A stretch of 64,000 bases of DNA from Sphaerotilus mobilis (GTDB taxonomy: Bacteria; Pseudomonadota; Gammaproteobacteria; Burkholderiales; Burkholderiaceae_C), in NCBI RefSeq assembly GCF_004216565.1, contig NZ_SGWV01000010.1, positions 1 through 64,000 of the forward strand, written 5' to 3'. This document shows positions 1 to 64,000 of the stretch, in pieces. The notes below the pieces were generated by a model. The model had not been told where the DNA came from. It ran no database searches and was given only the letters and a program-made list of their open reading frames with translations. The position numbers and the translations under genes are program-made. How positions within the stretch are numbered: the stretch's first letter is position 1; every line of letters begins with the position of its first letter.

Positions 1-3000
1 TGGCACTCAGATCCGTGCTGCCCGCCACGGCGTTGCCCGCCGCGTCAAACAGCTGCGTCGTGCCGTCTGTGCCCTTGAGCGTCAGGGCCACGTTGCCGCT
101 GGCCACGTCCGCCGTCGGCGTCACCGTCACCTTGTATTGGTTGGCCACGCCCGCCACCACGCCAACAGACGTCACCGCACCGTTGGTGGCACTGAAGTGC
201 CCCGTGGTCGGCGTGCTGCGCAGGGCCTCGCTGAAGGTCACGTAGAAGTCGATCGCGTCCTTGGTCACACCCGCAACCGTGCCGTCCGTCACCGTGTCCA
301 CCACCGGTGCCACCGTGTCCAGCACGAAGCTGCTCATCGCCACATCGCTGGCGTTGCCCGCCTTGTCGGTGGCGATGACGGTGACGTCGATGGTGCCTTC
401 ACCCAGTTGTGCGCGTTGCGCGGCGCTCAGGAGGATGGGCTGGTTGGCACCGGTGGAGACGAAGCCGTCGATGTCGACGGACTTTGTGGCATCCAGGCGG
501 TTGACCAGACGCACGGTCATGGCCAAGCCAGCCTCGCCGGCCTTGACGGTCAGGACACCGGCGGTTGCTTCGGTTTCTGCTGCGGTGGCCCCGTCGACGA
601 TGTCGGCGGGGACCGTCAGCGTGGCCTGTGTCGGGATGCTGGTGTCAACGGTCCAGGCGATGGCGTTGCTGGCCGCCTCGCTGGTGTTGCCCGCAGCGTC
701 CTTCTGGCGGAACTTGACCTTGCCGGCGTCGTAGGTGATGCCGGTTGGCAAGGAGAAGGTGGCCGTGGTGGCACCCGCGTCCAGCGTCGCCCAGGTGTCG
801 GCCGTCAAGGTGCCGCCGCTGCCCGGTGCGCCATACGCGCCGCCGTTGAGGCTGACCTGCCAGGACGCGCCCGGCTCCAGGCCGATGATGTTGATGACAG
901 CGTCGTTGGTGACGCCATCGGTGGCACCGGTGGCCGTCAGCAGGACCGGGCCCACGCTGTCGGTCTTCAGGCTGATGGTGGGGCGGGCCACGGAGGTGTC
1001 GACCAAGATGTCGGCCTGCGCATTGCTCAAGGCACCGGCCGTGATGCCACCGCTGGTGGTGGTGGCCCTGGCCGTTGCCTTCAAGGTGTAGGTGACGCCG
1101 TCCTGCAGCGTGTTGGCGGCGATGGTGCCGGTCCAGGCGCCGGCGTTGCCGCCGGCGCTGGTGTAGGCGATGTCGGTCACAAGGACGTCAGGGTGCCCTT
1201 CGGCCGTCAGCACGGCGCTGAACGATGCATTGCTGTAGGCCGCCTTTTGCGCGGCAGAGCCCACGATGTTGCCGGTCAGGGTCAGGCCGCCCGAGGCCCC
1301 GTTTTCCAAGGCATTGACGACGTCATCACCGGTCAGCTTCTCGAGCTTCATGTTCGAGTCGGTGGTGGTGAAGTCGTAGACGAAGCTGCCGGACGACGAC
1401 AGGCCGGCGTGGTTGTTGCCCGCCAGATCGCGCAGCACGCCCGCCGCCATGGTGAGCGTGTAGTGGGTCAACTTGGCCAGGTTGTCCGGCGGGGTGATGG
1501 TGACCGAGTTGCCAACGATGCTGACGGCGGCGGTGTTGGTGATGTCGATGACCTGGACGACCTTGCCCTGTTCCGCATCGATCTCGTCCGGTGTCAGGAC
1601 GATGCTGCCGGCGCCGGCCTTGACCGGCTCGGTGAAGGTCAGCGTGATGGAGCCCACGGGCGGCAGTTCGGTGACGCTGCCATCGGCCGGCGAGTAGGCC
1701 GACACGGTCGGCGCGACCGTGTCGATGGCCTGGGCACCGCCCAGGCTGCCCAGATCGGTGACGCTCGCCATCGGGTTGCCCACCGCGTCGGTCAGGCTGC
1801 CAGCGATCAGCGCCAGCGTCAGCGTCGCACCCGCGTTGCTGGCCGGCGGGATGACACGGACCACATAGGTGTTGGGCGTGTCCGAAGCAGCGGTCACGCT
1901 GGCGATGCTGCCGCCGTTGGTGACGCTGAAATTGGCCGCGGTCGGCGCGGTGTTGAGCGCCTCGCTGAAGGTGACGCGGAAGTTGAAAGCCGCAGCGGTC
2001 ACGTCGGGCGTCGTGACGACGCTGTCGGTGATGCCGGTGATGGTGGGCGCGAGGGTGTCGACCCGTTGCGCGCCATTGCTGGTGGCGGCGGTGTCCAGCG
2101 CCGTGACGCCCAGGTCGGCATCGGCGACGGGATTGCCCGCCGCATCGGTCAGGCCCGTGCCGAGAAGTTGCAGGCGCAGCACGGCATCGGCCAGGTCGGC
2201 ATTCGGACGGACCACGACCGTGACTTGCTTCTGGTCGCTGCCAGCGGCATAGGTGGCCGAATCGATGGTGCCGGTGACGGTGTCGGTGCCGGTCTGGACA
2301 ACCTTGAAGTTGGCCGGGCTGATCGCACCGACCAGCGCCTCGCCAAAGGTCACGGTGTAGGTGACGGTGTCCCGGGTGATGGTGGCGGTCTTGTCGTCGG
2401 CGACCTTGTGGGCCGCAGGCGCGACGCGGTCCAGCACGAAGCTGCTCAAGCCGGCGTCGCTGGCGTTGCCCGCCAGGTCGGTGGCCACGGCACTGACCTC
2501 GATCGTGCCGTCGCCCAGCGTGGTTTGGTCCTCAGCACTGAGCACGATGGCCACAGTCGTGCCGGTGGACTCGAAGAACGGCAATTCGACGACCTTGACG
2601 TCGGCCGGGTTCGTGCGGTTGGTGAAGGTCAGGACAACATGGCTGCCGCTTTCGGCCGTCACGGTGCCGAGGCCGGCCATGCGCGAGGCTTCGCCGGCGG
2701 TGGCACCACCGGCCGACACATCAGCGGACAGCGCGACGGCCGGCGCATCCGGCTTGGCCGTGTCGATGCGCCAGGACACGTCGTTGCCGGTGACGTCGCT
2801 CATGTTGAGCGCCGCGTCCTTTTGCCGGACACGGATCCGGCTGGCGGCGTAAGGGCCATCGGTGTTGATCGTGAAGCTGCCGGTGCTGGCGTCGCCAGTG
2901 ACCTGCTCGCCGCTCCAGCTGGTTCCACCGTTGATCGAGTAGTACCAGACGCCGCCGGGCTCCAGGCCTTCGACCAGGACGGTCTTGTCGCCGGTGACCT

Positions 3001-6000
3001 CGTCATCGGTCAGCCGGCCGGTGTCGCTGTTCAGGCGGATGCGGGGCGTATCGACCAGGGTGTCGACGGTGATGTTGTAGGTGACGACCTTGGAGGTCAC
3101 GCCAGTGCGGGTGGCCGTCAGCGTGAGGGTCTTGAGACCTTCGCTCGCGGCCGCACCGGCACCCATCAGGGTGAGTTGATCTCGGCTGAGCGTGGTCGTC
3201 CAGGTCGCGCCGATCTCGGCCGCGACGGAGGTGATCACGATCGGTGCCGTGATGCCGGGCAAGGTCAGCGTGACGATGCTGTCGCGGGCGACGGTGCCGC
3301 GCAACACGACACCGGCCTGCCATTCTTCGCGGTTGACGATGTCGTCGGCGGCGACGGTCTCGAGCACCGGGATGTTGGTGACCGTGGCCACCGCGTCGGC
3401 GAGTTCGGCCAGCGTATCGAGGTTGTCGAGCGTGAGCGCCGGATCTTCGGCGGCGCGTTCGGCAATCGCCGCGATGACTGCGGCCAGGTTGCCGTCCGGT
3501 CCGTCGGTCACACCGTTGATGCCCAGGCCGGTGAAGTCGGCCGGGGTCAGCGCGTAGTCGGGGCTGTCGTTGCCCAGCGCGTTTTCGACGATCTTGCGGG
3601 CCAACTCGGCCAGCGTCTTCAGGTCGGCCAGCGTGTCGACGCGGTCTGCGGCGACGGCGTCGACCAGCGTGCCCAGCAGCTCAACCGCATTGGCGGACTG
3701 CGCGGCGCTCAGGCCCTCGGTGGTGCTCAGGGCGCTGATGTCGGCACCGATGCGGTCGAAGTCCTGTTGGGTCGGCAGGCCGGCCTGACCTGCGTCGTCC
3801 GCATTGCCCAGGCTGCCGTCGGCCGCCTGGAGGATGCGGGCATAGGCGTCGACGATGTCCTGCACTTCCTTCGGGCTGTCGGCCTGTGTGCGGGTGATGG
3901 GCCCGGCGAGCGCGTTCTTGACGGCGGCCAGCGTGGCAGGCAAGCCGCTGCCTGCGGCGGTGTCGCGCACACCCACGATGCCCAGCGCATCGAAGTCGGC
4001 CACGGTCAGCGGATGGACCCGGTTGTCGGCGTTGGTGGCGGCGTACTCGGCAATCCAGTCCAGGGCCTCAACGGCGGCATCGGCGACCGCCAGCAGCTTG
4101 TCGAGCGTCGCGATGTCGGCCGGATCACCGGCGGCGACCGCGCTCAGGACAGCGGCAGCCTGGGCCGGGGTGAGGCCGGCCGGCAGACCCAGCGCGGCCA
4201 GATCTGCAGCGCTCAGGCTGGCCAGTTGCTCGGCGGTCGGCTTGGTGCCCGGCGGCAGCGCGGCCAGGTCCATCAGGGCGTTGACCTTGTCGGCCAGTCC
4301 ACCCAGTCCTTGAGGCGTGTTGACCTGCGCGTCGGTGGCCCGGTCGACCACCTGGTTGAGCAGGCCGAGGTTGGGCGAACCGTCTGTCAGCTTGTCGGCG
4401 GTGGCCGCCGGCAGGCCGAGCGCAACCACGTCGTCGTGCTGGAGCAGAGCGTCCGGGGCGGTGGTGTTGACGGTGCCATCGGCAGCGGCCAGCACCTTGG
4501 CCACGGCCGCACCGATGTCGGCCAGTTGTGCGGGCGTGGCGACCTCGTCAGCACCAACGGTGCTGCTGGCCAGCACCGCGTTGACGGCGGCCAGCACCTC
4601 GGCGGGGGTCGATCCGGCGACGGTGGGCAGTGCGGCACCGATGGCGGCGTAGTCCTCGGCGCTCGGGACCTTGTCGGCATCCAGCGGAGCGGGTTGCGCG
4701 GCGGCGTAGGCGCTGATCTTGTCCTGCGCGGCAATGGCCTTGTCGACCAGGGCCTGCAGACCCGCCGGGGTGGCGATGGACGAGGCGTCCGCATCGGGCA
4801 CGGCGGCGAGTGCAGCCAGCACGGCGGGGAGCTGGGATTGGCTGTCGTCCAGGTCGCCCAGGTCGATGCCCAGCGCGGCGAGTTCGTCCACGGTCGGCGG
4901 CGTGCTGTCGGTGCCGCGGGCGTAGGCCAGCACGTGGTTGACCTTGTCGGCCAGCGCGTCAATGGCGGCTGGCGTGGCGATGTCGGCCACCGGCTTGGCG
5001 TCGATGGCGCCGTTGAGCAGGCTCAGGTTGACCGCATCGGTCGCTGCGGCACCAATGTCCGCGCCGATGTTGGCGTAGTCCTGCGCCAGCGGCTTGCCGT
5101 CGGCAGGTGCCGCCGGAGCCATGGCATCGGCGACACCATTGGCAAGGTTGAGGAGCTTGTCGTAGCTGTCGACCAGGGCCTGCAGGTCGGACGGCAACTT
5201 CGCCAGATCCGCACCGATGCGATCGGTGCCGTCTGCGGCCTGGGTCGACAGTGCCGCGTTGATGGCGGCGAGGTTGGCGGGACCGTCGGCGGTGGCTGCA
5301 TCGCGCACACCGGTGACACCCACGGCCGCGAAGTCGTCCACGCCCGGCGCGCCGTCGGTGACGGGTGCGAGGGCGGCGTTCTCGGCGTAGTCCTCGATCT
5401 TGATCTGGGCCAGCTTGGCGGCTTCGGCGATGGCTTGCAGGTCGTCCAGGCTGCTGATGTCCGCGGGCGAGCCGGCAGCGATGGCCGCCAGCAGAGCCGG
5501 CAGGCTCTCAGGGGTGATGCCGGTCAGGCCGATCTTGGCCAGGTCAGCGGCCCCCAGCACGGGGGCTGGCTGGACGTCGTTGGCGAGGTCGACGACCTTG
5601 TTGACGATGTCGCTGAGTGTCTTGATCTCGTTCGGGCTGTCGACCGAGCCATAGGGCTTGTCCGCGACCACGTCATTGAGCAGGCCGTTGTTGGCCGGCG
5701 CATCGACGATGCCGGTGACACCCAGCGCGGCATAGTCGGCCGCACTCGGCGGGGTCGCCGGGTCGTTGCTCGGATCGGCGTCGGTCATCCGGCGGATCGC
5801 GGCCATGGTGTCGGCCATGGTCTGCAGGTCGTCCAGGCTGTTGACGCCGTCGATCGGGTTGGCCTTGATCGCCGCTTGCACGGCGGCCAGCGTCTCGGGC
5901 GTCAGGCCGGTGACGCCGAGCTTCTCCAGCTCAGCCAGGGTCGGCGGGGTGCTTCCGCCATTGGCGGCCGCGACGACCTTGGCCGCCAGCGCGGCCAGGT

Positions 6001-9000
6001 CACCGATCTTGGCTGGTGTGTTGAGCGTCGTGTGGTCGGCCGGCTGCGCGTCCAGGGCGCCTTGCAGCAGACCCAGCGCGGCGGCACCTGCGGGGGTGGC
6101 GGCATCCGGCACCTTGGCCGGGTCGACACCGATGCGGCGCAACTCGTCGGCGCTGACCGGCACCTCGGCATTGCCCGGCGTGCCGTCGGCCGCGTCGAGC
6201 ACATGCTGGTAGGCGTCAAACACGCCTTGCAGCTTGCTCCGGGTGTCGACATCGGCCCGGTTCAGCGCCTGCACGGCGGCATTGAGCATGTCGACGGTTG
6301 GCGCGCCCTCAGCGCCCAGGCCGCTGACACCGGCGCGTTCGTAGTTGCCCTGATTCGGGACATCCAGCACACCGGTTTCGGGATTGACCTCACCTTCGGC
6401 AAAGCGCTTGATCAGGGCCAGATCCTTGAGCACCTCCTCGATCACCGCATCCAGCTCGCTGCTGGTGTTGACGGCGGCGGCGCTGTTCAAGGCCTTCACG
6501 GCTTCGATGGCGGCCGGCAAGGTGTCTTCATCCAGGGCGCTGACGCCCAGACGGATGAAGTCTTCCAGCGTGATCGTCGGCGTGTCGGTGTTGCCTGCCA
6601 GGGCCAGCATCTTGGCGGCGGATTCGGCGATCAGGTTGATGTCGGCTGGCGTGTCGACGCGGTCACGGCTGGTCGCGTCGATCGCGGTCTGCAGCAGCAG
6701 CAGCGTGTCGGGATCGATCGGCGCGCTCGCACCGAGGCGGTTGATCTCGGCGGCGCTCGGCAGGGCCGGCAGGTTGTCGGCGTGGTTGCGGGTGCCGTCG
6801 GCGAGGTCGAGCACCTTGGCATAGGTGTCGGCGATGGCCTGGACCTTGGCCTGGCTATCCGCTTCGGTTCCGGTCACATTCCCGCTGCCCAGCGCCGCGT
6901 TGACGGCGGCCAGGGTGCCCGGCTGGGCCGGCGTGGAGCCGCTGGCAGGCTGGTCATCCGTGACGCCGGAGACGCCCATGTCGAGGTAGTCCTGCACGCT
7001 CGGCAGGTCGGCCTCGTTGTTGGACTGGGCATAACGCGTGACCTTGGCGAGCGCCAGCACGGCCTTGTCGGCCAGTTCGGCCAGTTCGGCCAGCGACTCC
7101 AGCGCGCTGCCGTCGTCCGGACTGGTGGCGATGGCGGCCAGGATGGCGGCCTGCTGGGCCGGCGTCTTGCCCGTGATGTCGATGCCCAGGGCCAGCAGGT
7201 CGGCGGGAGTGAGGGCCGGCGACACCAGCTTGCCGGCGGCGGTGTCCATCACCTTGTTGACCACGTCGGCCAGGGTTTCGATCTGGGCCGGGGTCGACAC
7301 CGCTGACAGCGGCTTCTTGTCGATGACCGCACCCAGCAGGGCCGCGCCACTGCCGTCCGGGTCGTTGGCGGCGCTGGAGCCGCCCATGTCGACACCCAGG
7401 GCCTCGAAATCGTCGGCGGTGGGCAGTTGGTCGGCAGGGGTGATCGAACCGCTCGGGCCGTTGGCGGCGGCGATCACCTTGTCTGCGGCGGTGACGGCGG
7501 CCTGCAGCGCGGCAGCGTCCTTGGCCGCATCCGGCCCGATGGCCTTCAGCGCGGCGTTGAGCAGCGGCAGGTTGTTGGTGGTGACGTCCTCGACACCGAT
7601 GGCGGCGTACTGCTCCTTGGTCGGCGCAGCACCGGTCGGCGTGGCGCCCGCCAGAACGGCGTTGTAGGCGTTGACGATGGCCGCGATCTCGGCCGGCGAG
7701 TTGGCGTTTTCAGCAGCGATGGCCGGCGTGGCGAGCGCGCTGTTGATGGCGGCGATGTTGGCGTCGGTGACGGTGGGCCGGCCGGCGGTGTCGACCATGC
7801 CGATCGCCGCGAAGTCCGCCGGCGTCGGAACCTTGGTCGGGTCGGTGTTGTCCGGGTTCGCGGCGTAGGCCGCGATCTTGGCCTGCGCGGTGACGGCCGC
7901 ATTGAACAGAGCCTGCAACTCGCCCACGGTGTCGACCAGACCCAGGTCGGTCTTGGCCTGGACGGCGGCCAGACCGGCGGCGACACCGGCGTTGTCGACG
8001 GTCGATCCGAGGTTCAGGCCCAGTTGCTGCAGCTGGGCCTTGCTGATGGGCAGGGCATCGGCCGAGGGCAGGGTCTGACCGGGCTTGTTGGCCAGACCCA
8101 GCAGGGTCTGGGCCAGCGTGTTGAGGGCCTCGATGGCCGCCGGGCTGGCCACGCTCAGGTGGTCGGCCGGCTGGGCGTCGATGGCCGATTGCAGCAGCCG
8201 CAGCGGGTGTGCGTTGTTGGCCGTGGCGCCGAGGTTGACACCCAGCGCGATCAGGTCGTTCTGGGAAGGCAAGGCCGCGCCGGCGTTGTCCCGGTTGCCA
8301 TCGGCCGCCTGCAGCACACGGGCATAGGCGTCGAGGATGGCTTGGACCTCGTTGGGCGAGTCGACCTGTTCACCACCGACGGCGGCGGTGCGCAGCACCG
8401 CGCCGAGCATGTCGGCGGCCATGGGCTCGGCCTGCAGTGCCAGCGGGATGACCAGGCCGAGCGCGGCGTAGTCCGCCAGGCTGGGTTGCTCACCGGCACC
8501 CGTCTCGGCATAGGCCAGGATGCGCTCGTAGGCATCGACGGCCTCGGCCACCTTGGTGTTGAGCTTGGACAGGGTGTTGACGTCGCTGCCATCGTCCGCG
8601 CTGACACGAATGGCGTAGAGCGCGGCCTGCGCGGCACCGGGCTTGGTCGTTTCCAGCGTGGCCAGCGTGTTGCCGTCGACGTCGCGCACGCCCAGGGCGT
8701 CGAGCTCGGCGATCGTGACCTTCGGGGCGGTGCTGGTGTCGTTGTTGGGAATGGCAGCCTGCGCCATGACCTTGTTGACCAGCGCACCCAGCGTGTCGAT
8801 CTCGGCCGGCTTGTCGACCGCGCCGTCTTCGAGGTTGCCGATGACGCTGTTGAGCAAGCTCAGCACGTTCGCGTCGGCCTTGCCAGCATTGGCCCCGGTG
8901 GTGGGCAGGCCGGTGGTCAGCTTCGGAACCGCCACGCCGATGCGGGTGTAGTCGAGCTGCGTCGGGTTGTCGGCCGTGTCGGCATCGGGCGCGCTGCCGT

Positions 9001-12000
9001 TGGCCTCGTCAAGAATGCCCTGGTAGGCGTCCACGATGGCACGGACCTGGGCCGGCGTGTTGGCCTGGCTGGCACCCACGGGGCCGGTGGCCAGCGCGGC
9101 ATTGATCGCGCTCAGGTTGGCCGCGGTGACCAACGGGGTGATGACGTGTTGGTTGGGATCCGGATTGCGGGCGTCCGTGTTCACCAGACCGATCGCCGCA
9201 TAGGTCGAGACCTCCGGTGCCGGCACGCGGCTGGGATCGGAAGCGCCGGCATAGGTGCGGATGATCCCCATGGCGTCGTTCGCGCCGGTGACCAGATCCT
9301 GCAGCTTCTGCAGGGAATCGATGCCCGAGCCGTTGTCCGGGCTGGCCTGGATGGCCGACAGCATGGCCGGCCAGTTGCTGGCGCTGTCCAGTCCGGTGAA
9401 GTCGACGCCCAGCTCTTCCAGCACGGCGGGTGTCAGCGGCGGGCTGGTCTGAGGTTGGCCGGCAGCCTCCAGCGCGACCAGCTTGATGAGGTCGAGCAGG
9501 TGCTTGATCTTGTCGGGACTGTTGACCTCCACCGGACGGGCCGCGTCGACCGCGCCTTGCAGCAGGGTCAGGCCGCCGGCGCCGGCGGCATCCAGATCGT
9601 CCTTGGACAGGCCCAGCGCCTCGAAGTCAGCGCGGCTGGGCAGTTGTTCGGGGTCGGTGTTGACCACGCCGTCGGCCGCATCCAGCACGCGGCGGGCGGC
9701 GTCGACGATGGCCTGGACCTTGGCGGGAGTTCCAGCATCGGCGCTGTCGACCACGACCGACGCCAGGGCGCTGTTGACGGCGTTGAGGTAGTCGGCCTGC
9801 GAGGCGGTGTTCTCGTCACCCACCAGCGGGCCGGGAATGGCCACGCCAATGTTGGTGTAGTCCGTCAGCGAAGGCAGGTAGGCCTCCAGCGGGGTGTCCG
9901 CATAGGTGCGGATCTTCTGCATCGAGACGGCGGCCTGGGTCGCGAGGGCTTGCAGCTCGCTCAGGTTCTCGATCTCGCTGCCGTTGTCGGGCGACGCCTT
10001 GATGCGGTTGAGCAAGGCCGGCAGGCTGTTGGCGTTGATGCTGGAGAGGCCCAGCGTGTCTTTCAGGTCCTCGATGGTGAGTGCCGGAACGGGCGTCTCG
10101 CCACGGGCGGTGGCCATCAGGCGTTCGACCACGCTGACCAGATCGCCAACTTCCTTGACGCTGTCAACCTTGCCGGCATCGACGCGGGCGACGGCGTCGT
10201 TGAGCAGGGACAGCGTGGACGCGCGACTGGCGCTGGTGTCGGTCAGCGGCGCACCGGCCTTGGCATAGTCGGTCGCAGCAGGCGTGGGGGCACCTGCCAC
10301 GCCCTCGGCGTGGTCCTGGAGCACCCGGAAGCCATCGACGATGTCCTGCAACTCGTTCAGGCTGTTGACCTTGTCCGGCGCACCGGACTTGCGCACGGCA
10401 TCGACCAGGCTGTTGAGCGCTGCCGAAGCACGGGCTGGCGTGGACTCGTTGAAGTTGTCCATGCCAAAGGACTTCAGCGCGGACAGGGTCAGGCTGGTGC
10501 CTGCTGCCGCAGCCGGCGTGGCAAGGCGGACGATCTCGGCGGCGGTGGCCGCCAGGGCGTCAATCTGGGCGGGCGTGCTGACCTGCGAGGCGGTCTGCTC
10601 ACCCAGTCCGTCGTTGAGCAGGGCCAGCACATCGCTGCGCGGCGTGATGCCGTCGGCCTGGGTCAGCGCAGCGGTCTTGACGCCGATGCGGGCATAGGTC
10701 TGGAGGGTGGGATCGGCCGCCGGCGTGACATCGTCTGCGGTCGGCCCGTTGGCCTCGGCCAGGATCAAGTTGTAGGCATTGACGATGCCCTGCACCTGGC
10801 TGCGGGTGGCGGCATCGGCACCGGTCACCTGCTCGCTGGCCAGGGCGGCGTTGATGGCGGAGACGTTGTCGGCGGTGACGTTGCGGATGCCCACGCTGTC
10901 GTAGGTGGCCTTGCTCGGCACCTTCACCACGCCGCTGTCCGGGTCAACCTTGCCATCGGCGTAGTTTTTGATGGTCAGCAGGTCACGCAGGATGTTGTCC
11001 ATCAGCGTCTGGACCGCACCGACCGTGCGCACGGTGCTGCCGTCGTTGGCCTGGTTGGCCAGCGCCGCCAGGATCTGGCCCACGTTGCCCGGATCGTCCG
11101 GGAACTCGGCCGTGTGGCCGATGTCCAGGCCAGACACACCGAGGGCGGCGAAATCGGCCGCCCAAGCCTGGGCCTCTTCGATCGAGACCGGCAGGTCGGT
11201 GGTGCCACTCGGCAGGTCACGGGCCACTTGGGCCATGACACGTTGGACCGCAGCGGCCAGCGCATCGAGGTCGGCCACGCTGTCGACCTGGGCCGCTTCC
11301 TTGCGGCGCAGCACGTCGTTCATCAGGGCCAGCGTGTCGGCATCGGGCGTGGCGGCGTCGGGCGCGGCGACATCGGTGACGCCGGGCAGGGTCACACCGA
11401 TGGCGCGGTAGTCGGCCGCCGTCGGGTTGACGGCAGGCTCGTTGTCCGGCGTGTTGTCGGCATTGGTCGGCTGGCCCACCAAGGTGGCAGGCTCGTTGGC
11501 CTCGTTGAGCACGGCGCGCCAGGCGTCCACCTGCGCTTGAAGCGCGGCGGGATGGCCCACATCGGCGAAGTTCCGGCGATCCAGCGAGTCGCTCATCGCG
11601 CGGGCGATCGGCGAGCTGCCGTTGACCAGACCCAGGGCGGTGAGGTCGTCGGCGCTGAGTTGCTGGGCAAGCGGAACACCCCCTGCCGTGGCCACACCAT
11701 TGGCCAGGTTCTGGATCTTGGCGACGGCGTCCAGGGCCGCCTGGAGTCGGGCGACATCCACGGCCTGGTCGGCGGGCAGGTTCAGGCGGTCAACGACGGC
11801 ATCGAAGGCCCGCAGACGTGCTTCGGTTTGATCGTCACTGCCCTCCAGACCCGACAGACCCAGCAAGGCCCAGGTGTCGGCATCCAGCAAGGCGGCTTCG
11901 GGGCTGAGGCTGCCGTCGGTCGGCGCCTGGCCGTCCGCCGCTGCACGCACCTCGGTCAAGGCGTCCAGCATGGCCTGCAGCTGTTCAGGCGACGACACGT

Positions 12001-15000
12001 CGGCGCCGTCGACCTGCGGGCGTGCCAGCACGCTGTTGAGGCTGGCGACGGCGATGTCGCTGAGCCGCTCCCCATCTGCGTCGACCAGGCCGATGGCCTT
12101 GTAGGTGTCGGCGTCCGGCGCGCCAGTCGGCGTCGGGCTGTCGGCGTAGGCCATGATCTTGGCGCGCGCCGCGATCGCGTCACGGGCCACCGCCTGCAAC
12201 TCGTTCAGCGTGTCGACGGCACTGCCGTCATTGGGCGACGCTGCGATCGCAGCCCGCACGGCGGCGAGGTTGGCGTCGGTGACGTCGCTCAGACCCAGGG
12301 CATTCAGGTCGTTGGCGCTGATCGGCGCGGCGACCGGGTCGGTGACGATCCCGGCGGCCAGTGCCATGACAGCGGCGACGCGGTCCGCCAGGTCTTGCAG
12401 TTCGGCGGGGCTGTTGACGTCTTCCACCACCAACGGGCCGATGACGCTGTTGAGCAGCTTCAGCGCGGACGCATCGAGCGGCGTGCCCGCTTCGATCCCA
12501 CGATCGGCGCCACGGTCAATGCCCAGCGTGGCGTAGTCGGCAGCGCTGGGGTTGTCCTGCGGATCGGCATCCGGCGCCGGGCCGTTGGCCTCGTCCATCA
12601 CCGACTGGTAGGCGTCGGCCATGGCTTGCAGGGCTGCCGGCGAGGCCAGGTCGCTGCGGTCGATCGCCTCGGTGGCCAGCACCGCGTTCAAGGCCAGACG
12701 CAGCTCGGGCGTCAGGCCGGTGATGCCGATGGCGGCATAGTCCTCGATGCTCGGGCCGTCTTCCGGTGCCGGCGGCGGGGTCAAGTCGGCATAGTCCCAG
12801 ATGCTTTCTTGCGCAGACTTCGCCTCATCGGCCAGGGCCTGCAGCGCGGCCAGGTCCTTGGCCACGCTGAGGTCATCCGGGCTGGCGACCAGTGCCGACA
12901 ACACAGCAGCCAGCGTGCTGTCGGTCAGACCGTCGACGCCCAGTGCCTCCATGGCGGCCTTGAAGCCAGGCAGCGGATCCGCACCGAGCGCGTCGAGCTT
13001 GCCCAGGGCTGCCTGGGTGACCGCCGTGGCGTGCGCGGCCAGGGTCGCCAGTTCGCTGGCGTTGTTGACGTCGTCGCGTTCGAGACCGGCGACGGCGTCG
13101 TTGAGCAGGTCCGCCACTCCCGCGTTGGCGGTGACGTCCACACCCAGCAAGCCGTACTGGGCAGCGGTCGGGTCGTTGCTGGCGTCGGTGTCTGCGGCCG
13201 CGCCATTGGCATGGTCGAACACGGCCCGGTAGGCGGCCGCGATGGCCTTGACCTCGTCGGGGCTGTCGGCATGCTGGCCTTTGACGGCCAAGGTGGCCAG
13301 GGCCGAGTTGACGGCACCGGCCATGGCCAGGTCGGTGACATCGGTGACGCCCAGCGCCTTGTAGTCTTCCAGTTGCGGCTCGCGGGTCGGATCGTTGCTC
13401 TCGGCGTAGGCGCTGATGACGTTCTGAGCGGTCTTGGCCTCGTTGGCCAGTGTCTGCAGCTTGCGGGGGGTGTTGGCTTCCACGCCGGTGTCGGCACTGC
13501 CGGCAATGCCGCTGAGCACGACGGCCAGGTTGTCGGCAGTGACGTCGCTGAGGCCCAGTCCGGTCAGATCGGCAACCGTCAGCGGCGGCGTCACCGGCAA
13601 GCCAGCGGCCAGTTGCATGACGCGGGTCGGCACGTCGGCCAGGGCCTTCAGTTCGCTCACGCGGTCGACGTCCGCAGTGGTCAGCTTCGTCACCAGGCTG
13701 TTGAGCAGCGTGGTGGCCTCATCCTTCAGCGGGTTCGGCGTGCTGACACCATCGACCACACGGTCCGGGAAGGCCGTCTCGAACGCCTTCATGCCGATGC
13801 GGGCATAGTCGGCGGCCTTGGCCGGGTCTGACGCCAGACCCAGGTCGGCACCCACCAGGTCGAGCACGCGGTTGTACGACTCGGCAATCGCCTGGACCTT
13901 GCGCCATGTGCCGACGTCGGTCGGTGCCAGGGCATCCACGGCCGAGTTGACGGCATCCAGCGTGGTGACGTTGGGCACCAGCGCCGCGAGCCCACCTCGG
14001 GCGTAGTTGTCCAGCGTGGGCTTGGGATAGAACTCACTGTCGGTGGCGTAGTCGATGATGACCTTGAGGTCACCAATCAGCCCGTCGACCACCGCGCGAA
14101 CCTCCGACAAGGTGTCGACTTCCGAGGGCGACTTCGCCGCGATGGCATTGAGGACGTCTGCCAGATTGCCGAAGTCGACGCTGTCGTCGACACCGGCGAT
14201 GCCCAGCAGTTCGAAGTCGGCGGCGGTCAGGGGCCGGGGACCGGACCCCCGGTCATCGGCGACCGCGAGCAGGCGCTGGACCACATCGGCCATCGCCTGG
14301 ATCTTCTCCAGCGTGTCGACGTCGGCAGGGTTCTTGGCATCCAACACGGAGCCCAGCAGACGAGCCTCGTTTTCGTTGACCGCGATGCCCAAGGCAGCGT
14401 ACTGCGCTGACGTCGGCAGTTCGAGGAGGCCGGTGTTGGAACGGCCGTCGGCGAGTGCCTGCACGGCCTGCAGCGCCGCCACGGCGGCCGCAACCTCGCC
14501 GATCGTGTCGGAGGCCGAATCGGGCAGCGTCTTGAAGATGCTCAGCACCAGCGGAAGGTTGTCCGCAGTGACACCGTCCACGCCCAGGGTGACGAAGTCA
14601 GCCAGGGTCGGCACCACCTCGGGCGGTTGGGTTTGGCCGTTGTAGTTCTTGATCCGATCCAGAGCGACCTTGGCGGCCGCAATGGCTTCCGTGACGACCT
14701 GCTGCAGGCCGGCCTGGGTGTCCACCTTGGATTCGTCGGTCACGCTGGCGATGCCCTGGATGACAGCGCGCAGGTTGTCATCGGTCACCCCAACGATGCC
14801 CAGCCGCGAGAACGATGCCTTGCCGACCGCCGTGTTGGCCGACAGACCGGCACGGGCTGTGTCGATCGCAGCTTTTTCGGCCACCGCATCCGAGGCGCGC
14901 ACGAGTGCCAGCGCATGCTGGATCACGCCGGAGGTGTCGACGACGAAGGTGCGGGTCAGCGTCTCGGAGACGTTGCCGGCCAGGTCGATCTGGTGGGTCT

Positions 15001-17434
15001 GGACCACCAGCTTGCCGTTGCCGTCGACCGAATCGCCGAGCAGCACCAACTGCTTGCTGGCAGGCGCATCGCGCCATGCACCCTGGCCGGTGCGGTAGCG
15101 CACCACGGCATCGGGCGTGCTGCCCACCAGGTTGATCGAGCGACCGGCCACCACGGTGACGTTGTCGGTGCTGCTGATGCCGTCATCGCCATCGATGACG
15201 AAGGAGACGTTGCCAGGATTGACCGTGTCGACCGTGGCCAAGGGCTGCGGCGTCGTGTAGACCGGGCTGTAGTTGCCCAGGCCATCGTTGCCGTACCGAG
15301 AGTCATCCTTGATCTGGACCACGCGCGCCAGCAACTTGTTCTCGCCCTCGGCAAACCGCACGCCGGCCGCCAGGAACACGGTGCGCGCGTTGCCTTCCGT
15401 GCTGATGTCCTGAAGGCCATTCGGGCGGAACCACGTCTGGCCACCGTTGGTCGAGAACTCGATCCTTTCGGTCTGACCCAGCGCCCGGTCGTTCAGCGTG
15501 ATCCGGACATCCTGGATGTTGATGTTGGTAACACCGTCGTCGGTGCTGCCATAGGCGGCCTCCTGACCCTCGGCATGACCAGCGGGACGTTCGGCGTAGT
15601 GGCTGTCGTTGTTGCCTTCCAGTTCCAGGCCGACGACCCGTGCAGACGGCAGCACGGTGTCGATCATGACGGCGACCGTCGCCTCCAGTTGGGCGAAGGC
15701 GACCGCCGTGCGGGTGTTGCCCGCGCGATCGGTGGTGCTGGCCGTGACGGTGATCGTGGTCAGCTGCTGGCCCAGTTCCAGCAACTGGTCCTGCGTCAGC
15801 TTGAAGGTCGCCTGACCACCCACCACACCGCCGACATCGAGCACCTGCGCCGTGAGGCTGAGCGTGACATCGCCAGCCTTCAACTTCATCACGGCGGTGG
15901 AACCGACGGTGCCTTGCACCGTCAGCGCACCATTGACGAGATCTTCCCGGTCCAGCACCACATTCTGGGATTCGCCACGCGCCAGCACGACGGGCTTGCG
16001 CATCGCGATCTGGTTGTCCTCGATGTAGGCCTGCAGCGACGGGTAGGCCTGGGTGGGCTCAAAGGGCACGTTGGGCGCACCGCTGTACAGCAGGTCCTGG
16101 ACCGCGCTGGCATCCATCTCGCTGCCTTCCGAGGCGCGCCAGATCAGGGTGGTCTCGAAGCCAGGGCGGTCGCTGTAGTTCAGGACCGATGCAAGCAGCG
16201 TCAGCGTGTCACCGGCATTGGCCTTGCCAGCAGCGGCCTGCAGGCCGGAGATCAGGGCCAGGGCCAGGCCGTGGTTCTGTTCGCGCTGCGACAGCGCGGC
16301 GAACTGGGCGTTGGGTTCGGCGCCTTCATTGGTCGTGATGGGGGTGCTGGTCAACAGGTCCGTCACCTCGAAGACGTCGGCCACCGCTGCCATCGCCTTC
16401 TTGACCTCGGTGATCGCCGCCTCACGGCCCACCGCCGCGATCAGTTCACGGACCGAGTCCTCTCCAACCGCCAGGCCGGCCTTGCGAGCGGCGAGTTCGG
16501 TCAGCGCCGTGACGTGGGCGGTCTGGGCGCCGCCGCCAACGACCAGCACGGCGCGCAGATCTGCGTCCAGGTCGGTGAACTCACCGGTGGCTTCGTCGTA
16601 GTAGTTGCCACCCGAATTGGTGTCGCGCACGACCACGGTCACGAGACCCTTGTAGCCCGTGGCCAGGTCGACGCTGTAACTGCCGTCGGCGTCATTCAGT
16701 GCCACCGCCTTGCCACCCTTGTTGAGCAGGCGACCGTTCTCGTCATAAACCAGCACTTCGGCCTGGGTCATCTTGCCCAGCGCCACGACGCCCGTCAGCC
16801 GGGAAGGCGCGGAGGACGCCTCCGTCGGGTTGTCGTTGCTGCCCGTCTTGCCGGTCAGGGCCAGCAGCCCGCCGAAGATGCCCGCCAGCGTTGGCCAGGT
16901 CCAGTTCCAGTTGTCGGACCTGTCGCTGTTGACTTCCGTGTCGGCGACATGGCGTTGGGTGGTGGTGCCGTTGTCGAGCTGGCCCTGGACCGGTGCGGCC
17001 TCCTTGGGCGCGACTCGCACCGGTTCGACCACCGGTTCATGCTGCCGGGTCTTGCCGGCCTTCTCGACCGGGTCCGACTTGGCCGGGGCGTCTTCGTCGG
17101 CCGAGCCGGCCGGCTTCTTGACCTGGGCGTTGTTGCGGTTGTAGCGGGTGATTTCCTGCGACGAGGCGGTCAGGTTGGCCTCGGGCGACAGACTGATCTC
17201 CTCGATCTTCTGGAACAACTGAGCCAGCGTGACGGTGCCGTCGGCAAACACCATCGGCCAGTCGGGCTGGGTCAGCGCCTGCACGGCACCACCGCTGACG
17301 ATGATGCGCTCCCCATTGGCCATGACGATCAACAGATCGACGTCCAGGGCGCGAATGTCGCGGATGTTCTTGATCGACAGCTTCTTGAAGAGATCAGCAG
17401 CGTCGGCAATCTGGACAGCGGTGGTGTTGCTCAT
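1..17434 (-). CDS. Colossal repeat-rich surface protein (BapA/LapA-like adhesin), 3' end outside window
   Basis: An unbroken minus-strand frame runs from ATG at 17434 (preceded by AGGGAAA) to the left edge: at least 5,811 codons with no stop, partial at the C-terminus. The N-terminus begins MSNTTAVQIADAADLFKKLS; residues 20-80 resemble the BapA-type prefix domain (a 'DLLIVMANGERI' strand motif). A charged, disordered stretch follows, then one hydrophobic segment at about residues 179-195 (WTWPTLAGIFGGLLAL). Residues about 205-275 look like a carboxypeptidase-regulatory/CNA_B fold, about 400-850 like Ig domains, about 870-4685 are about 53 helical repeats, and the rest is Ig/SwmB-like domains ('TVTFGEALV', 'TFSEAL'). 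There is no Sec signal, so type I secretion is likely, but the C-terminal signal and exporter lie outside. I infer a cell-surface adhesin or matrix protein; the domain reading is by eye. Confidence 0.85.
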   Translation of the reverse strand, partial: MSNTTAVQIADAADLFKKLSIKNIRDIRALDVDLLIVMANGERIIVSGGAVQALTQPDWPMVFADGTVTLAQLFQKIEEISLSPEANLTASSQEITRYNRNNAQVKKPAGSADEDAPAKSDPVEKAGKTRQHEPVVEPVRVAPKEAAPVQGQLDNGTTTQRHVADTEVNSDRSDNWNWTWPTLAGIFGGLLALTGKTGSNDNPTEASSAPSRLTGVVALGKMTQAEVLVYDENGRLLNKGGKAVALNDADGSYSVDLATGYKGLVTVVVRDTNSGGNYYDEATGEFTDLDADLRAVLVVGGGAQTAHVTALTELAARKAGLAVGEDSVRELIAAVGREAAITEVKKAMAAVADVFEVTDLLTSTPITTNEGAEPNAQFAALSQREQNHGLALALISGLQAAAGKANAGDTLTLLASVLNYSDRPGFETTLIWRASEGSEMDASAVQDLLYSGAPNVPFEPTQAYPSLQAYIEDNQIAMRKPVVLARGESQNVVLDREDLVNGALTVQGTVGSTAVMKLKAGDVTLSLTAQVLDVGGVVGGQATFKLTQDQLLELGQQLTTITVTASTTDRAGNTRTAVAFAQLEATVAVMIDTVLPSARVVGLELEGNNDSHYAERPAGHAEGQEAAYGSTDDGVTNINIQDVRITLNDRALGQTERIEFSTNGGQTWFRPNGLQDISTEGNARTVFLAAGVRFAEGENKLLARVVQIKDDSRYGNDGLGNYSPVYTTPQPLATVDTVNPGNVSFVIDGDDGISSTDNVTVVAGRSINLVGSTPDAVVRYRTGQGAWRDAPASKQLVLLGDSVDGNGKLVVQTHQIDLAGNVSETLTRTFVVDTSGVIQHALALVRASDAVAEKAAIDTARAGLSANTAVGKASFSRLGIVGVTDDNLRAVIQGIASVTDESKVDTQAGLQQVVTEAIAAAKVALDRIKNYNGQTQPPEVVPTLADFVTLGVDGVTADNLPLVLSIFKTLPDSASDTIGEVAAAVAALQAVQALADGRSNTGLLELPTSAQYAALGIAVNENEARLLGSVLDAKNPADVDTLEKIQAMADVVQRLLAVADDRGSGPRPLTAADFELLGIAGVDDSVDFGNLADVLNAIAAKSPSEVDTLSEVRAVVDGLIGDLKVIIDYATDSEFYPKPTLDNYARGGLAALVPNVTTLDAVNSAVDALAPTDVGTWRKVQAIAESYNRVLDLVGADLGLASDPAKAADYARIGMKAFETAFPDRVVDGVSTPNPLKDEATTLLNSLVTKLTTADVDRVSELKALADVPTRVMQLAAGLPVTPPLTVADLTGLGLSDVTADNLAVVLSGIAGSADTGVEANTPRKLQTLANEAKTAQNVISAYAESNDPTREPQLEDYKALGVTDVTDLAMAGAVNSALATLAVKGQHADSPDEVKAIAAAYRAVFDHANGAAADTDASNDPTAAQYGLLGVDVTANAGVADLLNDAVAGLERDDVNNASELATLAAHATAVTQAALGKLDALGADPLPGFKAAMEALGVDGLTDSTLAAVLSALVASPDDLSVAKDLAALQALADEAKSAQESIWDYADLTPPPAPEDGPSIEDYAAIGITGLTPELRLALNAVLATEAIDRSDLASPAALQAMADAYQSVMDEANGPAPDADPQDNPSAADYATLGIDRGADRGIEAGTPLDASALKLLNSVIGPLVVEDVNSPAELQDLADRVAAVMALAAGIVTDPVAAPISANDLNALGLSDVTDANLAAVRAAIAASPNDGSAVDTLNELQAVARDAIAARAKIMAYADSPTPTGAPDADTYKAIGLVDADGERLSDIAVASLNSVLARPQVDGADVSSPEQLQAMLDALTEVRAAADGQAPTDGSLSPEAALLDADTWALLGLSGLEGSDDQTEARLRAFDAVVDRLNLPADQAVDVARLQAALDAVAKIQNLANGVATAGGVPLAQQLSADDLTALGLVNGSSPIARAMSDSLDRRNFADVGHPAALQAQVDAWRAVLNEANEPATLVGQPTNADNTPDNEPAVNPTAADYRAIGVTLPGVTDVAAPDAATPDADTLALMNDVLRRKEAAQVDSVADLDALAAAVQRVMAQVARDLPSGTTDLPVSIEEAQAWAADFAALGVSGLDIGHTAEFPDDPGNVGQILAALANQANDGSTVRTVGAVQTLMDNILRDLLTIKNYADGKVDPDSGVVKVPSKATYDSVGIRNVTADNVSAINAALASEQVTGADAATRSQVQGIVNAYNLILAEANGPTADDVTPAADPTLQTYARIGVKTAALTQADGITPRSDVLALLNDGLGEQTASQVSTPAQIDALAATAAEIVRLATPAAAAGTSLTLSALKSFGMDNFNESTPARASAALNSLVDAVRKSGAPDKVNSLNELQDIVDGFRVLQDHAEGVAGAPTPAATDYAKAGAPLTDTSASRASTLSLLNDAVARVDAGKVDSVKEVGDLVSVVERLMATARGETPVPALTIEDLKDTLGLSSINANSLPALLNRIKASPDNGSEIENLSELQALATQAAVSMQKIRTYADTPLEAYLPSLTDYTNIGVAIPGPLVGDENTASQADYLNAVNSALASVVVDSADAGTPAKVQAIVDAARRVLDAADGVVNTDPEQLPSRADFEALGLSKDDLDAAGAGGLTLLQGAVDAARPVEVNSPDKIKHLLDLIKLVALEAAGQPQTSPPLTPAVLEELGVDFTGLDSASNWPAMLSAIQASPDNGSGIDSLQKLQDLVTGANDAMGIIRTYAGASDPSRVPAPEVSTYAAIGLVNTDARNPDPNQHVITPLVTAANLSAINAALATGPVGASQANTPAQVRAIVDAYQGILDEANGSAPDADTADNPTQLDYTRIGVAVPKLTTGLPTTGANAGKADANVLSLLNSVIGNLEDGAVDKPAEIDTLGALVNKVMAQAAIPNNDTSTAPKVTIAELDALGVRDVDGNTLATLETTKPGAAQAALYAIRVSADDGSDVNTLSKLNTKVAEAVDAYERILAYAETGAGEQPSLADYAALGLVIPLALQAEPMAADMLGAVLRTAAVGGEQVDSPNEVQAILDAYARVLQAADGNRDNAGAALPSQNDLIALGVNLGATANNAHPLRLLQSAIDAQPADHLSVASPAAIEALNTLAQTLLGLANKPGQTLPSADALPISKAQLQQLGLNLGSTVDNAGVAAGLAAVQAKTDLGLVDTVGELQALFNAAVTAQAKIAAYAANPDNTDPTKVPTPADFAAIGMVDTAGRPTVTDANIAAINSALATPAIAAENANSPAEIAAIVNAYNAVLAGATPTGAAPTKEQYAAIGVEDVTTNNLPLLNAALKAIGPDAAKDAAALQAAVTAADKVIAAANGPSGSITPADQLPTADDFEALGVDMGGSSAANDPDGSGAALLGAVIDKKPLSAVSTPAQIETLADVVNKVMDTAAGKLVSPALTPADLLALGIDITGKTPAQQAAILAAIATSPDDGSALESLAELAELADKAVLALAKVTRYAQSNNEADLPSVQDYLDMGVSGVTDDQPASGSTPAQPGTLAAVNAALGSGNVTGTEADSQAKVQAIADTYAKVLDLADGTRNHADNLPALPSAAEINRLGASAPIDPDTLLLLQTAIDATSRDRVDTPADINLIAESAAKMLALAGNTDTPTITLEDFIRLGVSALDEDTLPAAIEAVKALNSAAAVNTSSELDAVIEEVLKDLALIKRFAEGEVNPETGVLDVPNQGNYERAGVSGLGAEGAPTVDMLNAAVQALNRADVDTRSKLQGVFDAYQHVLDAADGTPGNAEVPVSADELRRIGVDPAKVPDAATPAGAAALGLLQGALDAQPADHTTLNTPAKIGDLAALAAKVVAAANGGSTPPTLAELEKLGVTGLTPETLAAVQAAIKANPIDGVNSLDDLQTMADTMAAIRRMTDADPSNDPATPPSAADYAALGVTGIVDAPANNGLLNDVVADKPYGSVDSPNEIKTLSDIVNKVVDLANDVQPAPVLGAADLAKIGLTGITPESLPALLAAIAAGSPADISSLDDLQAIAEAAKLAQIKIEDYAENAALAPVTDGAPGVDDFAAVGVTGVRDAATADGPANLAAINAALSTQAADGTDRIGADLAKLPSDLQALVDSYDKLLNLANGVADAMAPAAPADGKPLAQDYANIGADIGAAATDAVNLSLLNGAIDAKPVADIATPAAIDALADKVNHVLAYARGTDSTPPTVDELAALGIDLGDLDDSQSQLPAVLAALAAVPDADASSIATPAGLQALVDKAIAAQDKISAYAAAQPAPLDADKVPSAEDYAAIGAALPTVAGSTPAEVLAAVNAVLASSTVGADEVATPAQLADIGAAVAKVLAAADGTVNTTAPDALLQHDDVVALGLPAATADKLTDGSPNLGLLNQVVDRATDAQVNTPQGLGGLADKVNALMDLAALPPGTKPTAEQLASLSAADLAALGLPAGLTPAQAAAVLSAVAAGDPADIATLDKLLAVADAAVEALDWIAEYAATNADNRVHPLTVADFDALGIVGVRDTAAGSGLPATLAAVKNALAGPITRTQADSPKEVQDIVDAYARILQAADGSLGNADDAGQAGLPTQQDFDRIGADISALSTTEGLSAAQSANAVELLGTLVDAVAADRVDTLADLKTLAELARKIVENALGNDSPDYALTPADFTGLGINGVTDGPDGNLAAVIAAIAERAAEDPALTLDNLDTLAELADAVATVTNIPVLETVAADDIVNREEWQAGVVLRGTVARDSIVTLTLPGITAPIVITSVAAEIGATWTTTLSRDQLTLMGAGAAASEGLKTLTLTATRTGVTSKVVTYNITVDTLVDTPRIRLNSDTGRLTDDEVTGDKTVLVEGLEPGGVWYYSINGGTSWSGEQVTGDASTGSFTINTDGPYAASRIRVRQKDAALNMSDVTGNDVSWRIDTAKPDAPAVALSADVSAGGATAGEASRMAGLGTVTAESGSHVVLTFTNRTNPADVKVVELPFFESTGTTVAIVLSAEDQTTLGDGTIEVSAVATDLAGNASDAGLSSFVLDRVAPAAHKVADDKTATITRDTVTYTVTFGEALVGAISPANFKVVQTGTDTVTGTIDSATYAAGSDQKQVTVVVRPNADLADAVLRLQLLGTGLTDAAGNPVADADLGVTALDTAATSNGAQRVDTLAPTITGITDSVVTTPDVTAAAFNFRVTFSEALNTAPTAANFSVTNGGSIASVTAASDTPNTYVVRVIPPASNAGATLTLALIAGSLTDAVGNPMASVTDLGSLGGAQAIDTVAPTVSAYSPADGSVTELPPVGSITLTFTEPVKAGAGSIVLTPDEIDAEQGKVVQVIDITNTAAVSIVGNSVTITPPDNLAKLTHYTLTMAAGVLRDLAGNNHAGLSSSGSFVYDFTTTDSNMKLEKLTGDDVVNALENGASGGLTLTGNIVGSAAQKAAYSNASFSAVLTAEGHPDVLVTDIAYTSAGGNAGAWTGTIAANTLQDGVTYTLKATARATTTSGGITAGALSNAQADILVDTSVARPTISLKTDSVGPVLLTATGATDGVTNDAVINIIGLEPGASWQVSLNGGAYGAPGSGGTLTADTWATLDAGATTATFSLPTGITYDAGKVKFRQKDAAGNTSEAASNAIAWTVDTSIPTQATLTVPADIVDGATAAETEATAGVLTVKAGEAGLAMTVRLVNRLDATKSVDIDGFVSTGANQPILLSAAQRAQLGEGTIDVTVIATDKAGNASDVAMSSFVLDTVAPVVDTVTDGTVAGVTKDAIDFYVTFSEALRSTPTTGHFSATNGAVTSVGVVAGVANQYKVTVTPTADVASGNVALTLKGTDGTTQLFDAAGNAVAGSTDLSA
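3380..14825 (-). repeat. About 53 tandem ~72-residue helical repeats with A-B-C triplet order
   Basis: Within the giant protein, units of 60-85 residues each start with a P-[ST]-x-x-D-[YFL]-x-x-[LI]-G-[VI] signature. Three subtypes alternate. Type A carries 'NLAAINAALA' then 'SPAEVQAIVDAY' and a 'VLDAADG'-like end. Type B carries 'LLNSVID', 'VDTPAEI' and 'LADxVNKVMxLAAG'. Type C carries 'LAAVLAAIAASPDDGS', 'VDTLxELQAL' and ends 'KIxxYA'. The order is A-B-C through most of the array (about 17 triplets), with a few hybrid or missing units, for example near 11.6, 10.5, 7.6 and 5.7 kb. DNA identity between units is low, so expansion is old or under diversifying pressure. Predicted fold is short alpha-helical bundles; I do not recognise the exact Pfam family. 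Confidence 0.8.
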
Positions 17435-17511
17435 GTCGATTTCCCTGGAGTCGTGCGGCAGACCTGGGAGGTCATGGCCGTGAAGATGGTTTGGCGTTCA
17501 GCGTTCTGTGG

Positions 17512-17533
17512 GGCCGGGGTCAAGGCCCCGGCC
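17512..17533 (-). other. GC-rich hairpin in the gap between the two giant genes
   Basis: Perfect 8-bp arms (GGCCGGGG / CCCCGGCC) enclose a 6-nt loop, 64 bp downstream of the Ig-protein stop and 78 bp upstream of the colossal gene. No T-run follows on the minus strand, so it is at most an attenuator or mRNA-processing structure. Confidence 0.4.
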
Positions 17534-17542
17534 GAGACGCGG

Positions 17543-17589
17543 TGCAGATGCAGATGCAGATGCAGATGCAGATGCAGATGCAGATGCAG
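17543..17589. repeat. Hexanucleotide simple-sequence repeat (TGCAGA)7+
   Basis: Seven exact copies of TGCAGA plus five bases of an eighth occupy the intergenic gap, ending 8 bp past the stop codon of the Ig-like protein and 109 bp before the start of the colossal protein. It lies outside both frames. Such repeats change copy number by slippage and could alter spacing in the leader of the colossal gene; a 6-bp unit could not shift a reading frame if translated. Confidence 0.9.
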
Positions 17590-17596
17590 CGGCGGC

Positions 17597-20500
17597 TCAG
17601 ATGACGGTTTCGATGCGGAAGGCGTTGAAGTACGCGACACGATTGACGAGGCCGCCGTCGTCGGGCACGACGTGCGGTGTCGTCAGGCTGCTGGTGCCGA
17701 GGTGGACCAGGTGCGTGCCCTCGTTGCCGGGCGTGGACGTCCAGTACCCGGCACCGTCGACGCCGGGCATGGGCCAGTCGGCCGGCAGAACGCCCGAGCT
17801 CGCCGCGAGAACCGCCCATTCCTCGGACGACAGCAACCGGGCACTGCGGCCATCGGCCAGCGTCAGCATGTGGTTGACGCTCAGGCTGCTGATGTAGGCC
17901 GTCCGGTCGGATGCGTCGATGAGGCCGTCGCGGTTGACGTCCAGCAGGTAGTCGTCATAGCCATCACCATGACGCGACAGGATCAGCTGCGCGCTCGAGA
18001 CCGGTGTGCTGGAGTTGTCGGCGTAGCGGATGGCCTGCGCCAGACCCAGCGCCAGGTCCGATTCGACCGCTGCGGTCACGTCCGATGTCCGGGTGGTCGC
18101 CTCGCCGCGCAGGTCGTTGAAGCGGACCTGAACCGCGATCTGGTGATGCAGGTCAGCCTCCGTCACCGTGTAGGTCCGGCCGGTGGCCTCCGGGCCGATG
18201 GCCGCGCCGTCGCGCAGCCAGGTGTAGGCCATGCCGGCAACCGAACCGCCGGCGATGCCGTCCGGATCCTTCAGCGTGTTGTCGATGGTCAGGTTGCTGC
18301 CAACCCGCGCAAGACCTTGAACGGCGATGTCGCCCGTCGCCGGCTTGTTGGGCACCAGCACCGAGAGCGCCAAGGTCCGGGTCGGGTCGATGGTCGTGAC
18401 ATCGCCGTCGCTGGCGGTGACCGTCAGCAGATCGCTGCCGACCTGCGCCGTCGGCCGGGGCAGCACGCCGTCGTCGGGCGTGTAGGTCAGCGTGTCGAGC
18501 AGGGCCTGCATCTGCGTCTGGGTGCCCGACAGGGTCAGCGTGTTGCTGCCGAGGCCAGTGACGACGGGCACGGATTCGCCGGACGTGGACGCGGTGGGCA
18601 CGGTGACTTGCAGCGCGCCGTGCTGGACCGACACCGTGATGCCGCTCAGGGCTCCGGGACCCACGTCGACATCGCTGACCCGGATGCCGGCCAGCGCGCT
18701 GGTCTTGCCGGTCTCCAGGTTGGCCGGCGCAGCCGGCAGGACGACGACGGGTGCGTCACCGACGCTGGCCACGCGCAGGGCCACGGTGGCGACGGTCTCG
18801 TGGCCGTCGCCGTCACGGGCGACCAGGCTCAGGGTGCGCTCGCCGTGTGCATGGGGCTGATCGGCATAGGTGAGGGTGGCCAGCGCTGTGGTCAGGGCCA
18901 GCGCATTGCCATTGAGTGTCAGCACCGACCCGCTGAGCGGGTTGCCAGCGTGGCGCACGCTCAGCGTGCCTTGATCAACCGACAGGGTCAGGCTGACCAA
19001 GGCGCTGGCGCTGCCATCGGGGTCACCGTCCGAGACGGTGATCTGGCCTGCGCCGAGCGGGGTCGAGGCGATGTCCTCAGACGTGGAAATGCCGCCGTTC
19101 GACAAGGCGTCGGACAGCGTGATGGTCGGGGCGACCACCGGACGCGGCGTGACCGACACCGTGTACGAACGGCTGACCACCAAGCCCTCGACGTCGGTCG
19201 TCGTGACGCGCACGGTATCGGTCGTCACGCCCGGATGGAGCGCGTGGTAGTCCCCATCGGCGGTGTAGCGCAAACCAGCCAGCGCAGCCCGCACATCGGC
19301 CAACGCGCCGGTCAGGCTCAACTCGGCACTGCCCTGCCCGGTGAGCACGACCGATGCGGACACGGTCTCCGTCGACAAGGTGCCATTGAACACGCTGACC
19401 ACGGTCGTGACGGTGGCGCTGTCGACGTCGTCCAGGCCGATGCCAACGAGGGGCGACGCCGAGCCAGCGACGTGGGTACTGGCCAGGTTGGCCGGGACGG
19501 TGACGACCGGCGCGTCGTTGACGGCCTGTACGGAGATCACCCATTCCTTGCGGTCAGACTTGCCCGTGCGGTCATAGGCCTGAACCACCAGCCGATCATC
19601 GCCATGGGTGTTGGACGCACCGATGTAGCTCAGGGTGGCCAATGCGGCGTTGACCTGCGCCATCGTGCCGGTCAGCGTCATCGTGGCGCTGTCGTTGGCA
19701 TTCACCTGCACGCCGCCGGCCAGGTCCACCCTCAGCCGGCCGTTGCCCACGCTCAAGTCGACACGCTCAAAGGCACTGTCGCTGCTGGCGGCGTCGGTGT
19801 CCCACACCGACAACGCGGTGGCACCGCTGCTGGCAAACGTGGCGCGCAGCGGCAGGCGGGCATCTTCTTGCACGCGCAGTCCCCCTGCGGCACCCCAGGC
19901 GTCGGGTGCTGCGAGCGTCGGTGCAGCGGCGGTGTCCACCGAGAGCCGGACCGAGGAGGCAACGTTGGCATTGCCGCCCTGGTCGAAGACGGCGCCGTTG
20001 CGCACGCTGATGCGGGCCTCGGCCACGATGCTCGCAGCCGGCGTGAACACGGCGGTCCAGGCCAGCGGGTCGCCGTCCACCTTCCTCAGGTTGCCGATGG
20101 TGCCGATGCTGCTGCCGCCATACACGCTGAGATCGGCCAGGTCGAAATCGGTCACCGGCTCGGACATGCGGAAGGTCAGCAGGGCCTGGGTGGCCGCCTC
20201 GCGGCCTGCCAGGCCGACCTTGTTGACATCGGTCGTGATTGCCACCACAGGTGGGGTGGCATCAGCCACGCCGGACAGCTCGAAATGGCTGGCCTGGCTG
20301 GGATTTCCGAAGCGGTCGCGGTAGGCACCGGCCGGCGCGTCGAGGGTGAAGGTCGAGACGCCGATGGCGTCCGAGCTGAGCGTGGCCGTCGCTTGCCAGA
20401 CCGAGCGTCCGCCCTGTTGCACCGGCACGATCGCGGAGAGTTCGCCCATCGTGAGGTGGCTGCGATCATCGCTGCGCACCAGCAGGTCGACGTTGAACGA

Positions 20501-23500
20501 ACCGGCCAGCGGCTCTTCGTCGAAGGTCAGCGTCAGCTGTGTCGACATGCCCGGCTCCAGCACGAAGACATCCGACGTGATGGTCAGGCCGGGGCCGGTA
20601 CGGTCCAGCGTGATGCCGCCGACAGGCGCGCCAGCCACGACGCTGGGCGAGCCGCTCTTACCGGCATAGAGCTGATAGGCCATCAGGTGGCTGTAGCTGC
20701 CTTCGGTGGGAGCGGCCAGACTCAGTTGCAGGGGCAGGTCCCTGCGGACAACCGGCAGGTCACCCTTCTCGCTGCCAAGCCGGACATCGTCGCCGTCGAA
20801 GACGCCGTTGACATTGCGGTCCTCGAAGACCACCACGCGGGCGCCCGCCACATAGCTGGAACTGATGACGTCGAACTCGACCTGACCGGCGTTGCCGTAG
20901 GACTGCCCGGCCGCCAGGGAGATCGACAGCGGACCCGGCGCGCTCGGGTTGATGCGCACGGCCTTGGCGACTGCGGAGGCCTCACCGGCCAACACGCCGG
21001 TTGAACTCGCCTGGACCACCCGTAGGTTGTCGTAAACGCCTTCGGACAGCGCATTCGCGCTGGAGACGCTGACCGAGTGGAAGTTCGCAGAAATGGTGGA
21101 GCGCCCCAGCTCGCGGTCGACCTCTGGATCAAAAACCGAGTTCTTGTTGACGTCCTGGAACAAGATGGCGGTGTTGCCGTTGTCGCCGCCCTTGAAGTTG
21201 AAGGTCGGCGTGGCGATGTAGGTGTAGAAGTCGCGCGGCGCCAGTCCTGCGCCAGCCACACTGGCCTGGTCCATGACCGCGTCGAACTCCAGGTCCGTGA
21301 GCACGCCGGGCTGGTTCGTGGCAATGACCAGCGCGCGGTTCTCGACCGAGCCGCGCACCTGGTAGGCCGTGCTGACGTTGCCTGCGGCATCGATCTGCAC
21401 CATCTTGAGCGAGCCGTCATAGCTGCCATCGGCCAGCACCTGGCCCGAGGCCAGGGCCAACAGACCTTGCACGTCGGCGGCACCAGCTTCACCGAGGACG
21501 ACCCGGCCGAGTTCGACACCTTCTTGCAGCTTGCCGGCACCGGTCGGGTCCCGGAACAGCACGACGGTGGCACCGCCCTCGCCGATCACACGGAATGACG
21601 GCGTGTTGTCACCGGTCTTGCCATCGCCGATCAGCCCGGTGTCGGAACCGGCATCGAGCACACCCAGGCTCAGCACCGACGGCGCGAGGGTGTCGATGCG
21701 CAGCGGGGACGCCACAGCGGCAGGCACCGCCGCAGACGCAAGGTCGACGGCGTTGCCAGCCACGTCGGTCAGGCGGGCGCTGCCCAAGGACAGCGCGGCA
21801 GCATCCAGCGACAGACCGGCGCTGTTGTCGGTGCTGCCAACGGTGTATTCGAAGGTCAGGACCTTGCTGCCAGAACCGTCGACCAGAGCGGCCTGAACGG
21901 TCTGGGTAGGGCTCAGTCGCACCGTCACGCTGGGAGCGATCGCCGCCGCGTCACCCGCGACGATCACATGCACCGGACGTTCGAAGGTCGCCGTGATCAG
22001 GACCTTGCTGCCAACCGCCAGATAGCCGGCATCGGGCGCGGCCGTGGCAATGGCCAGGATCGGCGCGGCAACGGGCTGACTCACGATCTGCAGCGGTTGC
22101 AAGGCGCGCGCGGGGCTGTCATTGCCGGCCGCATCCGTCGTGAGCGCCGTCAGCTTGTAGACGCCGTCCGCCAGCGGGCGATCCGGGGTGGTCAATGGCA
22201 GATCCAGGTAGCCCTGGCCGTCCGCCAGGTTGAGACCGGGCACGTTGGTTGCGCTGGAGGGCCGGGTCAGAACGCCTCGACCTTGCACGGTTTCGCCAGC
22301 GTCCAGTCGACCGTTGTCGTTGGCGTCAACGAAGACCACGATCTGGGCCCCCGTTTCGCCGACCAGGCGCACGGTGGGTGTTGTCTGCCGCGTGATGCCG
22401 TCGAGCGGGTCAACACCGGTGTCGTCACCCGCCAGCAAAGCAGCTTCCGGCTGCACGGGCGCGCGGTTGTCGATGTTCAGGGCGAGCGCGGCCGATGGCG
22501 GACTTTCGTTGCCAGCGTCATCGAAGGCGGTTGCGGTCAGCACATGCACCGTGCCCGCCGCTGCCGTGTTGGCCAAGGGCCGGGTGGTCAGCACACCACG
22601 GCCGTTCTCGTCGAGCACGACACTGCCAACCTTGGCACCGAGCGCATCGGTCAGGTCGACCTGGGACAGGGGCTCGCCCCTGACATCAAAGCTCACGCTG
22701 ACCACGTTCGTGATCCGGTCACCGGCCGTGCCACTGTCGGAATCGCCCTGCAGGGTGAAGGTCGGCGACACGGGCGGCAAGGCGTCGACGCCCTGCCCTG
22801 TGGCGGTCAGCGTGGTGTCGACCAGCCGGCTGAAGGCACTGGTCAGCGCGCCACCGGACACGTCGCGAATGGAGGTGCTGCCACCGCTGGCGACCAATGC
22901 ATCACCCACCACCGAGATGTCGCCTTGCAGGGCGGACGACTTGGTGACGAGGTAGCCAAAGACGAGCACGTTGCTGCCGTTGGCGGCCGCCGGATCGACC
23001 AGATGGGCCTCGATGGTTTGCTCGCCGACCTGGACCTTGAGGCGCGGGGCAAAGGTCTGAACGTCGTTGCTGCCGTTGGTGGAGACGTTCCAGGCCACCT
23101 TGCTCGGGAGCACGACCTTGATCAGGATGGTCTCGCCGATGTGGTATTCCGTCGCGCCGGCCGTGGCGGGCGCGCTGACGATGGCCACCGGCGCATGGTC
23201 GACGGCAACGTCCACCGGAGGCAGCACGAAGTTGGGCTTCATGCCAGGGCCGGGTTCGATGGTCAGCTTGAAGCGGCTGATGTCGGTGGCGGCGCGACCC
23301 GGCTCCAACAGCGTGTTGCCTGCAGCATCCATGGCGAAACCGACCAACGGCGCGTCATCCAGGCCGACCACGTTGTCCAGGAAAACGGGCACCTTGTGGA
23401 GCAAGGGCAGCGGGGTCGACGTCGGGTCGAAGTCAGTCGGCAGGGTGTAGACGACCGTGTAGTCCTGAGCCTTGCCCGTCACGCCCTCGGGATGGAAGCG

Positions 23501-25123
23501 CAGGGTGTAGGTGTCACCGGCCCGTGCGCCTTTGGCCGGCGTGATGGCGACGGTCAGTCCGTCGGTGAGGCTGGTGTAGGCGATGACACCGGCTTCATCG
23601 ACCTGTTCTCCGATGTTGGACGTCGGGTTGCTGCGACGCCGCAGGCTGACGCTCGCGAGATTGGCCTGGATGGCCGCCGAAATGTCGGCCGTCGCGAAGT
23701 AGACATCGGAGACGGTCTGGAGCAGCGAACGGGCGGCGGCATCGAGCGCAACGCCGCTGCCCACGGGATCCGCATCTTGCAGATGAGTGACGAGGTAGTC
23801 GATCACGCCGTCGATGCCAGGCGACTCCTGCCGGGTGCCCATCATCGACAGGATGGCAAGCGCTTTGCCATAGGCATCGGGCGACGACGTCCAGTCGGCA
23901 TTGACCGGCTTGGGCTGTGCACTCAGGACCAATGTCGAAATGGTGCCCGCCGTGTCCTTGAACAGGTCGGCGACCGATCGGTGAATCGCGGCAATCGTCT
24001 CGTCCGCTCGGCTGGCATCGGCGAACAGTTCCGGGTGGGACGCCATCAAACGGTCGATGTGGCGTGCCGCGACGGTCGACAGCGGCGTGATCGCCAGGGG
24101 CAACGTCGTCCCGCTGATGTCGGCCAGTTCATTGGAAGGAACCGGTGCCTTGCTGATCCATGCCGACAACACGGTGGAACCCAGGTCGGTGTCGTAGCCA
24201 ACTGTCGGATTGGTCTCGTCGTCGAAGTTCGGTGCCGCGCCGTTGGCGTCATGCACCTCGATCTTCAGGCGCTCTCCCGCCGCGAGCTTGCCGAATTGCG
24301 TCACGGAGAACCTCAGCTCACCGGACCTCGACCCGACCACCGGAATGACATCGGCCGGATCGATCTCCATGCGCTCTCCGGCAGCGTCAACCACCACGAT
24401 GCGTAGGCCGGTCATCTCGCCAGCCATGGGCTGGACGCGGAAAGCGTAGATGTCCGGCGAGGTCGGTGCCGGCGCAGGCGCCGGCGCCGGCGACTTGGCC
24501 GCTGCAGCCAGACCCAGCACACCCACGGCCGCAGCCCCCAGCAGCAGCGGTGTGCTTTCGTACCAGCGCGAGTCGTCATCCGCCGTGTCGATCAAGGTCG
24601 CGCCCGGCGCCGGGGCAGGCTGTGGGCGCGAGACCGGCCGGGGCGCGGACGGCGGCAAGGCCTGACGCAGCAGGTCTTCGCCCACGGTGGACGGCGCATC
24701 CGATGCGACGGAGGACTTGGGGCCGACCGTCGCGGCCTGCGCCAGCAGCGTGACGCCGTCCGTGGCCGATGCATCCACCGACTCACCCGCCGCAGACGCC
24801 ACCCGAATCGAGGCCTCATCCACCCACCGCTCGACGACATCGACCGACGCATCCGCCACGGTCACGGCGGATTCATCGTCATGCATCGCCAGGTCGCGGC
24901 TCTCATCCTCAGCCAAGCGACGACGGCGGCGTTGCCCTGCGGCGCGCCCTGTTGCGCTGTCGGTCGCGGTGCCCGCCACCGGATCCACAGCGGCATCCCG
25001 TTGACCTGCCGGCACATGGCCTGCAGGCCGTGAGGACAGTCCCGCTGGCACGGCCGGATCTTGCAAACGTGCGGGCTCTTGCAAACGTGCGGGCGACAGG
25101 GACGGGTTGGCGTTCATGGGCAT
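17597..25123 (-). CDS. Large Ig/cadherin-like repeat surface protein, 2,508 aa
   Basis: Two in-frame ATGs are possible (25123, 25117), neither with a strong ribosome site. The first ~185 residues are low-complexity Ala/Pro/Arg sequence with an RRRRR patch near 65-69. One hydrophobic segment follows at about 191-209, then an Ala-Pro linker. The bulk is Ig-like and Bap-type domains ('AGTVHVLTATAFDDAGNESP' style). Four cadherin/VCBS-like domains with 'VSDGDPDGSA'-type motifs lie at about 18.3-19.9 kb. Near the C-terminus there is a dockerin/EF-hand-like loop (DVNRDGLIDASDRT), then a tail with 'GYWTSTPGNEG' recalling DUF1566/Lcl_C domains, ending FRIETVI. The layout (disordered N-terminus, single hydrophobic segment, repeats) parallels the colossal protein 163 bp downstream. 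Probably a secreted or surface-anchored partner; function inferred from architecture only. Confidence 0.8.
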   Translation of the reverse strand: MPMNANPSLSPARLQEPARLQDPAVPAGLSSRPAGHVPAGQRDAAVDPVAGTATDSATGRAAGQRRRRRLAEDESRDLAMHDDESAVTVADASVDVVERWVDEASIRVASAAGESVDASATDGVTLLAQAATVGPKSSVASDAPSTVGEDLLRQALPPSAPRPVSRPQPAPAPGATLIDTADDDSRWYESTPLLLGAAAVGVLGLAAAAKSPAPAPAPAPTSPDIYAFRVQPMAGEMTGLRIVVVDAAGERMEIDPADVIPVVGSRSGELRFSVTQFGKLAAGERLKIEVHDANGAAPNFDDETNPTVGYDTDLGSTVLSAWISKAPVPSNELADISGTTLPLAITPLSTVAARHIDRLMASHPELFADASRADETIAAIHRSVADLFKDTAGTISTLVLSAQPKPVNADWTSSPDAYGKALAILSMMGTRQESPGIDGVIDYLVTHLQDADPVGSGVALDAAARSLLQTVSDVYFATADISAAIQANLASVSLRRRSNPTSNIGEQVDEAGVIAYTSLTDGLTVAITPAKGARAGDTYTLRFHPEGVTGKAQDYTVVYTLPTDFDPTSTPLPLLHKVPVFLDNVVGLDDAPLVGFAMDAAGNTLLEPGRAATDISRFKLTIEPGPGMKPNFVLPPVDVAVDHAPVAIVSAPATAGATEYHIGETILIKVVLPSKVAWNVSTNGSNDVQTFAPRLKVQVGEQTIEAHLVDPAAANGSNVLVFGYLVTKSSALQGDISVVGDALVASGGSTSIRDVSGGALTSAFSRLVDTTLTATGQGVDALPPVSPTFTLQGDSDSGTAGDRITNVVSVSFDVRGEPLSQVDLTDALGAKVGSVVLDENGRGVLTTRPLANTAAAGTVHVLTATAFDDAGNESPPSAALALNIDNRAPVQPEAALLAGDDTGVDPLDGITRQTTPTVRLVGETGAQIVVFVDANDNGRLDAGETVQGRGVLTRPSSATNVPGLNLADGQGYLDLPLTTPDRPLADGVYKLTALTTDAAGNDSPARALQPLQIVSQPVAAPILAIATAAPDAGYLAVGSKVLITATFERPVHVIVAGDAAAIAPSVTVRLSPTQTVQAALVDGSGSKVLTFEYTVGSTDNSAGLSLDAAALSLGSARLTDVAGNAVDLASAAVPAAVASPLRIDTLAPSVLSLGVLDAGSDTGLIGDGKTGDNTPSFRVIGEGGATVVLFRDPTGAGKLQEGVELGRVVLGEAGAADVQGLLALASGQVLADGSYDGSLKMVQIDAAGNVSTAYQVRGSVENRALVIATNQPGVLTDLEFDAVMDQASVAGAGLAPRDFYTYIATPTFNFKGGDNGNTAILFQDVNKNSVFDPEVDRELGRSTISANFHSVSVSSANALSEGVYDNLRVVQASSTGVLAGEASAVAKAVRINPSAPGPLSISLAAGQSYGNAGQVEFDVISSSYVAGARVVVFEDRNVNGVFDGDDVRLGSEKGDLPVVRRDLPLQLSLAAPTEGSYSHLMAYQLYAGKSGSPSVVAGAPVGGITLDRTGPGLTITSDVFVLEPGMSTQLTLTFDEEPLAGSFNVDLLVRSDDRSHLTMGELSAIVPVQQGGRSVWQATATLSSDAIGVSTFTLDAPAGAYRDRFGNPSQASHFELSGVADATPPVVAITTDVNKVGLAGREAATQALLTFRMSEPVTDFDLADLSVYGGSSIGTIGNLRKVDGDPLAWTAVFTPAASIVAEARISVRNGAVFDQGGNANVASSVRLSVDTAAAPTLAAPDAWGAAGGLRVQEDARLPLRATFASSGATALSVWDTDAASSDSAFERVDLSVGNGRLRVDLAGGVQVNANDSATMTLTGTMAQVNAALATLSYIGASNTHGDDRLVVQAYDRTGKSDRKEWVISVQAVNDAPVVTVPANLASTHVAGSASPLVGIGLDDVDSATVTTVVSVFNGTLSTETVSASVVLTGQGSAELSLTGALADVRAALAGLRYTADGDYHALHPGVTTDTVRVTTTDVEGLVVSRSYTVSVTPRPVVAPTITLSDALSNGGISTSEDIASTPLGAGQITVSDGDPDGSASALVSLTLSVDQGTLSVRHAGNPLSGSVLTLNGNALALTTALATLTYADQPHAHGERTLSLVARDGDGHETVATVALRVASVGDAPVVVLPAAPANLETGKTSALAGIRVSDVDVGPGALSGITVSVQHGALQVTVPTASTSGESVPVVTGLGSNTLTLSGTQTQMQALLDTLTYTPDDGVLPRPTAQVGSDLLTVTASDGDVTTIDPTRTLALSVLVPNKPATGDIAVQGLARVGSNLTIDNTLKDPDGIAGGSVAGMAYTWLRDGAAIGPEATGRTYTVTEADLHHQIAVQVRFNDLRGEATTRTSDVTAAVESDLALGLAQAIRYADNSSTPVSSAQLILSRHGDGYDDYLLDVNRDGLIDASDRTAYISSLSVNHMLTLADGRSARLLSSEEWAVLAASSGVLPADWPMPGVDGAGYWTSTPGNEGTHLVHLGTSSLTTPHVVPDDGGLVNRVAYFNAFRIETVI
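25059..25094 (-). repeat. Perfect 18-bp tandem duplication in the N-terminal coding region
   Basis: Two identical 18-bp units (TCTTGCAAACGTGCGGGC on the plus strand) encode the duplicated peptide ARLQEP/ARLQDP just after the start of the Ig-like protein. Because 18 is a multiple of three, copy change would alter length without frameshift. Confidence 0.85.
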
Positions 25124-25241
25124 GAAAGGTCGAAGCGAAACAGGGGCGTCGGGGCACGACGGACGAACGATGGCCGGACAAGTCCAGCCACGATCAGAAG
25201 CAACAAGAAGAGGCGCAGGACATGCGCCAGACGCAGAGCGC

Positions 25242-26828
25242 TCAGCGACCTTGTGACGAGCGGCGCGTCAGGTCGTCGGCCAAGGCATCGAGCTTGCGAT
25301 TCACATCGGACAGCTCGTACTTGGTCGCCAAGGACTCCGCCTGTGCGGACGCATCCAAACGAGCAACCATCTCGACGAGCTGCGGTTGAATGCGACCCGC
25401 CAGATCGCGCATGCCGCCATCCAGGGTTTGCAACGTCAGATTGGTCTCATGAGCATGCGCACCGACCTGGCCAATCAGGACGGTCTGGTCGCGCAGTTCG
25501 CGGCTGGATTCGGCCATTGCTGCGACGACGCTGGCGAGGTCACGCTGCAGACCCATGCGCAACTCGGCATGCATCTGGGTCACGTGGTCACGCGCCTGGG
25601 CTGCCGCATCGACCAAGGTGCCACGCAAGCCGGCCAGTTCGCGAACGGCCTGGCTGTTGTGGTCGGCGATGAACTTCGCTTGCAGGTTGATGTCGGCCAG
25701 AGAGCCCGCACTGGTCTGCGCGGCCGCCGCCAGCATGTTCTGCGCGACCTGCAGGTCGTCGAACTTGCGCGCCACGGTCTCCAGGCGCTGGGCGACGCTG
25801 GCGGCCACCTTCTCGACCTGGGCACGGGTCTCGTCTGAACCCAGTCGTTTCTCGGCCAAGGCAGACATGGTCTGCATCGCCTCGCTGGCCAGCCGCATCT
25901 TGGACGACGCAAGCAGGATGGCCTCGGTCTGCTTGGAGAGATCCTGGCGCAGGCCGGTGATGGCCTCAATCTGCAGACGGGCCAGACGCTCGTCCGTGCC
26001 TGAGCCACCCACATCGACCCGTGAACCGCCGCCGGTCACGGCTTCGGCCACGGCGTGATAGGTTTCCTCGGCCTCGGCCACGGCGCCAGATTGCAGCCGG
26101 CGCAGCGCGAGCATCTGCAGTCCGTTCACCATCGAGCCACCGAGACCCAGCAGCGAGGCCACGAACGCCTCACCCATACCCGCGAGCGGACCACTCATTT
26201 GAGTGAAGAACCGCGTCATCGTCGCAGCGGAATCGCCCTCGCCGGTGACGGCGATGATGCTGATCAGGCTCGCCACTTCCTTGAGCGTGACGATCAGACC
26301 CAGGAAGGTGCCGAACAGACCCAGACCGATGAGGGTGTTGGCGATGTGGCCCGGCAGCACCAGCCGACGCGCGCTGGCCTGCTGGTAGACGCGAAAGCGA
26401 GCAAGAACTGAGGCGCGATCCTCGCCACCCCGACCCTCTCGATCCGCACGCAGCGGTCCGAACAGGTCAACGACATCCGCGTCTGCACCGGACTGCGAGA
26501 GCAACTGGCCCAGCGCGCTGCGCTGAATGTCGAGTGGCGCACCCCGCTTGCCAGCCATGCCACCCCGGATCGCGGCGATCACGCCGGATTCACGGCCGAA
26601 ACGGATGGCCTGGTAGATCGCCAGCACCTGACCGACGACGGTGACCAGCAAGATGAAGATCGCGAAGCGGGGATTGGATGAGCTGTTGATGAGCTGCACG
26701 ATGCTGTCGTACAGGGCAACGTTGCCCAGCACGTAGGCCACCGTGATGCCGACACAGGCCAGCAACGCCCATGGGCGCCGGACCCCTGGCGCGATGGATG
26801 GACGGTTCCGGACGTTGACATGACTCAT
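25242..26828 (-). CDS. MotA/TolQ/ExbB-like proton-channel family protein with long cytoplasmic tail
   Basis: Start chosen at the ATG at 26828 (MSHVNVRN) because AGGGAGC lies just upstream; an upstream extension to 26912 lacks support. 528 residues. Two hydrophobic segments near the N-terminus ('WALLACVGITVAYVLGNVAL' and 'FAIFILLVTVVGQVLAIYQA') are followed by the family core: 'NTLIGLGLFGTFLGLIVTL' and 'GMGEAFVASLLGLGGSMVNG', matching TM3/TM4 of MotA/ExbB/TolQ. Residues about 300-528 form a long Ala/Leu/Gln-rich probable coiled coil. MotA-type proteins with such tails include ZorA, and SiiB is a MotA-like partner of the giant adhesin SiiE. Placed directly upstream of two giant surface proteins, an SiiB-like energising role is the best inference. 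No MotB/OmpA-like partner is seen in the window, and no other Zorya genes. Confidence 0.75.
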   Translation of the reverse strand: MSHVNVRNRPSIAPGVRRPWALLACVGITVAYVLGNVALYDSIVQLINSSSNPRFAIFILLVTVVGQVLAIYQAIRFGRESGVIAAIRGGMAGKRGAPLDIQRSALGQLLSQSGADADVVDLFGPLRADREGRGGEDRASVLARFRVYQQASARRLVLPGHIANTLIGLGLFGTFLGLIVTLKEVASLISIIAVTGEGDSAATMTRFFTQMSGPLAGMGEAFVASLLGLGGSMVNGLQMLALRRLQSGAVAEAEETYHAVAEAVTGGGSRVDVGGSGTDERLARLQIEAITGLRQDLSKQTEAILLASSKMRLASEAMQTMSALAEKRLGSDETRAQVEKVAASVAQRLETVARKFDDLQVAQNMLAAAAQTSAGSLADINLQAKFIADHNSQAVRELAGLRGTLVDAAAQARDHVTQMHAELRMGLQRDLASVVAAMAESSRELRDQTVLIGQVGAHAHETNLTLQTLDGGMRDLAGRIQPQLVEMVARLDASAQAESLATKYELSDVNRKLDALADDLTRRSSQGR

Positions 26829-26903
26829 GGATGCTCCCTGACAGGATGGAATGGCGGATCGAGGCGACGGGTTGATACGGCTTGCGTGGGGCGCACCCCA
26901 ACA

Positions 26904-26984
26904 CCAAGCCAACTGATAAAAGTGTCCGGAAGTCGGCTTGGCGGACCAATGACCGATAAGAGCTAAGTAGGTGGTCCGACCTAC
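26904..26984. promoter_or_regulatory. Two inverted repeats upstream of the MotA-like gene
   Basis: In the 197-bp gap before the MotA-like gene, arms CCAAGCCAAC (26904-26913) and GTCGGCTTGG (26932-26941) pair at nine of ten positions around an AT-rich centre. A second dyad, GTAGGT-N6-ACCTAC, lies at 26967-26984. The gap is the AT-richest of the locus and probably carries a promoter; the dyads may be operators or the terminator of the EAL-HDOD gene. Confidence 0.4.
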
Positions 26985-27025
26985 AAGAACTTGTCATTCG
27001 CGGTCGCCAGCCTTCTGGCGGTGGG

Positions 27026-28561
27026 TCAAGTCCGGCGCCGCGTTGTGGGTGGCGCGGAAGCGAGACTCCTGACCGATGCACCGGTCGATCGCGCAGGCCT
27101 CTGGCGTACCGCCAGGTCAGCGACCGACTGCAGCACGCTGCCGTTCTGGCTGCGTTCTTTCGCCCAGAGGTGCGCCTCTTGGTAGATCGATCGCAGGGCC
27201 GTGGCGAGGCCAGGCATGGCGGCCAGCGGGCCAGGCAGCCAGCCGGTTGGCTGGCGGTACTGGCCTTGTGCGAACTCCAGCACCGCACCGAGCAGACCCT
27301 TGCGATCGCGCATCGCCCGTTCAAGCCGGGCGCCAGCCCGCACACCCAGGTCAGGATCGCGGTAGGCGATGCCCAGCGTCGTCCGGTAGTGGTCCAGAAG
27401 GCCAAGCAGGAAGGCCTCTTCGGCCAGCGCCGGCTCGGTCGGTGAGACACGCCGGGCCAGCACCTTCATCAGACGAGCCTGAGCCAGGCCGGCGTAAGTC
27501 CAGGACTTGTCGATCACCCCGGCGTCGGCCACCTGCAGCACCGACAGCCAGGCCTGCAGCACCGGGCGCGGCAGGTCAGCAACGAGGTCGGCCAGCACGT
27601 TCGGTCGATCCTCCGTGCCAGCTCCGGCGCCGTCCTGATCGGCGAGCTGCCAGATACGCAGCGCCGTCGCCGGATCCATGGCCAGTGCCGTGGCAACCGA
27701 CTCGTTGGACGCGCCATGCTGCAGCAGCAGGCGGGTCCGGCGCAGCGCCAGCGCCGAGGTGGCAGGCAGGCCGGGGGCCAAGATGACATCAGGCCGGGCG
27801 ATGGCATGGCCCTGCACCAAGTCGGCGCCCAGCACGCGCGCGGCCGCCAGGTCGCCGGCGGTCTCCACCTTCTCGGCCAGAACTTGCACACCGTGGCTGT
27901 GCGCGCGCGCCATCATCAGCGGCAGGTCGACCGGCCGAACTGTCTGCCAATCGATCTTGATGACCTCGACCAGGTCGATCAAGGCCCAGCGGCTGTCGTC
28001 CAGCGTGTCGATGTCGTCGAGCGCGAAGCGCATGCCCCGCTGGCGCAGGTCCTGCACCCGCTGGCGGACGTCCGCCGTGGCGGGGATCGTTTCCAGCAGC
28101 TCGACGACGCCCCAGGCCGGGGTGATCGCCTCGACCAAGGGGCTCATCAAGGTCTCGCGGTCGACGTTGACGAAGAAGCTCAGGCCCCGGGCGCGGCGCG
28201 GCAGGCCCAGATCCAGCACGGCAGTCGCCAGCACCTCGCAGGTGGCGTGCAGGCCGTTGACGATGCCGCCGGCGTCCAGCCGCCCGGCATCGCGGTAGAG
28301 CAGCTCATAGCCACGCGCGCGGCCGTCGACATCGACGATGGCCTGCAAGCCGACCCGGCGGGCAACACGCTCCGGCGCAGCGGGCTGATGCGGTGCGGCC
28401 TGCGGCTGCAGTGGCACGCCGGCCTGATGCAGCAGACGCTGGACGCCCGGGTCGCGCCGCGCAGAGGACCCCGATCGCAAGGCCCAGGACAACACGTTCG
28501 ACGGCGGCGCGACATCGTCAGGCTCGAAGGGACGGGTGGGCATCGGCAAGGTGGTGTGCAT
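27026..28561 (-). CDS. EAL-HDOD (YuxH-type) signalling protein, 511 aa
   Basis: After a ~70-residue variable leader, the EAL-like half begins 'VDVDGRARGYELLYRD', the hallmark of YuxH-family proteins in which EAL is replaced by a YELLYR-type motif. It continues with 'FVNVDRETL', 'VVELLETIPA', 'RFALDDIDTLDDSRW', 'VEVIKIDW' and 'AEKVET', the order of EAL-domain strands, but with key metal ligands altered, so c-di-GMP hydrolysis is unlikely. The second half (about 285-480) is HDOD: 'HGASNESVATALAMDPATAL' with a long helical bundle. These proteins act as signalling adaptors linked to motility, type IV pili or adhesion. It sits 72 bp downstream of a paralogue and upstream of the adhesin genes, suggesting it sets their output. 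Confidence 0.8.
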   Translation of the reverse strand: MHTTLPMPTRPFEPDDVAPPSNVLSWALRSGSSARRDPGVQRLLHQAGVPLQPQAAPHQPAAPERVARRVGLQAIVDVDGRARGYELLYRDAGRLDAGGIVNGLHATCEVLATAVLDLGLPRRARGLSFFVNVDRETLMSPLVEAITPAWGVVELLETIPATADVRQRVQDLRQRGMRFALDDIDTLDDSRWALIDLVEVIKIDWQTVRPVDLPLMMARAHSHGVQVLAEKVETAGDLAAARVLGADLVQGHAIARPDVILAPGLPATSALALRRTRLLLQHGASNESVATALAMDPATALRIWQLADQDGAGAGTEDRPNVLADLVADLPRPVLQAWLSVLQVADAGVIDKSWTYAGLAQARLMKVLARRVSPTEPALAEEAFLLGLLDHYRTTLGIAYRDPDLGVRAGARLERAMRDRKGLLGAVLEFAQGQYRQPTGWLPGPLAAMPGLATALRSIYQEAHLWAKERSQNGSVLQSVADLAVRQRPARSTGASVRSLASAPPTTRRRT

Positions 28562-28633
28562 GGCGTGGCGGCTCGCAGTGGCCGTTCTGACGGGTATCGA
28601 AGATGAGGGGCGCGACCACCGGTCGCAGGCCGC

Positions 28634-30148
28634 TCAGGCGCGCGAATCGACCGGCAAACCAGGGTGGCCGGCAACGGACAGGCTGCGTTCGCGAACCTGC
28701 CGGCCCGCCTCGTCGTACAGCTCGACGATCCCGTTGGCGGGCGCCATGGCTTGGCCGTTGAACATCAAGCGCAGGCCGATGTCGAGCACCGCGCCGAGCA
28801 GGCACTGGCGGTGCATCCAGGCGTCCTCGATGGCGGGACACATCAGCGGTGTGGCGAGGTGGCCGACCATGCGCGCGGGCAGGGTGTGCCGGAAGTGCGC
28901 CACCATGCCCAGCAGGGCCGCCTGTCGATGCAGTTCGTGTCGATCGGGTGCCAGCCGCTCGGACAGCAGCCGCATGAACAGCGAGAGGTGGGCCGCCGCC
29001 TCGCACCAGGCGGGCCGCAGGGCGGCCGCATGGTCGCGGGCCTCGAAATACAGCAGCTCCAGCCAGATCGGCCAGGTCGGTCCGCGCAGGCGGGACACCA
29101 GATCCAGGGTCGATTCGGGTCGGCTGATGGCACCGAACAGGCCATCGCAGGCCAGGATCAGCAGTCGCAGCAGCAAGGCCGGGTCCCGGTCGACCAAGGC
29201 GGCCAGTTCGACGTCATCGGCACCACGCAGCAGCCGCTCGCGCAGGTGATGCAGGCCGTTGGCGTCGCACGCTGGCAGCTGGTCAACCGTCCAGGTGACC
29301 GGGGCGGACAGGAGGGGCCCGGAATAGGCATGCACGCCCAGCGTGCGGTACTCGCGGAAGTCATCGAGCCGGTCGATGCCGCGCAGGTGCACCTGCTGGC
29401 CGATGAGCTCGGGCCAGAGGCCCAGCAGGGCGGTGCGTTCGTGGGTCCCGATGTCGAGGTGGGCCCACTGCACCTGATGGGTCAGGGTCTGCAGCCGCGC
29501 GGATGAAGAAGCGCCATTGCACGACAGCGACAGCACCAAGCCGCGGGCGCGCAGCTCTTTCAGACGCTCGCGAATGAGGGGCGTGGGCGGCAGGTGGGAG
29601 GGCAGCTGGACAACGGCCCAGCGGGGGTCGAGCACCTCGACCAGCGAGGTCAGCAGCAGCGCCTCGGAGACTTCGATCAGGACGGGGTGGGCCCCCGCCA
29701 CGGAGCGCAGGCCGAGGGCCAGCACGGTATGGCAAAGGTTGTCGATCCACTCGTTCAGCCCACCGCCACCCCGAACGCCTGACCCGCCACGCAGCGGCAG
29801 GTCCACCACCGGGAGCAGCTGGACCGCCACCTCATGACCCAGCATGTTGACGACCTTGGTCGTGCGGACCGCGACGCGCGGCAGGTTCAGGTGGGTGGTG
29901 GCAGCGGGCAGCGGCGTGCTGGACGCTGCGACCGCAGCGGACGTCTCCAGTGGGGGCGAGGTCGCCAGAGCCGCGTCGAGATCGACCATCAGGCCCTCGG
30001 CCTGGGGCTTCGGCGAGGCTGCGGGCTGGAGCACCAACGGCGCAGCCTGTGACGGACCGGCGCGCTTGGCCAACGGATGGGCGTTGTCGCCGAGGGCCGC
30101 AGGCTGGCGGATCGGCGCGTCAGCGCGTGACAGGGGGGCGGTGGGCAT
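28634..30148 (-). CDS. Second, more degenerate EAL-HDOD-like protein, 504 aa
   Basis: ATG at 30148 is preceded by GAGGAG at good spacing. The first ~90 residues are Ala/Pro-rich and disordered. The remainder aligns in layout with the adjacent EAL-HDOD protein: 'HPVLIEVSEALLLTSLVEVL' parallels 'FVNVDRETLMSPLVEAI', 'AVVQLPSHLPPTPLIRERLK' parallels the ELLET helix, and 'VHAYSGPLLSAP' parallels the GHAIARP segment. The YELLYR and DDID motifs are gone, so the EAL half is catalytically dead. HDOD-like helices follow ('LAALVDRDPALLLRLLILA', 'LLGMVAHFRHTLPARMVG'). Likely arose by duplication and diverged into a sensor or scaffold. It is first in the run of same-strand genes leading to the giant proteins. 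Confidence 0.65.
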   Translation of the reverse strand: MPTAPLSRADAPIRQPAALGDNAHPLAKRAGPSQAAPLVLQPAASPKPQAEGLMVDLDAALATSPPLETSAAVAASSTPLPAATTHLNLPRVAVRTTKVVNMLGHEVAVQLLPVVDLPLRGGSGVRGGGGLNEWIDNLCHTVLALGLRSVAGAHPVLIEVSEALLLTSLVEVLDPRWAVVQLPSHLPPTPLIRERLKELRARGLVLSLSCNGASSSARLQTLTHQVQWAHLDIGTHERTALLGLWPELIGQQVHLRGIDRLDDFREYRTLGVHAYSGPLLSAPVTWTVDQLPACDANGLHHLRERLLRGADDVELAALVDRDPALLLRLLILACDGLFGAISRPESTLDLVSRLRGPTWPIWLELLYFEARDHAAALRPAWCEAAAHLSLFMRLLSERLAPDRHELHRQAALLGMVAHFRHTLPARMVGHLATPLMCPAIEDAWMHRQCLLGAVLDIGLRLMFNGQAMAPANGIVELYDEAGRQVRERSLSVAGHPGLPVDSRA

Positions 30149-30205
30149 GGGGCGGACTCCTCATGTCGACCCGGCATGGCACAGGGTCGATCAACAGTCC
30201 GCTCA

Positions 30206-30285
30206 GTGTGCTAAGCACACACCGGCCAGCCACCTACCTATTGCGACAGTTCTCCAGAGGGGGCCTACAGCTTTTTGTAGGCCCC
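30206..30285. promoter_or_regulatory. Dyad elements ahead of the adhesin-locus genes
   Basis: The 181-bp gap between the IolG-like gene and the first EAL-HDOD gene contains GTGTGC-TAA-GCACAC (30206-30220), a likely protein-binding dyad, and a perfect 10-bp hairpin GGGGCCTACA-N6-TGTAGGCCCC (30260-30285). The hairpin could end transcription from the inositol genes, though it lacks a T-run on the minus strand. The promoter of the adhesin locus is probably here. Confidence 0.45.
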
Positions 30286-30329
30286 TGCACCCTTTGCGCG
30301 TTCAGGATGGCCACCGGTCAAGGCACCGG

Positions 30330-31379
30330 TCAGGCCACCGTCTCGACCTGACCGCTGTGCAGCGAGCGGGTGATGGCCAGGCCGATGCGGGTGGCCTCCA
30401 TCGCGTCGGCCAGCGTCAGGTCCAGCGGCGCTCCGCCGCGGCAGGCGGCGACGAAGGCGGCGATCTCGCGCGTGAAGGCGCCTTCGAAGCGGGCGTGGAA
30501 GTCGGGCAGCACGGCATGGCCGACACCGCGGGCGTCGCTGCGGATCACCCGGTCCAGCGCCGCATGTTCACCCACCAGCAGCTTGCCGGCCGTGCCGATC
30601 ACCTCGGTGGTGGTCTCGTGGCCATGCGCGAAGGTGCGCGAGGCGTAGAAGACCGCGCGGGCGCCGCCCTCGAACTCGACGATGGCCAGGCCGTTGTCGA
30701 CATCGTTGCATTCGGCCAGACCGGGGTGCAGCGCGATGGTGCCGCTGGCGAAGGCCCGCAGCGCCTTGGGTCGGCCGAGCATCCAGCGCGCCAGGTCGAT
30801 GTCGTGCACGCTGCAGTCCATGTAGATGCCGCCGGAGGTCGGCGCGAAGCGCACGAAGAAACCGTCCGGGTCGTTCTGGTCGCAGGTCTGCGAGCGCACC
30901 AGGAAAGGCCGGCCGATGTCGCCGGCCACGATGGCCGCGTGGGCGTTCTGGTAGCTGGCGTCGAAGCGGCGCACGAAGCCGACCATGGCGATCTGGTCGG
31001 GATGCTGCTCGGCCACGGCCAGCACGCGCTCGCAGTCGGGCACGTTGAGCGCCAGCGGCTTTTCGACGAAGACGTGCTTGCCAGCCTTCAGCGCTGCAAT
31101 GGTCTGGTCGGCATGCAGCGAGGTCGGCGTGACCAGCACGACCGCGTCGACGTCCGGGTCGGCGATGAAGGCGTCGAAGTCGGCGTAGACACGCGCCACG
31201 CCCAAGGCGCTGCGGGCGTGTTCGCGTTCGGCGTCGACGGGGCTGCAGGCCGACACCAGTTCGACGTGGCGGGTCGAGAAGGCCAGCGCCTCGGCGTGGC
31301 GGCGGCCCAGCCGGCCCAGGCCGGCGATGCCCACGCGCAGGATCTTGCGGGCATCTGCAGGGGTCGTGATGGTGGTCAT
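30330..31379 (-). CDS. Gfo/Idh/MocA-family cyclitol dehydrogenase (second IolG-like)
   Basis: ATG at 31379 (MTTITTPADARK) lies one base past the stop of iolG, so the two are translated as a pair; an upstream start at 31427 would overlap iolG. 349 residues. N-terminal Rossmann fold 'VGIAGLGRLGRRHAEAL', then the family catalytic lysine in 'HVFVEKPLAL', and the D-x-x-x-H signature in 'GGIYMDCSVHDIDLARW'. These are the motifs of NAD-dependent myo-/scyllo-inositol and inosamine dehydrogenases (IolG, IolX, MocA). Substrate stereochemistry cannot be told from sequence; pairing with iolG suggests a different inositol isomer or an inosamine. Confidence 0.85.
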   Translation of the reverse strand: MTTITTPADARKILRVGIAGLGRLGRRHAEALAFSTRHVELVSACSPVDAEREHARSALGVARVYADFDAFIADPDVDAVVLVTPTSLHADQTIAALKAGKHVFVEKPLALNVPDCERVLAVAEQHPDQIAMVGFVRRFDASYQNAHAAIVAGDIGRPFLVRSQTCDQNDPDGFFVRFAPTSGGIYMDCSVHDIDLARWMLGRPKALRAFASGTIALHPGLAECNDVDNGLAIVEFEGGARAVFYASRTFAHGHETTTEVIGTAGKLLVGEHAALDRVIRSDARGVGHAVLPDFHARFEGAFTREIAAFVAACRGGAPLDLTLADAMEATRIGLAITRSLHSGQVETVA

Positions 31380-31380
31380 C

Positions 31381-32376
31381 TCAGAGCTTGACCGCTTGAC
31401 CGCTGTTGGCGCTTTCGGTGGCCGCATCGGCCAGGATCTGCGCCTTCACGCCGTCGGCCACCGTGGTGCGGAAGGGCGCACCGGTCTGCAGGCAGTCGAA
31501 GAAGTGGGCGATCTCGGCCTTGTAGGCGGCGGCATAGCGCTGCAGGAAGAAGGCCTCGGGCTTGTCGCCACGCACGCCTTGGGCGTCCCACTGCACGACC
31601 TGGCTGGGCGTCTGGTTGCCGCACTGGAGCATGCCGGCCGAGCCCAGCACCTCGAAGCGCTGGTCATAGCCATAGGCGGCGCGGCGGCTGGTGTTGATCT
31701 GGCAGAGACGACCCTTCTTCGTGCGGATCGTGACGGCTGTGCTGTCGTAGTCGCCCAGGCCCGCGATGGCCGGATCGGTCAGCACCGAGCCGGAGGCGCT
31801 CAGCCAGTCGGCTTCGTCGCCGTCGGCACACAGGATCCAGCGGAACACGTCCAGATCATGGATCAGCATGTCGCGGAAGATGCCGCCGGACGCCTGGATG
31901 TATTCGGCCGGCGGAGCACCCGGATCGCGGCTGGTGATGATCAGCATCTCCGGGTTGCCGATCTCGCCCCGGTCCATGCGGGTGCGGGCCTCATTGAAGG
32001 TCGGGTCGAAGCGGCGCTGGAAGCCGATCATGCAGGCCACGCCGGCGGCCTTGACGGCCTCGCCGCAGGCGATGGCGCGCGGCACCGACAGGTCGACAGG
32101 CTTCTCGCAGAAGATGTGCTTGCCAGCGGCGGCGGCACGGGTGATCAGGTCCGAGTGGGTCGAGGTCGGCGAGGTGATCGCCACCACATCGATGGCGGCG
32201 TCGGCCAGCACGGCCTCGATGGTCGAGACCTCGGCGCCCAGTTGCTGCGAGAGCTGCGCGGCGCTGTCGCCCATCGGGTCACAGATGGCCTTGAGCTTCA
32301 CGCCCGGCAGCGCGGCCAGGTTGGAAGCGTGGATGCGGCCGATGCGGCCAGCGCCAAAGACGGCGACGTTCTTCAT
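31381..32376 (-). CDS. iolG: Inositol 2-dehydrogenase IolG
   Basis: 331 residues starting MKNVAVFGAGRIGRIHASNL, with AGGAGACC before the ATG. Gfo/Idh fold: dinucleotide loop GAGRIG at residues 8-13, catalytic lysine in 'HIFCEKPVDL', 'ACMIGFQRRFDPTF', and 'GGIFRDMLIHDLDVFRW' carrying the catalytic Asp/His pair. The sequence fits bacterial inositol 2-dehydrogenase, which oxidises myo-inositol to 2-keto-myo-inositol with NAD+. Divergent from iolI across a 283-bp control region with predicted operators. Confidence 0.9.
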   Translation of the reverse strand: MKNVAVFGAGRIGRIHASNLAALPGVKLKAICDPMGDSAAQLSQQLGAEVSTIEAVLADAAIDVVAITSPTSTHSDLITRAAAAGKHIFCEKPVDLSVPRAIACGEAVKAAGVACMIGFQRRFDPTFNEARTRMDRGEIGNPEMLIITSRDPGAPPAEYIQASGGIFRDMLIHDLDVFRWILCADGDEADWLSASGSVLTDPAIAGLGDYDSTAVTIRTKKGRLCQINTSRRAAYGYDQRFEVLGSAGMLQCGNQTPSQVVQWDAQGVRGDKPEAFFLQRYAAAYKAEIAHFFDCLQTGAPFRTTVADGVKAQILADAATESANSGQAVKL

Positions 32377-32453
32377 GGGGTCTCCTTGACGGGACGGGTG
32401 TTCGGTGGGCGGAAAAAGACGGCGGAGCGACTATAGCCAGCAGCCTGCCGTCT

Positions 32454-32497
32454 TGAAACTTTTTTTCTGATATTTCCGATCAGTGAACTGGATTTCA
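32454..32497. promoter_or_regulatory. Predicted paired RpiR (IolR-type) operator, iolG/iolI region
   Basis: TGAA-N6-TTTC begins at 32454 and TGAA-N6-TTCA begins at 32484, exactly 30 bp (three helical turns) apart. The same paired arrangement occurs before the MocF-like gene and between iolC and the inositol-binding-protein gene. A CTGAT-N7-ATCAG dyad (32467-32483) lies between the two boxes. The pair is about 80-120 bp upstream of iolG. Confidence 0.55.
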
Positions 32498-32569
32498 GCG
32501 CAGCCTCTGCGCATGTCGCCTAGGGGAAACGCGGAGAACGCGCCAACGATCCGCTCGAAGCGGCCTCAG

Positions 32570-32591
32570 CCTTGAACAAAAATGGTCAAGG
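32570..32591. promoter_or_regulatory. Possible LacI-type operator upstream of iolI
   Basis: CCTTGA-N10-TCAAGG, perfect 6-bp arms, lies 69 bp before the iolI start. The adjoining LacI gene is cotranscribed with iolI, so autoregulation is plausible. Confidence 0.35.
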
Positions 32592-32659
32592 TCACCGCCG
32601 ACGCCTGGGGCCCGGCGACCTAGAGTCATGGCCATCCGACCGATCCCAGGAGACCCTCC

Positions 32660-33493
32660 ATGTCCGCCCTCCGCTTCTGCCTGAACCGCATGTCCGCCCC
32701 GCGCATGAGCTTCGAGGCCTACGCCGCCATGGCGCGCCGCCTGGGCATCGCCGCCATCGAGATCCGCAACGACCTGAGCGGCGTCGAGATCACCGACGGC
32801 ACGCCGGCGGCTACCGTGGGCGCCATCGCCCGTGACCATGGCCTGGTGATCCGCTCGATCAATGCGCTGCAGCGCTTCGAGCAGTTCACCGCCGAGCGCG
32901 AGGCCGAGGCCGTCGAGCTGGCCCGCTATGCCCGCGACTGCGGCGCCGAGGCGCTGGTGCTCTGCCCCACCAACAGCCGCAGCGATGCCCGTTCGGCCGA
33001 CCAGCGCCACGACGCGCTGGTGCATGCCCTGACGTCGCTCAAGCCCATCCTGGCCGACCACGGCATCGTCGGCCTGGTCGAGCCTCTGGGCTTCGAGGAA
33101 TGCGCCGTGCGCCGCAAGTCGCAGGCCGTGCGCGCCTTCGAGGACATCGGAGCGGACGCCACCTTCGGCCTGGTCCACGACACCTTCCACCACCACCTCG
33201 CCGGCGAGGGCCTGTTCTTCCCGCAGTGGACCGGCCTGATCCACATCTCCGGCGTCGAGGACTCGGCCGTGACCGTGCCCGACATGCGCGACGGCCATCG
33301 CGTGCTGGTCGGCGCATCCGACCGCCTGGCCAACCCGGCGCAGATCCGTCGCCTGCTGGACGCGGGTTATGCGGGCCTCGTGTCCTTCGAGCCCTTCGCC
33401 GCATCGGTCGCCGCGTCGGCGTCGATCGAGGCGGAGCTGGCCGCCAGCATGGCCTGGCTGAACGCGGCCGTCGCCGACGCCCAGCCGGCCTGA
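32660..33493 (+). CDS. iolI: 2-keto-myo-inositol isomerase IolI
   Basis: 277-residue xylose-isomerase-like TIM barrel; AGGAGACC precedes the ATG. The order of motifs matches IolI: 'LVEPLGFEECAV' (metal-binding Glu), 'LVHDTFHHH' (Asp), 'LIHISGVED' (His) and 'VSFEPFA' (Glu), the E-D-H-E metal set of the family. IolI interconverts 2-keto-myo-inositol with 1-keto-D-chiro-inositol, letting D-chiro-inositol enter the pathway. The stop is 5 bp before a LacI gene. Confidence 0.8.
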   Translation: MSALRFCLNRMSAPRMSFEAYAAMARRLGIAAIEIRNDLSGVEITDGTPAATVGAIARDHGLVIRSINALQRFEQFTAEREAEAVELARYARDCGAEALVLCPTNSRSDARSADQRHDALVHALTSLKPILADHGIVGLVEPLGFEECAVRRKSQAVRAFEDIGADATFGLVHDTFHHHLAGEGLFFPQWTGLIHISGVEDSAVTVPDMRDGHRVLVGASDRLANPAQIRRLLDAGYAGLVSFEPFAASVAASASIEAELAASMAWLNAAVADAQPA

Positions 33494-33498
33494 GCGAC

Positions 33499-34647
33499 AT
33501 GGGCGCCGCTGCGACGCATCATCCAGCGATGGTCCGACGCAAGCGCTCCGCACGTTTCATCGAGATCGCCGGTGCCGCCGGCGTCAGCATCTCCACCGTC
33601 AACCGCGTGCTCAACGAACGCGGCAGCGTCTCGGCCGAGACACGCGCCCGGGTCGTCGCGGCCGCCAAGCAGCTGGGCGTGCCGCGCGTCTTGCCCGATC
33701 CGCGCCACGGCCTGACGCGCTTCGACGTGATCCTGGCGGCCAGCCCGACGCCCTACTTCAGCCGGCTCGAAGGGGCCCTGCAGCGCAGCGCGCAGATGCT
33801 GGACGCGCGCATCGTCATCCACCGCCACCGGGTCGACGCCGCCGACGAGGCCGCGCTGATGCAGGCCATCGGCCAGCCGCGCCACCGCCGCGACGGCCTG
33901 ATGGTGGCGCTGCACGACAGCGCCCGGGTGCGTGCAGCCTTGCGGTCGCAGCGCGAACGGGGCATCCCGGTCGTGACCTTGATGAGCGCCATCGGCGAGC
34001 CCGCCGAGATCGACGGCCTGCGCTATGCCGGCATCGACAACCGCAGCGCGGGTCGCAGTGCCGGGCACTTCATCGGGCGCATGACACAAGGTTCAGCCCC
34101 AGGCCCGGGCCGCGTCCTGCTGCTCACCCACCGCCTGAGCTTCCGCGCCCATGCCGAGCGCATCGAGGGTTGTCGTGCGCTGCTGGCCGAACGCCATCCG
34201 CAGCTGCAGACCGGCGAGCCGGTCGAGTGCCACGACGAGGCCGACCGCTGCCAGATCGCCGTCCAGCAAGCGCTGCAGGCCAGCCGCCAGGACGGCGTGC
34301 CGCTGGTGGCGATCTATCACAGCGGGGCGGGGACGGCCGGCGTCGCCCGGGCCCTGCAACAGGCGCGTGACCTGCTGGCGCGGCGCATCGTCTGGATCGG
34401 CCATGAACTCAGCGACGACCACCGCCGCTGGCTGCGCGAGGACCTGCTGGACCTTGTCATCGACCAGGACCCGGACGGCCAGATCGTCGCCGGTCTGCAC
34501 CACCTGCTGCACGCCTGCGGCTACGTCGACCAGGCCCCGCGCGACGAACCGAACGACTTCCGCCTGTTCTGCGCCGAGAACCTGCGCGACCTGCCGCCCT
34601 ATCTGGATGGACCGCTGCATGCGCCGATCGAGAAGATCGCGCGCTGA
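33499..34647 (+). CDS. LacI-family transcriptional regulator, 382 aa
   Basis: ATG at 33499, or internally at 33529 (MVRRKRS), follows iolI by 5 bp. The helix-turn-helix reads 'FIEIAGAAGVSISTVNRVLN', the LacI DNA-reading signature. The ligand domain resembles periplasmic binding proteins, with 'VILAASPTPYFSRLEGAL' and 'YAGIDNRSAGRSAGHFIGRM'. Likely senses a cyclitol or keto-inositol and acts on the iolG/iolI region. It ends 20 bp from the convergent RpiR gene. Confidence 0.85.
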   Translation: MGAAATHHPAMVRRKRSARFIEIAGAAGVSISTVNRVLNERGSVSAETRARVVAAAKQLGVPRVLPDPRHGLTRFDVILAASPTPYFSRLEGALQRSAQMLDARIVIHRHRVDAADEAALMQAIGQPRHRRDGLMVALHDSARVRAALRSQRERGIPVVTLMSAIGEPAEIDGLRYAGIDNRSAGRSAGHFIGRMTQGSAPGPGRVLLLTHRLSFRAHAERIEGCRALLAERHPQLQTGEPVECHDEADRCQIAVQQALQASRQDGVPLVAIYHSGAGTAGVARALQQARDLLARRIVWIGHELSDDHRRWLREDLLDLVIDQDPDGQIVAGLHHLLHACGYVDQAPRDEPNDFRLFCAENLRDLPPYLDGPLHAPIEKIAR

Positions 34648-34666
34648 AGGCCGTGGCTCGGGTGGA

Positions 34667-35572
34667 TCAGGCGGACGTGTCGCGCGCGTCCCGGTTGTCG
34701 CGCAGAGCGCCAGCCGACGTGGTCGGCCGATACGGCAGTTCAAGCCGGTAGGCGAGCGCAATGAACAGGCTCTGGGCCAAGCCCATGGTGCTGGTCAGCG
34801 AGCGGAAGCCGAAGGTCGAGTTGTCCTGCACCACCAGCGCCACCTGGGCCTCGCGCGCCAGCGGGCTCATGCGGCTGTCGGTGATGGCGATCAGCTGGGC
34901 GCCGCGTTGCACGGCCTGCTGGGCCACCGTCACCGTTTCCTCGGCATAGGGCGCGAACGAGATCGCGACCATCACGTCGCCCGCGCGCACCGAACGGGTC
35001 TGGCCCTCATGCATGCTGCCCATGGCGCTGACCAGCATGATCCGCTTGTCGGTGTGCTGCAGCGCGTAGTCCAGGTAGACGGCCACCGAGAAGCTGCGCC
35101 GCGAACCGCAGATCCAGATCACGTCGGTCTCTGCCAGCAGGTCGACCGCCTTCTTGAACGCGGGCCCGCTCAGGTCGTTCTGCAACTCCTGCATGCCGGC
35201 GATGCTGCCGCCGAGGAACTCGTGCGCGATCTCCACCGAGGACAGGCTGCCCGCACCCGAATCGATCACCTCGCGGATGCGCGCCTTGTAGTTGCGGCTG
35301 GGCGCGATCTGCTGGCTCAGGCCGTCGCGGAAGATGCGCTGCAGCTCGGTGTAGCCGGAAAAGCCGAAGTGCTTGGCAAAGCGCACGACCGCCGACGGCT
35401 GCACGCCGCATTGCGCGGCCACCTCCTGGATGCCTTCGAGGCCGAGGTGATCGCGGTGCTGCTCGACATGGCGGGCGATCAGCTTGAGCTGCTTGCTCAA
35501 GGCCTCGTAATCCTGCGAGATGCGCTTGAGCAGTTGTTCGACGCTGAGCTTCTGCGGGGCGATGTCGGACAT
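34667..35572 (-). CDS. RpiR-family regulator (probable IolR)
   Basis: 301 residues. N-terminal RpiR-type HTH (about 45-80: 'GIQEVAAQCGVQPSAVVRFA', 'FGFSGYTELQ') and C-terminal SIS sugar-phosphate-binding domain (about 125-260: 'VIWICGSRRSFSVAVYLDYA', 'GDVMVAISFAPYAEETV', 'LIAITDSRMSPLA'). In rhizobia the inositol repressor IolR belongs to this family and uses a GGAA-N6-TTCC site with a 2-deoxy-5-keto-gluconate phosphate-type effector. Matching sites are present at the divergent promoters in this window, including its own upstream region shared with the MocF-like gene. Confidence 0.85.
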   Translation of the reverse strand: MSDIAPQKLSVEQLLKRISQDYEALSKQLKLIARHVEQHRDHLGLEGIQEVAAQCGVQPSAVVRFAKHFGFSGYTELQRIFRDGLSQQIAPSRNYKARIREVIDSGAGSLSSVEIAHEFLGGSIAGMQELQNDLSGPAFKKAVDLLAETDVIWICGSRRSFSVAVYLDYALQHTDKRIMLVSAMGSMHEGQTRSVRAGDVMVAISFAPYAEETVTVAQQAVQRGAQLIAITDSRMSPLAREAQVALVVQDNSTFGFRSLTSTMGLAQSLFIALAYRLELPYRPTTSAGALRDNRDARDTSA

Positions 35573-35652
35573 GGGAGGCGCGCCTGGGCTGGTTGGATCA
35601 AAAACGATTCTGTTTAATTGTACGAAGCCGATTTCCGCACCCCGTCGGGGAT

Positions 35653-35696
35653 GGAATCACGTTTTCCCCTACCAAAGAAAATAGAAATTCATTTGC
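35653..35696. promoter_or_regulatory. Predicted paired RpiR operator between rpiR and the MocF-like gene
   Basis: GGAA-N6-TTTCC begins at 35653 and AGAAATTCATTTGC begins at 35683, 30 bp apart. The second box matches the box at 45604 in 13 of 14 bases. It implies autoregulation of the RpiR gene and control of the reductase gene. Confidence 0.6.
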
Positions 35697-35777
35697 AGAC
35701 ACAGGGGCCGATTCCTAGAATCAAAGCCGGTTTCCCAGATCCCCGTCCCAACCTTCCAGACCGCCGGCGAGTCCCTC

Positions 35778-37025
35778 ATGCAACCCAACACTGAACCTGC
35801 GATGGTCATCGTCGGCGCCGGCCATGTCGGCGGACGCGCCGCGCTTGCGCTGCGCGAGGCCGGCTGGACCGGCGAGATCGTGCTGATCGGCAGCGAGAGC
35901 GCCCTGCCCTATGAGCGCCCGCCCCTGTCCAAGGGCGTGTTGACCGGCGCGCAGACGCTGGCGCAGACTGCCATCCTGACGCCCGAGGCCTGCGACGCCG
36001 CCCGCATCACGCACTGGACCGGCACGGTCACGGCGATCCACCCCATGGCCCGGTCGGTGAGCCTGAGCGACGGCCGCAGCCTCTCGTACAAGTCACTGCT
36101 GCTGGCCACCGGCGGCCATGCCCGCGTGTTGGCCATTCCCGGTGCCGACCACGCCGCCGTGCAGGCCCTGCGCACCCAGGCGGACGCGATCGCGCTGGCG
36201 CCTCGGCTCAAGGCCGGCGCGCATGTCGTGCTGGTCGGTGGCGGCTTCATCGGCCTGGAGGTCGCCGCGTCGGCCCGCGCCATGGGCTGCCGCGTCACGC
36301 TGCTCGAAGGCGCACCGCGCCTGATGGGCCGCGCGGTGCCCGCCAGCGTCGCCGATCGTGTGCTGGCCCTGCACCGCCGCCACGGCGTCGACGTGCGCCT
36401 GGGCATCGTGCCGCGCGCCTTCGAGGCCACCGACGGCGTCGCGCTGAGGATCCACCTGACCGACGGCGAGCCGCTGCTGGCCGATGTGGTCGTGGTCGGC
36501 ATCGGCATCGAGCCAGCGACCGAACTGGCGCGGGGCGCCGGCCTGCGCATCGAGCGCGGCATCGTCGTCGACCGCCGTCTGGCCACGTCCGCCGCCGGTG
36601 TCTACGCGGCCGGCGACGTGGCCGAGTTCCCGAGTCCGCTGTCGGGCCTGCCGATCCGTCAGGAGACCTGGCACAACGCCGAGACACAGGCCCGCGTCGC
36701 GGCGCTCAACATGCTCGGCGGCGACGAGAGCTACCGCAGCAGCGCCTGGTTCTGGTCCGACCAGTACGACTGGCAACTGCAGGTCAGCGGCGAGCCGGCG
36801 CTGGGCGTCACCGCCGTGCAGCGCCCGCTCGGCGACGTCGATGCGGAACTGAACCTCTACCTCAACGCAGACGGCCGCATCGTCGGCGTCAGCGGCTGCG
36901 GCCCGACCTCGGTGGTCGCCAAGGAACTCAAGCTCGCCCGCACGCTGGTCGAACGCGGTGTGCACGCCAGCGCCGAGCAACTGGCCGACCCGGCGGTCAA
37001 GCTCAAGAGCCTGTTGACGGCCTGA
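35778..37025 (+). CDS. FAD/NAD(P)H ferredoxin reductase, MocF/BphA4-like
   Basis: 415 residues. FAD-binding 'VIVGAGHVGGRAAL' at the N-terminus, 'YERPPLSKG' typical of the BphA4/putidaredoxin-reductase group, a second Rossmann site 'VVLVGGGFIGLEVA' near 155 for NAD(P)H, and 'VYAAGDVAEFPS' closing the FAD site; a C-terminal reductase domain with 'ETWHNAETQA' and 'WSDQYDWQLQV'. It would pass electrons to a Rieske ferredoxin. The only such ferredoxin in the window is the MocE-like one 15 kb away, next to a MocD-like oxygenase. In rhizobia mocDEF are adjacent; here the reductase is separate, under the predicted RpiR operator. Confidence 0.85.
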   Translation: MQPNTEPAMVIVGAGHVGGRAALALREAGWTGEIVLIGSESALPYERPPLSKGVLTGAQTLAQTAILTPEACDAARITHWTGTVTAIHPMARSVSLSDGRSLSYKSLLLATGGHARVLAIPGADHAAVQALRTQADAIALAPRLKAGAHVVLVGGGFIGLEVAASARAMGCRVTLLEGAPRLMGRAVPASVADRVLALHRRHGVDVRLGIVPRAFEATDGVALRIHLTDGEPLLADVVVVGIGIEPATELARGAGLRIERGIVVDRRLATSAAGVYAAGDVAEFPSPLSGLPIRQETWHNAETQARVAALNMLGGDESYRSSAWFWSDQYDWQLQVSGEPALGVTAVQRPLGDVDAELNLYLNADGRIVGVSGCGPTSVVAKELKLARTLVERGVHASAEQLADPAVKLKSLLTA

Positions 37026-37201
37026 GCGCTTCCCAGGCAGCGCCGTGCCATTCAACGACACACAGACCGGCCCGTTCTTCATGTCGGTGCAGTTCGGCTG
37101 AGAGCAGACGCCGAGGCGGGGCAGCTCGACATCATCCGCACCGAAAGGGCGGAGCGGGTGGACCCGGTCGCGATGTCGTCGCGCTGAGCGGCGCGTTCGC
37201 A

Positions 37202-37222
37202 CTGGCTCATCGCATGAGCCAG
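37202..37222. terminator. Hairpin between convergent genes
   Basis: CTGGCTCAT-CGC-ATGAGCCAG, a perfect 9-bp stem with a 3-nt loop, sits between the MocF-like gene and the convergent scyllo-inositol dehydrogenase gene. No T-run. The rest of the 212-bp gap shows no gene I can support. Confidence 0.5.
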
Positions 37223-37237
37223 CGCCCGTTCATCCGA

Positions 37238-38359
37238 TCAAGACGAGGCAAGCACGCTGCTCGTGTGGCGGGAGACACCGAACCCCAGCGTGCGCCCCTG
37301 TTCCGCGCTGCGCATCGCCACATCCATCACCTGCATCGTCAGCAGGGCCGATTCGGCGGTGACGGGGTTGGGCGCACCTTGGTTCAGGGCGTCGCGGATG
37401 CCGGCGTAGTAGGCGGGGTAGTGGCCGGGCAGGCGCGGCACGGCCCGGGCCTCGCGCGGCTGGCGGGTGTTGGCGGGGTACGGCAGGTGGGGCGCGGCGT
37501 CGCGCCAGTCCATCCAGCGCAGGGCGCGCGGGTCTTCGCCCCAGCCGGAGGCACCGGGTGTCAGGTCGAGCTTGAGCTGGTCTTCCTGCACGTCCAGGCC
37601 ATCGGACACCAGGCTGCCGAGCTGGCCGTGGACCTCGAAGCGGGGGGCCGGCAGAGCGGCCAGGCGGGTGCAATGCAGCACCACGCGGCGCATCGGGGCG
37701 GTGTAGCCCAAGGTGACCTGGGCGAAGTCGACCGCCTCGCTGCCGTCGCGCAGATGGGCCAGGTCGCCGGTGATGGTGTCGGGGGCGCCGAACAGGCACA
37801 GCGCCTGATCGACCAGGTGCGGGCCGAGGTCATACCAGAGGCCAGCCCCCGGGCCAGGGCGCTCGCGCCAGCGGTCGCGCGGGATGGGGTCGAAGCGGTC
37901 GAAGCGGGAGACAAACTCGCGCACCTCGCCCAAGGTGCCGGCAGCGATCTGCGCCTGCACGGTCAGGAAGTCGCCGTCCCAGCGGCGGTTGTGGAAGACC
38001 GACAGCAGCTGGCCACGGTCGCGGGCCAGGGCCACCAGGTCTTCCGCCTCGTCCAGCGTGACGGTGAAGGGCTTGTCGATCACCACCGCCTTGCCGGCCA
38101 GCAGCGCGGCGCGGGCCAGCGGGTGATGGCTGTCGTTGGGGGTGGCGATGACGACCAGGTCGATGCCATCGGCGGTCACCGCCGCCAAGTAGTCGGGCTC
38201 GACCCGCACGCCCGGCCAGCGCGCTTGCAGCGCCGTCGGGTCGCCAGACGAGGCGATCAGCGCCAGCCTCAGCCCCGGCGTCGCCGCGATCAGCGGCGCG
38301 TGAAAGGTGCGGCCGACATAGCCATGGCCGATCAGCGCAACCTGCAAGGGTGTGTTCAT
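37238..38359 (-). CDS. scyllo-Inositol dehydrogenase, YdgJ/IolW-like
   Basis: Start placed at the ATG at 38359 (MNTPLQVALIGHGYVGRTFH); upstream in-frame starts lack a ribosome site. 373 residues. The resemblance to E. coli YdgJ is extensive: 'KTFHAPLI' region, 'VVIDKPFTVTLDEAEDLVAL', 'SVFHNRRWDGDFLTV', 'FDRFDPIPRDRWRE', 'GLWYDLGPHLVDQALCLFG' and 'PGHYPAYYAGIRDALN'. YdgJ and B. subtilis IolW are NADP-dependent scyllo-inositol dehydrogenases that interconvert scyllo-inositol and scyllo-inosose. The catalytic lysine is in DKPF and the Asp/His pair in DLGPHLVD. Links scyllo-inositol use to the iol genes; a strong hairpin separates it from the porin gene. Confidence 0.85.
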   Translation of the reverse strand: MNTPLQVALIGHGYVGRTFHAPLIAATPGLRLALIASSGDPTALQARWPGVRVEPDYLAAVTADGIDLVVIATPNDSHHPLARAALLAGKAVVIDKPFTVTLDEAEDLVALARDRGQLLSVFHNRRWDGDFLTVQAQIAAGTLGEVREFVSRFDRFDPIPRDRWRERPGPGAGLWYDLGPHLVDQALCLFGAPDTITGDLAHLRDGSEAVDFAQVTLGYTAPMRRVVLHCTRLAALPAPRFEVHGQLGSLVSDGLDVQEDQLKLDLTPGASGWGEDPRALRWMDWRDAAPHLPYPANTRQPREARAVPRLPGHYPAYYAGIRDALNQGAPNPVTAESALLTMQVMDVAMRSAEQGRTLGFGVSRHTSSVLASS

Positions 38360-38394
38360 GTGGGTGGGCTTCGATGAGGTCGACGCCAGAAAGA

Positions 38395-38422
38395 CCAAGG
38401 GCCGGCATGAGCCGGCCCTTGG
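38395..38422. terminator. Perfect 12-bp hairpin upstream of the scyllo-inositol dehydrogenase
   Basis: CCAAGGGCCGGC-ATGA-GCCGGCCCTTGG. The stem is perfect with a 4-nt loop, placed 36 bp before the dehydrogenase start and downstream of the porin gene. Likely a terminator or insulating attenuator between the two genes. Confidence 0.65.
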
Positions 38423-38457
38423 GGTCTGATGCCAGGGGGGCGTTAGGCCACCCTCAT

Positions 38458-38481
38458 CCTGCCTGCATCGCTGCAGGCAGG
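38458..38481 (-). terminator. Porin terminator hairpin
   Basis: CCTGCCTGCA-TCGC-TGCAGGCAGG, a perfect 10-bp stem with a tetraloop, begins 8 bp past the porin stop codon. No clear T-run follows, so it may be partly Rho-assisted. Confidence 0.65.
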
Positions 38482-38488
38482 TGGGTCA

Positions 38489-39358
38489 TCAGAAGGAGTA
38501 GTTCACGCGGACGCGCAGGCCGGTGTCCTTGGCCGAGCCAGCGGCGGCGTTCTTGCCGCTCGACACGGCGAAGGTCATGCTGGCTTCCGGCACGAAGAAC
38601 GGCACGGTGTAGGCGGCGAACACGTAGTTGCCCTTGTTGCCGGCAGCGTCTTCACCAGCAGCAGCACCGACGCCGAAGGCACCGATGGTGGCGTTCACGC
38701 CGTAGCCGTTGGCATCGCCCATTTGCGAGTAGTTCACGTTGATGGCGGCGCCGCCCAGGGGCAGGCCAGCGGTCAGCGCGAAGCCGGTGTCGGCAGCGCC
38801 TTGCAGCTTCTCAGCAGCCAGCTTGATGGTGGCCGGGCCGGCGCCGAAGGCGACAACCGGACGCACGCCGAAGTTGGTGTCGGTGCCGACGGTGTTCGTC
38901 TCGATCAGGCCCAGCTCGAACGAGGCAGCAGCGCCCAGCTTGCCAGTGACCATCACGTGCGGCTCGGAGGCGCCACGACGGCCACGCAGGGTGTTGCCGT
39001 TGTAGCCAACGCCGCCGACGACCAGGGTGTCCTTGCCGGGAACGAACATGTCGGTCGCTTCGAAGCGGCCCATGCGAACGGCGAAGGCGCTGGTGCCGCC
39101 CTCAACCCACATGTCGGCGACGGCGTCAGCACCAGCCTTGCCGGCTTCGATCGTGCCCTTGGCGGCGACGTAGGCGCTGCCAACTTCCTTCTTGCCGGCG
39201 AAGTTCAGTTCGACACGGCCGGTCTGCGTCAGCTGGTCCTGGGCGTCGGCGTAGTAGGTGTTGTCCAGTTCGATGTTGCCGGACACGTCCACAGCAGCGA
39301 ACGCCGGGGCAGCGATGATGGCGGCCGTGACGGCGCTCAGCTTGATGAAACGTTGCAT
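38489..39358 (-). CDS. Outer-membrane porin, 289 aa
   Basis: ATG at 39358 follows an excellent GAGGAGAA ribosome site. Signal peptide MQRFIKLSAVTAAIIAAPAFA with cleavage after AFA, then alternating amphipathic strands ('DVSGNIELDNTYYADAQDQ', 'AFAVRMGRFEATDMFVPG') and the terminal 'RVRVNYSF' with C-terminal Phe required by the Bam machinery. Shorter than classical 340-400-residue betaproteobacterial porins. Lying inside the inositol region, it is likely an uptake channel for cyclitols, though it could be general. Its 376-bp upstream region holds several possible control elements. Confidence 0.85.
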   Translation of the reverse strand: MQRFIKLSAVTAAIIAAPAFAAVDVSGNIELDNTYYADAQDQLTQTGRVELNFAGKKEVGSAYVAAKGTIEAGKAGADAVADMWVEGGTSAFAVRMGRFEATDMFVPGKDTLVVGGVGYNGNTLRGRRGASEPHVMVTGKLGAAASFELGLIETNTVGTDTNFGVRPVVAFGAGPATIKLAAEKLQGAADTGFALTAGLPLGGAAINVNYSQMGDANGYGVNATIGAFGVGAAAGEDAAGNKGNYVFAAYTVPFFVPEASMTFAVSSGKNAAAGSAKDTGLRVRVNYSF

Positions 39359-39734
39359 TCGAGTTTCTCCTCTCGGGTTGCGAAAATTGGCCGCGAGCCG
39401 GCCGTGGGTGAACGGGGTTAAATCCAAGTTCGAGGTGAACTGTATCTGCGTGCGGCTTTTAGGCAATCGATCCGTTGCGTGGAAGCCACTTTGCAAACTG
39501 GATGTCATTTTGTGCTGCACCAGTTTCTTCCACGCTTCTTGTGCGTGCTGCACCGCAAGATTTCACGGGGTTACTTTGCATGCACATGATTTGTGCGCTG
39601 CAGCGTCCGAGGGGCATGCCCGGTGAGGGCTTCCCTGGGTGCAATCGGTTGCGGCAAATCAAGTGTTGCGCTTGGGTGTAAACCCCGGTTGGGTTGGTGT
39701 CTCGGTTACGCGACGGTACGTTGACTTTGCTGGA
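39359..39734 (-). promoter_or_regulatory. Porin upstream region with repeated GTGCTGCAC palindromes
   Basis: 376 bp without a supportable gene. The palindrome-containing 10-mer GTGCTGCACC occurs twice (39512-39521 and 39545-39554), 33 bp apart, with a related GTGCGCTGCAG near 39593. One GGAA-N6-TTGC box (39481-39494) resembles the RpiR boxes but is unpaired. The region is AT-richer than its surroundings, fitting a regulated promoter for the porin. Confidence 0.5.
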
Positions 39735-40529
39735 TCAGGTTGGCTTCAGCATCCATTCGTGCGCCGGGTCATTCTTGAAATGCCAGAGCCGGCCGGGGCC
39801 CGCCATGACGTTCAGGTAATAAAGGTCGTAACCGTGCGGTGCCACGCATGGGTGATAACCCTTGGGGACCATGACGACGTCGTGATCTTCGACCGCGCAG
39901 GACTCGTCGATGCTGCGGTCATCGGTGTAGACACGCTGGAAGGCGAAGCCCTGCGGCGGGTTGATGCGGTGGTAGTAGGTTTCTTCGAGCAGGGTTTCCT
40001 CGGGAGGCACGTCGCGGTCGTGCTTGTGCGGGGGATAGCTGCTCGAGTTGCCACCCGGTGTGATGACCTCGACAACCAGCAGGTGGTCGGCCGACGGATC
40101 GTCCTGGGGCAGGATGTCGCAGACGTAGCGGGTGTTGCTGCCGGCACCGCGCACGCTGCGGCGCATGGCGCTGCCGTCGATGCGCTTGACGACGTGGCCG
40201 CCCTTGTACGGGGCGGTGCACAGCGCGACCTCGGCGGCGCGGCTGGCGACGATCTCGACGGCCTTGCCGCCGGGGACGTAGAGGGCGTCCGGCGGGCCGT
40301 CAAAGACGCTGTCGCGCCGGCCGAGACCCGCATGCACGGCGCCATCCACCTGGACGTCGACCGTGCCGGTCAGCACGACGATGCACAGCTCGCGCGCGTC
40401 GGTGGCCAGGCTGTCCCGCTCGCCGGCGGCCAGGCGCAGGGCCTTGAAGCCGACGTGTTTCCAGCCGGCCGAGGCCGGGGTGACTTCACAGATCTCGCGG
40501 CCCGCGCGGGCCTTGACGAGCAGGGACAT
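39735..40529 (-). CDS. iolB: 5-Deoxy-glucuronate isomerase IolB
   Basis: Start at the ATG at 40529 (MSLLVKARAG), preceded by GGAGGAAG; the frame is open further upstream but that part is antisense noise through iolE. 264 residues, bicupin fold. Recognisable IolB stretches are 'AGWKHVGFKALRL', 'SSSYPPHKHDRDVPPEE', 'LEETYYHRINPPQGFAFQRV', 'DVVMVPKGYHPCVAPHGYDL' and 'YYLNVMAGP'; the His residues of PPHKHD and the YHPCVAP region form the metal site. It isomerises 5-deoxy-glucuronate to 2-deoxy-5-keto-gluconate. Last gene of iolCDEB, 47 bp after iolE. Confidence 0.95.
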   Translation of the reverse strand: MSLLVKARAGREICEVTPASAGWKHVGFKALRLAAGERDSLATDARELCIVVLTGTVDVQVDGAVHAGLGRRDSVFDGPPDALYVPGGKAVEIVASRAAEVALCTAPYKGGHVVKRIDGSAMRRSVRGAGSNTRYVCDILPQDDPSADHLLVVEVITPGGNSSSYPPHKHDRDVPPEETLLEETYYHRINPPQGFAFQRVYTDDRSIDESCAVEDHDVVMVPKGYHPCVAPHGYDLYYLNVMAGPGRLWHFKNDPAHEWMLKPT

Positions 40530-40576
40530 GGTGCTTCCTCCGGGACTGCGGGAATGACGGGCGCGACCGGTGCGGC

Positions 40577-41506
40577 TCAGGCGGCGAGCCGGTCGACGAT
40601 GGCCTTGAGCGTGCGGTAGCCCTTCTGGGCATATTGATAGCTGGGGGCGACGGCCGGGTCCTGTTCGGCCTCGACCACCAGCCAGCCTTGGTAGCCAGCC
40701 GCGTGCAGCGTGCTCAGCACCGCGTCGAAGTCGATCACGCCGTCGCCGGGCACCGTGAAGGTGCCGTTGATGACGCCGGTCAGGAAGCTCCAGCCGTCGT
40801 TGCGGGCCTGGCCGATGACGGCCGGGCGCACGTCCTTGCAATGCACATGCACGACACGTGCGAGGTGCTTCTTCAGCGTCGCCACCGGGTCGGCGGCGCC
40901 GCCGTACCAGGCGTGACCGGTGTCGAACAGCAGGAAGACCTTGGCCGGATCGGTCAGGGCCATGAGCTGGTCGATGTCGGCCGGCGACTCGACATAGGCG
41001 CCCATGTGGTGGTGGTAGGCCAGCCGGATGCCATAGGTCTTCAGCAGGTGCTCGCCGAAGGCGTTCAGGCGCTCGGCATAGGCCTGCCACAGGGCGGCGC
41101 TGGCAAAGCGCGGGCGCTTGCCGACGGGGGTGTCGATCTGGCCCTGGATGGTGCCGGCGCACTCGCCGTAGACGACCACGTCGCAGCCGTTGAACTGCAG
41201 CTTGGCCATGTGGGCGGCGCAGCGCTCGATCTCGGCGGCGACCGCCTCTTCGTTGCTCAGTCCCGGTGCGACCTCGGCCAGGAAGCCGGAGTACCAGCCC
41301 GAGACGCAGACCACGCCGAACTCGTCGAGCTTGGCCTTCAGCGCGGGGCCTTCCTTGGGGAACTTGTTGCCCAGCTCGAAGCCGACGTAGCCGATCTCGG
41401 CGCCTTCACGCAGCGCCGTCTCCAGCGGGGTCTCGCCGCCCAGCGAGGGCAGGTCGTCGTTCATCCAGGAAATGGGGTTGATGCCGATGCGGACGTTCCA
41501 GCTCAT
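40577..41506 (-). CDS. iolE: myo-Inosose-2 dehydratase IolE
   Basis: 309 residues, TIM barrel. Starts MSWNVRIGINPISWMNDDLP, the typical IolE opening; further hallmarks are 'EIGYVGFELGNKFP', 'YHHHMGAYVE', 'LLFDTGHAWYGG', 'VVHVHCKDVRP' and 'VVEAEQDPAVAPS', which carry the Glu/Asp/His metal ligands. Dehydrates 2-keto-myo-inositol to 3D-trihydroxycyclohexane-1,2-dione. It lies 52 bp after iolD. Confidence 0.95.
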   Translation of the reverse strand: MSWNVRIGINPISWMNDDLPSLGGETPLETALREGAEIGYVGFELGNKFPKEGPALKAKLDEFGVVCVSGWYSGFLAEVAPGLSNEEAVAAEIERCAAHMAKLQFNGCDVVVYGECAGTIQGQIDTPVGKRPRFASAALWQAYAERLNAFGEHLLKTYGIRLAYHHHMGAYVESPADIDQLMALTDPAKVFLLFDTGHAWYGGAADPVATLKKHLARVVHVHCKDVRPAVIGQARNDGWSFLTGVINGTFTVPGDGVIDFDAVLSTLHAAGYQGWLVVEAEQDPAVAPSYQYAQKGYRTLKAIVDRLAA

Positions 41507-41558
41507 GTCGGTGCTCAGTCTTGGTGAGGGTTGGGGATTCGGGTGCCGGGCGGGATGC

Positions 41559-43451
41559 TCAAACGCGTTGCGCCTGCTTGCCGTCGACGTAGCGGCCGTG
41601 GGCGGCGTCGACGTCGCTGCGCTGCGAGACCTCGGGAATGGCGACCTCCCACCAGCAGCCGCCCGGCGAGGTGCGGTGGTGGGTGGTGTCGATCACGATG
41701 ACCTGGGTCTTGCTGGCGGCGCGGGCGCGGACCATCGCGGCCTTCAGCTCGGCGACGTTGCCGACATGCACGGCGTCCGCGCCCATCGAGCGGGCGTGCA
41801 TCGCGAAGTCCAGCGTGCTGCGCGCGCCGCCTTCGGCGATGCAGTCGTCGAGCATGTTGTTGAAGCCCGGCACGCCCGAGGCGCGCTGCAGCCGCTCGAT
41901 GCAGCCATAGCCGCGGTTGTCCAGCACCACCACGATGAGCTTGCGACCCAGCAGCACGGAGCTGGCGAGTTCGGAGTTCATCATCATGTAGGAGCCGTCG
42001 CCGACCATCACGATGACCTCGCGGTCCGGTGCGGCGATCTTGGCGCCCAGGCCGCCGGCGATCTCGTAGCCCATGCACGAGTAGCCGTATTCCATGTGAT
42101 AGCCGCCCGGCGCACGGGCACGCCAGAGCTTGTGCAGCTCGGCCGGCAGGGTGCCGGCAGCGCAGACCACGATGTCGCGGGTGCCGCTGTCGCCACCTGC
42201 GTCGCCAAACCCATCGTTCAGCGAATCGCGCACCGCGCCGATCACCTCCGCGTCATAGGGCAACACGCCGGGCTGCGGCGCGGCGGTGGTGATCTGCTGG
42301 ATCCAGGCCTGGCCGGCGGCGGCCTGCTCGCGCGCCTGCGCGGTCCAGCCGGCATCGGCTGACCAGCCGGCCAGTCCGGCGCTGAGCGCTTGCAGCCCGA
42401 GCCGGGCATCGGCGACCAGGCTGGCGCCGCTCCACTTGCCGGCGTCGTAGGGCTGCACGTTCAGGCTCAGCAGACGGGCCTGAGAGAACAGCGCGTGCGA
42501 GCCGGTGGTGAAGTCCTGCAGGCGGGTGCCGACCGCCAGCACGACATCGGCCTGCCGGGCCATCTGGTTGGCGACGGTGACGCCGTCGACGCCGATCGCG
42601 CCGAGGTTGAGCGCATGGTCCCAGGGGAGCGCGCTCTTGCCGCCATGCGACTCGACCACCGGCACGCCGTGTGTGTCGGCAAAGGCGCGCAAGGCGTCCC
42701 AGGCCTGGCTGTAGAGCACGCCGCCACCGGCGACGATCAGCGGCTGGCGGGCCGACGCCAGCAGCGCGACGGCGCGTTCGAGTTCACCCGCATCGGGCGG
42801 CGGACGACGCCAGCGGATCACCTCGGGATGCAAGAAGCTCTCGGGGCAATCGAAGGCCTCGGCCTGCACGTCCTGCGGCAGGGCCAGGCAGACGGGGCCG
42901 CAGGTCGCCGGATCGGTCATGACCTGGATGGCGCGCGGCAGCGCGGTCAGGATCTGCTCCGGCCGGGTGATGCGGTCGAAGTAGCGGGTGACCGGCCGGA
43001 AGCAGTCGTTGGCGCTGACGTCGCCCTGGCCAAAGTTCTCGATCTGCTGCAGCACCGGGTCCGGCGCGCGGGTGGCGAAGGTGTCACCCGGCAGCAGCAG
43101 CATGGGCAAGCGGTTGACGTGGGCGACGGCGGCGGCGGTGACCATGTTGGTCGCGCCCGGCCCGATCGAGCTGCTGACGGCCAGGATGCGCTGGCGGAAG
43201 TTGGCCTTGGCATAGGCGACGGCGGCCAGCGCCATGCCCTGCTCGTTGTGGGCGCGCCAGGTCGGCATGACCTCGCGCTGCTCGTACAGCGCCTCGCCCA
43301 GTGCGGCGACGTTGCCGTGGCCAAAGATCGCGAAGGCGCCACCGCAGTAGGGCGCGATCTCGGTGCGGCCATCGGCCGTCGTGACCTCGACGCGCAGCGC
43401 GGCAAGGTGGCGCACCAGCGCCTGGGACATCGTCAAACGGATGGTTTTCAT
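41559..43451 (-). CDS. iolD: 3D-trihydroxycyclohexane-1,2-dione acylhydrolase IolD
   Basis: ATG at 43451 (MKTIRLTMSQALVRHLAAL). 630 residues, a ThDP enzyme of the acetolactate-synthase superfamily. Features: ThDP-activating Glu in 'WRAHNEQGMALAA', central 'VSSSIGPGATNMVTAAA', 'HGGKSALPWDHALNLGAIG', and the C-terminal ThDP/Mg motif 'VGDGSYMMMNSELASSVLLG' followed by VLDN. 'ASGVPGFNNML' and 'TSPGGCWWEVAIPEVS' are IolD-specific. It opens the ring of the dione to 5-deoxy-glucuronate. Separated from iolC by 62 bp in the iolCDEB operon. Confidence 0.95.
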   Translation of the reverse strand: MKTIRLTMSQALVRHLAALRVEVTTADGRTEIAPYCGGAFAIFGHGNVAALGEALYEQREVMPTWRAHNEQGMALAAVAYAKANFRQRILAVSSSIGPGATNMVTAAAVAHVNRLPMLLLPGDTFATRAPDPVLQQIENFGQGDVSANDCFRPVTRYFDRITRPEQILTALPRAIQVMTDPATCGPVCLALPQDVQAEAFDCPESFLHPEVIRWRRPPPDAGELERAVALLASARQPLIVAGGGVLYSQAWDALRAFADTHGVPVVESHGGKSALPWDHALNLGAIGVDGVTVANQMARQADVVLAVGTRLQDFTTGSHALFSQARLLSLNVQPYDAGKWSGASLVADARLGLQALSAGLAGWSADAGWTAQAREQAAAGQAWIQQITTAAPQPGVLPYDAEVIGAVRDSLNDGFGDAGGDSGTRDIVVCAAGTLPAELHKLWRARAPGGYHMEYGYSCMGYEIAGGLGAKIAAPDREVIVMVGDGSYMMMNSELASSVLLGRKLIVVVLDNRGYGCIERLQRASGVPGFNNMLDDCIAEGGARSTLDFAMHARSMGADAVHVGNVAELKAAMVRARAASKTQVIVIDTTHHRTSPGGCWWEVAIPEVSQRSDVDAAHGRYVDGKQAQRV

Positions 43452-43513
43452 GGCTCGTGCCTGGATGAAGCGGAAGGGGCGGCGTGTCGTCGTGCAGAGA
43501 GCGGCCTGCCGAC

Positions 43514-45466
43514 TCAGGCGGCGGCGCGCTGGCCGCCGCGGCGGTTTTGCCAGGCCTCGACCAGCACCGTGAAGTTGCGGGCCACGGCTTGCTGGAAGGC
43601 GGCATCGTCGATCTGGCCGCGCAGCCATTGCAGGGAAGGCTCGACCCACAGCGTGCGGCCCACCATGAAGCCCTTGACGATCGGGTTGGTGGCCTGCGAG
43701 AAGCTGTCGGCCAGGTACTGCAGCGGCTGGTTCAGGCCCAGGATGACCGCGCCGCGGCAGTGCGGGTCACGCTCGGCGACCAGCGCTTCCAGGGCGGTCC
43801 AGCCGGCGGGCTGCATCGGCGCGAGCTTCCACCATTCCGGCTTGACGCCCAGGTTGTAGAAGCGCTTGACCGCGCGCAGCACGGCCTCGTCTTCCGTGCC
43901 GGCCGGGGTCATGGCCTTGGGCGGGATGATTTCGAGCAGCAGCTCGTTGCCGCTCTCGCGGGTGGCTTCCCACAGCTCCAGCACGGTCTGTTCCTGCGCC
44001 AGGCGCAGCTCGACCGCGTCGTCGGGGTGGTAGTGGACGAGGCACTTGACGACCTGTTCGGTCGGCCAGTGGATCAGCGCACTGCCGATCGAGCGGGTGC
44101 CGTCGAAACGCAGCGGTCGCGAGCCCGGCAGTTCGACCGGGCGGCCGACCCACCAGCCCCGCCCGGTGGCGGCGGCCAGCGCATCGCGGCCGTAGTCGCC
44201 GCCGTCGATCAGCACGCCCATGTGGCCCTGCAGCCGATGGCTTTGCTCGACCTGCTCAGCGGCCCCGACCAGCAGCTGCTTCAGGCGCGGGATGCGTGAC
44301 TCGTCGGTGCCGGCCTCGCGGGCCAGGTCAAAGAACTGGCTGCGGTGGTCGAAGGCCATCACGCACAGCTCGTCCCAGGCCGGCCGGGCGGCGCTGACGC
44401 GGTGCAGATGCGCCAGGTTCTCGTCGGCATCGACCTTCGGGTTGCGGCTGCCGCCGAACCAGTGTGTCAGCTCGGCCGGTGTCGGCATCGCGGCCGAACA
44501 GGCGTGGCGCGAGACCACGATCGCGCCGCAGGCATTGGCCATCTGGGTCGCGCCGGTCCAGTCCTTGCCTTGCAGCAGGCCGGTCATCAGGCCGGACAGG
44601 AAGGCGTCACCGGCGCCCAGCACATTGAGCACCTCGACGCGCTCGCCCTTGTAGGTCGGCGCGTCGTCAATCGCGGCGGGGATCGCGCCCTCGATGACGC
44701 AGCAGCCCAGCGCGCCGCGCTTGACGACCAGCGTCGCGGCCGACACGTCGCGCACCGCGCGCAGCGAGGCCATCAGGTCGTCGCTGACGCCGCCGGCGAT
44801 CAGGAACTCTTCTTCCGTGCCGACCAGCAGGTCGAAGTGGCCCAGCATCTGCTGCAGCTGCAGCGTCACGTTGGCATCGGCGACGTAGCGGTTCTCGCCC
44901 GCGCCACGCGAGGTCAGGCCCCACAGCACTGGGCGGTAGTCGATGTCGAGCACACGCACGACGCCGTGGCGGCGCGCAGCGGTCAGCGCGGCGGTGGCGG
45001 CGCGGCGGGTGGTCGGCGTCGACAGGTGCGTGCCGGTCAGGGCCAGCGCGCGGCACTGGGCGATGAAGCCCTCGTCGATCAGCGCGGCGTCCACCGCCAT
45101 GTCGGCGCAGTTCTCGCGCACGAAGAGCAGCGGGAAGGTGTCGCGGTCCTTCAGGCCCAGCAGCACCAGCGCGGTCAGGCGCTCCGGATCGGTCTGCAGC
45201 TGGCTGACGTCGCAGCCTTCCTGGGCCAGCGTCTCGCGCAGGAAGCGGCCCATCTGCTCATTGCCCACGCGGGAAATCATGGCGCTCTTCAAGCCCAGCC
45301 GCGCCACACCGAAGGCCAGGTTGCCCGAGGAGCCGCCGAGGTACATCTGCAGGCTGCGGGCGTCTTCCAGGCGGCTGCCGAACTGCTGGGCATAGAGATC
45401 CACGGCAACGCGGCCCAGGCAGGCAAGGTCGATGCGGCGGCCGGAAGGGAACTGGAAGGCACTCAT
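43514..45466 (-). CDS. iolC: IolC fused to a DUF2090 aldolase-like domain
   Basis: ATG at 45466 (MSAFQFPSGRRIDLACLGRV). 650 residues, twice the size of stand-alone IolC. Residues 1 to about 335 are a PfkB kinase: 'YLGGSSGNLAFGVARLGLKS' and the catalytic 'NVLGAGDAFLSGLMTG' with its GAGD base. Residues about 345-645 are a DUF2090/TIM-barrel domain ('VMAFDHRSQFFDLAREAG', 'LLEIIPPKA', 'WWKLAPMQ', 'RGAVILGLNQP'), thought to supply the aldolase step done by IolJ in Bacillus. The protein would phosphorylate 2-deoxy-5-keto-gluconate and cleave it to dihydroxyacetone phosphate and malonate semialdehyde. First gene of the operon. Confidence 0.92.
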   Translation of the reverse strand: MSAFQFPSGRRIDLACLGRVAVDLYAQQFGSRLEDARSLQMYLGGSSGNLAFGVARLGLKSAMISRVGNEQMGRFLRETLAQEGCDVSQLQTDPERLTALVLLGLKDRDTFPLLFVRENCADMAVDAALIDEGFIAQCRALALTGTHLSTPTTRRAATAALTAARRHGVVRVLDIDYRPVLWGLTSRGAGENRYVADANVTLQLQQMLGHFDLLVGTEEEFLIAGGVSDDLMASLRAVRDVSAATLVVKRGALGCCVIEGAIPAAIDDAPTYKGERVEVLNVLGAGDAFLSGLMTGLLQGKDWTGATQMANACGAIVVSRHACSAAMPTPAELTHWFGGSRNPKVDADENLAHLHRVSAARPAWDELCVMAFDHRSQFFDLAREAGTDESRIPRLKQLLVGAAEQVEQSHRLQGHMGVLIDGGDYGRDALAAATGRGWWVGRPVELPGSRPLRFDGTRSIGSALIHWPTEQVVKCLVHYHPDDAVELRLAQEQTVLELWEATRESGNELLLEIIPPKAMTPAGTEDEAVLRAVKRFYNLGVKPEWWKLAPMQPAGWTALEALVAERDPHCRGAVILGLNQPLQYLADSFSQATNPIVKGFMVGRTLWVEPSLQWLRGQIDDAAFQQAVARNFTVLVEAWQNRRGGQRAAA

Positions 45467-45573
45467 GGTGATGCTTTCTGACGCTGGCACCCCAGAGCGG
45501 GGCTTCATCGGAACGGACTGCGGGAGGGGGAAACCTCGGGGGTCGAGGCGATGGGCGCCGAGTCTAGGTCATG

Positions 45574-45617
45574 CGAAATGAACTTCGCTAGGGGTAACTC
45601 CTCAGAAATTCATTTCC
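45574..45617. promoter_or_regulatory. Predicted paired RpiR operator between iolC and the inositol-binding-protein gene
   Basis: CGAA-N6-TTCG begins at 45574 (within the 16-bp dyad GCGAAATGAACTTCGC) and AGAAATTCATTTCC begins at 45604, again 30 bp start to start. The pair lies 108 bp upstream of iolC and about 215 bp upstream of the transporter gene in a 364-bp divergent region that holds no supportable gene. Confidence 0.65.
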
Positions 45618-45830
45618 AAAATTCCAAGCGATCGACATACATTGGCGCCGTGCTGAGACGCCGATCCCCGTCGGTGCAGCAGCCAGAACGCGGTGGCGCC
45701 CATGGGGGGCGACGCCGAAATCGCGAGGTATCCAGGTGCTTGAAACCCGGATGCCGACGCGGTGCCCCACCCGGGTGTCGACCCTTCCACACGTCCGACC
45801 CCGAACGTTCCGCCTTGAGGAGACCTGACC

Positions 45831-46757
45831 ATGAAGAAGATCCTGCTTGCCGTTGCTGTTGCCGGCACCCTGGCCACCCCGCTGGCCCACGCACAGAAAG
45901 TCGGCCTGGCCATGGCCCAGCTCGACACCTTCCTGACCATCCTGAAGAACGGAACGCTCGAAGCAGGCAAGAAGGCTGGCGCGACGGTGCAGGTCGAAGA
46001 CGCCGGCAACGACGTGGGCAAGCAACTCAGCCAGATCCAGAACCTGATCGCCCAGAAGGTCGACGCCATCATCGTCAACCCGGTCGACACCGACGCGACC
46101 CCGAAGATCACCAAGATGGTGACCGACGCCAAGATCCCGCTGGTCTACGTCAACCGCAAGCCCGTCGACTTCGACAAGCTGCCCGCTGGCGTCGCCTTCG
46201 TGGCCTCCGACGAGAAGGTCTCGGGCACCGTCCAGACCCAGGAAGTCTGCCGCCTGCTCAAGGGCAAGGGCAATGTGCTTGTGCTGATGGGCGAGCTGTC
46301 CAACGAAGCCGCACGCACCCGCACCAAGGACATCGAGGACGTCGTCGCGACCAAGGAATGCTCGGGCATCAAGATCGCCGACAAGCGTGAAGGCAAGTGG
46401 GACCGCACCCAGGGCCAGGACATCACCACCAACTGGCTGTCGTCGGGCGTGCAGTTCGACGCCATCATCGCCAACAACGACGAAATGGCCCTGGGCGCGA
46501 TCAACGCGCTGAAGGCCGCCAAGAAGTGGACGCCGGCATCGATCGTCGCCGGCATCGACGCGACCCCGGATGCGCTGGCCTCGATGAAGGCGGGCGACCT
46601 GAAGGTCACCGTGTTCCAGAACGCCGCCGGCCAGGGTTCGGGCGCGATCGACGCCGCCATGAAGCTGATCAAGAAGCAGAAGGTCGAGCGCTTCGTCAAC
46701 GTGCCGTTCGAGCTGGTCACCCCGGCCAACCTGAGCAAGTACACCGGCAAGAACTGA
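45831..46757 (+). CDS. Inositol-type ABC transporter substrate-binding protein
   Basis: 308 residues with a Sec signal ([21 protein letters not shown], cut after AHA) and GAGGAG upstream. Ribose-family periplasmic fold: '[20 protein letters not shown]', '[20 protein letters not shown]', '[11 protein letters not shown]', '[12 protein letters not shown]', '[18 protein letters not shown]'. The 'NRKP' and 'VNPVDT' motifs are typical of IbpA-, IatA-operon and MocB-like proteins that bind myo-inositol or rhizopine. Divergent from iolCDEB under a shared predicted operator. Confidence 0.85.
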
Positions 46758-46890
46758 TCGGCGCCGGGCTTCGGCCCCGGTGGTTCACCGATCGCGGGCC
46801 GCGTCGCATCGTGTCGATGTATGCGGCCCCGGAACGCCCCCGGCGCGATGCTGCGGGGCGTTCCTCCCTGTCGTACGCGAGGTCGCCAGC

Positions 46891-48450
46891 ATGTCTCTCC
46901 ACGCCCCAGCCGCAGGCGTTGCCGCACCCGTCGCTGCAACCGTCGCTGCAACCGTTGCTGCCAACGAGCCGCCGCTCCTTGAGATCGTCGGCGTGCGCAA
47001 GGCCTTTCCCGGCGTCGTCGCGCTCGATGACGTGCGCTTCACGCTGCGTGCCGGCACCGTGCATGCCCTGATGGGCGAGAACGGCGCGGGCAAGTCGACG
47101 CTGATGAAGATCATCGCCGGCGTCTACATCCCCGATCAGGGCGAGCTGCGCGTCAAGGGCCGTGCCCTGACGCTGGACGGCCCCCTCGATGCCCTGAACA
47201 ACGGCATCGCCATGATTCATCAGGAACTCAACCTGATGCCCTACATGACGGTGGCCGAGAACATCTGGATCCGCCGCGAGCCCAAGAACCGGCTCGGCTT
47301 TGTCGACCACGGCGAGCTGCGTCGCCGCACCCAGGTCCTGTTCGACCGCTTGGTGATCGACATCGATCCGGAGGCCGAGGTCCGCAGCCTGTCGATCGCC
47401 AGCCGCCAGATGGTCGAGATCGCCAAGGCCGTGTCCTTCGACTCGGACGTGCTGATCATGGACGAGCCGACCTCCGCGCTGACTGACAAGGAGGTCGCCC
47501 ACCTCTTCCGCATCATCAAGCAGCTGCGCGCCCAGGGCAAAGGCATCGTCTACATCACCCACAAGATGAACGAGCTGTTCGAGATCGCCGACGAGGTGTC
47601 GGTGTTCCGCGATGGCAAGTACATCGACACCCGCTTGTCCACCGAGGTCACGCGCGACGACATCATCAAGATGATGGTCGGCCGCGAAGTCACGCAGATG
47701 TTCCCCAAGGAGACCGTGCCGATCGGCGACGTCGTCCTGTCGGTGCGCGACCTGGGCGTCAACGGCATCTTCAGCGGCGTCAGCTTCGACCTGCGCGCGG
47801 GCGAGATCCTCGGCCTGGCCGGGCTGGTCGGCTCGGGCCGCTCGAACGTCGCCGAGGCGCTGTTCGGCGTCGTGCCGGCCACCACCGGCGAGATCCGCAT
47901 CGACGGCCAGCCCGTGGTGATCGCCAACCCGGCCCAGGCCATGCGCCACGGCATGGCCTTCCTGACCGAAGACCGCAAGGACACCGGCTGCTTCCTGCTG
48001 CTCGACATCCTGGCCAACATGGACACGGCGGTGCTGAGCCAGCGCTACGTCAAGTTCGGCTTCGTGCAGGAAGGCGAGTTAAAGCGCGACTGCGAGGCCA
48101 TGAGTGCCAAGCTGCGCGTGAAGACGCCCAGCCTGGCCGAGGTGATCCAGAACCTGTCGGGCGGCAACCAGCAGAAGGTCCTGATCGGCCGCTGGCTGCT
48201 GACCCACCCGAAGATCCTGATCCTCGATGAGCCGACCCGCGGCATCGACGTCGGCGCCAAGGCCGAGATCCACAAGCTCGTGACGCAGCTGGCCGGCCAG
48301 GGTGTCGCGGTGCTGATGATCTCCTCCGAGATGCCCGAGGTGCTGGGCATGAGCGACCGCGTCATGGTCATGCACGAGGGCCACATGACCGGCATCGTCG
48401 ACCGCGCCGAGGCCGATCAGGTCCGCATCATGGAACTGGCCTCGTCGTGA
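46891..48450 (+). CDS. Sugar ABC transporter ATPase, inositol type (IatA-like)
   Basis: ATG at 46891 ([10 protein letters not shown]) lies 133 bp after the binding-protein gene; the gap contains a small GC hairpin near 46762. 519 residues with tandem ATPase domains as in RbsA: N-half Walker A '[13 protein letters not shown]', Walker B '[11 protein letters not shown]'; C-half with degenerate Walker A '[14 protein letters not shown]', signature '[16 protein letters not shown]' and '[12 protein letters not shown]'. An extra N-terminal stretch carries a VAAT repeat from a 12-bp DNA duplication near 46930. Powers uptake with the permease downstream. Confidence 0.92.
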
Positions 48451-48523
48451 TCGCACGCCGCTCGCCGTCCCTTGTCTTTCCGACCCCCACCCCGACCCCG
48501 ACACAGACCCAGCAGGTAACACC

Positions 48524-49549
48524 ATGAGTCTCCTGAATTCGACCGTGGGCGCACAGTCCATGACCTTCAAGCCGGCCCGCCGCAAGCTGCCTCCGGAGCT
48601 TGGCATCCTCCTCGTGCTGGTGGGCATCAGCCTGTTCTTCGAGGCACTGGGCTGGTGGGTCAATGGCCAGAGCTTCCTGATGAACCCCGAGCGGCTGCAG
48701 ATCATCATCCTGCAGATGGCGGTCATCGGCATCATCGCGGTGGGCGTCAACCTGGTGATCATCACCAGCGGCATCGACCTGTCGTCGGGCTCGGTGGTGG
48801 CGGCCTCGGCGGTCGTCGCGGCCAGCCTGGCGCAGGTCTCGGACTTCCCCCGCGCGGTCTTCCCGCAGCTGACCGATCTGCCGGCGATCTACCCGATCCT
48901 GGCGGGCGTTTTTGCCGGCCTGGTGATCGGGGTGATCAACGGCTCGCTGATCGCCTACACCGCGATCCCACCCTTCATCGCCACGCTGGGCACCATGGTC
49001 GCGGCGCGCGGCTTCGCCAAGTGGTTCACCGGCGGCATGCCGGTGTCGATGCTGACCGACGACTTCGCCTGGATCGGCTCGGGCGCCGTGCCGGTGTTCA
49101 TCTTCTTGATCCTGGCGGCGATCTTTCATGTGGTGTTGCGCTACACGCGCTTTGGCAAGTTCACCTACGCCATCGGCGCGAACCGCCAGGCGGCCATCGT
49201 CTCGGGCATCAACGTCAACCGCCACCTGATCTGGATCTACGCCGTGGCCGGCGTGCTCAGCGGCATTGCGGGCACCGTGACCGCCGCGCGCGCCATCTCG
49301 GGCCAGTCGGGCATGGGCGTCATGTACGAGCTCGACGCCATCGCGGCGGTGGTCATCGGCGGCACCTCGCTGGCCGGCGGCCTGGGCCGCATCACCGGCA
49401 CCGTGATCGGTGTGCTGATCCTCGGCGTGATGACCTCGGGCTTCACCTTCATCCGCATCGACGCGTACTACCAGGAGATGGTCAAGGGCGCCATCATCGT
49501 GGCGGCCGTGGTGGCCGACCAGTACCGCCAGCGCAAGCGCCGCAGCTGA
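48524..49549 (+). CDS. Sugar ABC transporter permease, inositol type (IatP-like)
   Basis: 341 residues, RbsC family, eight or more hydrophobic segments. Hallmarks: 'GVNLVIITSGIDLSSGSVVA', 'YTAIPPFIATLGTMVAARGF', 'RYTRFGKFTYAIGANRQAA', 'ARAISGQSGMGVMYELDAI', 'VIGGTSLAGGLGRITGT' (EAA-like loop contacting the ATPase). Final gene of the transporter operon, followed by an intrinsic terminator. Confidence 0.92.
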   Translation: MSLLNSTVGAQSMTFKPARRKLPPELGILLVLVGISLFFEALGWWVNGQSFLMNPERLQIIILQMAVIGIIAVGVNLVIITSGIDLSSGSVVAASAVVAASLAQVSDFPRAVFPQLTDLPAIYPILAGVFAGLVIGVINGSLIAYTAIPPFIATLGTMVAARGFAKWFTGGMPVSMLTDDFAWIGSGAVPVFIFLILAAIFHVVLRYTRFGKFTYAIGANRQAAIVSGINVNRHLIWIYAVAGVLSGIAGTVTAARAISGQSGMGVMYELDAIAAVVIGGTSLAGGLGRITGTVIGVLILGVMTSGFTFIRIDAYYQEMVKGAIIVAAVVADQYRQRKRRS

Positions 49550-49621
49550 TCGCCAAACACCGTTTTTCTGGGGAACGGACGCGGCTGGCAGGCGACGACG
49601 CCACTGGCCGAACACCGTGTC

Positions 49622-49654
49622 GAGGCAGGTTCCGCAAGGGGCCTGCCTCTTTTT
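49622..49654 (+). terminator. Intrinsic terminator of the inositol transporter operon
   Basis: Stem GAGGCAGGTTCC / GGGGCCTGCCTC (with two G-T pairs) closed by a GCAA tetraloop, followed by TTTTTCC, 73 bp past the permease stop. The T-run is on the plus strand, so it ends transporter transcription; the convergent LacI gene ends 24 bp beyond. Confidence 0.9.
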
Positions 49655-49677
49655 CCTGGTGCGGGCTCGATCCGCGC

Positions 49678-50730
49678 TCAGAGGTTCTCCACCACATGCA
49701 AGGCCGCTGGCATGCTCATCTGGGCGGCCAGGGTGTGGGCAGTCGTGTGGGCGGCCGTGCGGCGGTCCATGGCCGCGTGCATCGCGGCGACGACGGTGCG
49801 GGCGATGCGGCGGGTGGGGGTGGCCAGGACCAGGTCGACCAGGCCGTCGGCCAGGCCGGCGCGGTGTTCGGGCGTCAGCTCGTTGCAGACGGTGACGATG
49901 TGCGGGTCCGGCGGGCGGCGCTCGCGCAGCGCGCGGATGATGCCCGCCACGCCGCCGCCGGCCGCGTAGATGCCGACCAGATCGGGCTGGCGCCGCAGCA
50001 GGTCCAGCGTGGTCTCGTAGGCCAGCTGGTCGTCCTCCAGGTTGACGAGGGTGTCGAGCACGCGGAAGGCCGGCGCCTGTTCGCGCAGATAGGCGCGAAA
50101 GCTCATCTCGCAGACCTCCTGCCCCAGGTAGCGGTAGCTGCCCACAAAGACCGCCACCGGGCCGGGCACGGGCGCCATCCGGCTGATGGTCCAGGCGGCG
50201 GTGCGTCCGCTCTTGCGACCGTCGACGCCAACGTAGCCGGCGCGCTCAGGCGCACTCAGGTCCGACAGCAGCGTCCAGCAGGGCTTGCCCTCGGCGTGCA
50301 ACGTACGGATCGCCTCATTGACGTGCGGGTGCTCGATCGCCACCAGCGCGAGCGCATCGACCTCGCGGCCCAAGTCAAGGATGCGGCGGGCGATCTCGGC
50401 CGGGTCGAGCGCGTCGATGTACTCGATCACCGACACCGCCCGCGGCTGCCCGGGCGCGGCCACGGCGGCGTTCAGGTCGTCGGCGAACAGCCGGTAGAAG
50501 GACGCATGGCGCTTTTGCAGGCAAAAACCCAGCGAGCGCAACGCCGTGTGCTCGCGCAGCCGCTCGCGCATCAGGCGGGCACCGTGGTGGCCCAGGCGCT
50601 CGGCGGCCTCGATGACGCGCAGGGCGGTCGCCTCCTTGACCGGCAAGCGGCTGTTGAGCACCCGGTCGACGGTGGCGCTGCTGACGCCAGCCGCCAAGGC
50701 CACGTCGTTCAGGGTCGCTCGGCTGCCCAT
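49678..50730 (-). CDS. LacI-family transcriptional regulator, 350 aa
   Basis: HTH at the N-terminus 'TLNDVALAAGVSSATVDRVLNS', then a periplasmic-binding-like domain ('VDALALVAIEHPHVNEAIR', 'RAGYVGVDGRKSGRTAAW', 'VAVFVGSYRYLGQEVCEMSF', 'YAAGGGVAGIIRALRER'). The style (AAGG-VAGIIRAL) recalls LacI regulators with inositol or rhizopine-like ligands, such as MocR-adjacent ones, but the ligand is unknown. It is divergent from mocD across a 189-bp gap and probably controls the mocDE pair. Confidence 0.85.
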   Translation of the reverse strand: MGSRATLNDVALAAGVSSATVDRVLNSRLPVKEATALRVIEAAERLGHHGARLMRERLREHTALRSLGFCLQKRHASFYRLFADDLNAAVAAPGQPRAVSVIEYIDALDPAEIARRILDLGREVDALALVAIEHPHVNEAIRTLHAEGKPCWTLLSDLSAPERAGYVGVDGRKSGRTAAWTISRMAPVPGPVAVFVGSYRYLGQEVCEMSFRAYLREQAPAFRVLDTLVNLEDDQLAYETTLDLLRRQPDLVGIYAAGGGVAGIIRALRERRPPDPHIVTVCNELTPEHRAGLADGLVDLVLATPTRRIARTVVAAMHAAMDRRTAAHTTAHTLAAQMSMPAALHVVENL

Positions 50731-50871
50731 GGCCCGTCCTCCTGTTCAGTTCCGAAGAACTGATGATGGAAATGCAATGAATCTATGCGCCAGAGATGAT
50801 GCCTTCTGATGGGAAATGATGGAAGTTCGTTGTCGTCAACGGCGCGCCTGCCTACGATCGCGACCGTCGTC

Positions 50872-50887
50872 TGGAAATTCTTTTCCA
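50872..50887. promoter_or_regulatory. Near-perfect GGAA-N6-TTCC box upstream of mocD
   Basis: TGGAAATTCTTTTCCA, 32 bp before the mocD start. It matches the rhizobial IolR consensus exactly and the boxes at 35683 and 45604 closely. No partner 30 bp away; weaker look-alikes begin near 50768 and 50821. Could be read by RpiR, by the adjoining LacI protein, or both. Confidence 0.6.
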
Positions 50888-50919
50888 TCAGAACGTCGAC
50901 ACGAAAAGGAACCCGAGAC

Positions 50920-52002
50920 ATGAGCACTTCCGCCGCACCCGCCGCGATCCGCAGCCCGCAGCCGACCTTGTCCGACTACGCCCTGATCGGCGGGGCGGGC
51001 GAGCGCGCCGCCGCTGCCGGGCTGGTCAACGCCAACTGGTACCGCTGCGAGGTGCCGCGCGCCACGATGAAAGAGCTGATGAAGCGCGACGATGCCCACG
51101 CCATCCGCGACACCGTCCTCTGGTACGCGCTGATCCTCGCGGCCGGCACGGCGCTGGTCGCCACCTGGGGCTCGCCATGGGCCTGGCTGGCCTTCTTCGT
51201 CTACGCGACGCTGTACGGCGGCCCGGCCGACAGCCGCTGGCACGAGTCCAGCCACGGCACCGCCTTCAAGACCCGCTGGATGAACGACCTGCTCTACCAG
51301 CTCGCGTCCTTCCAGGTGCTGCGCCGGCCAACCAAATGGCGCTGGAGCCATGCCCGTCACCACACCGACACGCTGGTCACCGGCCGCGACCCGGAAGTGG
51401 CCGCTCCCGTGCCGACCGACCTGTTCTCCATGGCGCTGAACGTCTTCGCCATCAAGAACGGCCCGCGTGAACTGATCGCCGTGCTGCGCAACGCCATGGG
51501 CCAGCTCGACGCCGAGGAGAAGACCTTCGTGCCCGAGACGGAGTGGCCGCGCCTGGTCAAGGAAGCGCGGGTCTGGGTGGCCGTCTACGCCGCCCTCATC
51601 GCCAGCGCGCTGCTGCTGGAGAGCGTCTTGCCGCTGCTGCTGCTGGGCCTGCTGCCGGGCATGGCCGGTGCGTGGCTCTACAACTTCTTCGGCCTGACCC
51701 AGCATGCCGGCCTGCCGGAGAACGTGACCGACCACCGCCTGAACTGCCGCACGGTCCACATGAATCCGGTGTTCCGCTTCCTCTACTGGAACATGAACTA
51801 CCACGTCGAACACCACATGTTCCCGATGGTCCCGTACCACGCACTGCCCAAGCTGCACGAGGCCATCCGCACCGATTGCCCTCCCGCCTACACCGGCACG
51901 CTGCAGGCCTATGCCGAGATCATCCCGGCGCTGCTGCGCCAGCGCCGCGAACCGGGCCACTTCGTGCAGCGCCCGCTGCCCGCCGCTGCGGCGCGCGGCT
52001 GA
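50920..52002 (+). CDS. mocD: MocD-like fatty-acid-desaturase-family oxygenase
   Basis: Start at the ATG at 50920 (MSTSAAPAAIR) with AAAAGGA upstream; the frame is open further left without a good site. 360 residues. Three histidine boxes of membrane di-iron desaturases/hydroxylases: 'WHESSHGT', 'SHARHHTDT' and 'YHVEHHMFP', with hydrophobic segments between them ('YALILAAGTALVATWGSPWA', 'LPLLLLGLLPGMAGAW'). It is followed at 32 bp by a Rieske ferredoxin, the mocD-mocE arrangement known for rhizopine (3-O-methyl-scyllo-inosamine) demethylation. The substrate could instead be another methylated cyclitol such as pinitol or bornesitol. Confidence 0.8.
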   Translation: MSTSAAPAAIRSPQPTLSDYALIGGAGERAAAAGLVNANWYRCEVPRATMKELMKRDDAHAIRDTVLWYALILAAGTALVATWGSPWAWLAFFVYATLYGGPADSRWHESSHGTAFKTRWMNDLLYQLASFQVLRRPTKWRWSHARHHTDTLVTGRDPEVAAPVPTDLFSMALNVFAIKNGPRELIAVLRNAMGQLDAEEKTFVPETEWPRLVKEARVWVAVYAALIASALLLESVLPLLLLGLLPGMAGAWLYNFFGLTQHAGLPENVTDHRLNCRTVHMNPVFRFLYWNMNYHVEHHMFPMVPYHALPKLHEAIRTDCPPAYTGTLQAYAEIIPALLRQRREPGHFVQRPLPAAAARG

Positions 52003-52034
52003 TCGCCCCCACCCAAGGACCAAGGAGACACGCC

Positions 52035-52349
52035 ATGAGCAACTGGGTCAACGTCTGCGATTTGCACGACCTCGACGACGAGGACGTCATGCGCTTCGAC
52101 CACGGCGGCAAGACCTACGCCGTCTACCGCTACGACGGCCACGTCTACGCCAGCGACGGCCTGTGCACACACGAGAAGGTGCACCTGTGCGACGGCCTGG
52201 TGATGGAACACGTCATCGAATGCCCCAAGCACAACGGCCGCTTCGACATCCGCGACGGCCGTGCGCTGGGCGCGCCGGTCTGCGTCAACCTCAAGACCTG
52301 GCCGGCGCGCATCGCCAACGGGCAGATCCAGATCCAGATCGAGGCCTGA
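52035..52349 (+). CDS. mocE: MocE-type Rieske [2Fe-2S] ferredoxin
   Basis: 104 residues, AAGGAGAC before the ATG. Rieske cluster ligands are in 'CTHEKVHLCDG' (Cys-x-His) and 'CPKHNGRFD' (Cys-x-x-His). The small soluble form fits a ferredoxin carrying electrons from a flavin reductase to the adjoining di-iron oxygenase. Cotranscribed with mocD; the matching reductase is the MocF-like protein at 35.8-37.0 kb. Confidence 0.88.
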   Translation: MSNWVNVCDLHDLDDEDVMRFDHGGKTYAVYRYDGHVYASDGLCTHEKVHLCDGLVMEHVIECPKHNGRFDIRDGRALGAPVCVNLKTWPARIANGQIQIQIEA

Positions 52350-52382
52350 TCCCAGGATCGGCCCGCCGAGGTCAGAATCGCG

Positions 52383-52411
52383 GGAACTTATCCGGCGCGG
52401 GCGCTGTCACA
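52383..52411 (+). promoter_or_regulatory. Possible ECF/sigma-E-type promoter before terC
   Basis: GGAACTT (52383-52389) then 16 bp then GTCACA (52406-52411). GGAACTT is the classic -35 element of RpoE-like sigma factors; the -10 is a partial match. The -10 overlaps a GCGCTG-TCA-CAGCGC hairpin (52401-52415) that runs into GTTTT, so the signal is ambiguous. Confidence 0.35.
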
Positions 52412-52427
52412 GCGCGTTTTGCCGGTG

Positions 52428-52458
52428 AAGGCCGGTGCCTCAGGGGCACCGGCCTTTT
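52428..52458 (+). terminator. Intrinsic terminator or attenuator between mocE and terC
   Basis: AAGGCCGGTGCC-TCAGG-GGCACCGGCCTT followed by TT. Stem of 12 bp. It lies 79 bp after mocE and 46 bp before terC, so it either ends mocDE or attenuates terC. I looked for the yybP-ykoY manganese riboswitch core often found before terC genes and did not recognise it. Confidence 0.75.
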
Positions 52459-52503
52459 GCCTTTCCAACACGCCTCACGGCAACTTTATTTCGAGGGAAA
52501 CCC

Positions 52504-53253
52504 ATGTTCGACTGGCTCGCCGACCCCAATGCCTGGATCGCGCTCGCGACCCTGACCGCGCTCGAGATCGTGCTCGGCATCGACAACATCATCTTCATCT
52601 CGATCCTGGTCGGCCGCCTGCCCGAAGCACAGCGCGACCGTGCAAGGCGGCTGGGACTGTCGCTGGCGATGGGCTCGCGCATCGCCCTGCTGCTGTCGCT
52701 GGCCTGGATCATGCGTTTGACGGAGCCGATGTTCACCGTGATGGGCAACGAGATCTCCGGCCGTGACCTGATCCTGCTCGGCGGTGGCCTCTTCCTGCTG
52801 TGGAAGAGCGTGCACGAGATCCACGGCTCGCTCGAAGGCGGACACGAGGAGAGCCACGCCGCCGGTGCGGCGAAGGCCACCTTCGCGGGTGTGCTGGTGC
52901 AGATCGCGATCATCGACATCGTCTTCTCGCTCGACTCGGTCATCACCGCCGTGGGCCTGGCCGACCAGATCGCGGTGATGGTGCTGGCCATCCTGATCTC
53001 GGTGGGCGTGATGATGTTTGCCGCCAAGTCGATCGGCGAGTTCGTCGACCGCCACCCGACCATCAAGATGCTGGCGCTGTCCTTCCTGGTGCTGGTGGGT
53101 GTCACGCTGATCGCCGAAGGCTTCGACACCCATGTTCCGAAGGGCTACATCTACTTCGCCATGGCCTTCTCGGTGATCGTCGAGATGATCAACATCCGCC
53201 TGCGCAGCAAGATGGCACCCAAGCCGGTGGTGCTGCACAAGGATGCGCCCTGA
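52504..53253 (+). CDS. TerC-family integral membrane protein
   Basis: Start at the ATG at 52504 (MFDWLADPNAWIALATL) with a GAGGGAAA site. 249 residues, about seven hydrophobic segments. Family acidic motifs are 'EIVLGIDNIIF' near residue 25 and 'IIDIVFSLDSVITAVG' near 140, proposed to bind metal ions, separated by a His/Glu-rich loop ('EIHGSLEGGHEESHAAG'). Relatives are implicated in Mn2+ export or metal loading of exported proteins, and tellurite resistance. Unrelated to the inositol genes by function; convergent with the ROK repressor gene across a 133-bp gap with no clear terminator. Confidence 0.88.
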   Translation: MFDWLADPNAWIALATLTALEIVLGIDNIIFISILVGRLPEAQRDRARRLGLSLAMGSRIALLLSLAWIMRLTEPMFTVMGNEISGRDLILLGGGLFLLWKSVHEIHGSLEGGHEESHAAGAAKATFAGVLVQIAIIDIVFSLDSVITAVGLADQIAVMVLAILISVGVMMFAAKSIGEFVDRHPTIKMLALSFLVLVGVTLIAEGFDTHVPKGYIYFAMAFSVIVEMINIRLRSKMAPKPVVLHKDAP

Positions 53254-53386
53254 GCTTGACCGCGTCGCCGCAGCTTGATTGGGCAGGATGACGGCCCCAC
53301 GCACGGGGTTCAGGCGGCACCTGCTGCTGCAGACCCCTCGCCCTCGCCCTTGATATCACCCTTGACCTGAACCGGGGCGAGCTCCC

Positions 53387-54595
53387 TCACCCACCCGGCC
53401 CGCTCGCCCCGAACACCAGCCGCTCGTCGATCGCCAGATGCGCGCGGTGCAGCAGCATCGCGCCGCCAAGTGCGCAGGCGTTGACCGTCAGGGTCGAGAC
53501 CTCGATGACGGGCAGGTCGTGCGGGGGCACCAGGTGCTTGCGGATCGAGTCGAGCACCTGGCCGCGCGCCGGCTCGAACAGCGCGGCGACCGGGCCGCCG
53601 AGCACGATGCGGCCGGGGTCGAGCACGCTGATCAGCGAGGCAAGGCCGCGGCCCATCCACCAAGCCCAGTCGGACAAGGTGCGTTGCGCGGCGGGCAGAC
53701 CCGCGTCCAGCGCCGCCAGAAAGGCATCGAGCCCCTCGGCCTCGCCGCCGTGGTGCTGGAAGCGCGCCAGCACGGCTTCGCGGCCAACGTAGCTCTCGAA
53801 CGAACCCTGCACCGCCGTGCGGGTCTCGAAGCCGTGTTCGCCCAGGTGGATGTGGCCGATCTCGCCGGCCTGGCCGCGTTGGCCACGCAGCAGCCGACCC
53901 GCGCTGGCGATGCCGCCGCCCACGCCGGCATCGAGGTAGACAAACAGCGCTTCGGCACCGGGCGGCTGGTCGCGGCCGAACAGCTCGGCGGCGGCAAAGG
54001 CGTTGGCGTCGTTTTCGGCGCTGATGGGGCGATGCCAGCCCAGCCGCTCGACCAGCAAGCGCTGGACAGGCACCTGTTGCCAGCCGAGCACCGGTGCGCG
54101 CAAGACCACGCCGTCGGACGTCACCAGGCCCGGCACCGTCAGGTTCAGGCCCTGCACGACCTGGCCGCTCGGCAGCTGGCGCATCACGCCCTCGACCATC
54201 TCCGCCAGCCGGTCGACCACCGCATCGACCGCGCCGATCTCGGCGCGCCAGTCCAGCGTGCGGCTGTGCACGGTGCGTCCGGCGAGGTCGATCACGACGA
54301 CCGACAGGTGGCCCACGCCGATGTCCGCGCCGATGAAGGCGGCGTGGCCGGCGTTCAGGTGCACGCCCTGACCCGGGCGACCGGTCTTGGCGGCCACCGG
54401 CGTGCCGGTGGCGGTGCCCAGGTCGGTCTCGCGCACCAGGCCTTGTTCGATCAGGCCGACGATCAGGTTGCCGACGGTCGAACGCATCAGCCCCAGCTCG
54501 CGGGCCAGGTCGGCGCGGGTGGTCACGCCGTGCCGGAACAGCGCGTCGAGCACGCGGACCTCGTTGATGTGCCGCACGGCACGGGGCATGGACAT
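53387..54595 (-). CDS. ROK-family transcriptional repressor (NagC/XylR type)
   Basis: 402 residues. N-terminal winged helix ('HINEVRVLDALFRHGVTTRA', 'LARELGLMRSTVGNLIVGLI') then a ROK fold: 'FIGADIGVGHLSVVVIDLAG', 'GLNLTVPGLV', 'AENDANAFAAAELFG', 'DAGVGGGIAS'. The usual zinc Cys cluster after 'GEIGHIHLGEHGF' is missing (GFETRTAVQ), as in some sugar-sensing repressors. Last gene of the operon, 24 bp after the ROK kinase; an AT-rich dyad at 59112 is a candidate operator. Confidence 0.85.
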   Translation of the reverse strand: MSMPRAVRHINEVRVLDALFRHGVTTRADLARELGLMRSTVGNLIVGLIEQGLVRETDLGTATGTPVAAKTGRPGQGVHLNAGHAAFIGADIGVGHLSVVVIDLAGRTVHSRTLDWRAEIGAVDAVVDRLAEMVEGVMRQLPSGQVVQGLNLTVPGLVTSDGVVLRAPVLGWQQVPVQRLLVERLGWHRPISAENDANAFAAAELFGRDQPPGAEALFVYLDAGVGGGIASAGRLLRGQRGQAGEIGHIHLGEHGFETRTAVQGSFESYVGREAVLARFQHHGGEAEGLDAFLAALDAGLPAAQRTLSDWAWWMGRGLASLISVLDPGRIVLGGPVAALFEPARGQVLDSIRKHLVPPHDLPVIEVSTLTVNACALGGAMLLHRAHLAIDERLVFGASGPGG

Positions 54596-54619
54596 GAGGC
54601 GTCGATCCGGTCAGCGGCT

Positions 54620-55576
54620 TCAGGAAGGCAGCACCAGCGATGCCGCACCGACCAGCCCGGCATTGGGCCCCAGTGCAGCCGGCACCACCGGCACGTCGCG
54701 GAACGGCGGCAGCGCACGCCGTGCGACCTGTGCCGCGATCCCCGCCTTCAACAGGTCGAAGCCGGTCGACACGCCACCGCCGATCACCACCGCCTGCGGA
54801 CTGAAGATGTGCAGCAGGTTGACGATGCCGATGCCGAGTTCTTCGGCCTCTTGCGCCATGAGTTCGAGCGCCAGCGCATCGCCCGCACGGGCCGCGTCCG
54901 ACACATGGGCGCCGTTCAAGCCGGGGCCGATGCGGGCCAGCAGGCTGTCCGGCCGAGTGGGCGCCAGCCGGCGCGCGCGCTGACCCAGCGTGGTGCCGGA
55001 GGCCTGGGCCTCCCAGCAGCCCTGGTTGCCGCAGGTGCAGGTCTCGCCTTGCGGCTGTGTCGTCATGTGACCGATGTGCGCGGCCATGCTGCGACGCCCG
55101 CGCAGCACCTGGCCACCGGCGATGACACCGCCGCCGATGCCGGTGCTGACGGTCACGTAGACGAAGTCGCTCAGGCCGCGACCGGCGCCGAAGCGCCATT
55201 CGCCGATGGCCGCGCTGACGCCGTCGTTCTCCAGCACCACCGGGCGTTGCAGCGCCTCGTTGAGCCAGGCCACCAGCGGGATGTCGATCCAGCCCGGCAT
55301 GGTCGAGATGCTCAGCACCACGCCGGTGACGTTGTCCAGCGGACCGGGCGAACTCACGCCCACGCCGGAGAGGTGTTCCGGCGCCACGCCCTGCGTGACC
55401 GCGTCGACCAGCCGCCGGATCTGCTCGACCACGGCGCGCGGGCCGCCCGCCAGGTCGCTGCGCTCGGCCGCCCGAGCGAGCAGTTCACCGTCGGCGCGCA
55501 TCAACGCCGTGCGGACCTGCGTGCCGCCGAGGTCCACGCCCACGGCGAGCGAACGTCCTGCGGCGGCGGCCGTCAT
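54620..55576 (-). CDS. ROK-family sugar kinase
   Basis: ATG at 55576 overlaps the upstream stop by 4 bp. 318 residues. Phosphate loop 'VGVDLGGTQVRTALM', catalytic Asp in 'ENDGVSAAIGEWRFGAG', 'TVSTGIGGGVIAGG', and the zinc motif 'CTCGNQGCWEAQASG'. These are intact, so it should be an active kinase of glucose-like or amino-sugar substrates. Translationally coupled to the epimerase-like gene. Confidence 0.87.
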   Translation of the reverse strand: MTAAAAGRSLAVGVDLGGTQVRTALMRADGELLARAAERSDLAGGPRAVVEQIRRLVDAVTQGVAPEHLSGVGVSSPGPLDNVTGVVLSISTMPGWIDIPLVAWLNEALQRPVVLENDGVSAAIGEWRFGAGRGLSDFVYVTVSTGIGGGVIAGGQVLRGRRSMAAHIGHMTTQPQGETCTCGNQGCWEAQASGTTLGQRARRLAPTRPDSLLARIGPGLNGAHVSDAARAGDALALELMAQEAEELGIGIVNLLHIFSPQAVVIGGGVSTGFDLLKAGIAAQVARRALPPFRDVPVVPAALGPNAGLVGAASLVLPS

Positions 55577-56283
55577 TGCGCGGCCAGCCACGCCATGCGG
55601 GCGTCCAGGTTGGCATCGCCGAAGGCCAGCGAGCCGAGCACGACCCCTTCGGCACCGGCCGCGCGCAGCTGCGGCACGGTCTCGTGGCGGATGCCGCCGT
55701 CGGCGATGACGCGGATGCGGCCGTCCAGCCCGGCGGCCTGGACCATCGCACGGGCCTCGCGCAGGCGGTCCAGCGCGTCCTCGTGCAGGCCCTTGCCCTT
55801 GACGCCGATGGCGGTGCCCAGGAGCGTGATGAACTGGATCTGCGCCAGATAGGGCTGGAGCGTCGCGACCGGCGTCTCCACCCGCAGCACCAGGCCGGGG
55901 ATGCAGCCACGGCAGCGGATGTGGTCGAGCGCGCCGGTGGCCACGCTGGCGCATTCGGCATGCACGGTGATGACGTCTGCACCAGCGTCGGCGAACTGGT
56001 CGATCTGGGCGGCCAGGATGCTGTCCTCCACCATCAGGTGGACATGCAAGGGCACAGGGCTGGCCGCCCGAACACGCGCCATCAGGTCAGGGAACAACAG
56101 GAAGGCCGGCGCGAAATGGCCGTCGGCGACGTCGATGTGCAGCAGGTCGGCGTGCGGCTGGATGCGCTGGAGGTCCGCGCCAATGTTCAGCAGGTCGGCC
56201 GACCAGACCGAGAACTCGGCGATCGGGCGGGTGGTCGGCAGGCGGTCGAACCAGCCCGGGGCGGGACGTGAGGTGGCGGTCAT
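55573..56283 (-). CDS. Ribulose-phosphate 3-epimerase-family protein
   Basis: 236 residues. Motifs 'FSVWSADLLNIGADLQRI', 'LLHIDVADGHFAPAF' (metal His and Asp), 'LHVHLMVEDS', 'VITVHAEC', 'RVIADGGIRHETV' match Rpe/AlsE. 'FSVWSADLLNIGAD' differs from housekeeping Rpe (typically SILSADFA), so a specialised epimerase, such as for allulose- or another ketose-phosphate, is likely. It overlaps both neighbours. Confidence 0.8.
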   Translation of the reverse strand: MTATSRPAPGWFDRLPTTRPIAEFSVWSADLLNIGADLQRIQPHADLLHIDVADGHFAPAFLLFPDLMARVRAASPVPLHVHLMVEDSILAAQIDQFADAGADVITVHAECASVATGALDHIRCRGCIPGLVLRVETPVATLQPYLAQIQFITLLGTAIGVKGKGLHEDALDRLREARAMVQAAGLDGRIRVIADGGIRHETVPQLRAAGAEGVVLGSLAFGDANLDARMAWLAAQ

Positions 56284-57116
56284 CAGACGGGACTCCGGAG
56301 GTGCTGCCGCAAGGCGGCGTGCAGGTCATGAAGGTAGGCGGCCTTGTCGACCGCCTTGGGCGTGATCGTGACCAGCCGCGCATGGGGCATCAAGGCGGCC
56401 AGCGCGCGGGCATGGGCCATGGGGTGTATGGCGTCGGCCTCATGGCCGATGACGGTGACCGGCACGCGGATCGCACGCACCTGCTCATCGCTGACGCCGG
56501 GGCCGTCGGCGGGGATGCGGCTGAGCAGCTCGACCGTCTCGGCGATCGGCTCGCGCGCGAAGAAGCCGCGCAGCGAGGCGAGGTTGTCGGGCGCGACCTG
56601 GGCCAGCCGGCGCGCGGTCGCACTGGCCTCGAAGGCGGCCAGTGCGCGCTCGGGCTGCATGCGCGACAGCCAGTCGCCGACCTCCAGATTGGGCCGGCCG
56701 TTGTCGGGCGCGGGTTCGGTGACCCAGGCCGGCCGCACCAGCACCAGGCTGCGCACCAGCTCGGGCCGGCGCACGGCCAGGCGCAGGGCGATGGCCGCAC
56801 CCATCGAGATGCCGCCCAGGTCAACCGGTCCGACACCGGTCTGCTCGATCAGCGCGGCAACGTCATCGGCCAGCGTCGCGATCGACAGCTGAGTCGGCTC
56901 ACCCAGCGGCGAGGCCCCATGGCCACGGCATTCCAGCGTCAGCAGGCGCACGGCGCGGCCGTCGTCCAGCGTCTCCGGGCAGGCCTCGGCGGTCTGCGCA
57001 ACGCTGCCGCACAGGCCGTGCTGGAAGACGAAGGCAAGCCCGGTCAACGCGTCGTGAACCGCCAGGTCCAGACCGTCACGCCGCAGCGTGCCGCGTTGCA
57101 GGCGGTCGGCGGTCAT
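56283..57116 (-). CDS. Alpha/beta-hydrolase, possible sugar lactonase
   Basis: 277 residues. Oxyanion region 'VFQHGLCGSVAQT', 'LECRGHGASPLGE', nucleophile elbow 'LGGISMGAAIALRLA' (Ser), acid in 'VIGHEADAIHPMAH'. The class includes enol-lactonases and esterases; between a dehydrogenase/isomerase pair and an epimerase/kinase pair, hydrolysis of a sugar lactone or ester intermediate is a reasonable inference but unproven. Starts overlap by 4 bp and stop overlaps by 1 bp with neighbours. Confidence 0.75.
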   Translation of the reverse strand: MTADRLQRGTLRRDGLDLAVHDALTGLAFVFQHGLCGSVAQTAEACPETLDDGRAVRLLTLECRGHGASPLGEPTQLSIATLADDVAALIEQTGVGPVDLGGISMGAAIALRLAVRRPELVRSLVLVRPAWVTEPAPDNGRPNLEVGDWLSRMQPERALAAFEASATARRLAQVAPDNLASLRGFFAREPIAETVELLSRIPADGPGVSDEQVRAIRVPVTVIGHEADAIHPMAHARALAALMPHARLVTITPKAVDKAAYLHDLHAALRQHLRSPV

Positions 57117-57982
57117 GGGCGGACCTCGATGCCGGCCTCGGCCAGTGCCGCACGCAGGAAGACGGCCACGCCAGCGGCTTCTTCGGCGGCCAGGCCGTGG
57201 GTGATCAGCGGGCCGTTGAAGCCCACGCGCTGAAGGCCGGCGAGGTAGTGCGCGTAGTCCAGCACGCCGGTCCCGGCGGTGGCGAAGCGGCCGTCGGCAT
57301 GGCGGTCCTTGGCATGGCCCATGACGATGCGGTCGGCCAGCAGGTCGATCGCGGCCGACACCGTGTCGCGCTGCTCGGCCAGCGTCGCCACCTCGAACAG
57401 GTTGGCCGGGTCCAGCACGATGCGCAGGCGCTCGCTGCCGAGCTGGTCGATCAAGGCGCGGGCCCGCTGCGCCGAGTTCACGACGTTGGCGAGTTCGGGC
57501 TCGATGCCCAGCAGGACATCGTGTTCATCGGCGATCTCGATGGCCCGTTCCATCGAGGCCAGCAGGTCGCGCCAGGCTTCGGGCGTGGTGTTGTCCGGGT
57601 GCCCGTGCCACTGATCCTGGGCGTCGCGTGTGCCGGTGCACAAGGTGATCACACGCGTGCCCAGCCCGGCGCACGCCGCGGCCAGCGTGGCCAGCCGCGC
57701 ATGACCCGCCGCGCGCACGGCCACGTCGGGATGGATCATGTTGTAGGTGCCCGAGACGGCCGTCATCGCCACGCCCTGTTCGCGCGCCGCCTGAGCCACC
57801 GCCTGCGTCGCGGAAGCCTCGATGGCATCGGGCATCGCGGCCAGACCGGAGCAGGCCATGTTGTATTGCGTGGCCGTGTAGCCGGCCGCCCGCACGGCGG
57901 CCAGCACGGTCGATGCGTCGCTGCCGGGGAAGGTCTTGGCAAAGATGCCGAGCTGGATACCGGCCGTGTTCGCCTTGCCCAT
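57113..57982 (-). CDS. Xylose-isomerase-like TIM-barrel sugar isomerase/epimerase or lyase
   Basis: ATG at 57982 overlaps the stop of the upstream Gfo/Idh gene by one base (TGATG); a GTG three bases earlier is possible. 289 residues. Metal-ligand motifs in order: 'LGIEPELANVVN' (Glu), 'RIVLDPANLFE' (Asp), 'IVMGHAKDRHADG' (His), final ligand replaced or less clear ('GPLITHGL' where Glu is usual). Often paired with Gfo/Idh enzymes, acting on 3-keto sugars or related intermediates. The exact reaction is unknown. Confidence 0.78.
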   Translation of the reverse strand: MGKANTAGIQLGIFAKTFPGSDASTVLAAVRAAGYTATQYNMACSGLAAMPDAIEASATQAVAQAAREQGVAMTAVSGTYNMIHPDVAVRAAGHARLATLAAACAGLGTRVITLCTGTRDAQDQWHGHPDNTTPEAWRDLLASMERAIEIADEHDVLLGIEPELANVVNSAQRARALIDQLGSERLRIVLDPANLFEVATLAEQRDTVSAAIDLLADRIVMGHAKDRHADGRFATAGTGVLDYAHYLAGLQRVGFNGPLITHGLAAEEAAGVAVFLRAALAEAGIEVRP

Positions 57983-59058
57983 CACAGGCCGCCTTCGACG
58001 TCGGCCAGCCGGACCGGCTTGCCGCTTTCGGCGCTGCGGGCGATGGCAACCATGGCGCGCACCGACTCGACGCCGTCGCGCACATTGGCGCCGGTCATCG
58101 GCACGCCCTTGAGCACCACGTCGGCGAAGGCTTCAAGCTGGCGGCGGTAGAAGTGGCCGTCGGCGCCGAGCGGGCGGCGTGTCGTGGCGTCCTTCTCGTG
58201 GAAGATCTCGACGTCGCTGCTGCGGTAGTACCAGGGGTTGTAGGTCTTGCCCAGCACGCTGCCGTTCTGGCCGTAGATCTGGAAGCCCTCGTGCCAGTCC
58301 ATGCGCACCGCGACGGTCAGGTCCATGTGGCCGAGCGTGCCGTTGGCGAACTCGGTCTCGATGAACCAGCAGCGTGCGCCGAAGCGTTCGGACAGGCGGG
58401 CGTTGACGCTGACGATGTCACCGGCGAAATAACGTGCCGTGTCGACCAGGTGGCAGCCGTGCGCCAGCATCAGGTAGCGCCGCATGTCGGCCTTCGGGTC
58501 CTGCGCCGGCTTCTTGCGCGCGGCGCTGGTCACCATCAGCGGCTGCACCGCGTCGGTCACGGTGTAGCGGTGGGTCGAGTCGCAGTACCACGCCTTGAGC
58601 GCCAGCAGCTGGCCCATCTCGGTGTCGATGAAGGCGCGGGCGGCCTGCAGGCCCTCGTCGAAGCGCTTCATGTGTCCGACCTGCAGGATGCGTCCGCTGG
58701 CCTCGACGGCACGTTGCAGTTCCAGCGTCTCTTCGACCGTCACACCCAGCGGCTTCTCGCACAGCACATGCTTGCCGGCCTCCAGCGCCTGGATCGCGGC
58801 GGCGACGTGGAAGGCGTCCGAGGTGGCGACGATGACGGCCTCGACCTCCGGATCGGCCAGCATCGCCGCGTAGTCCTTGAACTGCTTGCGCGCCGCATGC
58901 GTGACCGCCATGCGCTCGCGCAGGTCATCGGCGACGTCGCAGATGGCGTGCAGTTCGACGTTGCGGGCCTTGTTGCAGCTCTCGAAATGGGCGGCCTGGG
59001 CGATCGGGCCACAACCCAGCACACCCACGCGCAACAGACGGTCTTCCTTGACAGGCAT
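57982..59058 (-). CDS. Gfo/Idh/MocA-family oxidoreductase
   Basis: ATG at 59058 (MPVKEDRLLRVGVLG) follows GAAGGACC. 358 residues. Nucleotide loop 'VGVLGCGPIAQAAH', catalytic lysine 'HVLCEKPLGVTVEE', 'QVGHMKRFDEGL', 'LAHGCHLVDTARYF' with His and Asp. A Trp/Tyr-rich segment ('WYCDSTHRYTVTD', 'NPWYYRSSD') suggests a larger or glycosidic substrate than inositol. First gene of the six-gene operon. Confidence 0.83.
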   Translation of the reverse strand: MPVKEDRLLRVGVLGCGPIAQAAHFESCNKARNVELHAICDVADDLRERMAVTHAARKQFKDYAAMLADPEVEAVIVATSDAFHVAAAIQALEAGKHVLCEKPLGVTVEETLELQRAVEASGRILQVGHMKRFDEGLQAARAFIDTEMGQLLALKAWYCDSTHRYTVTDAVQPLMVTSAARKKPAQDPKADMRRYLMLAHGCHLVDTARYFAGDIVSVNARLSERFGARCWFIETEFANGTLGHMDLTVAVRMDWHEGFQIYGQNGSVLGKTYNPWYYRSSDVEIFHEKDATTRRPLGADGHFYRRQLEAFADVVLKGVPMTGANVRDGVESVRAMVAIARSAESGKPVRLADVEGGL

Positions 59059-59111
59059 GTCGTTCGGTCCTTCGCAAGCGGGTTGCATGACACGGCCATG
59101 TCGCCGTGTCG

Positions 59112-59132
59112 TTTGTTTGCTTGCAAAACAAA
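59112..59132. promoter_or_regulatory. Candidate ROK-repressor operator
   Basis: TTTGTTT-N7-AAACAAA, a perfect AT-rich 21-bp dyad 54 bp before the operon's first gene, striking in GC-rich DNA. Its shape resembles NagC/Mlc/XylR sites. A second dyad GACACGG-N8-CCGTGTC lies at 59089-59110. Confidence 0.55.
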
Positions 59133-59248
59133 TTTAACGCCGGATGGGTTTGTTGGGGATCGATGCAAACCCTGAGGGAATGCCCCAAGGGGTTCGGCGG
59201 AAAGGCCTGAACGTCGGCACACAATGCCCATCCATGCCAACGCCGTAG

Positions 59249-59527
59249 GAGATCGCCAAGGCCGGAGGGAAGCACGTCGGCCTGGTTCGGCGGTATTCTG
59301 GGGAACCCGAGCGACTGATCGAGAAGTCGCTCCGGTCACTGGAAAAGCGGATCGCCGAACATGTGGCCAAGATCAGCGATCCAGCCAGCCAGCCATGCGG
59401 CGCCGCAGACCAGCGAGTTGCAGCTTCGATATCTGGTGGAGACCTACTGGCCCAAGGAGATCGAAGGGTTTCGCACCGAAGCAGCCGTCCTTCGTGGACT
59501 GCTAGAGGAGAGAAGACATGGGCAGTG
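59249..59527 (+). pseudogene. Frameshifted gene remnant, possible polymorphic-toxin tail
   Basis: From 59249 one frame reads 'EIAKAGGKHVGLVRRYSGEP' then 'LRSLEKRIAEHVAKISDPAS'. From 59409 a second frame reads 'TSELQLRYLVETYWPKEIEG' and ends 'VLRGLLEERRHGQ' at a stop inside the next gene. A stop codon sits directly before 59249, so there is no start. The GGKH...LEKxIxxHxxKI...W-P-x-x-I pattern recalls C-terminal tails of secreted polymorphic toxins, with the middle lost. Family assignment is from memory and tentative. Confidence 0.45.
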
Positions 59528-59757
59528 ACGTGAAGTATCAGGAGACGATGCGCGAGGTGCTGCGGCAACTGGTCGACCGTGCCGCCGAGAAGAGCGGCTC
59601 GACCTCGCCCTTCGAGCAAGGTGTCCAGATGGGCTACTTCGAGGCCGTCAATGCCATCCTCGGTGAGTTGGAGACCTTCGGCATCGATCCTGCGGAGGTC
59701 GGCATGGCCGGCTTCAACCCGCTGTCGATGCTCGGGCCGCACCAGAAGGCCGCCTGA
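59518..59757 (+). CDS. Small acidic protein of unknown function, possible immunity protein
   Basis: 79 residues, strong GAGGAGAG site before the ATG. Sequence is helical and acidic ('MREVLRQLVDRAAEKSG', 'EAVNAILGELETFGIDPAEV'). It directly overlaps the 3' end of the toxin-tail-like remnant and is followed by an intrinsic terminator, the layout of an orphan immunity gene. I do not recognise the family. Confidence 0.6.
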   Translation: MGSDVKYQETMREVLRQLVDRAAEKSGSTSPFEQGVQMGYFEAVNAILGELETFGIDPAEVGMAGFNPLSMLGPHQKAA

Positions 59758-59782
59758 CCCGCCCCAGCAACACGCCCCATGC

Positions 59783-59805
59783 AGCCCGCCACGCGCGGGC
59801 TTTTT
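59783..59805 (+). terminator. Intrinsic terminator after the 79-residue protein gene
   Basis: AGCCCGC-CACGC-GCGGGCT followed by TTTT, 26 bp past the stop. Confidence 0.8.
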
Positions 59806-59852
59806 CACGTCCGATGACCTGGCCGGTCGAAGCGGCCGAGAAGGAATTGCCG

Positions 59853-61568
59853 ATGACCCCGATGACCCCCATGAGCCCGATGAGCACGCCCACCCTGTCG
59901 TCCCTGCGCCTGGCGCCCTTTCACCTCGATGACGCCGGCATCGCCTGGGTCGAAGGCCTGCTGCGCACCTTGTCGACGGAGGACAAGGTGCGCCAGCTCT
60001 TCAACCTCGCCTGCCACGGCGACGACGCCGCCACCATCGACCGCCTGGCCAGCCTGCGCGTCGGTGGCGTGACCCGCTTTGCCGGCACCGATCTGGAGAC
60101 CTCCTGGCGCGCCACCCGAGCGCTGCTGGAACGCTGCGAGATCCCGCCGCTGATCAGTGGCGACATCGAGGGTGGCGCGATCAGCATCCCCTTCGGCACC
60201 CAGTTGCCCAACCAGCTCGGCCTGGCCGCGACCGGCTCGACCGCGCTGGCCGAGGACGCGGTGACGGTGCTCGCACGCGAGGCCCGGGCGCTGGGCTACA
60301 ACTGGACCTTCACGCCGGTGGTGGACATCAACGCGGCCTTCCGCAGCGCCATCGTCGCCACCCGGTCCTATGGCAGCGATCCGGCAACCATCCTCGAACA
60401 GGCCCGCGTCAATGTGCGGACCTTCCAGCGCCATGGCATCGCCGCGACCGCCAAGCACTGGCCGGGCGAGGGCTACGACGACCGCGACCAGCACCTGGTC
60501 ACCACCCTCAACCCGCTGTCGCCGGAAGACTGGGCGGCGCACTACGGCCAGATCTACCGCGGCCTGATCGACGACGGCCTGATGACGGTGATGTCGGCCC
60601 ACATCGCCCTGCCCGCCTATGCCCAGCGCCACGGCGTGACGGGCCTGGAGACCTGCCGGCCGGCCTGCGTGTCGCGACTGCTCAACGAGACCCTGCTGCG
60701 CGGCGAGCTGGGCTTCAACGGCCTGATCGTCTCGGACGCCTGCGCCATGGCCGGGCTGGGCAGCTGGGCTGATCGCGCCACCTTCGCGCCCGAGGTGATC
60801 GCCAACGGCTGCGACATGTTCCTCTTCCCCGCGCCCTTCGAGGTCGACTTCCCGCACGTGATGCGCGCGCTGTCCGATGGCCGCCTGAGCGAGGCCCGCG
60901 TCGAGGAAGCCGTCACCCGCGTGCTCGGCCTGAAGGCCGCGCTGGGCCTGCACCGCAAGACGCTGGACGAGCGCCAGCCACCGCTCGACGAGGCCCGCGC
61001 GACGGTGCGCTCGCCGGCCCACGTGGACGTCGAATCGCGCGTGGCCGGCGCCAGCGTCACGCGGGTCAAGGACGTGCGCGGCACCCTGCCGCTGAGCCTG
61101 GACCGGCACCGCCGCATCGTCGTCATGACCGACCCGGCGCGCGACGGCTTTGCCGGCCAGCCGCCGGTCCAGCTGACGATCCCCGACGGCCTGCGCGCGC
61201 ATGGCTTCGAGGTCCGCGCCTTCGACCCTGCCCACCCGCCCACCCCGGCCGACACCGATCTGGTGCTCTACCTGCTCGCCCAGGAATCGCTGCTGGTGCA
61301 ATCGCACATCTACCTGGACTGGGCCCGTGTGCACGGCGACTGGCGCCTGGGCATGCGCCGCTTCTGGCACGACATCCCGACCGTGCTGGTGTCGCTCGGA
61401 CAGCCCTACTACCTGTACGACGCCCCGCGCATGCCCTGCGTGGTCAACGCCTACACCGCAGCGCCACCGGTGCAAGCCGCGGTGTTGCAGCGGCTGCTGG
61501 GCGAGGCGCCGTTCTCCGGGGTCAGCCCGGTGGATGCGTTTTGCGGGCTGCCGGATGCGGCGTATTAA
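59853..61568 (+). CDS. Glycoside hydrolase family 3 enzyme
   Basis: ATG at 59853 has AAGGA upstream; in-frame ATGs at 59862, 59871 and 59880 make the true start uncertain. 571 residues, no signal peptide, so cytoplasmic. Family features: 'PPLISGDIEGGAISIPFG', 'NWTFTPVVDIN', 'ATAKHWPGEGYDDRDQH' (the K-H-x-P-G loop that binds substrate), and nucleophile region 'GLIVSDACAMAGL' (Asp). The KH-x-PG loop points to beta-N-acetylhexosaminidase/NagZ-like or related glycosidases. The last ~170 residues form a C-terminal domain seen in longer family members. Its product may feed the neighbouring ROK operon. Its 3' end overlaps the kinase gene by 47 bp. Confidence 0.85.
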   Translation: MTPMTPMSPMSTPTLSSLRLAPFHLDDAGIAWVEGLLRTLSTEDKVRQLFNLACHGDDAATIDRLASLRVGGVTRFAGTDLETSWRATRALLERCEIPPLISGDIEGGAISIPFGTQLPNQLGLAATGSTALAEDAVTVLAREARALGYNWTFTPVVDINAAFRSAIVATRSYGSDPATILEQARVNVRTFQRHGIAATAKHWPGEGYDDRDQHLVTTLNPLSPEDWAAHYGQIYRGLIDDGLMTVMSAHIALPAYAQRHGVTGLETCRPACVSRLLNETLLRGELGFNGLIVSDACAMAGLGSWADRATFAPEVIANGCDMFLFPAPFEVDFPHVMRALSDGRLSEARVEEAVTRVLGLKAALGLHRKTLDERQPPLDEARATVRSPAHVDVESRVAGASVTRVKDVRGTLPLSLDRHRRIVVMTDPARDGFAGQPPVQLTIPDGLRAHGFEVRAFDPAHPPTPADTDLVLYLLAQESLLVQSHIYLDWARVHGDWRLGMRRFWHDIPTVLVSLGQPYYLYDAPRMPCVVNAYTAAPPVQAAVLQRLLGEAPFSGVSPVDAFCGLPDAAY

Positions 61569-63780
61569 GCGGCGTATCCAGCCGTGTCTGCTTCGGCGGA
61601 CCTGACTGGCTCAGCGCCTGAGCCACCGCCCGCGCCAGCTCGGCGCGGGTCAGCGGCTTGGCCACGCGCACGGTGATGCCGGCGGCGGCGGCGCGTTCGT
61701 CAAGCTGCGGACCGCCGTAGCCGCTGGCCAGCACGATGGGCAGGTCGGGGCGGCGCTCGCGCAGCACGCAGGCGAGTGCGGTGCCGCACAGGCCGGGCAT
61801 CAGCTCATCGGTCAGGACCAGGTCGAAGCGGCCGGGATCGGCGTCGAAGCGGGCCAGCGCCAGCGCGCTGTCGCTCAGGCCGGCCGGCTCGTAGCCCAGC
61901 TCGGCCAGCATCTCCTCGGCCAGTTCGACCAGCGCGGGCTCGTCGTCGACCACCAGCACGACCTCGCCGTGGCCACGCGGGATGTCGTGCTCGTCGTCGG
62001 TCGGCGTCTCGGCGGCGGGCACGGCATCGACGCAGGGGAAGTAGAGCGAGAAGGTCGCGCCCTCGCCAGGCCTGCTCTGCACGTCGATCGCGCCGCCCAG
62101 GTCGGCCATCACGCTGTGCACCACCGCCAGGCCCAAGCCGGTGCCGCGCAAGGCCGAGCGGGTGGTGAAGAAGGGCTCGAACAGCCGCGCCATGACGTCC
62201 GGCGCGATGCCGGGGCCGCCGTCGGCCACGCTCAGGCAGGCATGGCGACCCGGTGCCAGCGTGCTGGCGTGCAGCGGACGGGGCCGGGTCAGCGTCACCA
62301 CGCCGAGCGACACCCGCAGCGTGCCGCCTTCGGGCATGGCCTGGACGGCGTTGGTGCACAGGTTCATCGCGGCCTCGTGGATCAGCGTGGCATCGCCGTC
62401 GATGGCGGCCTGTGGCGCCTGCAGCGCACGCACCAGCCGGATGCCGGGTGGCAGCGAGCCTTCCAGCATGCGCAAGGCCTCGTCGACCACCGGCTGCAGC
62501 CACAAGGTGTCGTGGCGGCGCGGCGTGCCACGGCCGAAGGACAGGATGCGTTCGACCAGCGCCTTGCCGCGCTGGCCAGCCTGCAGCACCTGGTCGAGCT
62601 GACGCGCCTGGCTCGACCCGTCGGCGGCCTGCGTGCGTGCCAGCTCGCCCCAGCCGATGACGGCGGCCAGCACGTTGTTGAAGTCATGCGCCACACCACC
62701 GGCCAGCGTGCCCAGCGCTTCGAGCTTGCGGGCCCGCAGTGCGCGATCCTGATCGGCCGCCCAGGCCGCCTGCGAGGCCCGCCGCAGCGCCGCCTCGCGG
62801 GCATGGCGCACGGTCAGCAGGGTGGTCACCAGCAAGGCCGACGCGGCGAAGGCAGCGATCACGCTGGCCAGCGCGGTCCAGTCGGCCAGCGCGGCGTCCA
62901 GGTCACGGCCCAGCACGACCAGCACCGGGTGATGGGCCAGCGGTTGCACGGCCACCAGGCGCTGCTGGCCGTCGCGGGTGGTGTAGCGCAGGCCCTGGGA
63001 CGCGTCCGGGTCGTCCCAGAGGGCCGACAGGACCTCCGGCGGCATCGGTGCGTCCCGCCCGGGCGCCGCACCGCCCTCGCTGGGCTGTGACACCCGCAGG
63101 CCGTCGCGCCGGTAGAGCGCCACGGCGATGTCGGGCGAGGGCATCACGGCCGCATAGCCGCCGTCGATGAAGTCGGGCTGCGTGACCAGCACGACGACGC
63201 CACGGAAGGTGCCGCCGTCGCGGTCGCGCCAGTCCATCGCCAGCCCGATCGAGCGCTCGCCGTCATCCTGCCGGCTGCGAAAGGGCTGGCCGATGTAGAG
63301 CGCCGCCGGCCCGAGCTGGCGCGCGCCAACGTAGAAGTCCCGCGTGGCCAGGGACACGGGCGCGGCCGGGGTCTGTGTGCGCGAGGTCGCGAGGACGTGG
63401 CCCTGGTCGTCGAGCACGGTCAGCGCCCGCACCCGGGGCAAGGCCGCGACACGGGCCCGCAGCAGCTCATGCAGGTCGGCCCTGCCGGGCAGGACCAGCC
63501 CGTCGCCCAGCTCAGCGCGGGTCGCGCGCAGCACCGCGTCGGCCGTGCCCAGCGTGCTGTCGGCCTGCGCCGCCACGGCGTCGGCCAGTGCCGCGAGGGT
63601 GCGCTGTTCGGCCTCCAGGGTCTGGGCCCGCAAGGCCCACAGACCGGCCGCCACCAGCAAGGCCACCGCCAGCTCGCCGACCAGCACGGCCAGCACGCTG
63701 CGGGTGCGCAGCAGTTCAGACCAGCCGGGGGTGGACCAGGGCGTGGTGGTTTCGGTGTCTTGCGCGCGGGCGTCGGTCAT
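61522..63780 (-). CDS. Hybrid sensor histidine kinase with C-terminal receiver
   Basis: 752 residues. TM1 at about 29-50 and TM2 at about 303-323 flank a ~250-residue periplasmic Cache-like sensor ('RDFYVGARQLGPAALYIGQP'). Then HisKA with phospho-His365 in 'LAGGVAHDFNNVLAAVIG', HATPase boxes 'NLCTNAVQAMPEGG', 'VADGGPGIAPDVM', 'GTGLGLAVVHSVM', and a receiver at about 625-735 ('VLVVDDEPALVELAEEML', phospho-Asp in 'LVLTDELMPGLCG', 'LASGYGG', KPL). No partner response regulator is nearby in the window. The ligand is unknown. Confidence 0.88.
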   Translation of the reverse strand: MTDARAQDTETTTPWSTPGWSELLRTRSVLAVLVGELAVALLVAAGLWALRAQTLEAEQRTLAALADAVAAQADSTLGTADAVLRATRAELGDGLVLPGRADLHELLRARVAALPRVRALTVLDDQGHVLATSRTQTPAAPVSLATRDFYVGARQLGPAALYIGQPFRSRQDDGERSIGLAMDWRDRDGGTFRGVVVLVTQPDFIDGGYAAVMPSPDIAVALYRRDGLRVSQPSEGGAAPGRDAPMPPEVLSALWDDPDASQGLRYTTRDGQQRLVAVQPLAHHPVLVVLGRDLDAALADWTALASVIAAFAASALLVTTLLTVRHAREAALRRASQAAWAADQDRALRARKLEALGTLAGGVAHDFNNVLAAVIGWGELARTQAADGSSQARQLDQVLQAGQRGKALVERILSFGRGTPRRHDTLWLQPVVDEALRMLEGSLPPGIRLVRALQAPQAAIDGDATLIHEAAMNLCTNAVQAMPEGGTLRVSLGVVTLTRPRPLHASTLAPGRHACLSVADGGPGIAPDVMARLFEPFFTTRSALRGTGLGLAVVHSVMADLGGAIDVQSRPGEGATFSLYFPCVDAVPAAETPTDDEHDIPRGHGEVVLVVDDEPALVELAEEMLAELGYEPAGLSDSALALARFDADPGRFDLVLTDELMPGLCGTALACVLRERRPDLPIVLASGYGGPQLDERAAAAGITVRVAKPLTRAELARAVAQALSQSGPPKQTRLDTPLNTPHPAARKTHPPG

Positions 63781-63834
63781 CGGCGCAAGCGTGCCACGTG
63801 CTTACCATCCGCGCCTTCAACAGGAGACGCTCCC

Positions 63835-64000
63835 ATGCAAGGCCCAGGCTTGTTCACCCAAATCATGTCGCAGGTTGTCGCTGGCATCGGCCATGTGGCG
63901 ATCCGCTGGCGGCGCCGCCAGGGCGGCGTCGAACGCCAGGCCATGGGCACCCAACCCAGCATCCCGCAGGCCCGTCCACAAGGCATCCTGCCGACCCTGA
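63835..64000 (+). CDS. Start of an unidentified reading frame, truncated by the window edge
   Basis: ATG at 63835 with AGGAGACG seven bases upstream, divergent from the kinase gene. 55 codons are visible with no stop, starting MQGPGLFTQIMSQVVAGIGH and continuing with an Arg-rich stretch (WRRRQGG). Not recognised. The good ribosome site and divergent position favour a real gene. Confidence 0.45.
   Translation, partial: MQGPGLFTQIMSQVVAGIGHVAIRWRRRQGGVERQAMGTQPSIPQARPQGILPTL

Follow-up and report, generated by a model that had tools for sequence, protein, structure and literature searches.

Zorya ZorAB, of the phage-defence kind, pairs a MotA-like subunit that carries a long tail with a MotB-like subunit. 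A MotAB-type channel also accompanies a type I adhesin in Salmonella, where SiiAB of SPI-4 sets the precedent (PMC6272769, PMC12607715); the accessible portions of these reports describe SiiAB-type control of the adhesin and leave open how it works. According to the same portions, SiiA has one N-terminal transmembrane segment, a linker and a periplasmic part of the peptidoglycan-binding type (PMC12607715). Within the accessible text of the open-access PMC literature, we found no MotAB-type type I secretion system (T1SS) outside Salmonella. Here we describe a locus in the Leptothrix-type genome of a freshwater bacterium, in which a SiiAB-type proton channel, combined with a T1SS and with c-di-GMP proteins added, probably controls the retention of giant adhesins.

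The window (the whole stretch analysed, 64 kb) and contig C4 share their first base, and what lies to the left is therefore the end of contig C1. The five same-strand genes claimed by a sequence-only reading, including a MotA-like gene and two giants, are all present as ORFs on the minus strand (Table 1), separated, from EAL1 to giant2, by 72, 197, 118 and 162 bases. Leptothrix discophora CCM 2812 has all five as well, with their order unchanged; the co-occurrence expected by that reading holds to this extent but in few genomes, all five being found together in 2 of the 13 of the genus. Elsewhere, the conserved core is MotA, the giant protein or proteins and MotB with a T1SS, and the EAL-HDOD pair lies outside it.

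Table 1. Features of the locus, in window coordinates.
Feature	Position	Strand	Basis or remark
Overlap of 67 identical bases with the C1 contig end	1..67	.	giant2 continuation C1:1163627-1170214; MotB-like gene C1:1161229-1162068
giant2, surface protein of colossal size, residues 1-5811	2..17434	-	open at contig end
giant2 Ig-like repeat region	2..3376	-	Big_5 above cut-off; Big_12, Big_13 weak
Helical repeat array of giant2 (53 units, each about 72 aa), residues 873-4686	3377..14818	-	no Pfam/NCBIfam family in part scanned
giant2 N-terminal prefix domain	17090..17434	-	ASV7 giant2: 42% over 190 columns, E 1.7e-38
giant1, surface protein of 2508 aa	17597..25123	-	Ig repeats
giant1 C-terminal 140 aa	17600..18019	-	like Herbaspirillum ASV7 giant1 C terminus, E 8e-8
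giant1 hydrophobic helix, residues 190-211	24491..24556	-	after VGEDLLRQA stretch recurring in Herbaspirillum giant1
MotA/ZorA-like inner-membrane protein	25242..26912	-	hydrophobic segments at residues 19-40, 52-77, 162-196
Predicted long tail of the MotA-like protein (residues about 278-528), helical and resembling a coiled coil	25245..25997	-	low-confidence structure model
EAL2, EAL-HDOD-like, 511 aa, EAL motif residues kept	27026..28561	-	Pfam EAL E 3.3e-14
EAL1, EAL-HDOD-like, 504 aa, catalytic EAL motifs lost	28634..30148	-	EAL degenerate

The MotA-like gene probably starts at the ATG at 26828, giving a protein of 528 residues. Pfam MotA_ExbB has seven hits genome-wide, none of them on C4 and thus not this protein; a Herbaspirillum relative reaches E 0.0043, short of the cut-off, and the MotA-like set, compared profile to profile with one of this genome's MotA_ExbB paralogues, aligns weakly (probability 5.8). 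In a defence library, the ZorA model matches the protein of the window at E 2.5e-4 and that of H. aquaticum at 1.3e-7. A GTF motif is present in the third helix of every MotA row, whether T1SS-linked (20 of 20) or generic (21 of 21). For a structure model of low confidence (pLDDT 56), the best Foldseek match is ExbB, followed by ZorA and TolQ, all at E > 0.1. A search of the PDB with the MotA profile lists 15 chains at E <= 10; most are coiled-coil proteins, and ZorA is among them (E 0.29). The expected MotA/ExbB-like channel with a coiled-coil tail is upheld as MotA-like by the weak ZorA profile match and the GTF motif but not by Pfam, and its tail comes from the low-confidence model. Through this long cytoplasmic tail, the motor may be linked with the exporter or with a regulator in the cytoplasm.

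The MotB/OmpA partner predicted left of the window was found at the end of C1: a MotB-like profile made from other loci matches a single ORF in the genome (E 1.1e-9), just downstream of giant2, with C1 and C4 connected by the 67-base overlap and by synteny. L. discophora carries a MotB-like copy as well. A provisional view that Leptothrix and Herbaspirillum are devoid of MotB was rejected, the genes having been hidden by wrong-strand ORFs until profile searches and HMM scans exposed them. The protein has one membrane helix that opens with WPGYVD, invariant in the three MotB-like proteins compared (3/3), in which the Asp is a candidate proton-binding residue; an OmpA-like C-terminal region follows and would anchor the motor to peptidoglycan. 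Together, the MotA-like and MotB-like proteins would make up a proton channel in the inner membrane that belongs to the Mot/Tol/Exb/Zor/Sii kind. Against the PDB, the MotB profile returns two chains at E <= 10, one of them from ZorAB entries (E 1.2) and neither of them SiiA. That the pair is a Zorya-like phage-defence motor, with adhesin genes adjacent by accident, would agree with ZorA being the nearest defence-library profile and a Foldseek match of the MotA model, and with the ZorB matches of the MotB-like proteins of two other loci (2.2e-4 and 3.9e-4). We nevertheless regard it as very improbable, as in the loci examined the pair is found among T1SS genes and adhesin-like ORFs, and the MotB proteins of Leptothrix and H. 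aquaticum have no ZorB match in the defence library.

Two giant surface proteins are present as claimed, with giant2 running to the contig end. The L. discophora giant2 has a predicted length of 9672 residues, which to our knowledge places it among the largest proteins in bacteria. At two other MotAB-T1SS loci, the adhesins have the giant2 prefix too (profile probability 90, E 1.6e-6), and the helical repeats number 53, 53 and 48 in three genomes, the last being the 7250-residue giant2 of Herbaspirillum sp. ASV7, whose repeats are of the same kind. Three main helices are predicted per unit. The repeat alignment used 43 of the 53 single units, and a single repeat gave 12 Foldseek matches, none at E <= 0.001. 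Judged by sequence, the repeat appears to be a new building block without a Pfam or NCBIfam family, with a putative role in attachment or in the structure of the sheath. In a relative, Leptothrix cholodnii, sheath formation needs calcium, according to the accessible part of one report (PMC8264430). Ig repeats occur in both giants, and RTX motifs with a type I-like C terminus in giant2 only: that of L. discophora has Pfam RTX repeats close to its end, and the one here has four RTX-like motifs and a similar C terminus. No RTX-like motif was found in Leptothrix giant1, so its export route is drawn from its homologues.

The T1SS would export both giants. An exporter had been predicted left of the window, where the giant gene has its 3' end, and this prediction failed: across the 64-kb window and 60 kb at the end of C1, no ABC, MFP or TolC genes of a type I exporter were found at the locus, and ABC matches are all distant. 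Secretion genes do adjoin the homologous genes in Herbaspirillum, unlike in this genome, with the order TolC-EAL-ABC-MFP-MotA-giant1-giant2-MotB in ASV7 and TolC-EAL-ABC-MFP-MotA-giant1-MotB in H. aquaticum. On contig C5, type I secretion genes adjoin an 897-residue protein with ten giant2-type repeats. This system, picked from seven ABC matches of which the gene surroundings were covered for two, is the likeliest exporter, and we infer that the giants leave through it. A giant2 prefix in the 897-residue protein was considered and rejected (probability 0.1), the repeats but not the prefix being common to both. The suggested giant-adhesin system with a MotA-like channel thus gains a MotB and, in Herbaspirillum, adjoining secretion genes, but has no exporter here, and its EAL-HDOD pair is not core. 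As the same genes stand beside a protein exporter in distant relatives, motor-linked holding of giant adhesins seems to occur in environmental bacteria also.

A search of the family for MotAB-T1SS loci gave matches in at least 12 of 399 genomes, a lower bound because the large surveys scored at most three candidates per genome. Sequences from Herbaspirillum and from three further genomes (G060, G107, G214) were used in the models and so lend no independent support. At 12 further family loci with a MotA-like gene, which had no part in building the models, a MotB-like gene was present at 12 and MFP/ABC genes at 11, whereas none of 20 generic MotA/OmpA loci had MFP/ABC genes; these generic loci are 20 of the 24 loci with class-level, non-own MotA matches, several of which end at contig edges, lowering the chance of seeing T1SS genes there. 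This contrast makes it quite improbable that MotA and MotB are a general envelope proton channel with an OmpA-type anchor, unrelated to secretion and next to adhesin genes by chance, even though the class is rich in related MotA/OmpA pairs that lack secretion genes (20 loci examined); in Leptothrix and Herbaspirillum, moreover, MotA and MotB flank the giant genes. The recurrence of MotAB-T1SS clusters in the family is new. A wider T1SS linkage of the class-level MotA matches was rejected, these being generic MotA/OmpA pairs. Separately, a weak MotA match in genome G045 has a MotA/OmpA pair.

In a MotA tree, the generic pairs fall on one side of a branch (support 100/99); the T1SS-linked rows do not occupy one side of a branch (two changes). 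T1SS labels were assigned before the tree was made, and are carried by L141, which has no T1SS genes in its 16.5 kb, and by two Leptothrix rows without linked T1SS genes; one wrong-frame own paralogue, another without an ORF, a fused H. huttiense ORF, L161 and L162 were left out. In compact clusters of the same family (among them L140, L143, L144, L150 and L151) and of Herbaspirillum (L161, L162), genes for MotB, MFP, MotA and ABC adjoin ORFs of RTX-type adhesins. They resemble the present locus in their related MotA and MotB, and differ in their compact order, in their mostly smaller RTX-type ORFs and, for those in the tree (without L161 and L162), in belonging to other MotA subclades. The labels TPR, lipoprotein, pseudopilin and cadherin-like were given by eye, as were EAL and giant1-like on some ASV7 and H. 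huttiense ORFs.

The two EAL proteins had been read as dead EAL-HDOD adaptors, which suits the degenerate EAL1 but not EAL2, with its intact motif residues (the early ones at presumed positions). Pfam EAL matches EAL2 alone of the two, and Pfam HDOD neither at E <= 1. Profile alignment supports EAL followed by HDOD: hhalign aligns four such proteins with an EAL-HDOD-type protein of the same genome over 264 columns (probability 88.5, E 2.7e-6), and this reference itself matches Pfam HDOD. Full-length copies of the pair occur in 2 of the 13 genomes of the genus, and H. aquaticum has one plain EAL protein in their place. EAL2 and EAL1 may together feed the c-di-GMP level into expression or retention. 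EAL proteins within the locus, and one LapG-family protein in the genome (C1:84978-85313), would be expected if retention were set in the LapA manner, by a LapG-like protease and LapD, with MotAB minor; we hold this unlikely, since that LapG has its own type I system on C1 (ABC 75714-77924, MFP 77921-79432, TolC 85778-87658) and is the sole family match, with over 1 Mb of C1 between it and the locus.

We therefore favour retention control by the SiiAB-type channel. The parts, their order and conservation, and their type I secretion linkage in relatives are established at the level of sequence; channel activity and retention control we infer. By analogy with SiiAB, the channel would use the proton motive force to govern the time for which the envelope retains the adhesins, and not to push them out. 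MotAB might instead drive export itself, as a motor pulling the giant chain out, for which very long substrates, the long MotA tail and the conserved MotA Thr and MotB Asp positions could be cited; but release of Salmonella SiiE into the medium is unchanged by siiA or siiB deletion, as far as the accessible text states (PMC12607715), and we consider such a motor rather improbable. Broader than the retention reading, and more tentative, is the possibility of a distinct Burkholderiales class of proton-motor-coupled T1SS, with Salmonella SiiAB as one branch, in which a MotA with a long cytoplasmic tail and a MotB anchored to peptidoglycan would work as a motor, either on the exporter or on a parked adhesin N terminus. 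Proton motive force and c-di-GMP would then decide whether giant helical-repeat chains, 7000-10000 residues long, are held or reeled. Whether the motor controls retention or export could be examined with new material: an environmental genus that has both halves of the motor, and 11 more genomes from this family in which MotA-MotB adjoins adhesin-like genes and, in most cases, T1SS genes.

Among known systems, LapA/LapD/LapG likewise has a giant type I secreted adhesin with c-di-GMP-linked proteins nearby, whereas here LapG sits elsewhere with another exporter and a MotAB pair is present instead. Zorya ZorAB shares weak profile similarity and the pairing of MotA-like and MotB-like proteins, but the neighbours here are adhesin-like and type I secretion genes. 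SPI-4 SiiABCDEF has the parts list found here and in relatives, namely a MotB-like protein, a MotA-like protein, a TolC-type channel, an adaptor, an ABC exporter and a giant Ig-repeat adhesin, and the layout of SiiA in the accessible text resembles that of the MotB-like protein here. Unlike in SPI-4, the exporter here is unlinked, two giants replace one, MotA and MotB flank the giants, and a helical repeat region of 3800 residues and EAL-HDOD genes are added.

The locus comprises five minus-strand open reading frames (ORFs), as the sequence-only reading had described, separated by 72, 197, 118 and 162 bases: two EAL-HDOD genes (EAL1 and EAL2), a MotA-like gene and genes for two giant surface proteins (giant1 and giant2). 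All five are present in the same order in Leptothrix discophora CCM 2812, a member of the same genus, in which giant2 is complete at 9672 aa, with Ig-like, laminin-G-like and RTX Pfam domains in its last 1540 aa. In the 4.65-Mb, 15-contig assembly of Sphaerotilus mobilis, the window starts at base 1 of contig C4 and giant2 runs beyond that end; a search with the L. discophora C terminus located the remainder at the end of contig C1. Because 67 bases are identical between the end of C1 and the start of C4, and because each flank is collinear with the same L. discophora contig, sequence comparison indicates that the two are very probably neighbouring contigs; they are kept as separate sequences here.

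Nucleotide identity to L. discophora is 70–77% across the locus versus 86–88% in the window flank, which suggests faster divergence of the locus than of the adjacent DNA. Within that flank, approximately 16 kb is inverted relative to L. discophora, adjoining a collinear stretch. Of 19 flanking ORFs tested, 9 match Pfam and appear to be of ordinary kinds (Gfo/Idh/MocA oxidoreductase, LacI-type regulator, pyridine nucleotide-disulphide reductase, TPP enzyme, PfkB-DUF2090, ABC ATPase, fatty acid desaturase, GH3 and hybrid histidine kinase), and the other 10, without a Pfam match at E 1e-5, may be wrong-frame ORFs.

Coordinates of the locus, its counterparts and neighbouring features
Feature	Location	Size
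EAL1	C4:28634-30148 (-)	
EAL2	C4:27026-28561 (-)	
MotA-like	C4:25242-26912 (-)	
giant1	C4:17597-25123 (-)	2508 aa
giant2, window part	C4:2-17434 (-)	5811 aa
giant2 remainder	C1:1163627-1170214	2195 aa
giant2-MotB interval	C1:1162189-1163575	
MotB-like ORF, profile match	C1:1161334-1162029	
Separate type I secretion cluster	C1:75714-87658	
LapG-family match	C1:84978-85313	
Locus compared with L. discophora	window 305-29715	
Flank compared	window 30204-53253	
Inverted stretch	window 37285-53253	
Collinear stretch	window 30204-37027	
Flanking ORFs tested	window 30330-63780	
L. discophora repeat-metalloprotease protein	L015:7323-15206	2627 aa
ASV7 stand-alone prefix ORF	G1159:C397:75767-76159	130 aa
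H. huttiense fused ORF	L044:9395-12094	
Second Herbaspirillum cluster	L161:8125-19998; L162:8142-20000	
MotA-like/double MotB-like locus (G479)	L122:1672-6295	

A MotB/OmpA partner and a type I exporter had both been predicted just left of the window. The first prediction proved right: a profile of MotB-like genes from other MotA-linked type I secretion system (T1SS) loci matches a single ORF in the genome (279 aa; protein, 276 aa), at the C1 end. The gene lies 1.6 kb beyond giant2, is separated by 35 bases from a large lipoprotein-like gene downstream, and is also present in L. discophora. The protein has a single hydrophobic stretch (residues 17–53) starting with WPGYVD, which is invariant in all three MotB-like sequences. 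Its N-terminal part weakly matches NCBIfam peptidoglycan-binding models, and its relatives weakly match OmpA-type models. The interval between giant2 and MotB contains small ORFs and is partly conserved with L. discophora in translated comparison. At this place L. discophora encodes a protein that combines a repeat array with a serralysin-like metalloprotease region (E 1.2e-20, short of the family cut-off), for which no counterpart was seen at the same place in S. mobilis.

The exporter was not where it had been expected, as the 64-kb window and 60 kb of C1 contain no T1SS genes apart from distant ABC matches. The genome has seven type I-like ABC matches, the surroundings of two of which were compared; the best, 46% identical to the Herbaspirillum protein, lies on contig C5. 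It is accompanied by membrane fusion protein (MFP) and TolC genes and adjoins a gene for an 897-aa protein with 10 giant2-type repeats, which lacks the giant2 prefix on direct comparison. We infer that this candidate exporter may serve the giants. A separate C1 cluster (ABC, MFP, a 1074-aa ORF and TolC), which holds the only LapG-family match of the genome, is probably an ordinary Lap-type system.

An HMM built on these proteins, and thus not independent, counts the 10 repeats of the C5 protein and 53 in giant2 of both S. mobilis and L. discophora, which share 68–83% identity per 250-residue block across the repeats; a model trained on Leptothrix only finds 48 in giant2 of Herbaspirillum sp. 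ASV7, an independent count. The 3200-aa stretch scanned matches no Pfam or NCBIfam family at E <= 0.01. A single unit is predicted to be a compact helical domain (pLDDT 88), with no structural match in the PDB.

The description of the EAL-HDOD proteins as dead adaptors holds for EAL1, which in the alignment has none of the EAL motif residues, but not for EAL2: its DD, K, E and Q line up with solved EAL domains, and it also retains the earlier E, N and E at what we take to be their motif positions. The AlphaFold model of the MotA-like protein (five sequences) is weak (pLDDT 56), all-helical and long-tailed; Foldseek ranks ExbB best, with ZorA, TolQ and PomA lower and none below E 0.1. ZorA models match the window protein (E 2.5e-4) and the MotA-like proteins of H. 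aquaticum (1.3e-7) and genome G060 (1.3e-8).

One scan of the genome_contigs collection yielded five loci, one in L. discophora and four in Herbaspirillum, of which one is from a MAG. Gene order runs TPR-like ORF, TolC, EAL, ABC, MFP, MotA, giant1, MotB in H. aquaticum, and TolC, EAL, ABC, MFP, MotA, giant1, 945-aa ORF, giant2, MotB in ASV7, where giant1 is split into two overlapping ORFs by an apparent frameshift. Leptothrix giant1 matches ASV7 giant1 at its N terminus (E 1e-10) and C terminus (E 8e-8), and the prefix domain of giant2 recurs in the 7250-aa ASV7 giant2 at 42% identity (E 1.7e-38). Directly after ASV7 MotB, a small ORF resembles a stand-alone prefix domain (36%, E 4e-14). The H. 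huttiense locus looks decayed: one ORF runs from an MFP start through a MotA-like part (both by HMM) to a giant1-like end (by eye), and a search of the genome yielded no MotB of this type, the best match (E 1.3e-8) belonging to a second MotAB–T1SS cluster. Such a second, compact cluster in Herbaspirillum reads TolC-MotB-MFP-MotA-ABC-adhesin-like ORF. The five-gene set recurs whole in L. discophora, but full-length relatives of the EAL pair occur in only 2 of 13 genus genomes, those that also have the MotA-like gene, and H. aquaticum has a single EAL gene.

In wider MotA-profile surveys, at least 12 of 399 genomes matched at the level of the family, S. mobilis included; 12 other loci from 11 genomes all have a MotB-like gene, and 11 have a T1SS MFP or ABC gene (E < 1e-50), while in the remaining one (L141) a 1532-aa adhesin-like ORF separates MotA from MotB. 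At order level, at least 4 of 399 matched, S. mobilis included; the other three (G060, G107 and G214) have MotB, MFP and ABC genes, although their sequences went into model building and are not independent. At class level (at least 25 of 369, S. mobilis included), 20 of the 24 other loci were fetched, 16 with a MotB-like gene and none with a T1SS. In one locus, in G479, a pair of MotB-like genes and a TolC-like gene come after a 535-aa MotA-like gene, with pseudopilin-like ORFs adjoining.

The third-helix GTF motif is present in all 20 T1SS-linked rows and all 21 rows from generic pairs (MotA/OmpA loci without secretion genes); T1SS-linked proteins span 440–567 aa and generic ones 238–436 aa, except for two proteins of 535 and 630 aa. 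In a midpoint-rooted tree (46 rows, 101 core columns, long branches flagged), the 21 generic pairs lie on one side of a branch (support 100/99), and the 20 T1SS-linked rows fall between these and five own paralogues. Two changes are needed, so the tree does not show the T1SS-linked rows to be a single clade. Could secretion linkage simply follow kinship? Family f11, of the same order, has one locus of each kind (G045 generic, G214 T1SS-linked), which argues against a pure kinship effect.

According to two reports on Salmonella (PMC6272769, PMC12607715), SiiA and SiiB make up a proton channel, their loss leaves secretion unaffected and impairs invasion, and uncoupling reduces surface retention of the adhesin. 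As the same parts are present here, retention control is the likeliest role by analogy: the MotA/MotB-like pair would act as a proton channel, the channel would control adhesin retention, and c-di-GMP may provide input. On balance we favour this explanation as a whole, a SiiAB-type channel and T1SS controlling giant-adhesin retention with c-di-GMP proteins, with moderate confidence, tempered by the lack of a single T1SS-linked clade in the tree and by the five other exporter candidates. In the portions of the open-access literature searched, we found no MotAB-linked T1SS with a giant adhesin outside Salmonella, where SPI-4 is already known as such a system. In contrast to SPI-4, this locus has two giants, a long region of helical repeats in giant2, MotA and MotB genes that flank the giants and an EAL-HDOD pair; these features, and the recurrence in other Burkholderiales, are what is new.
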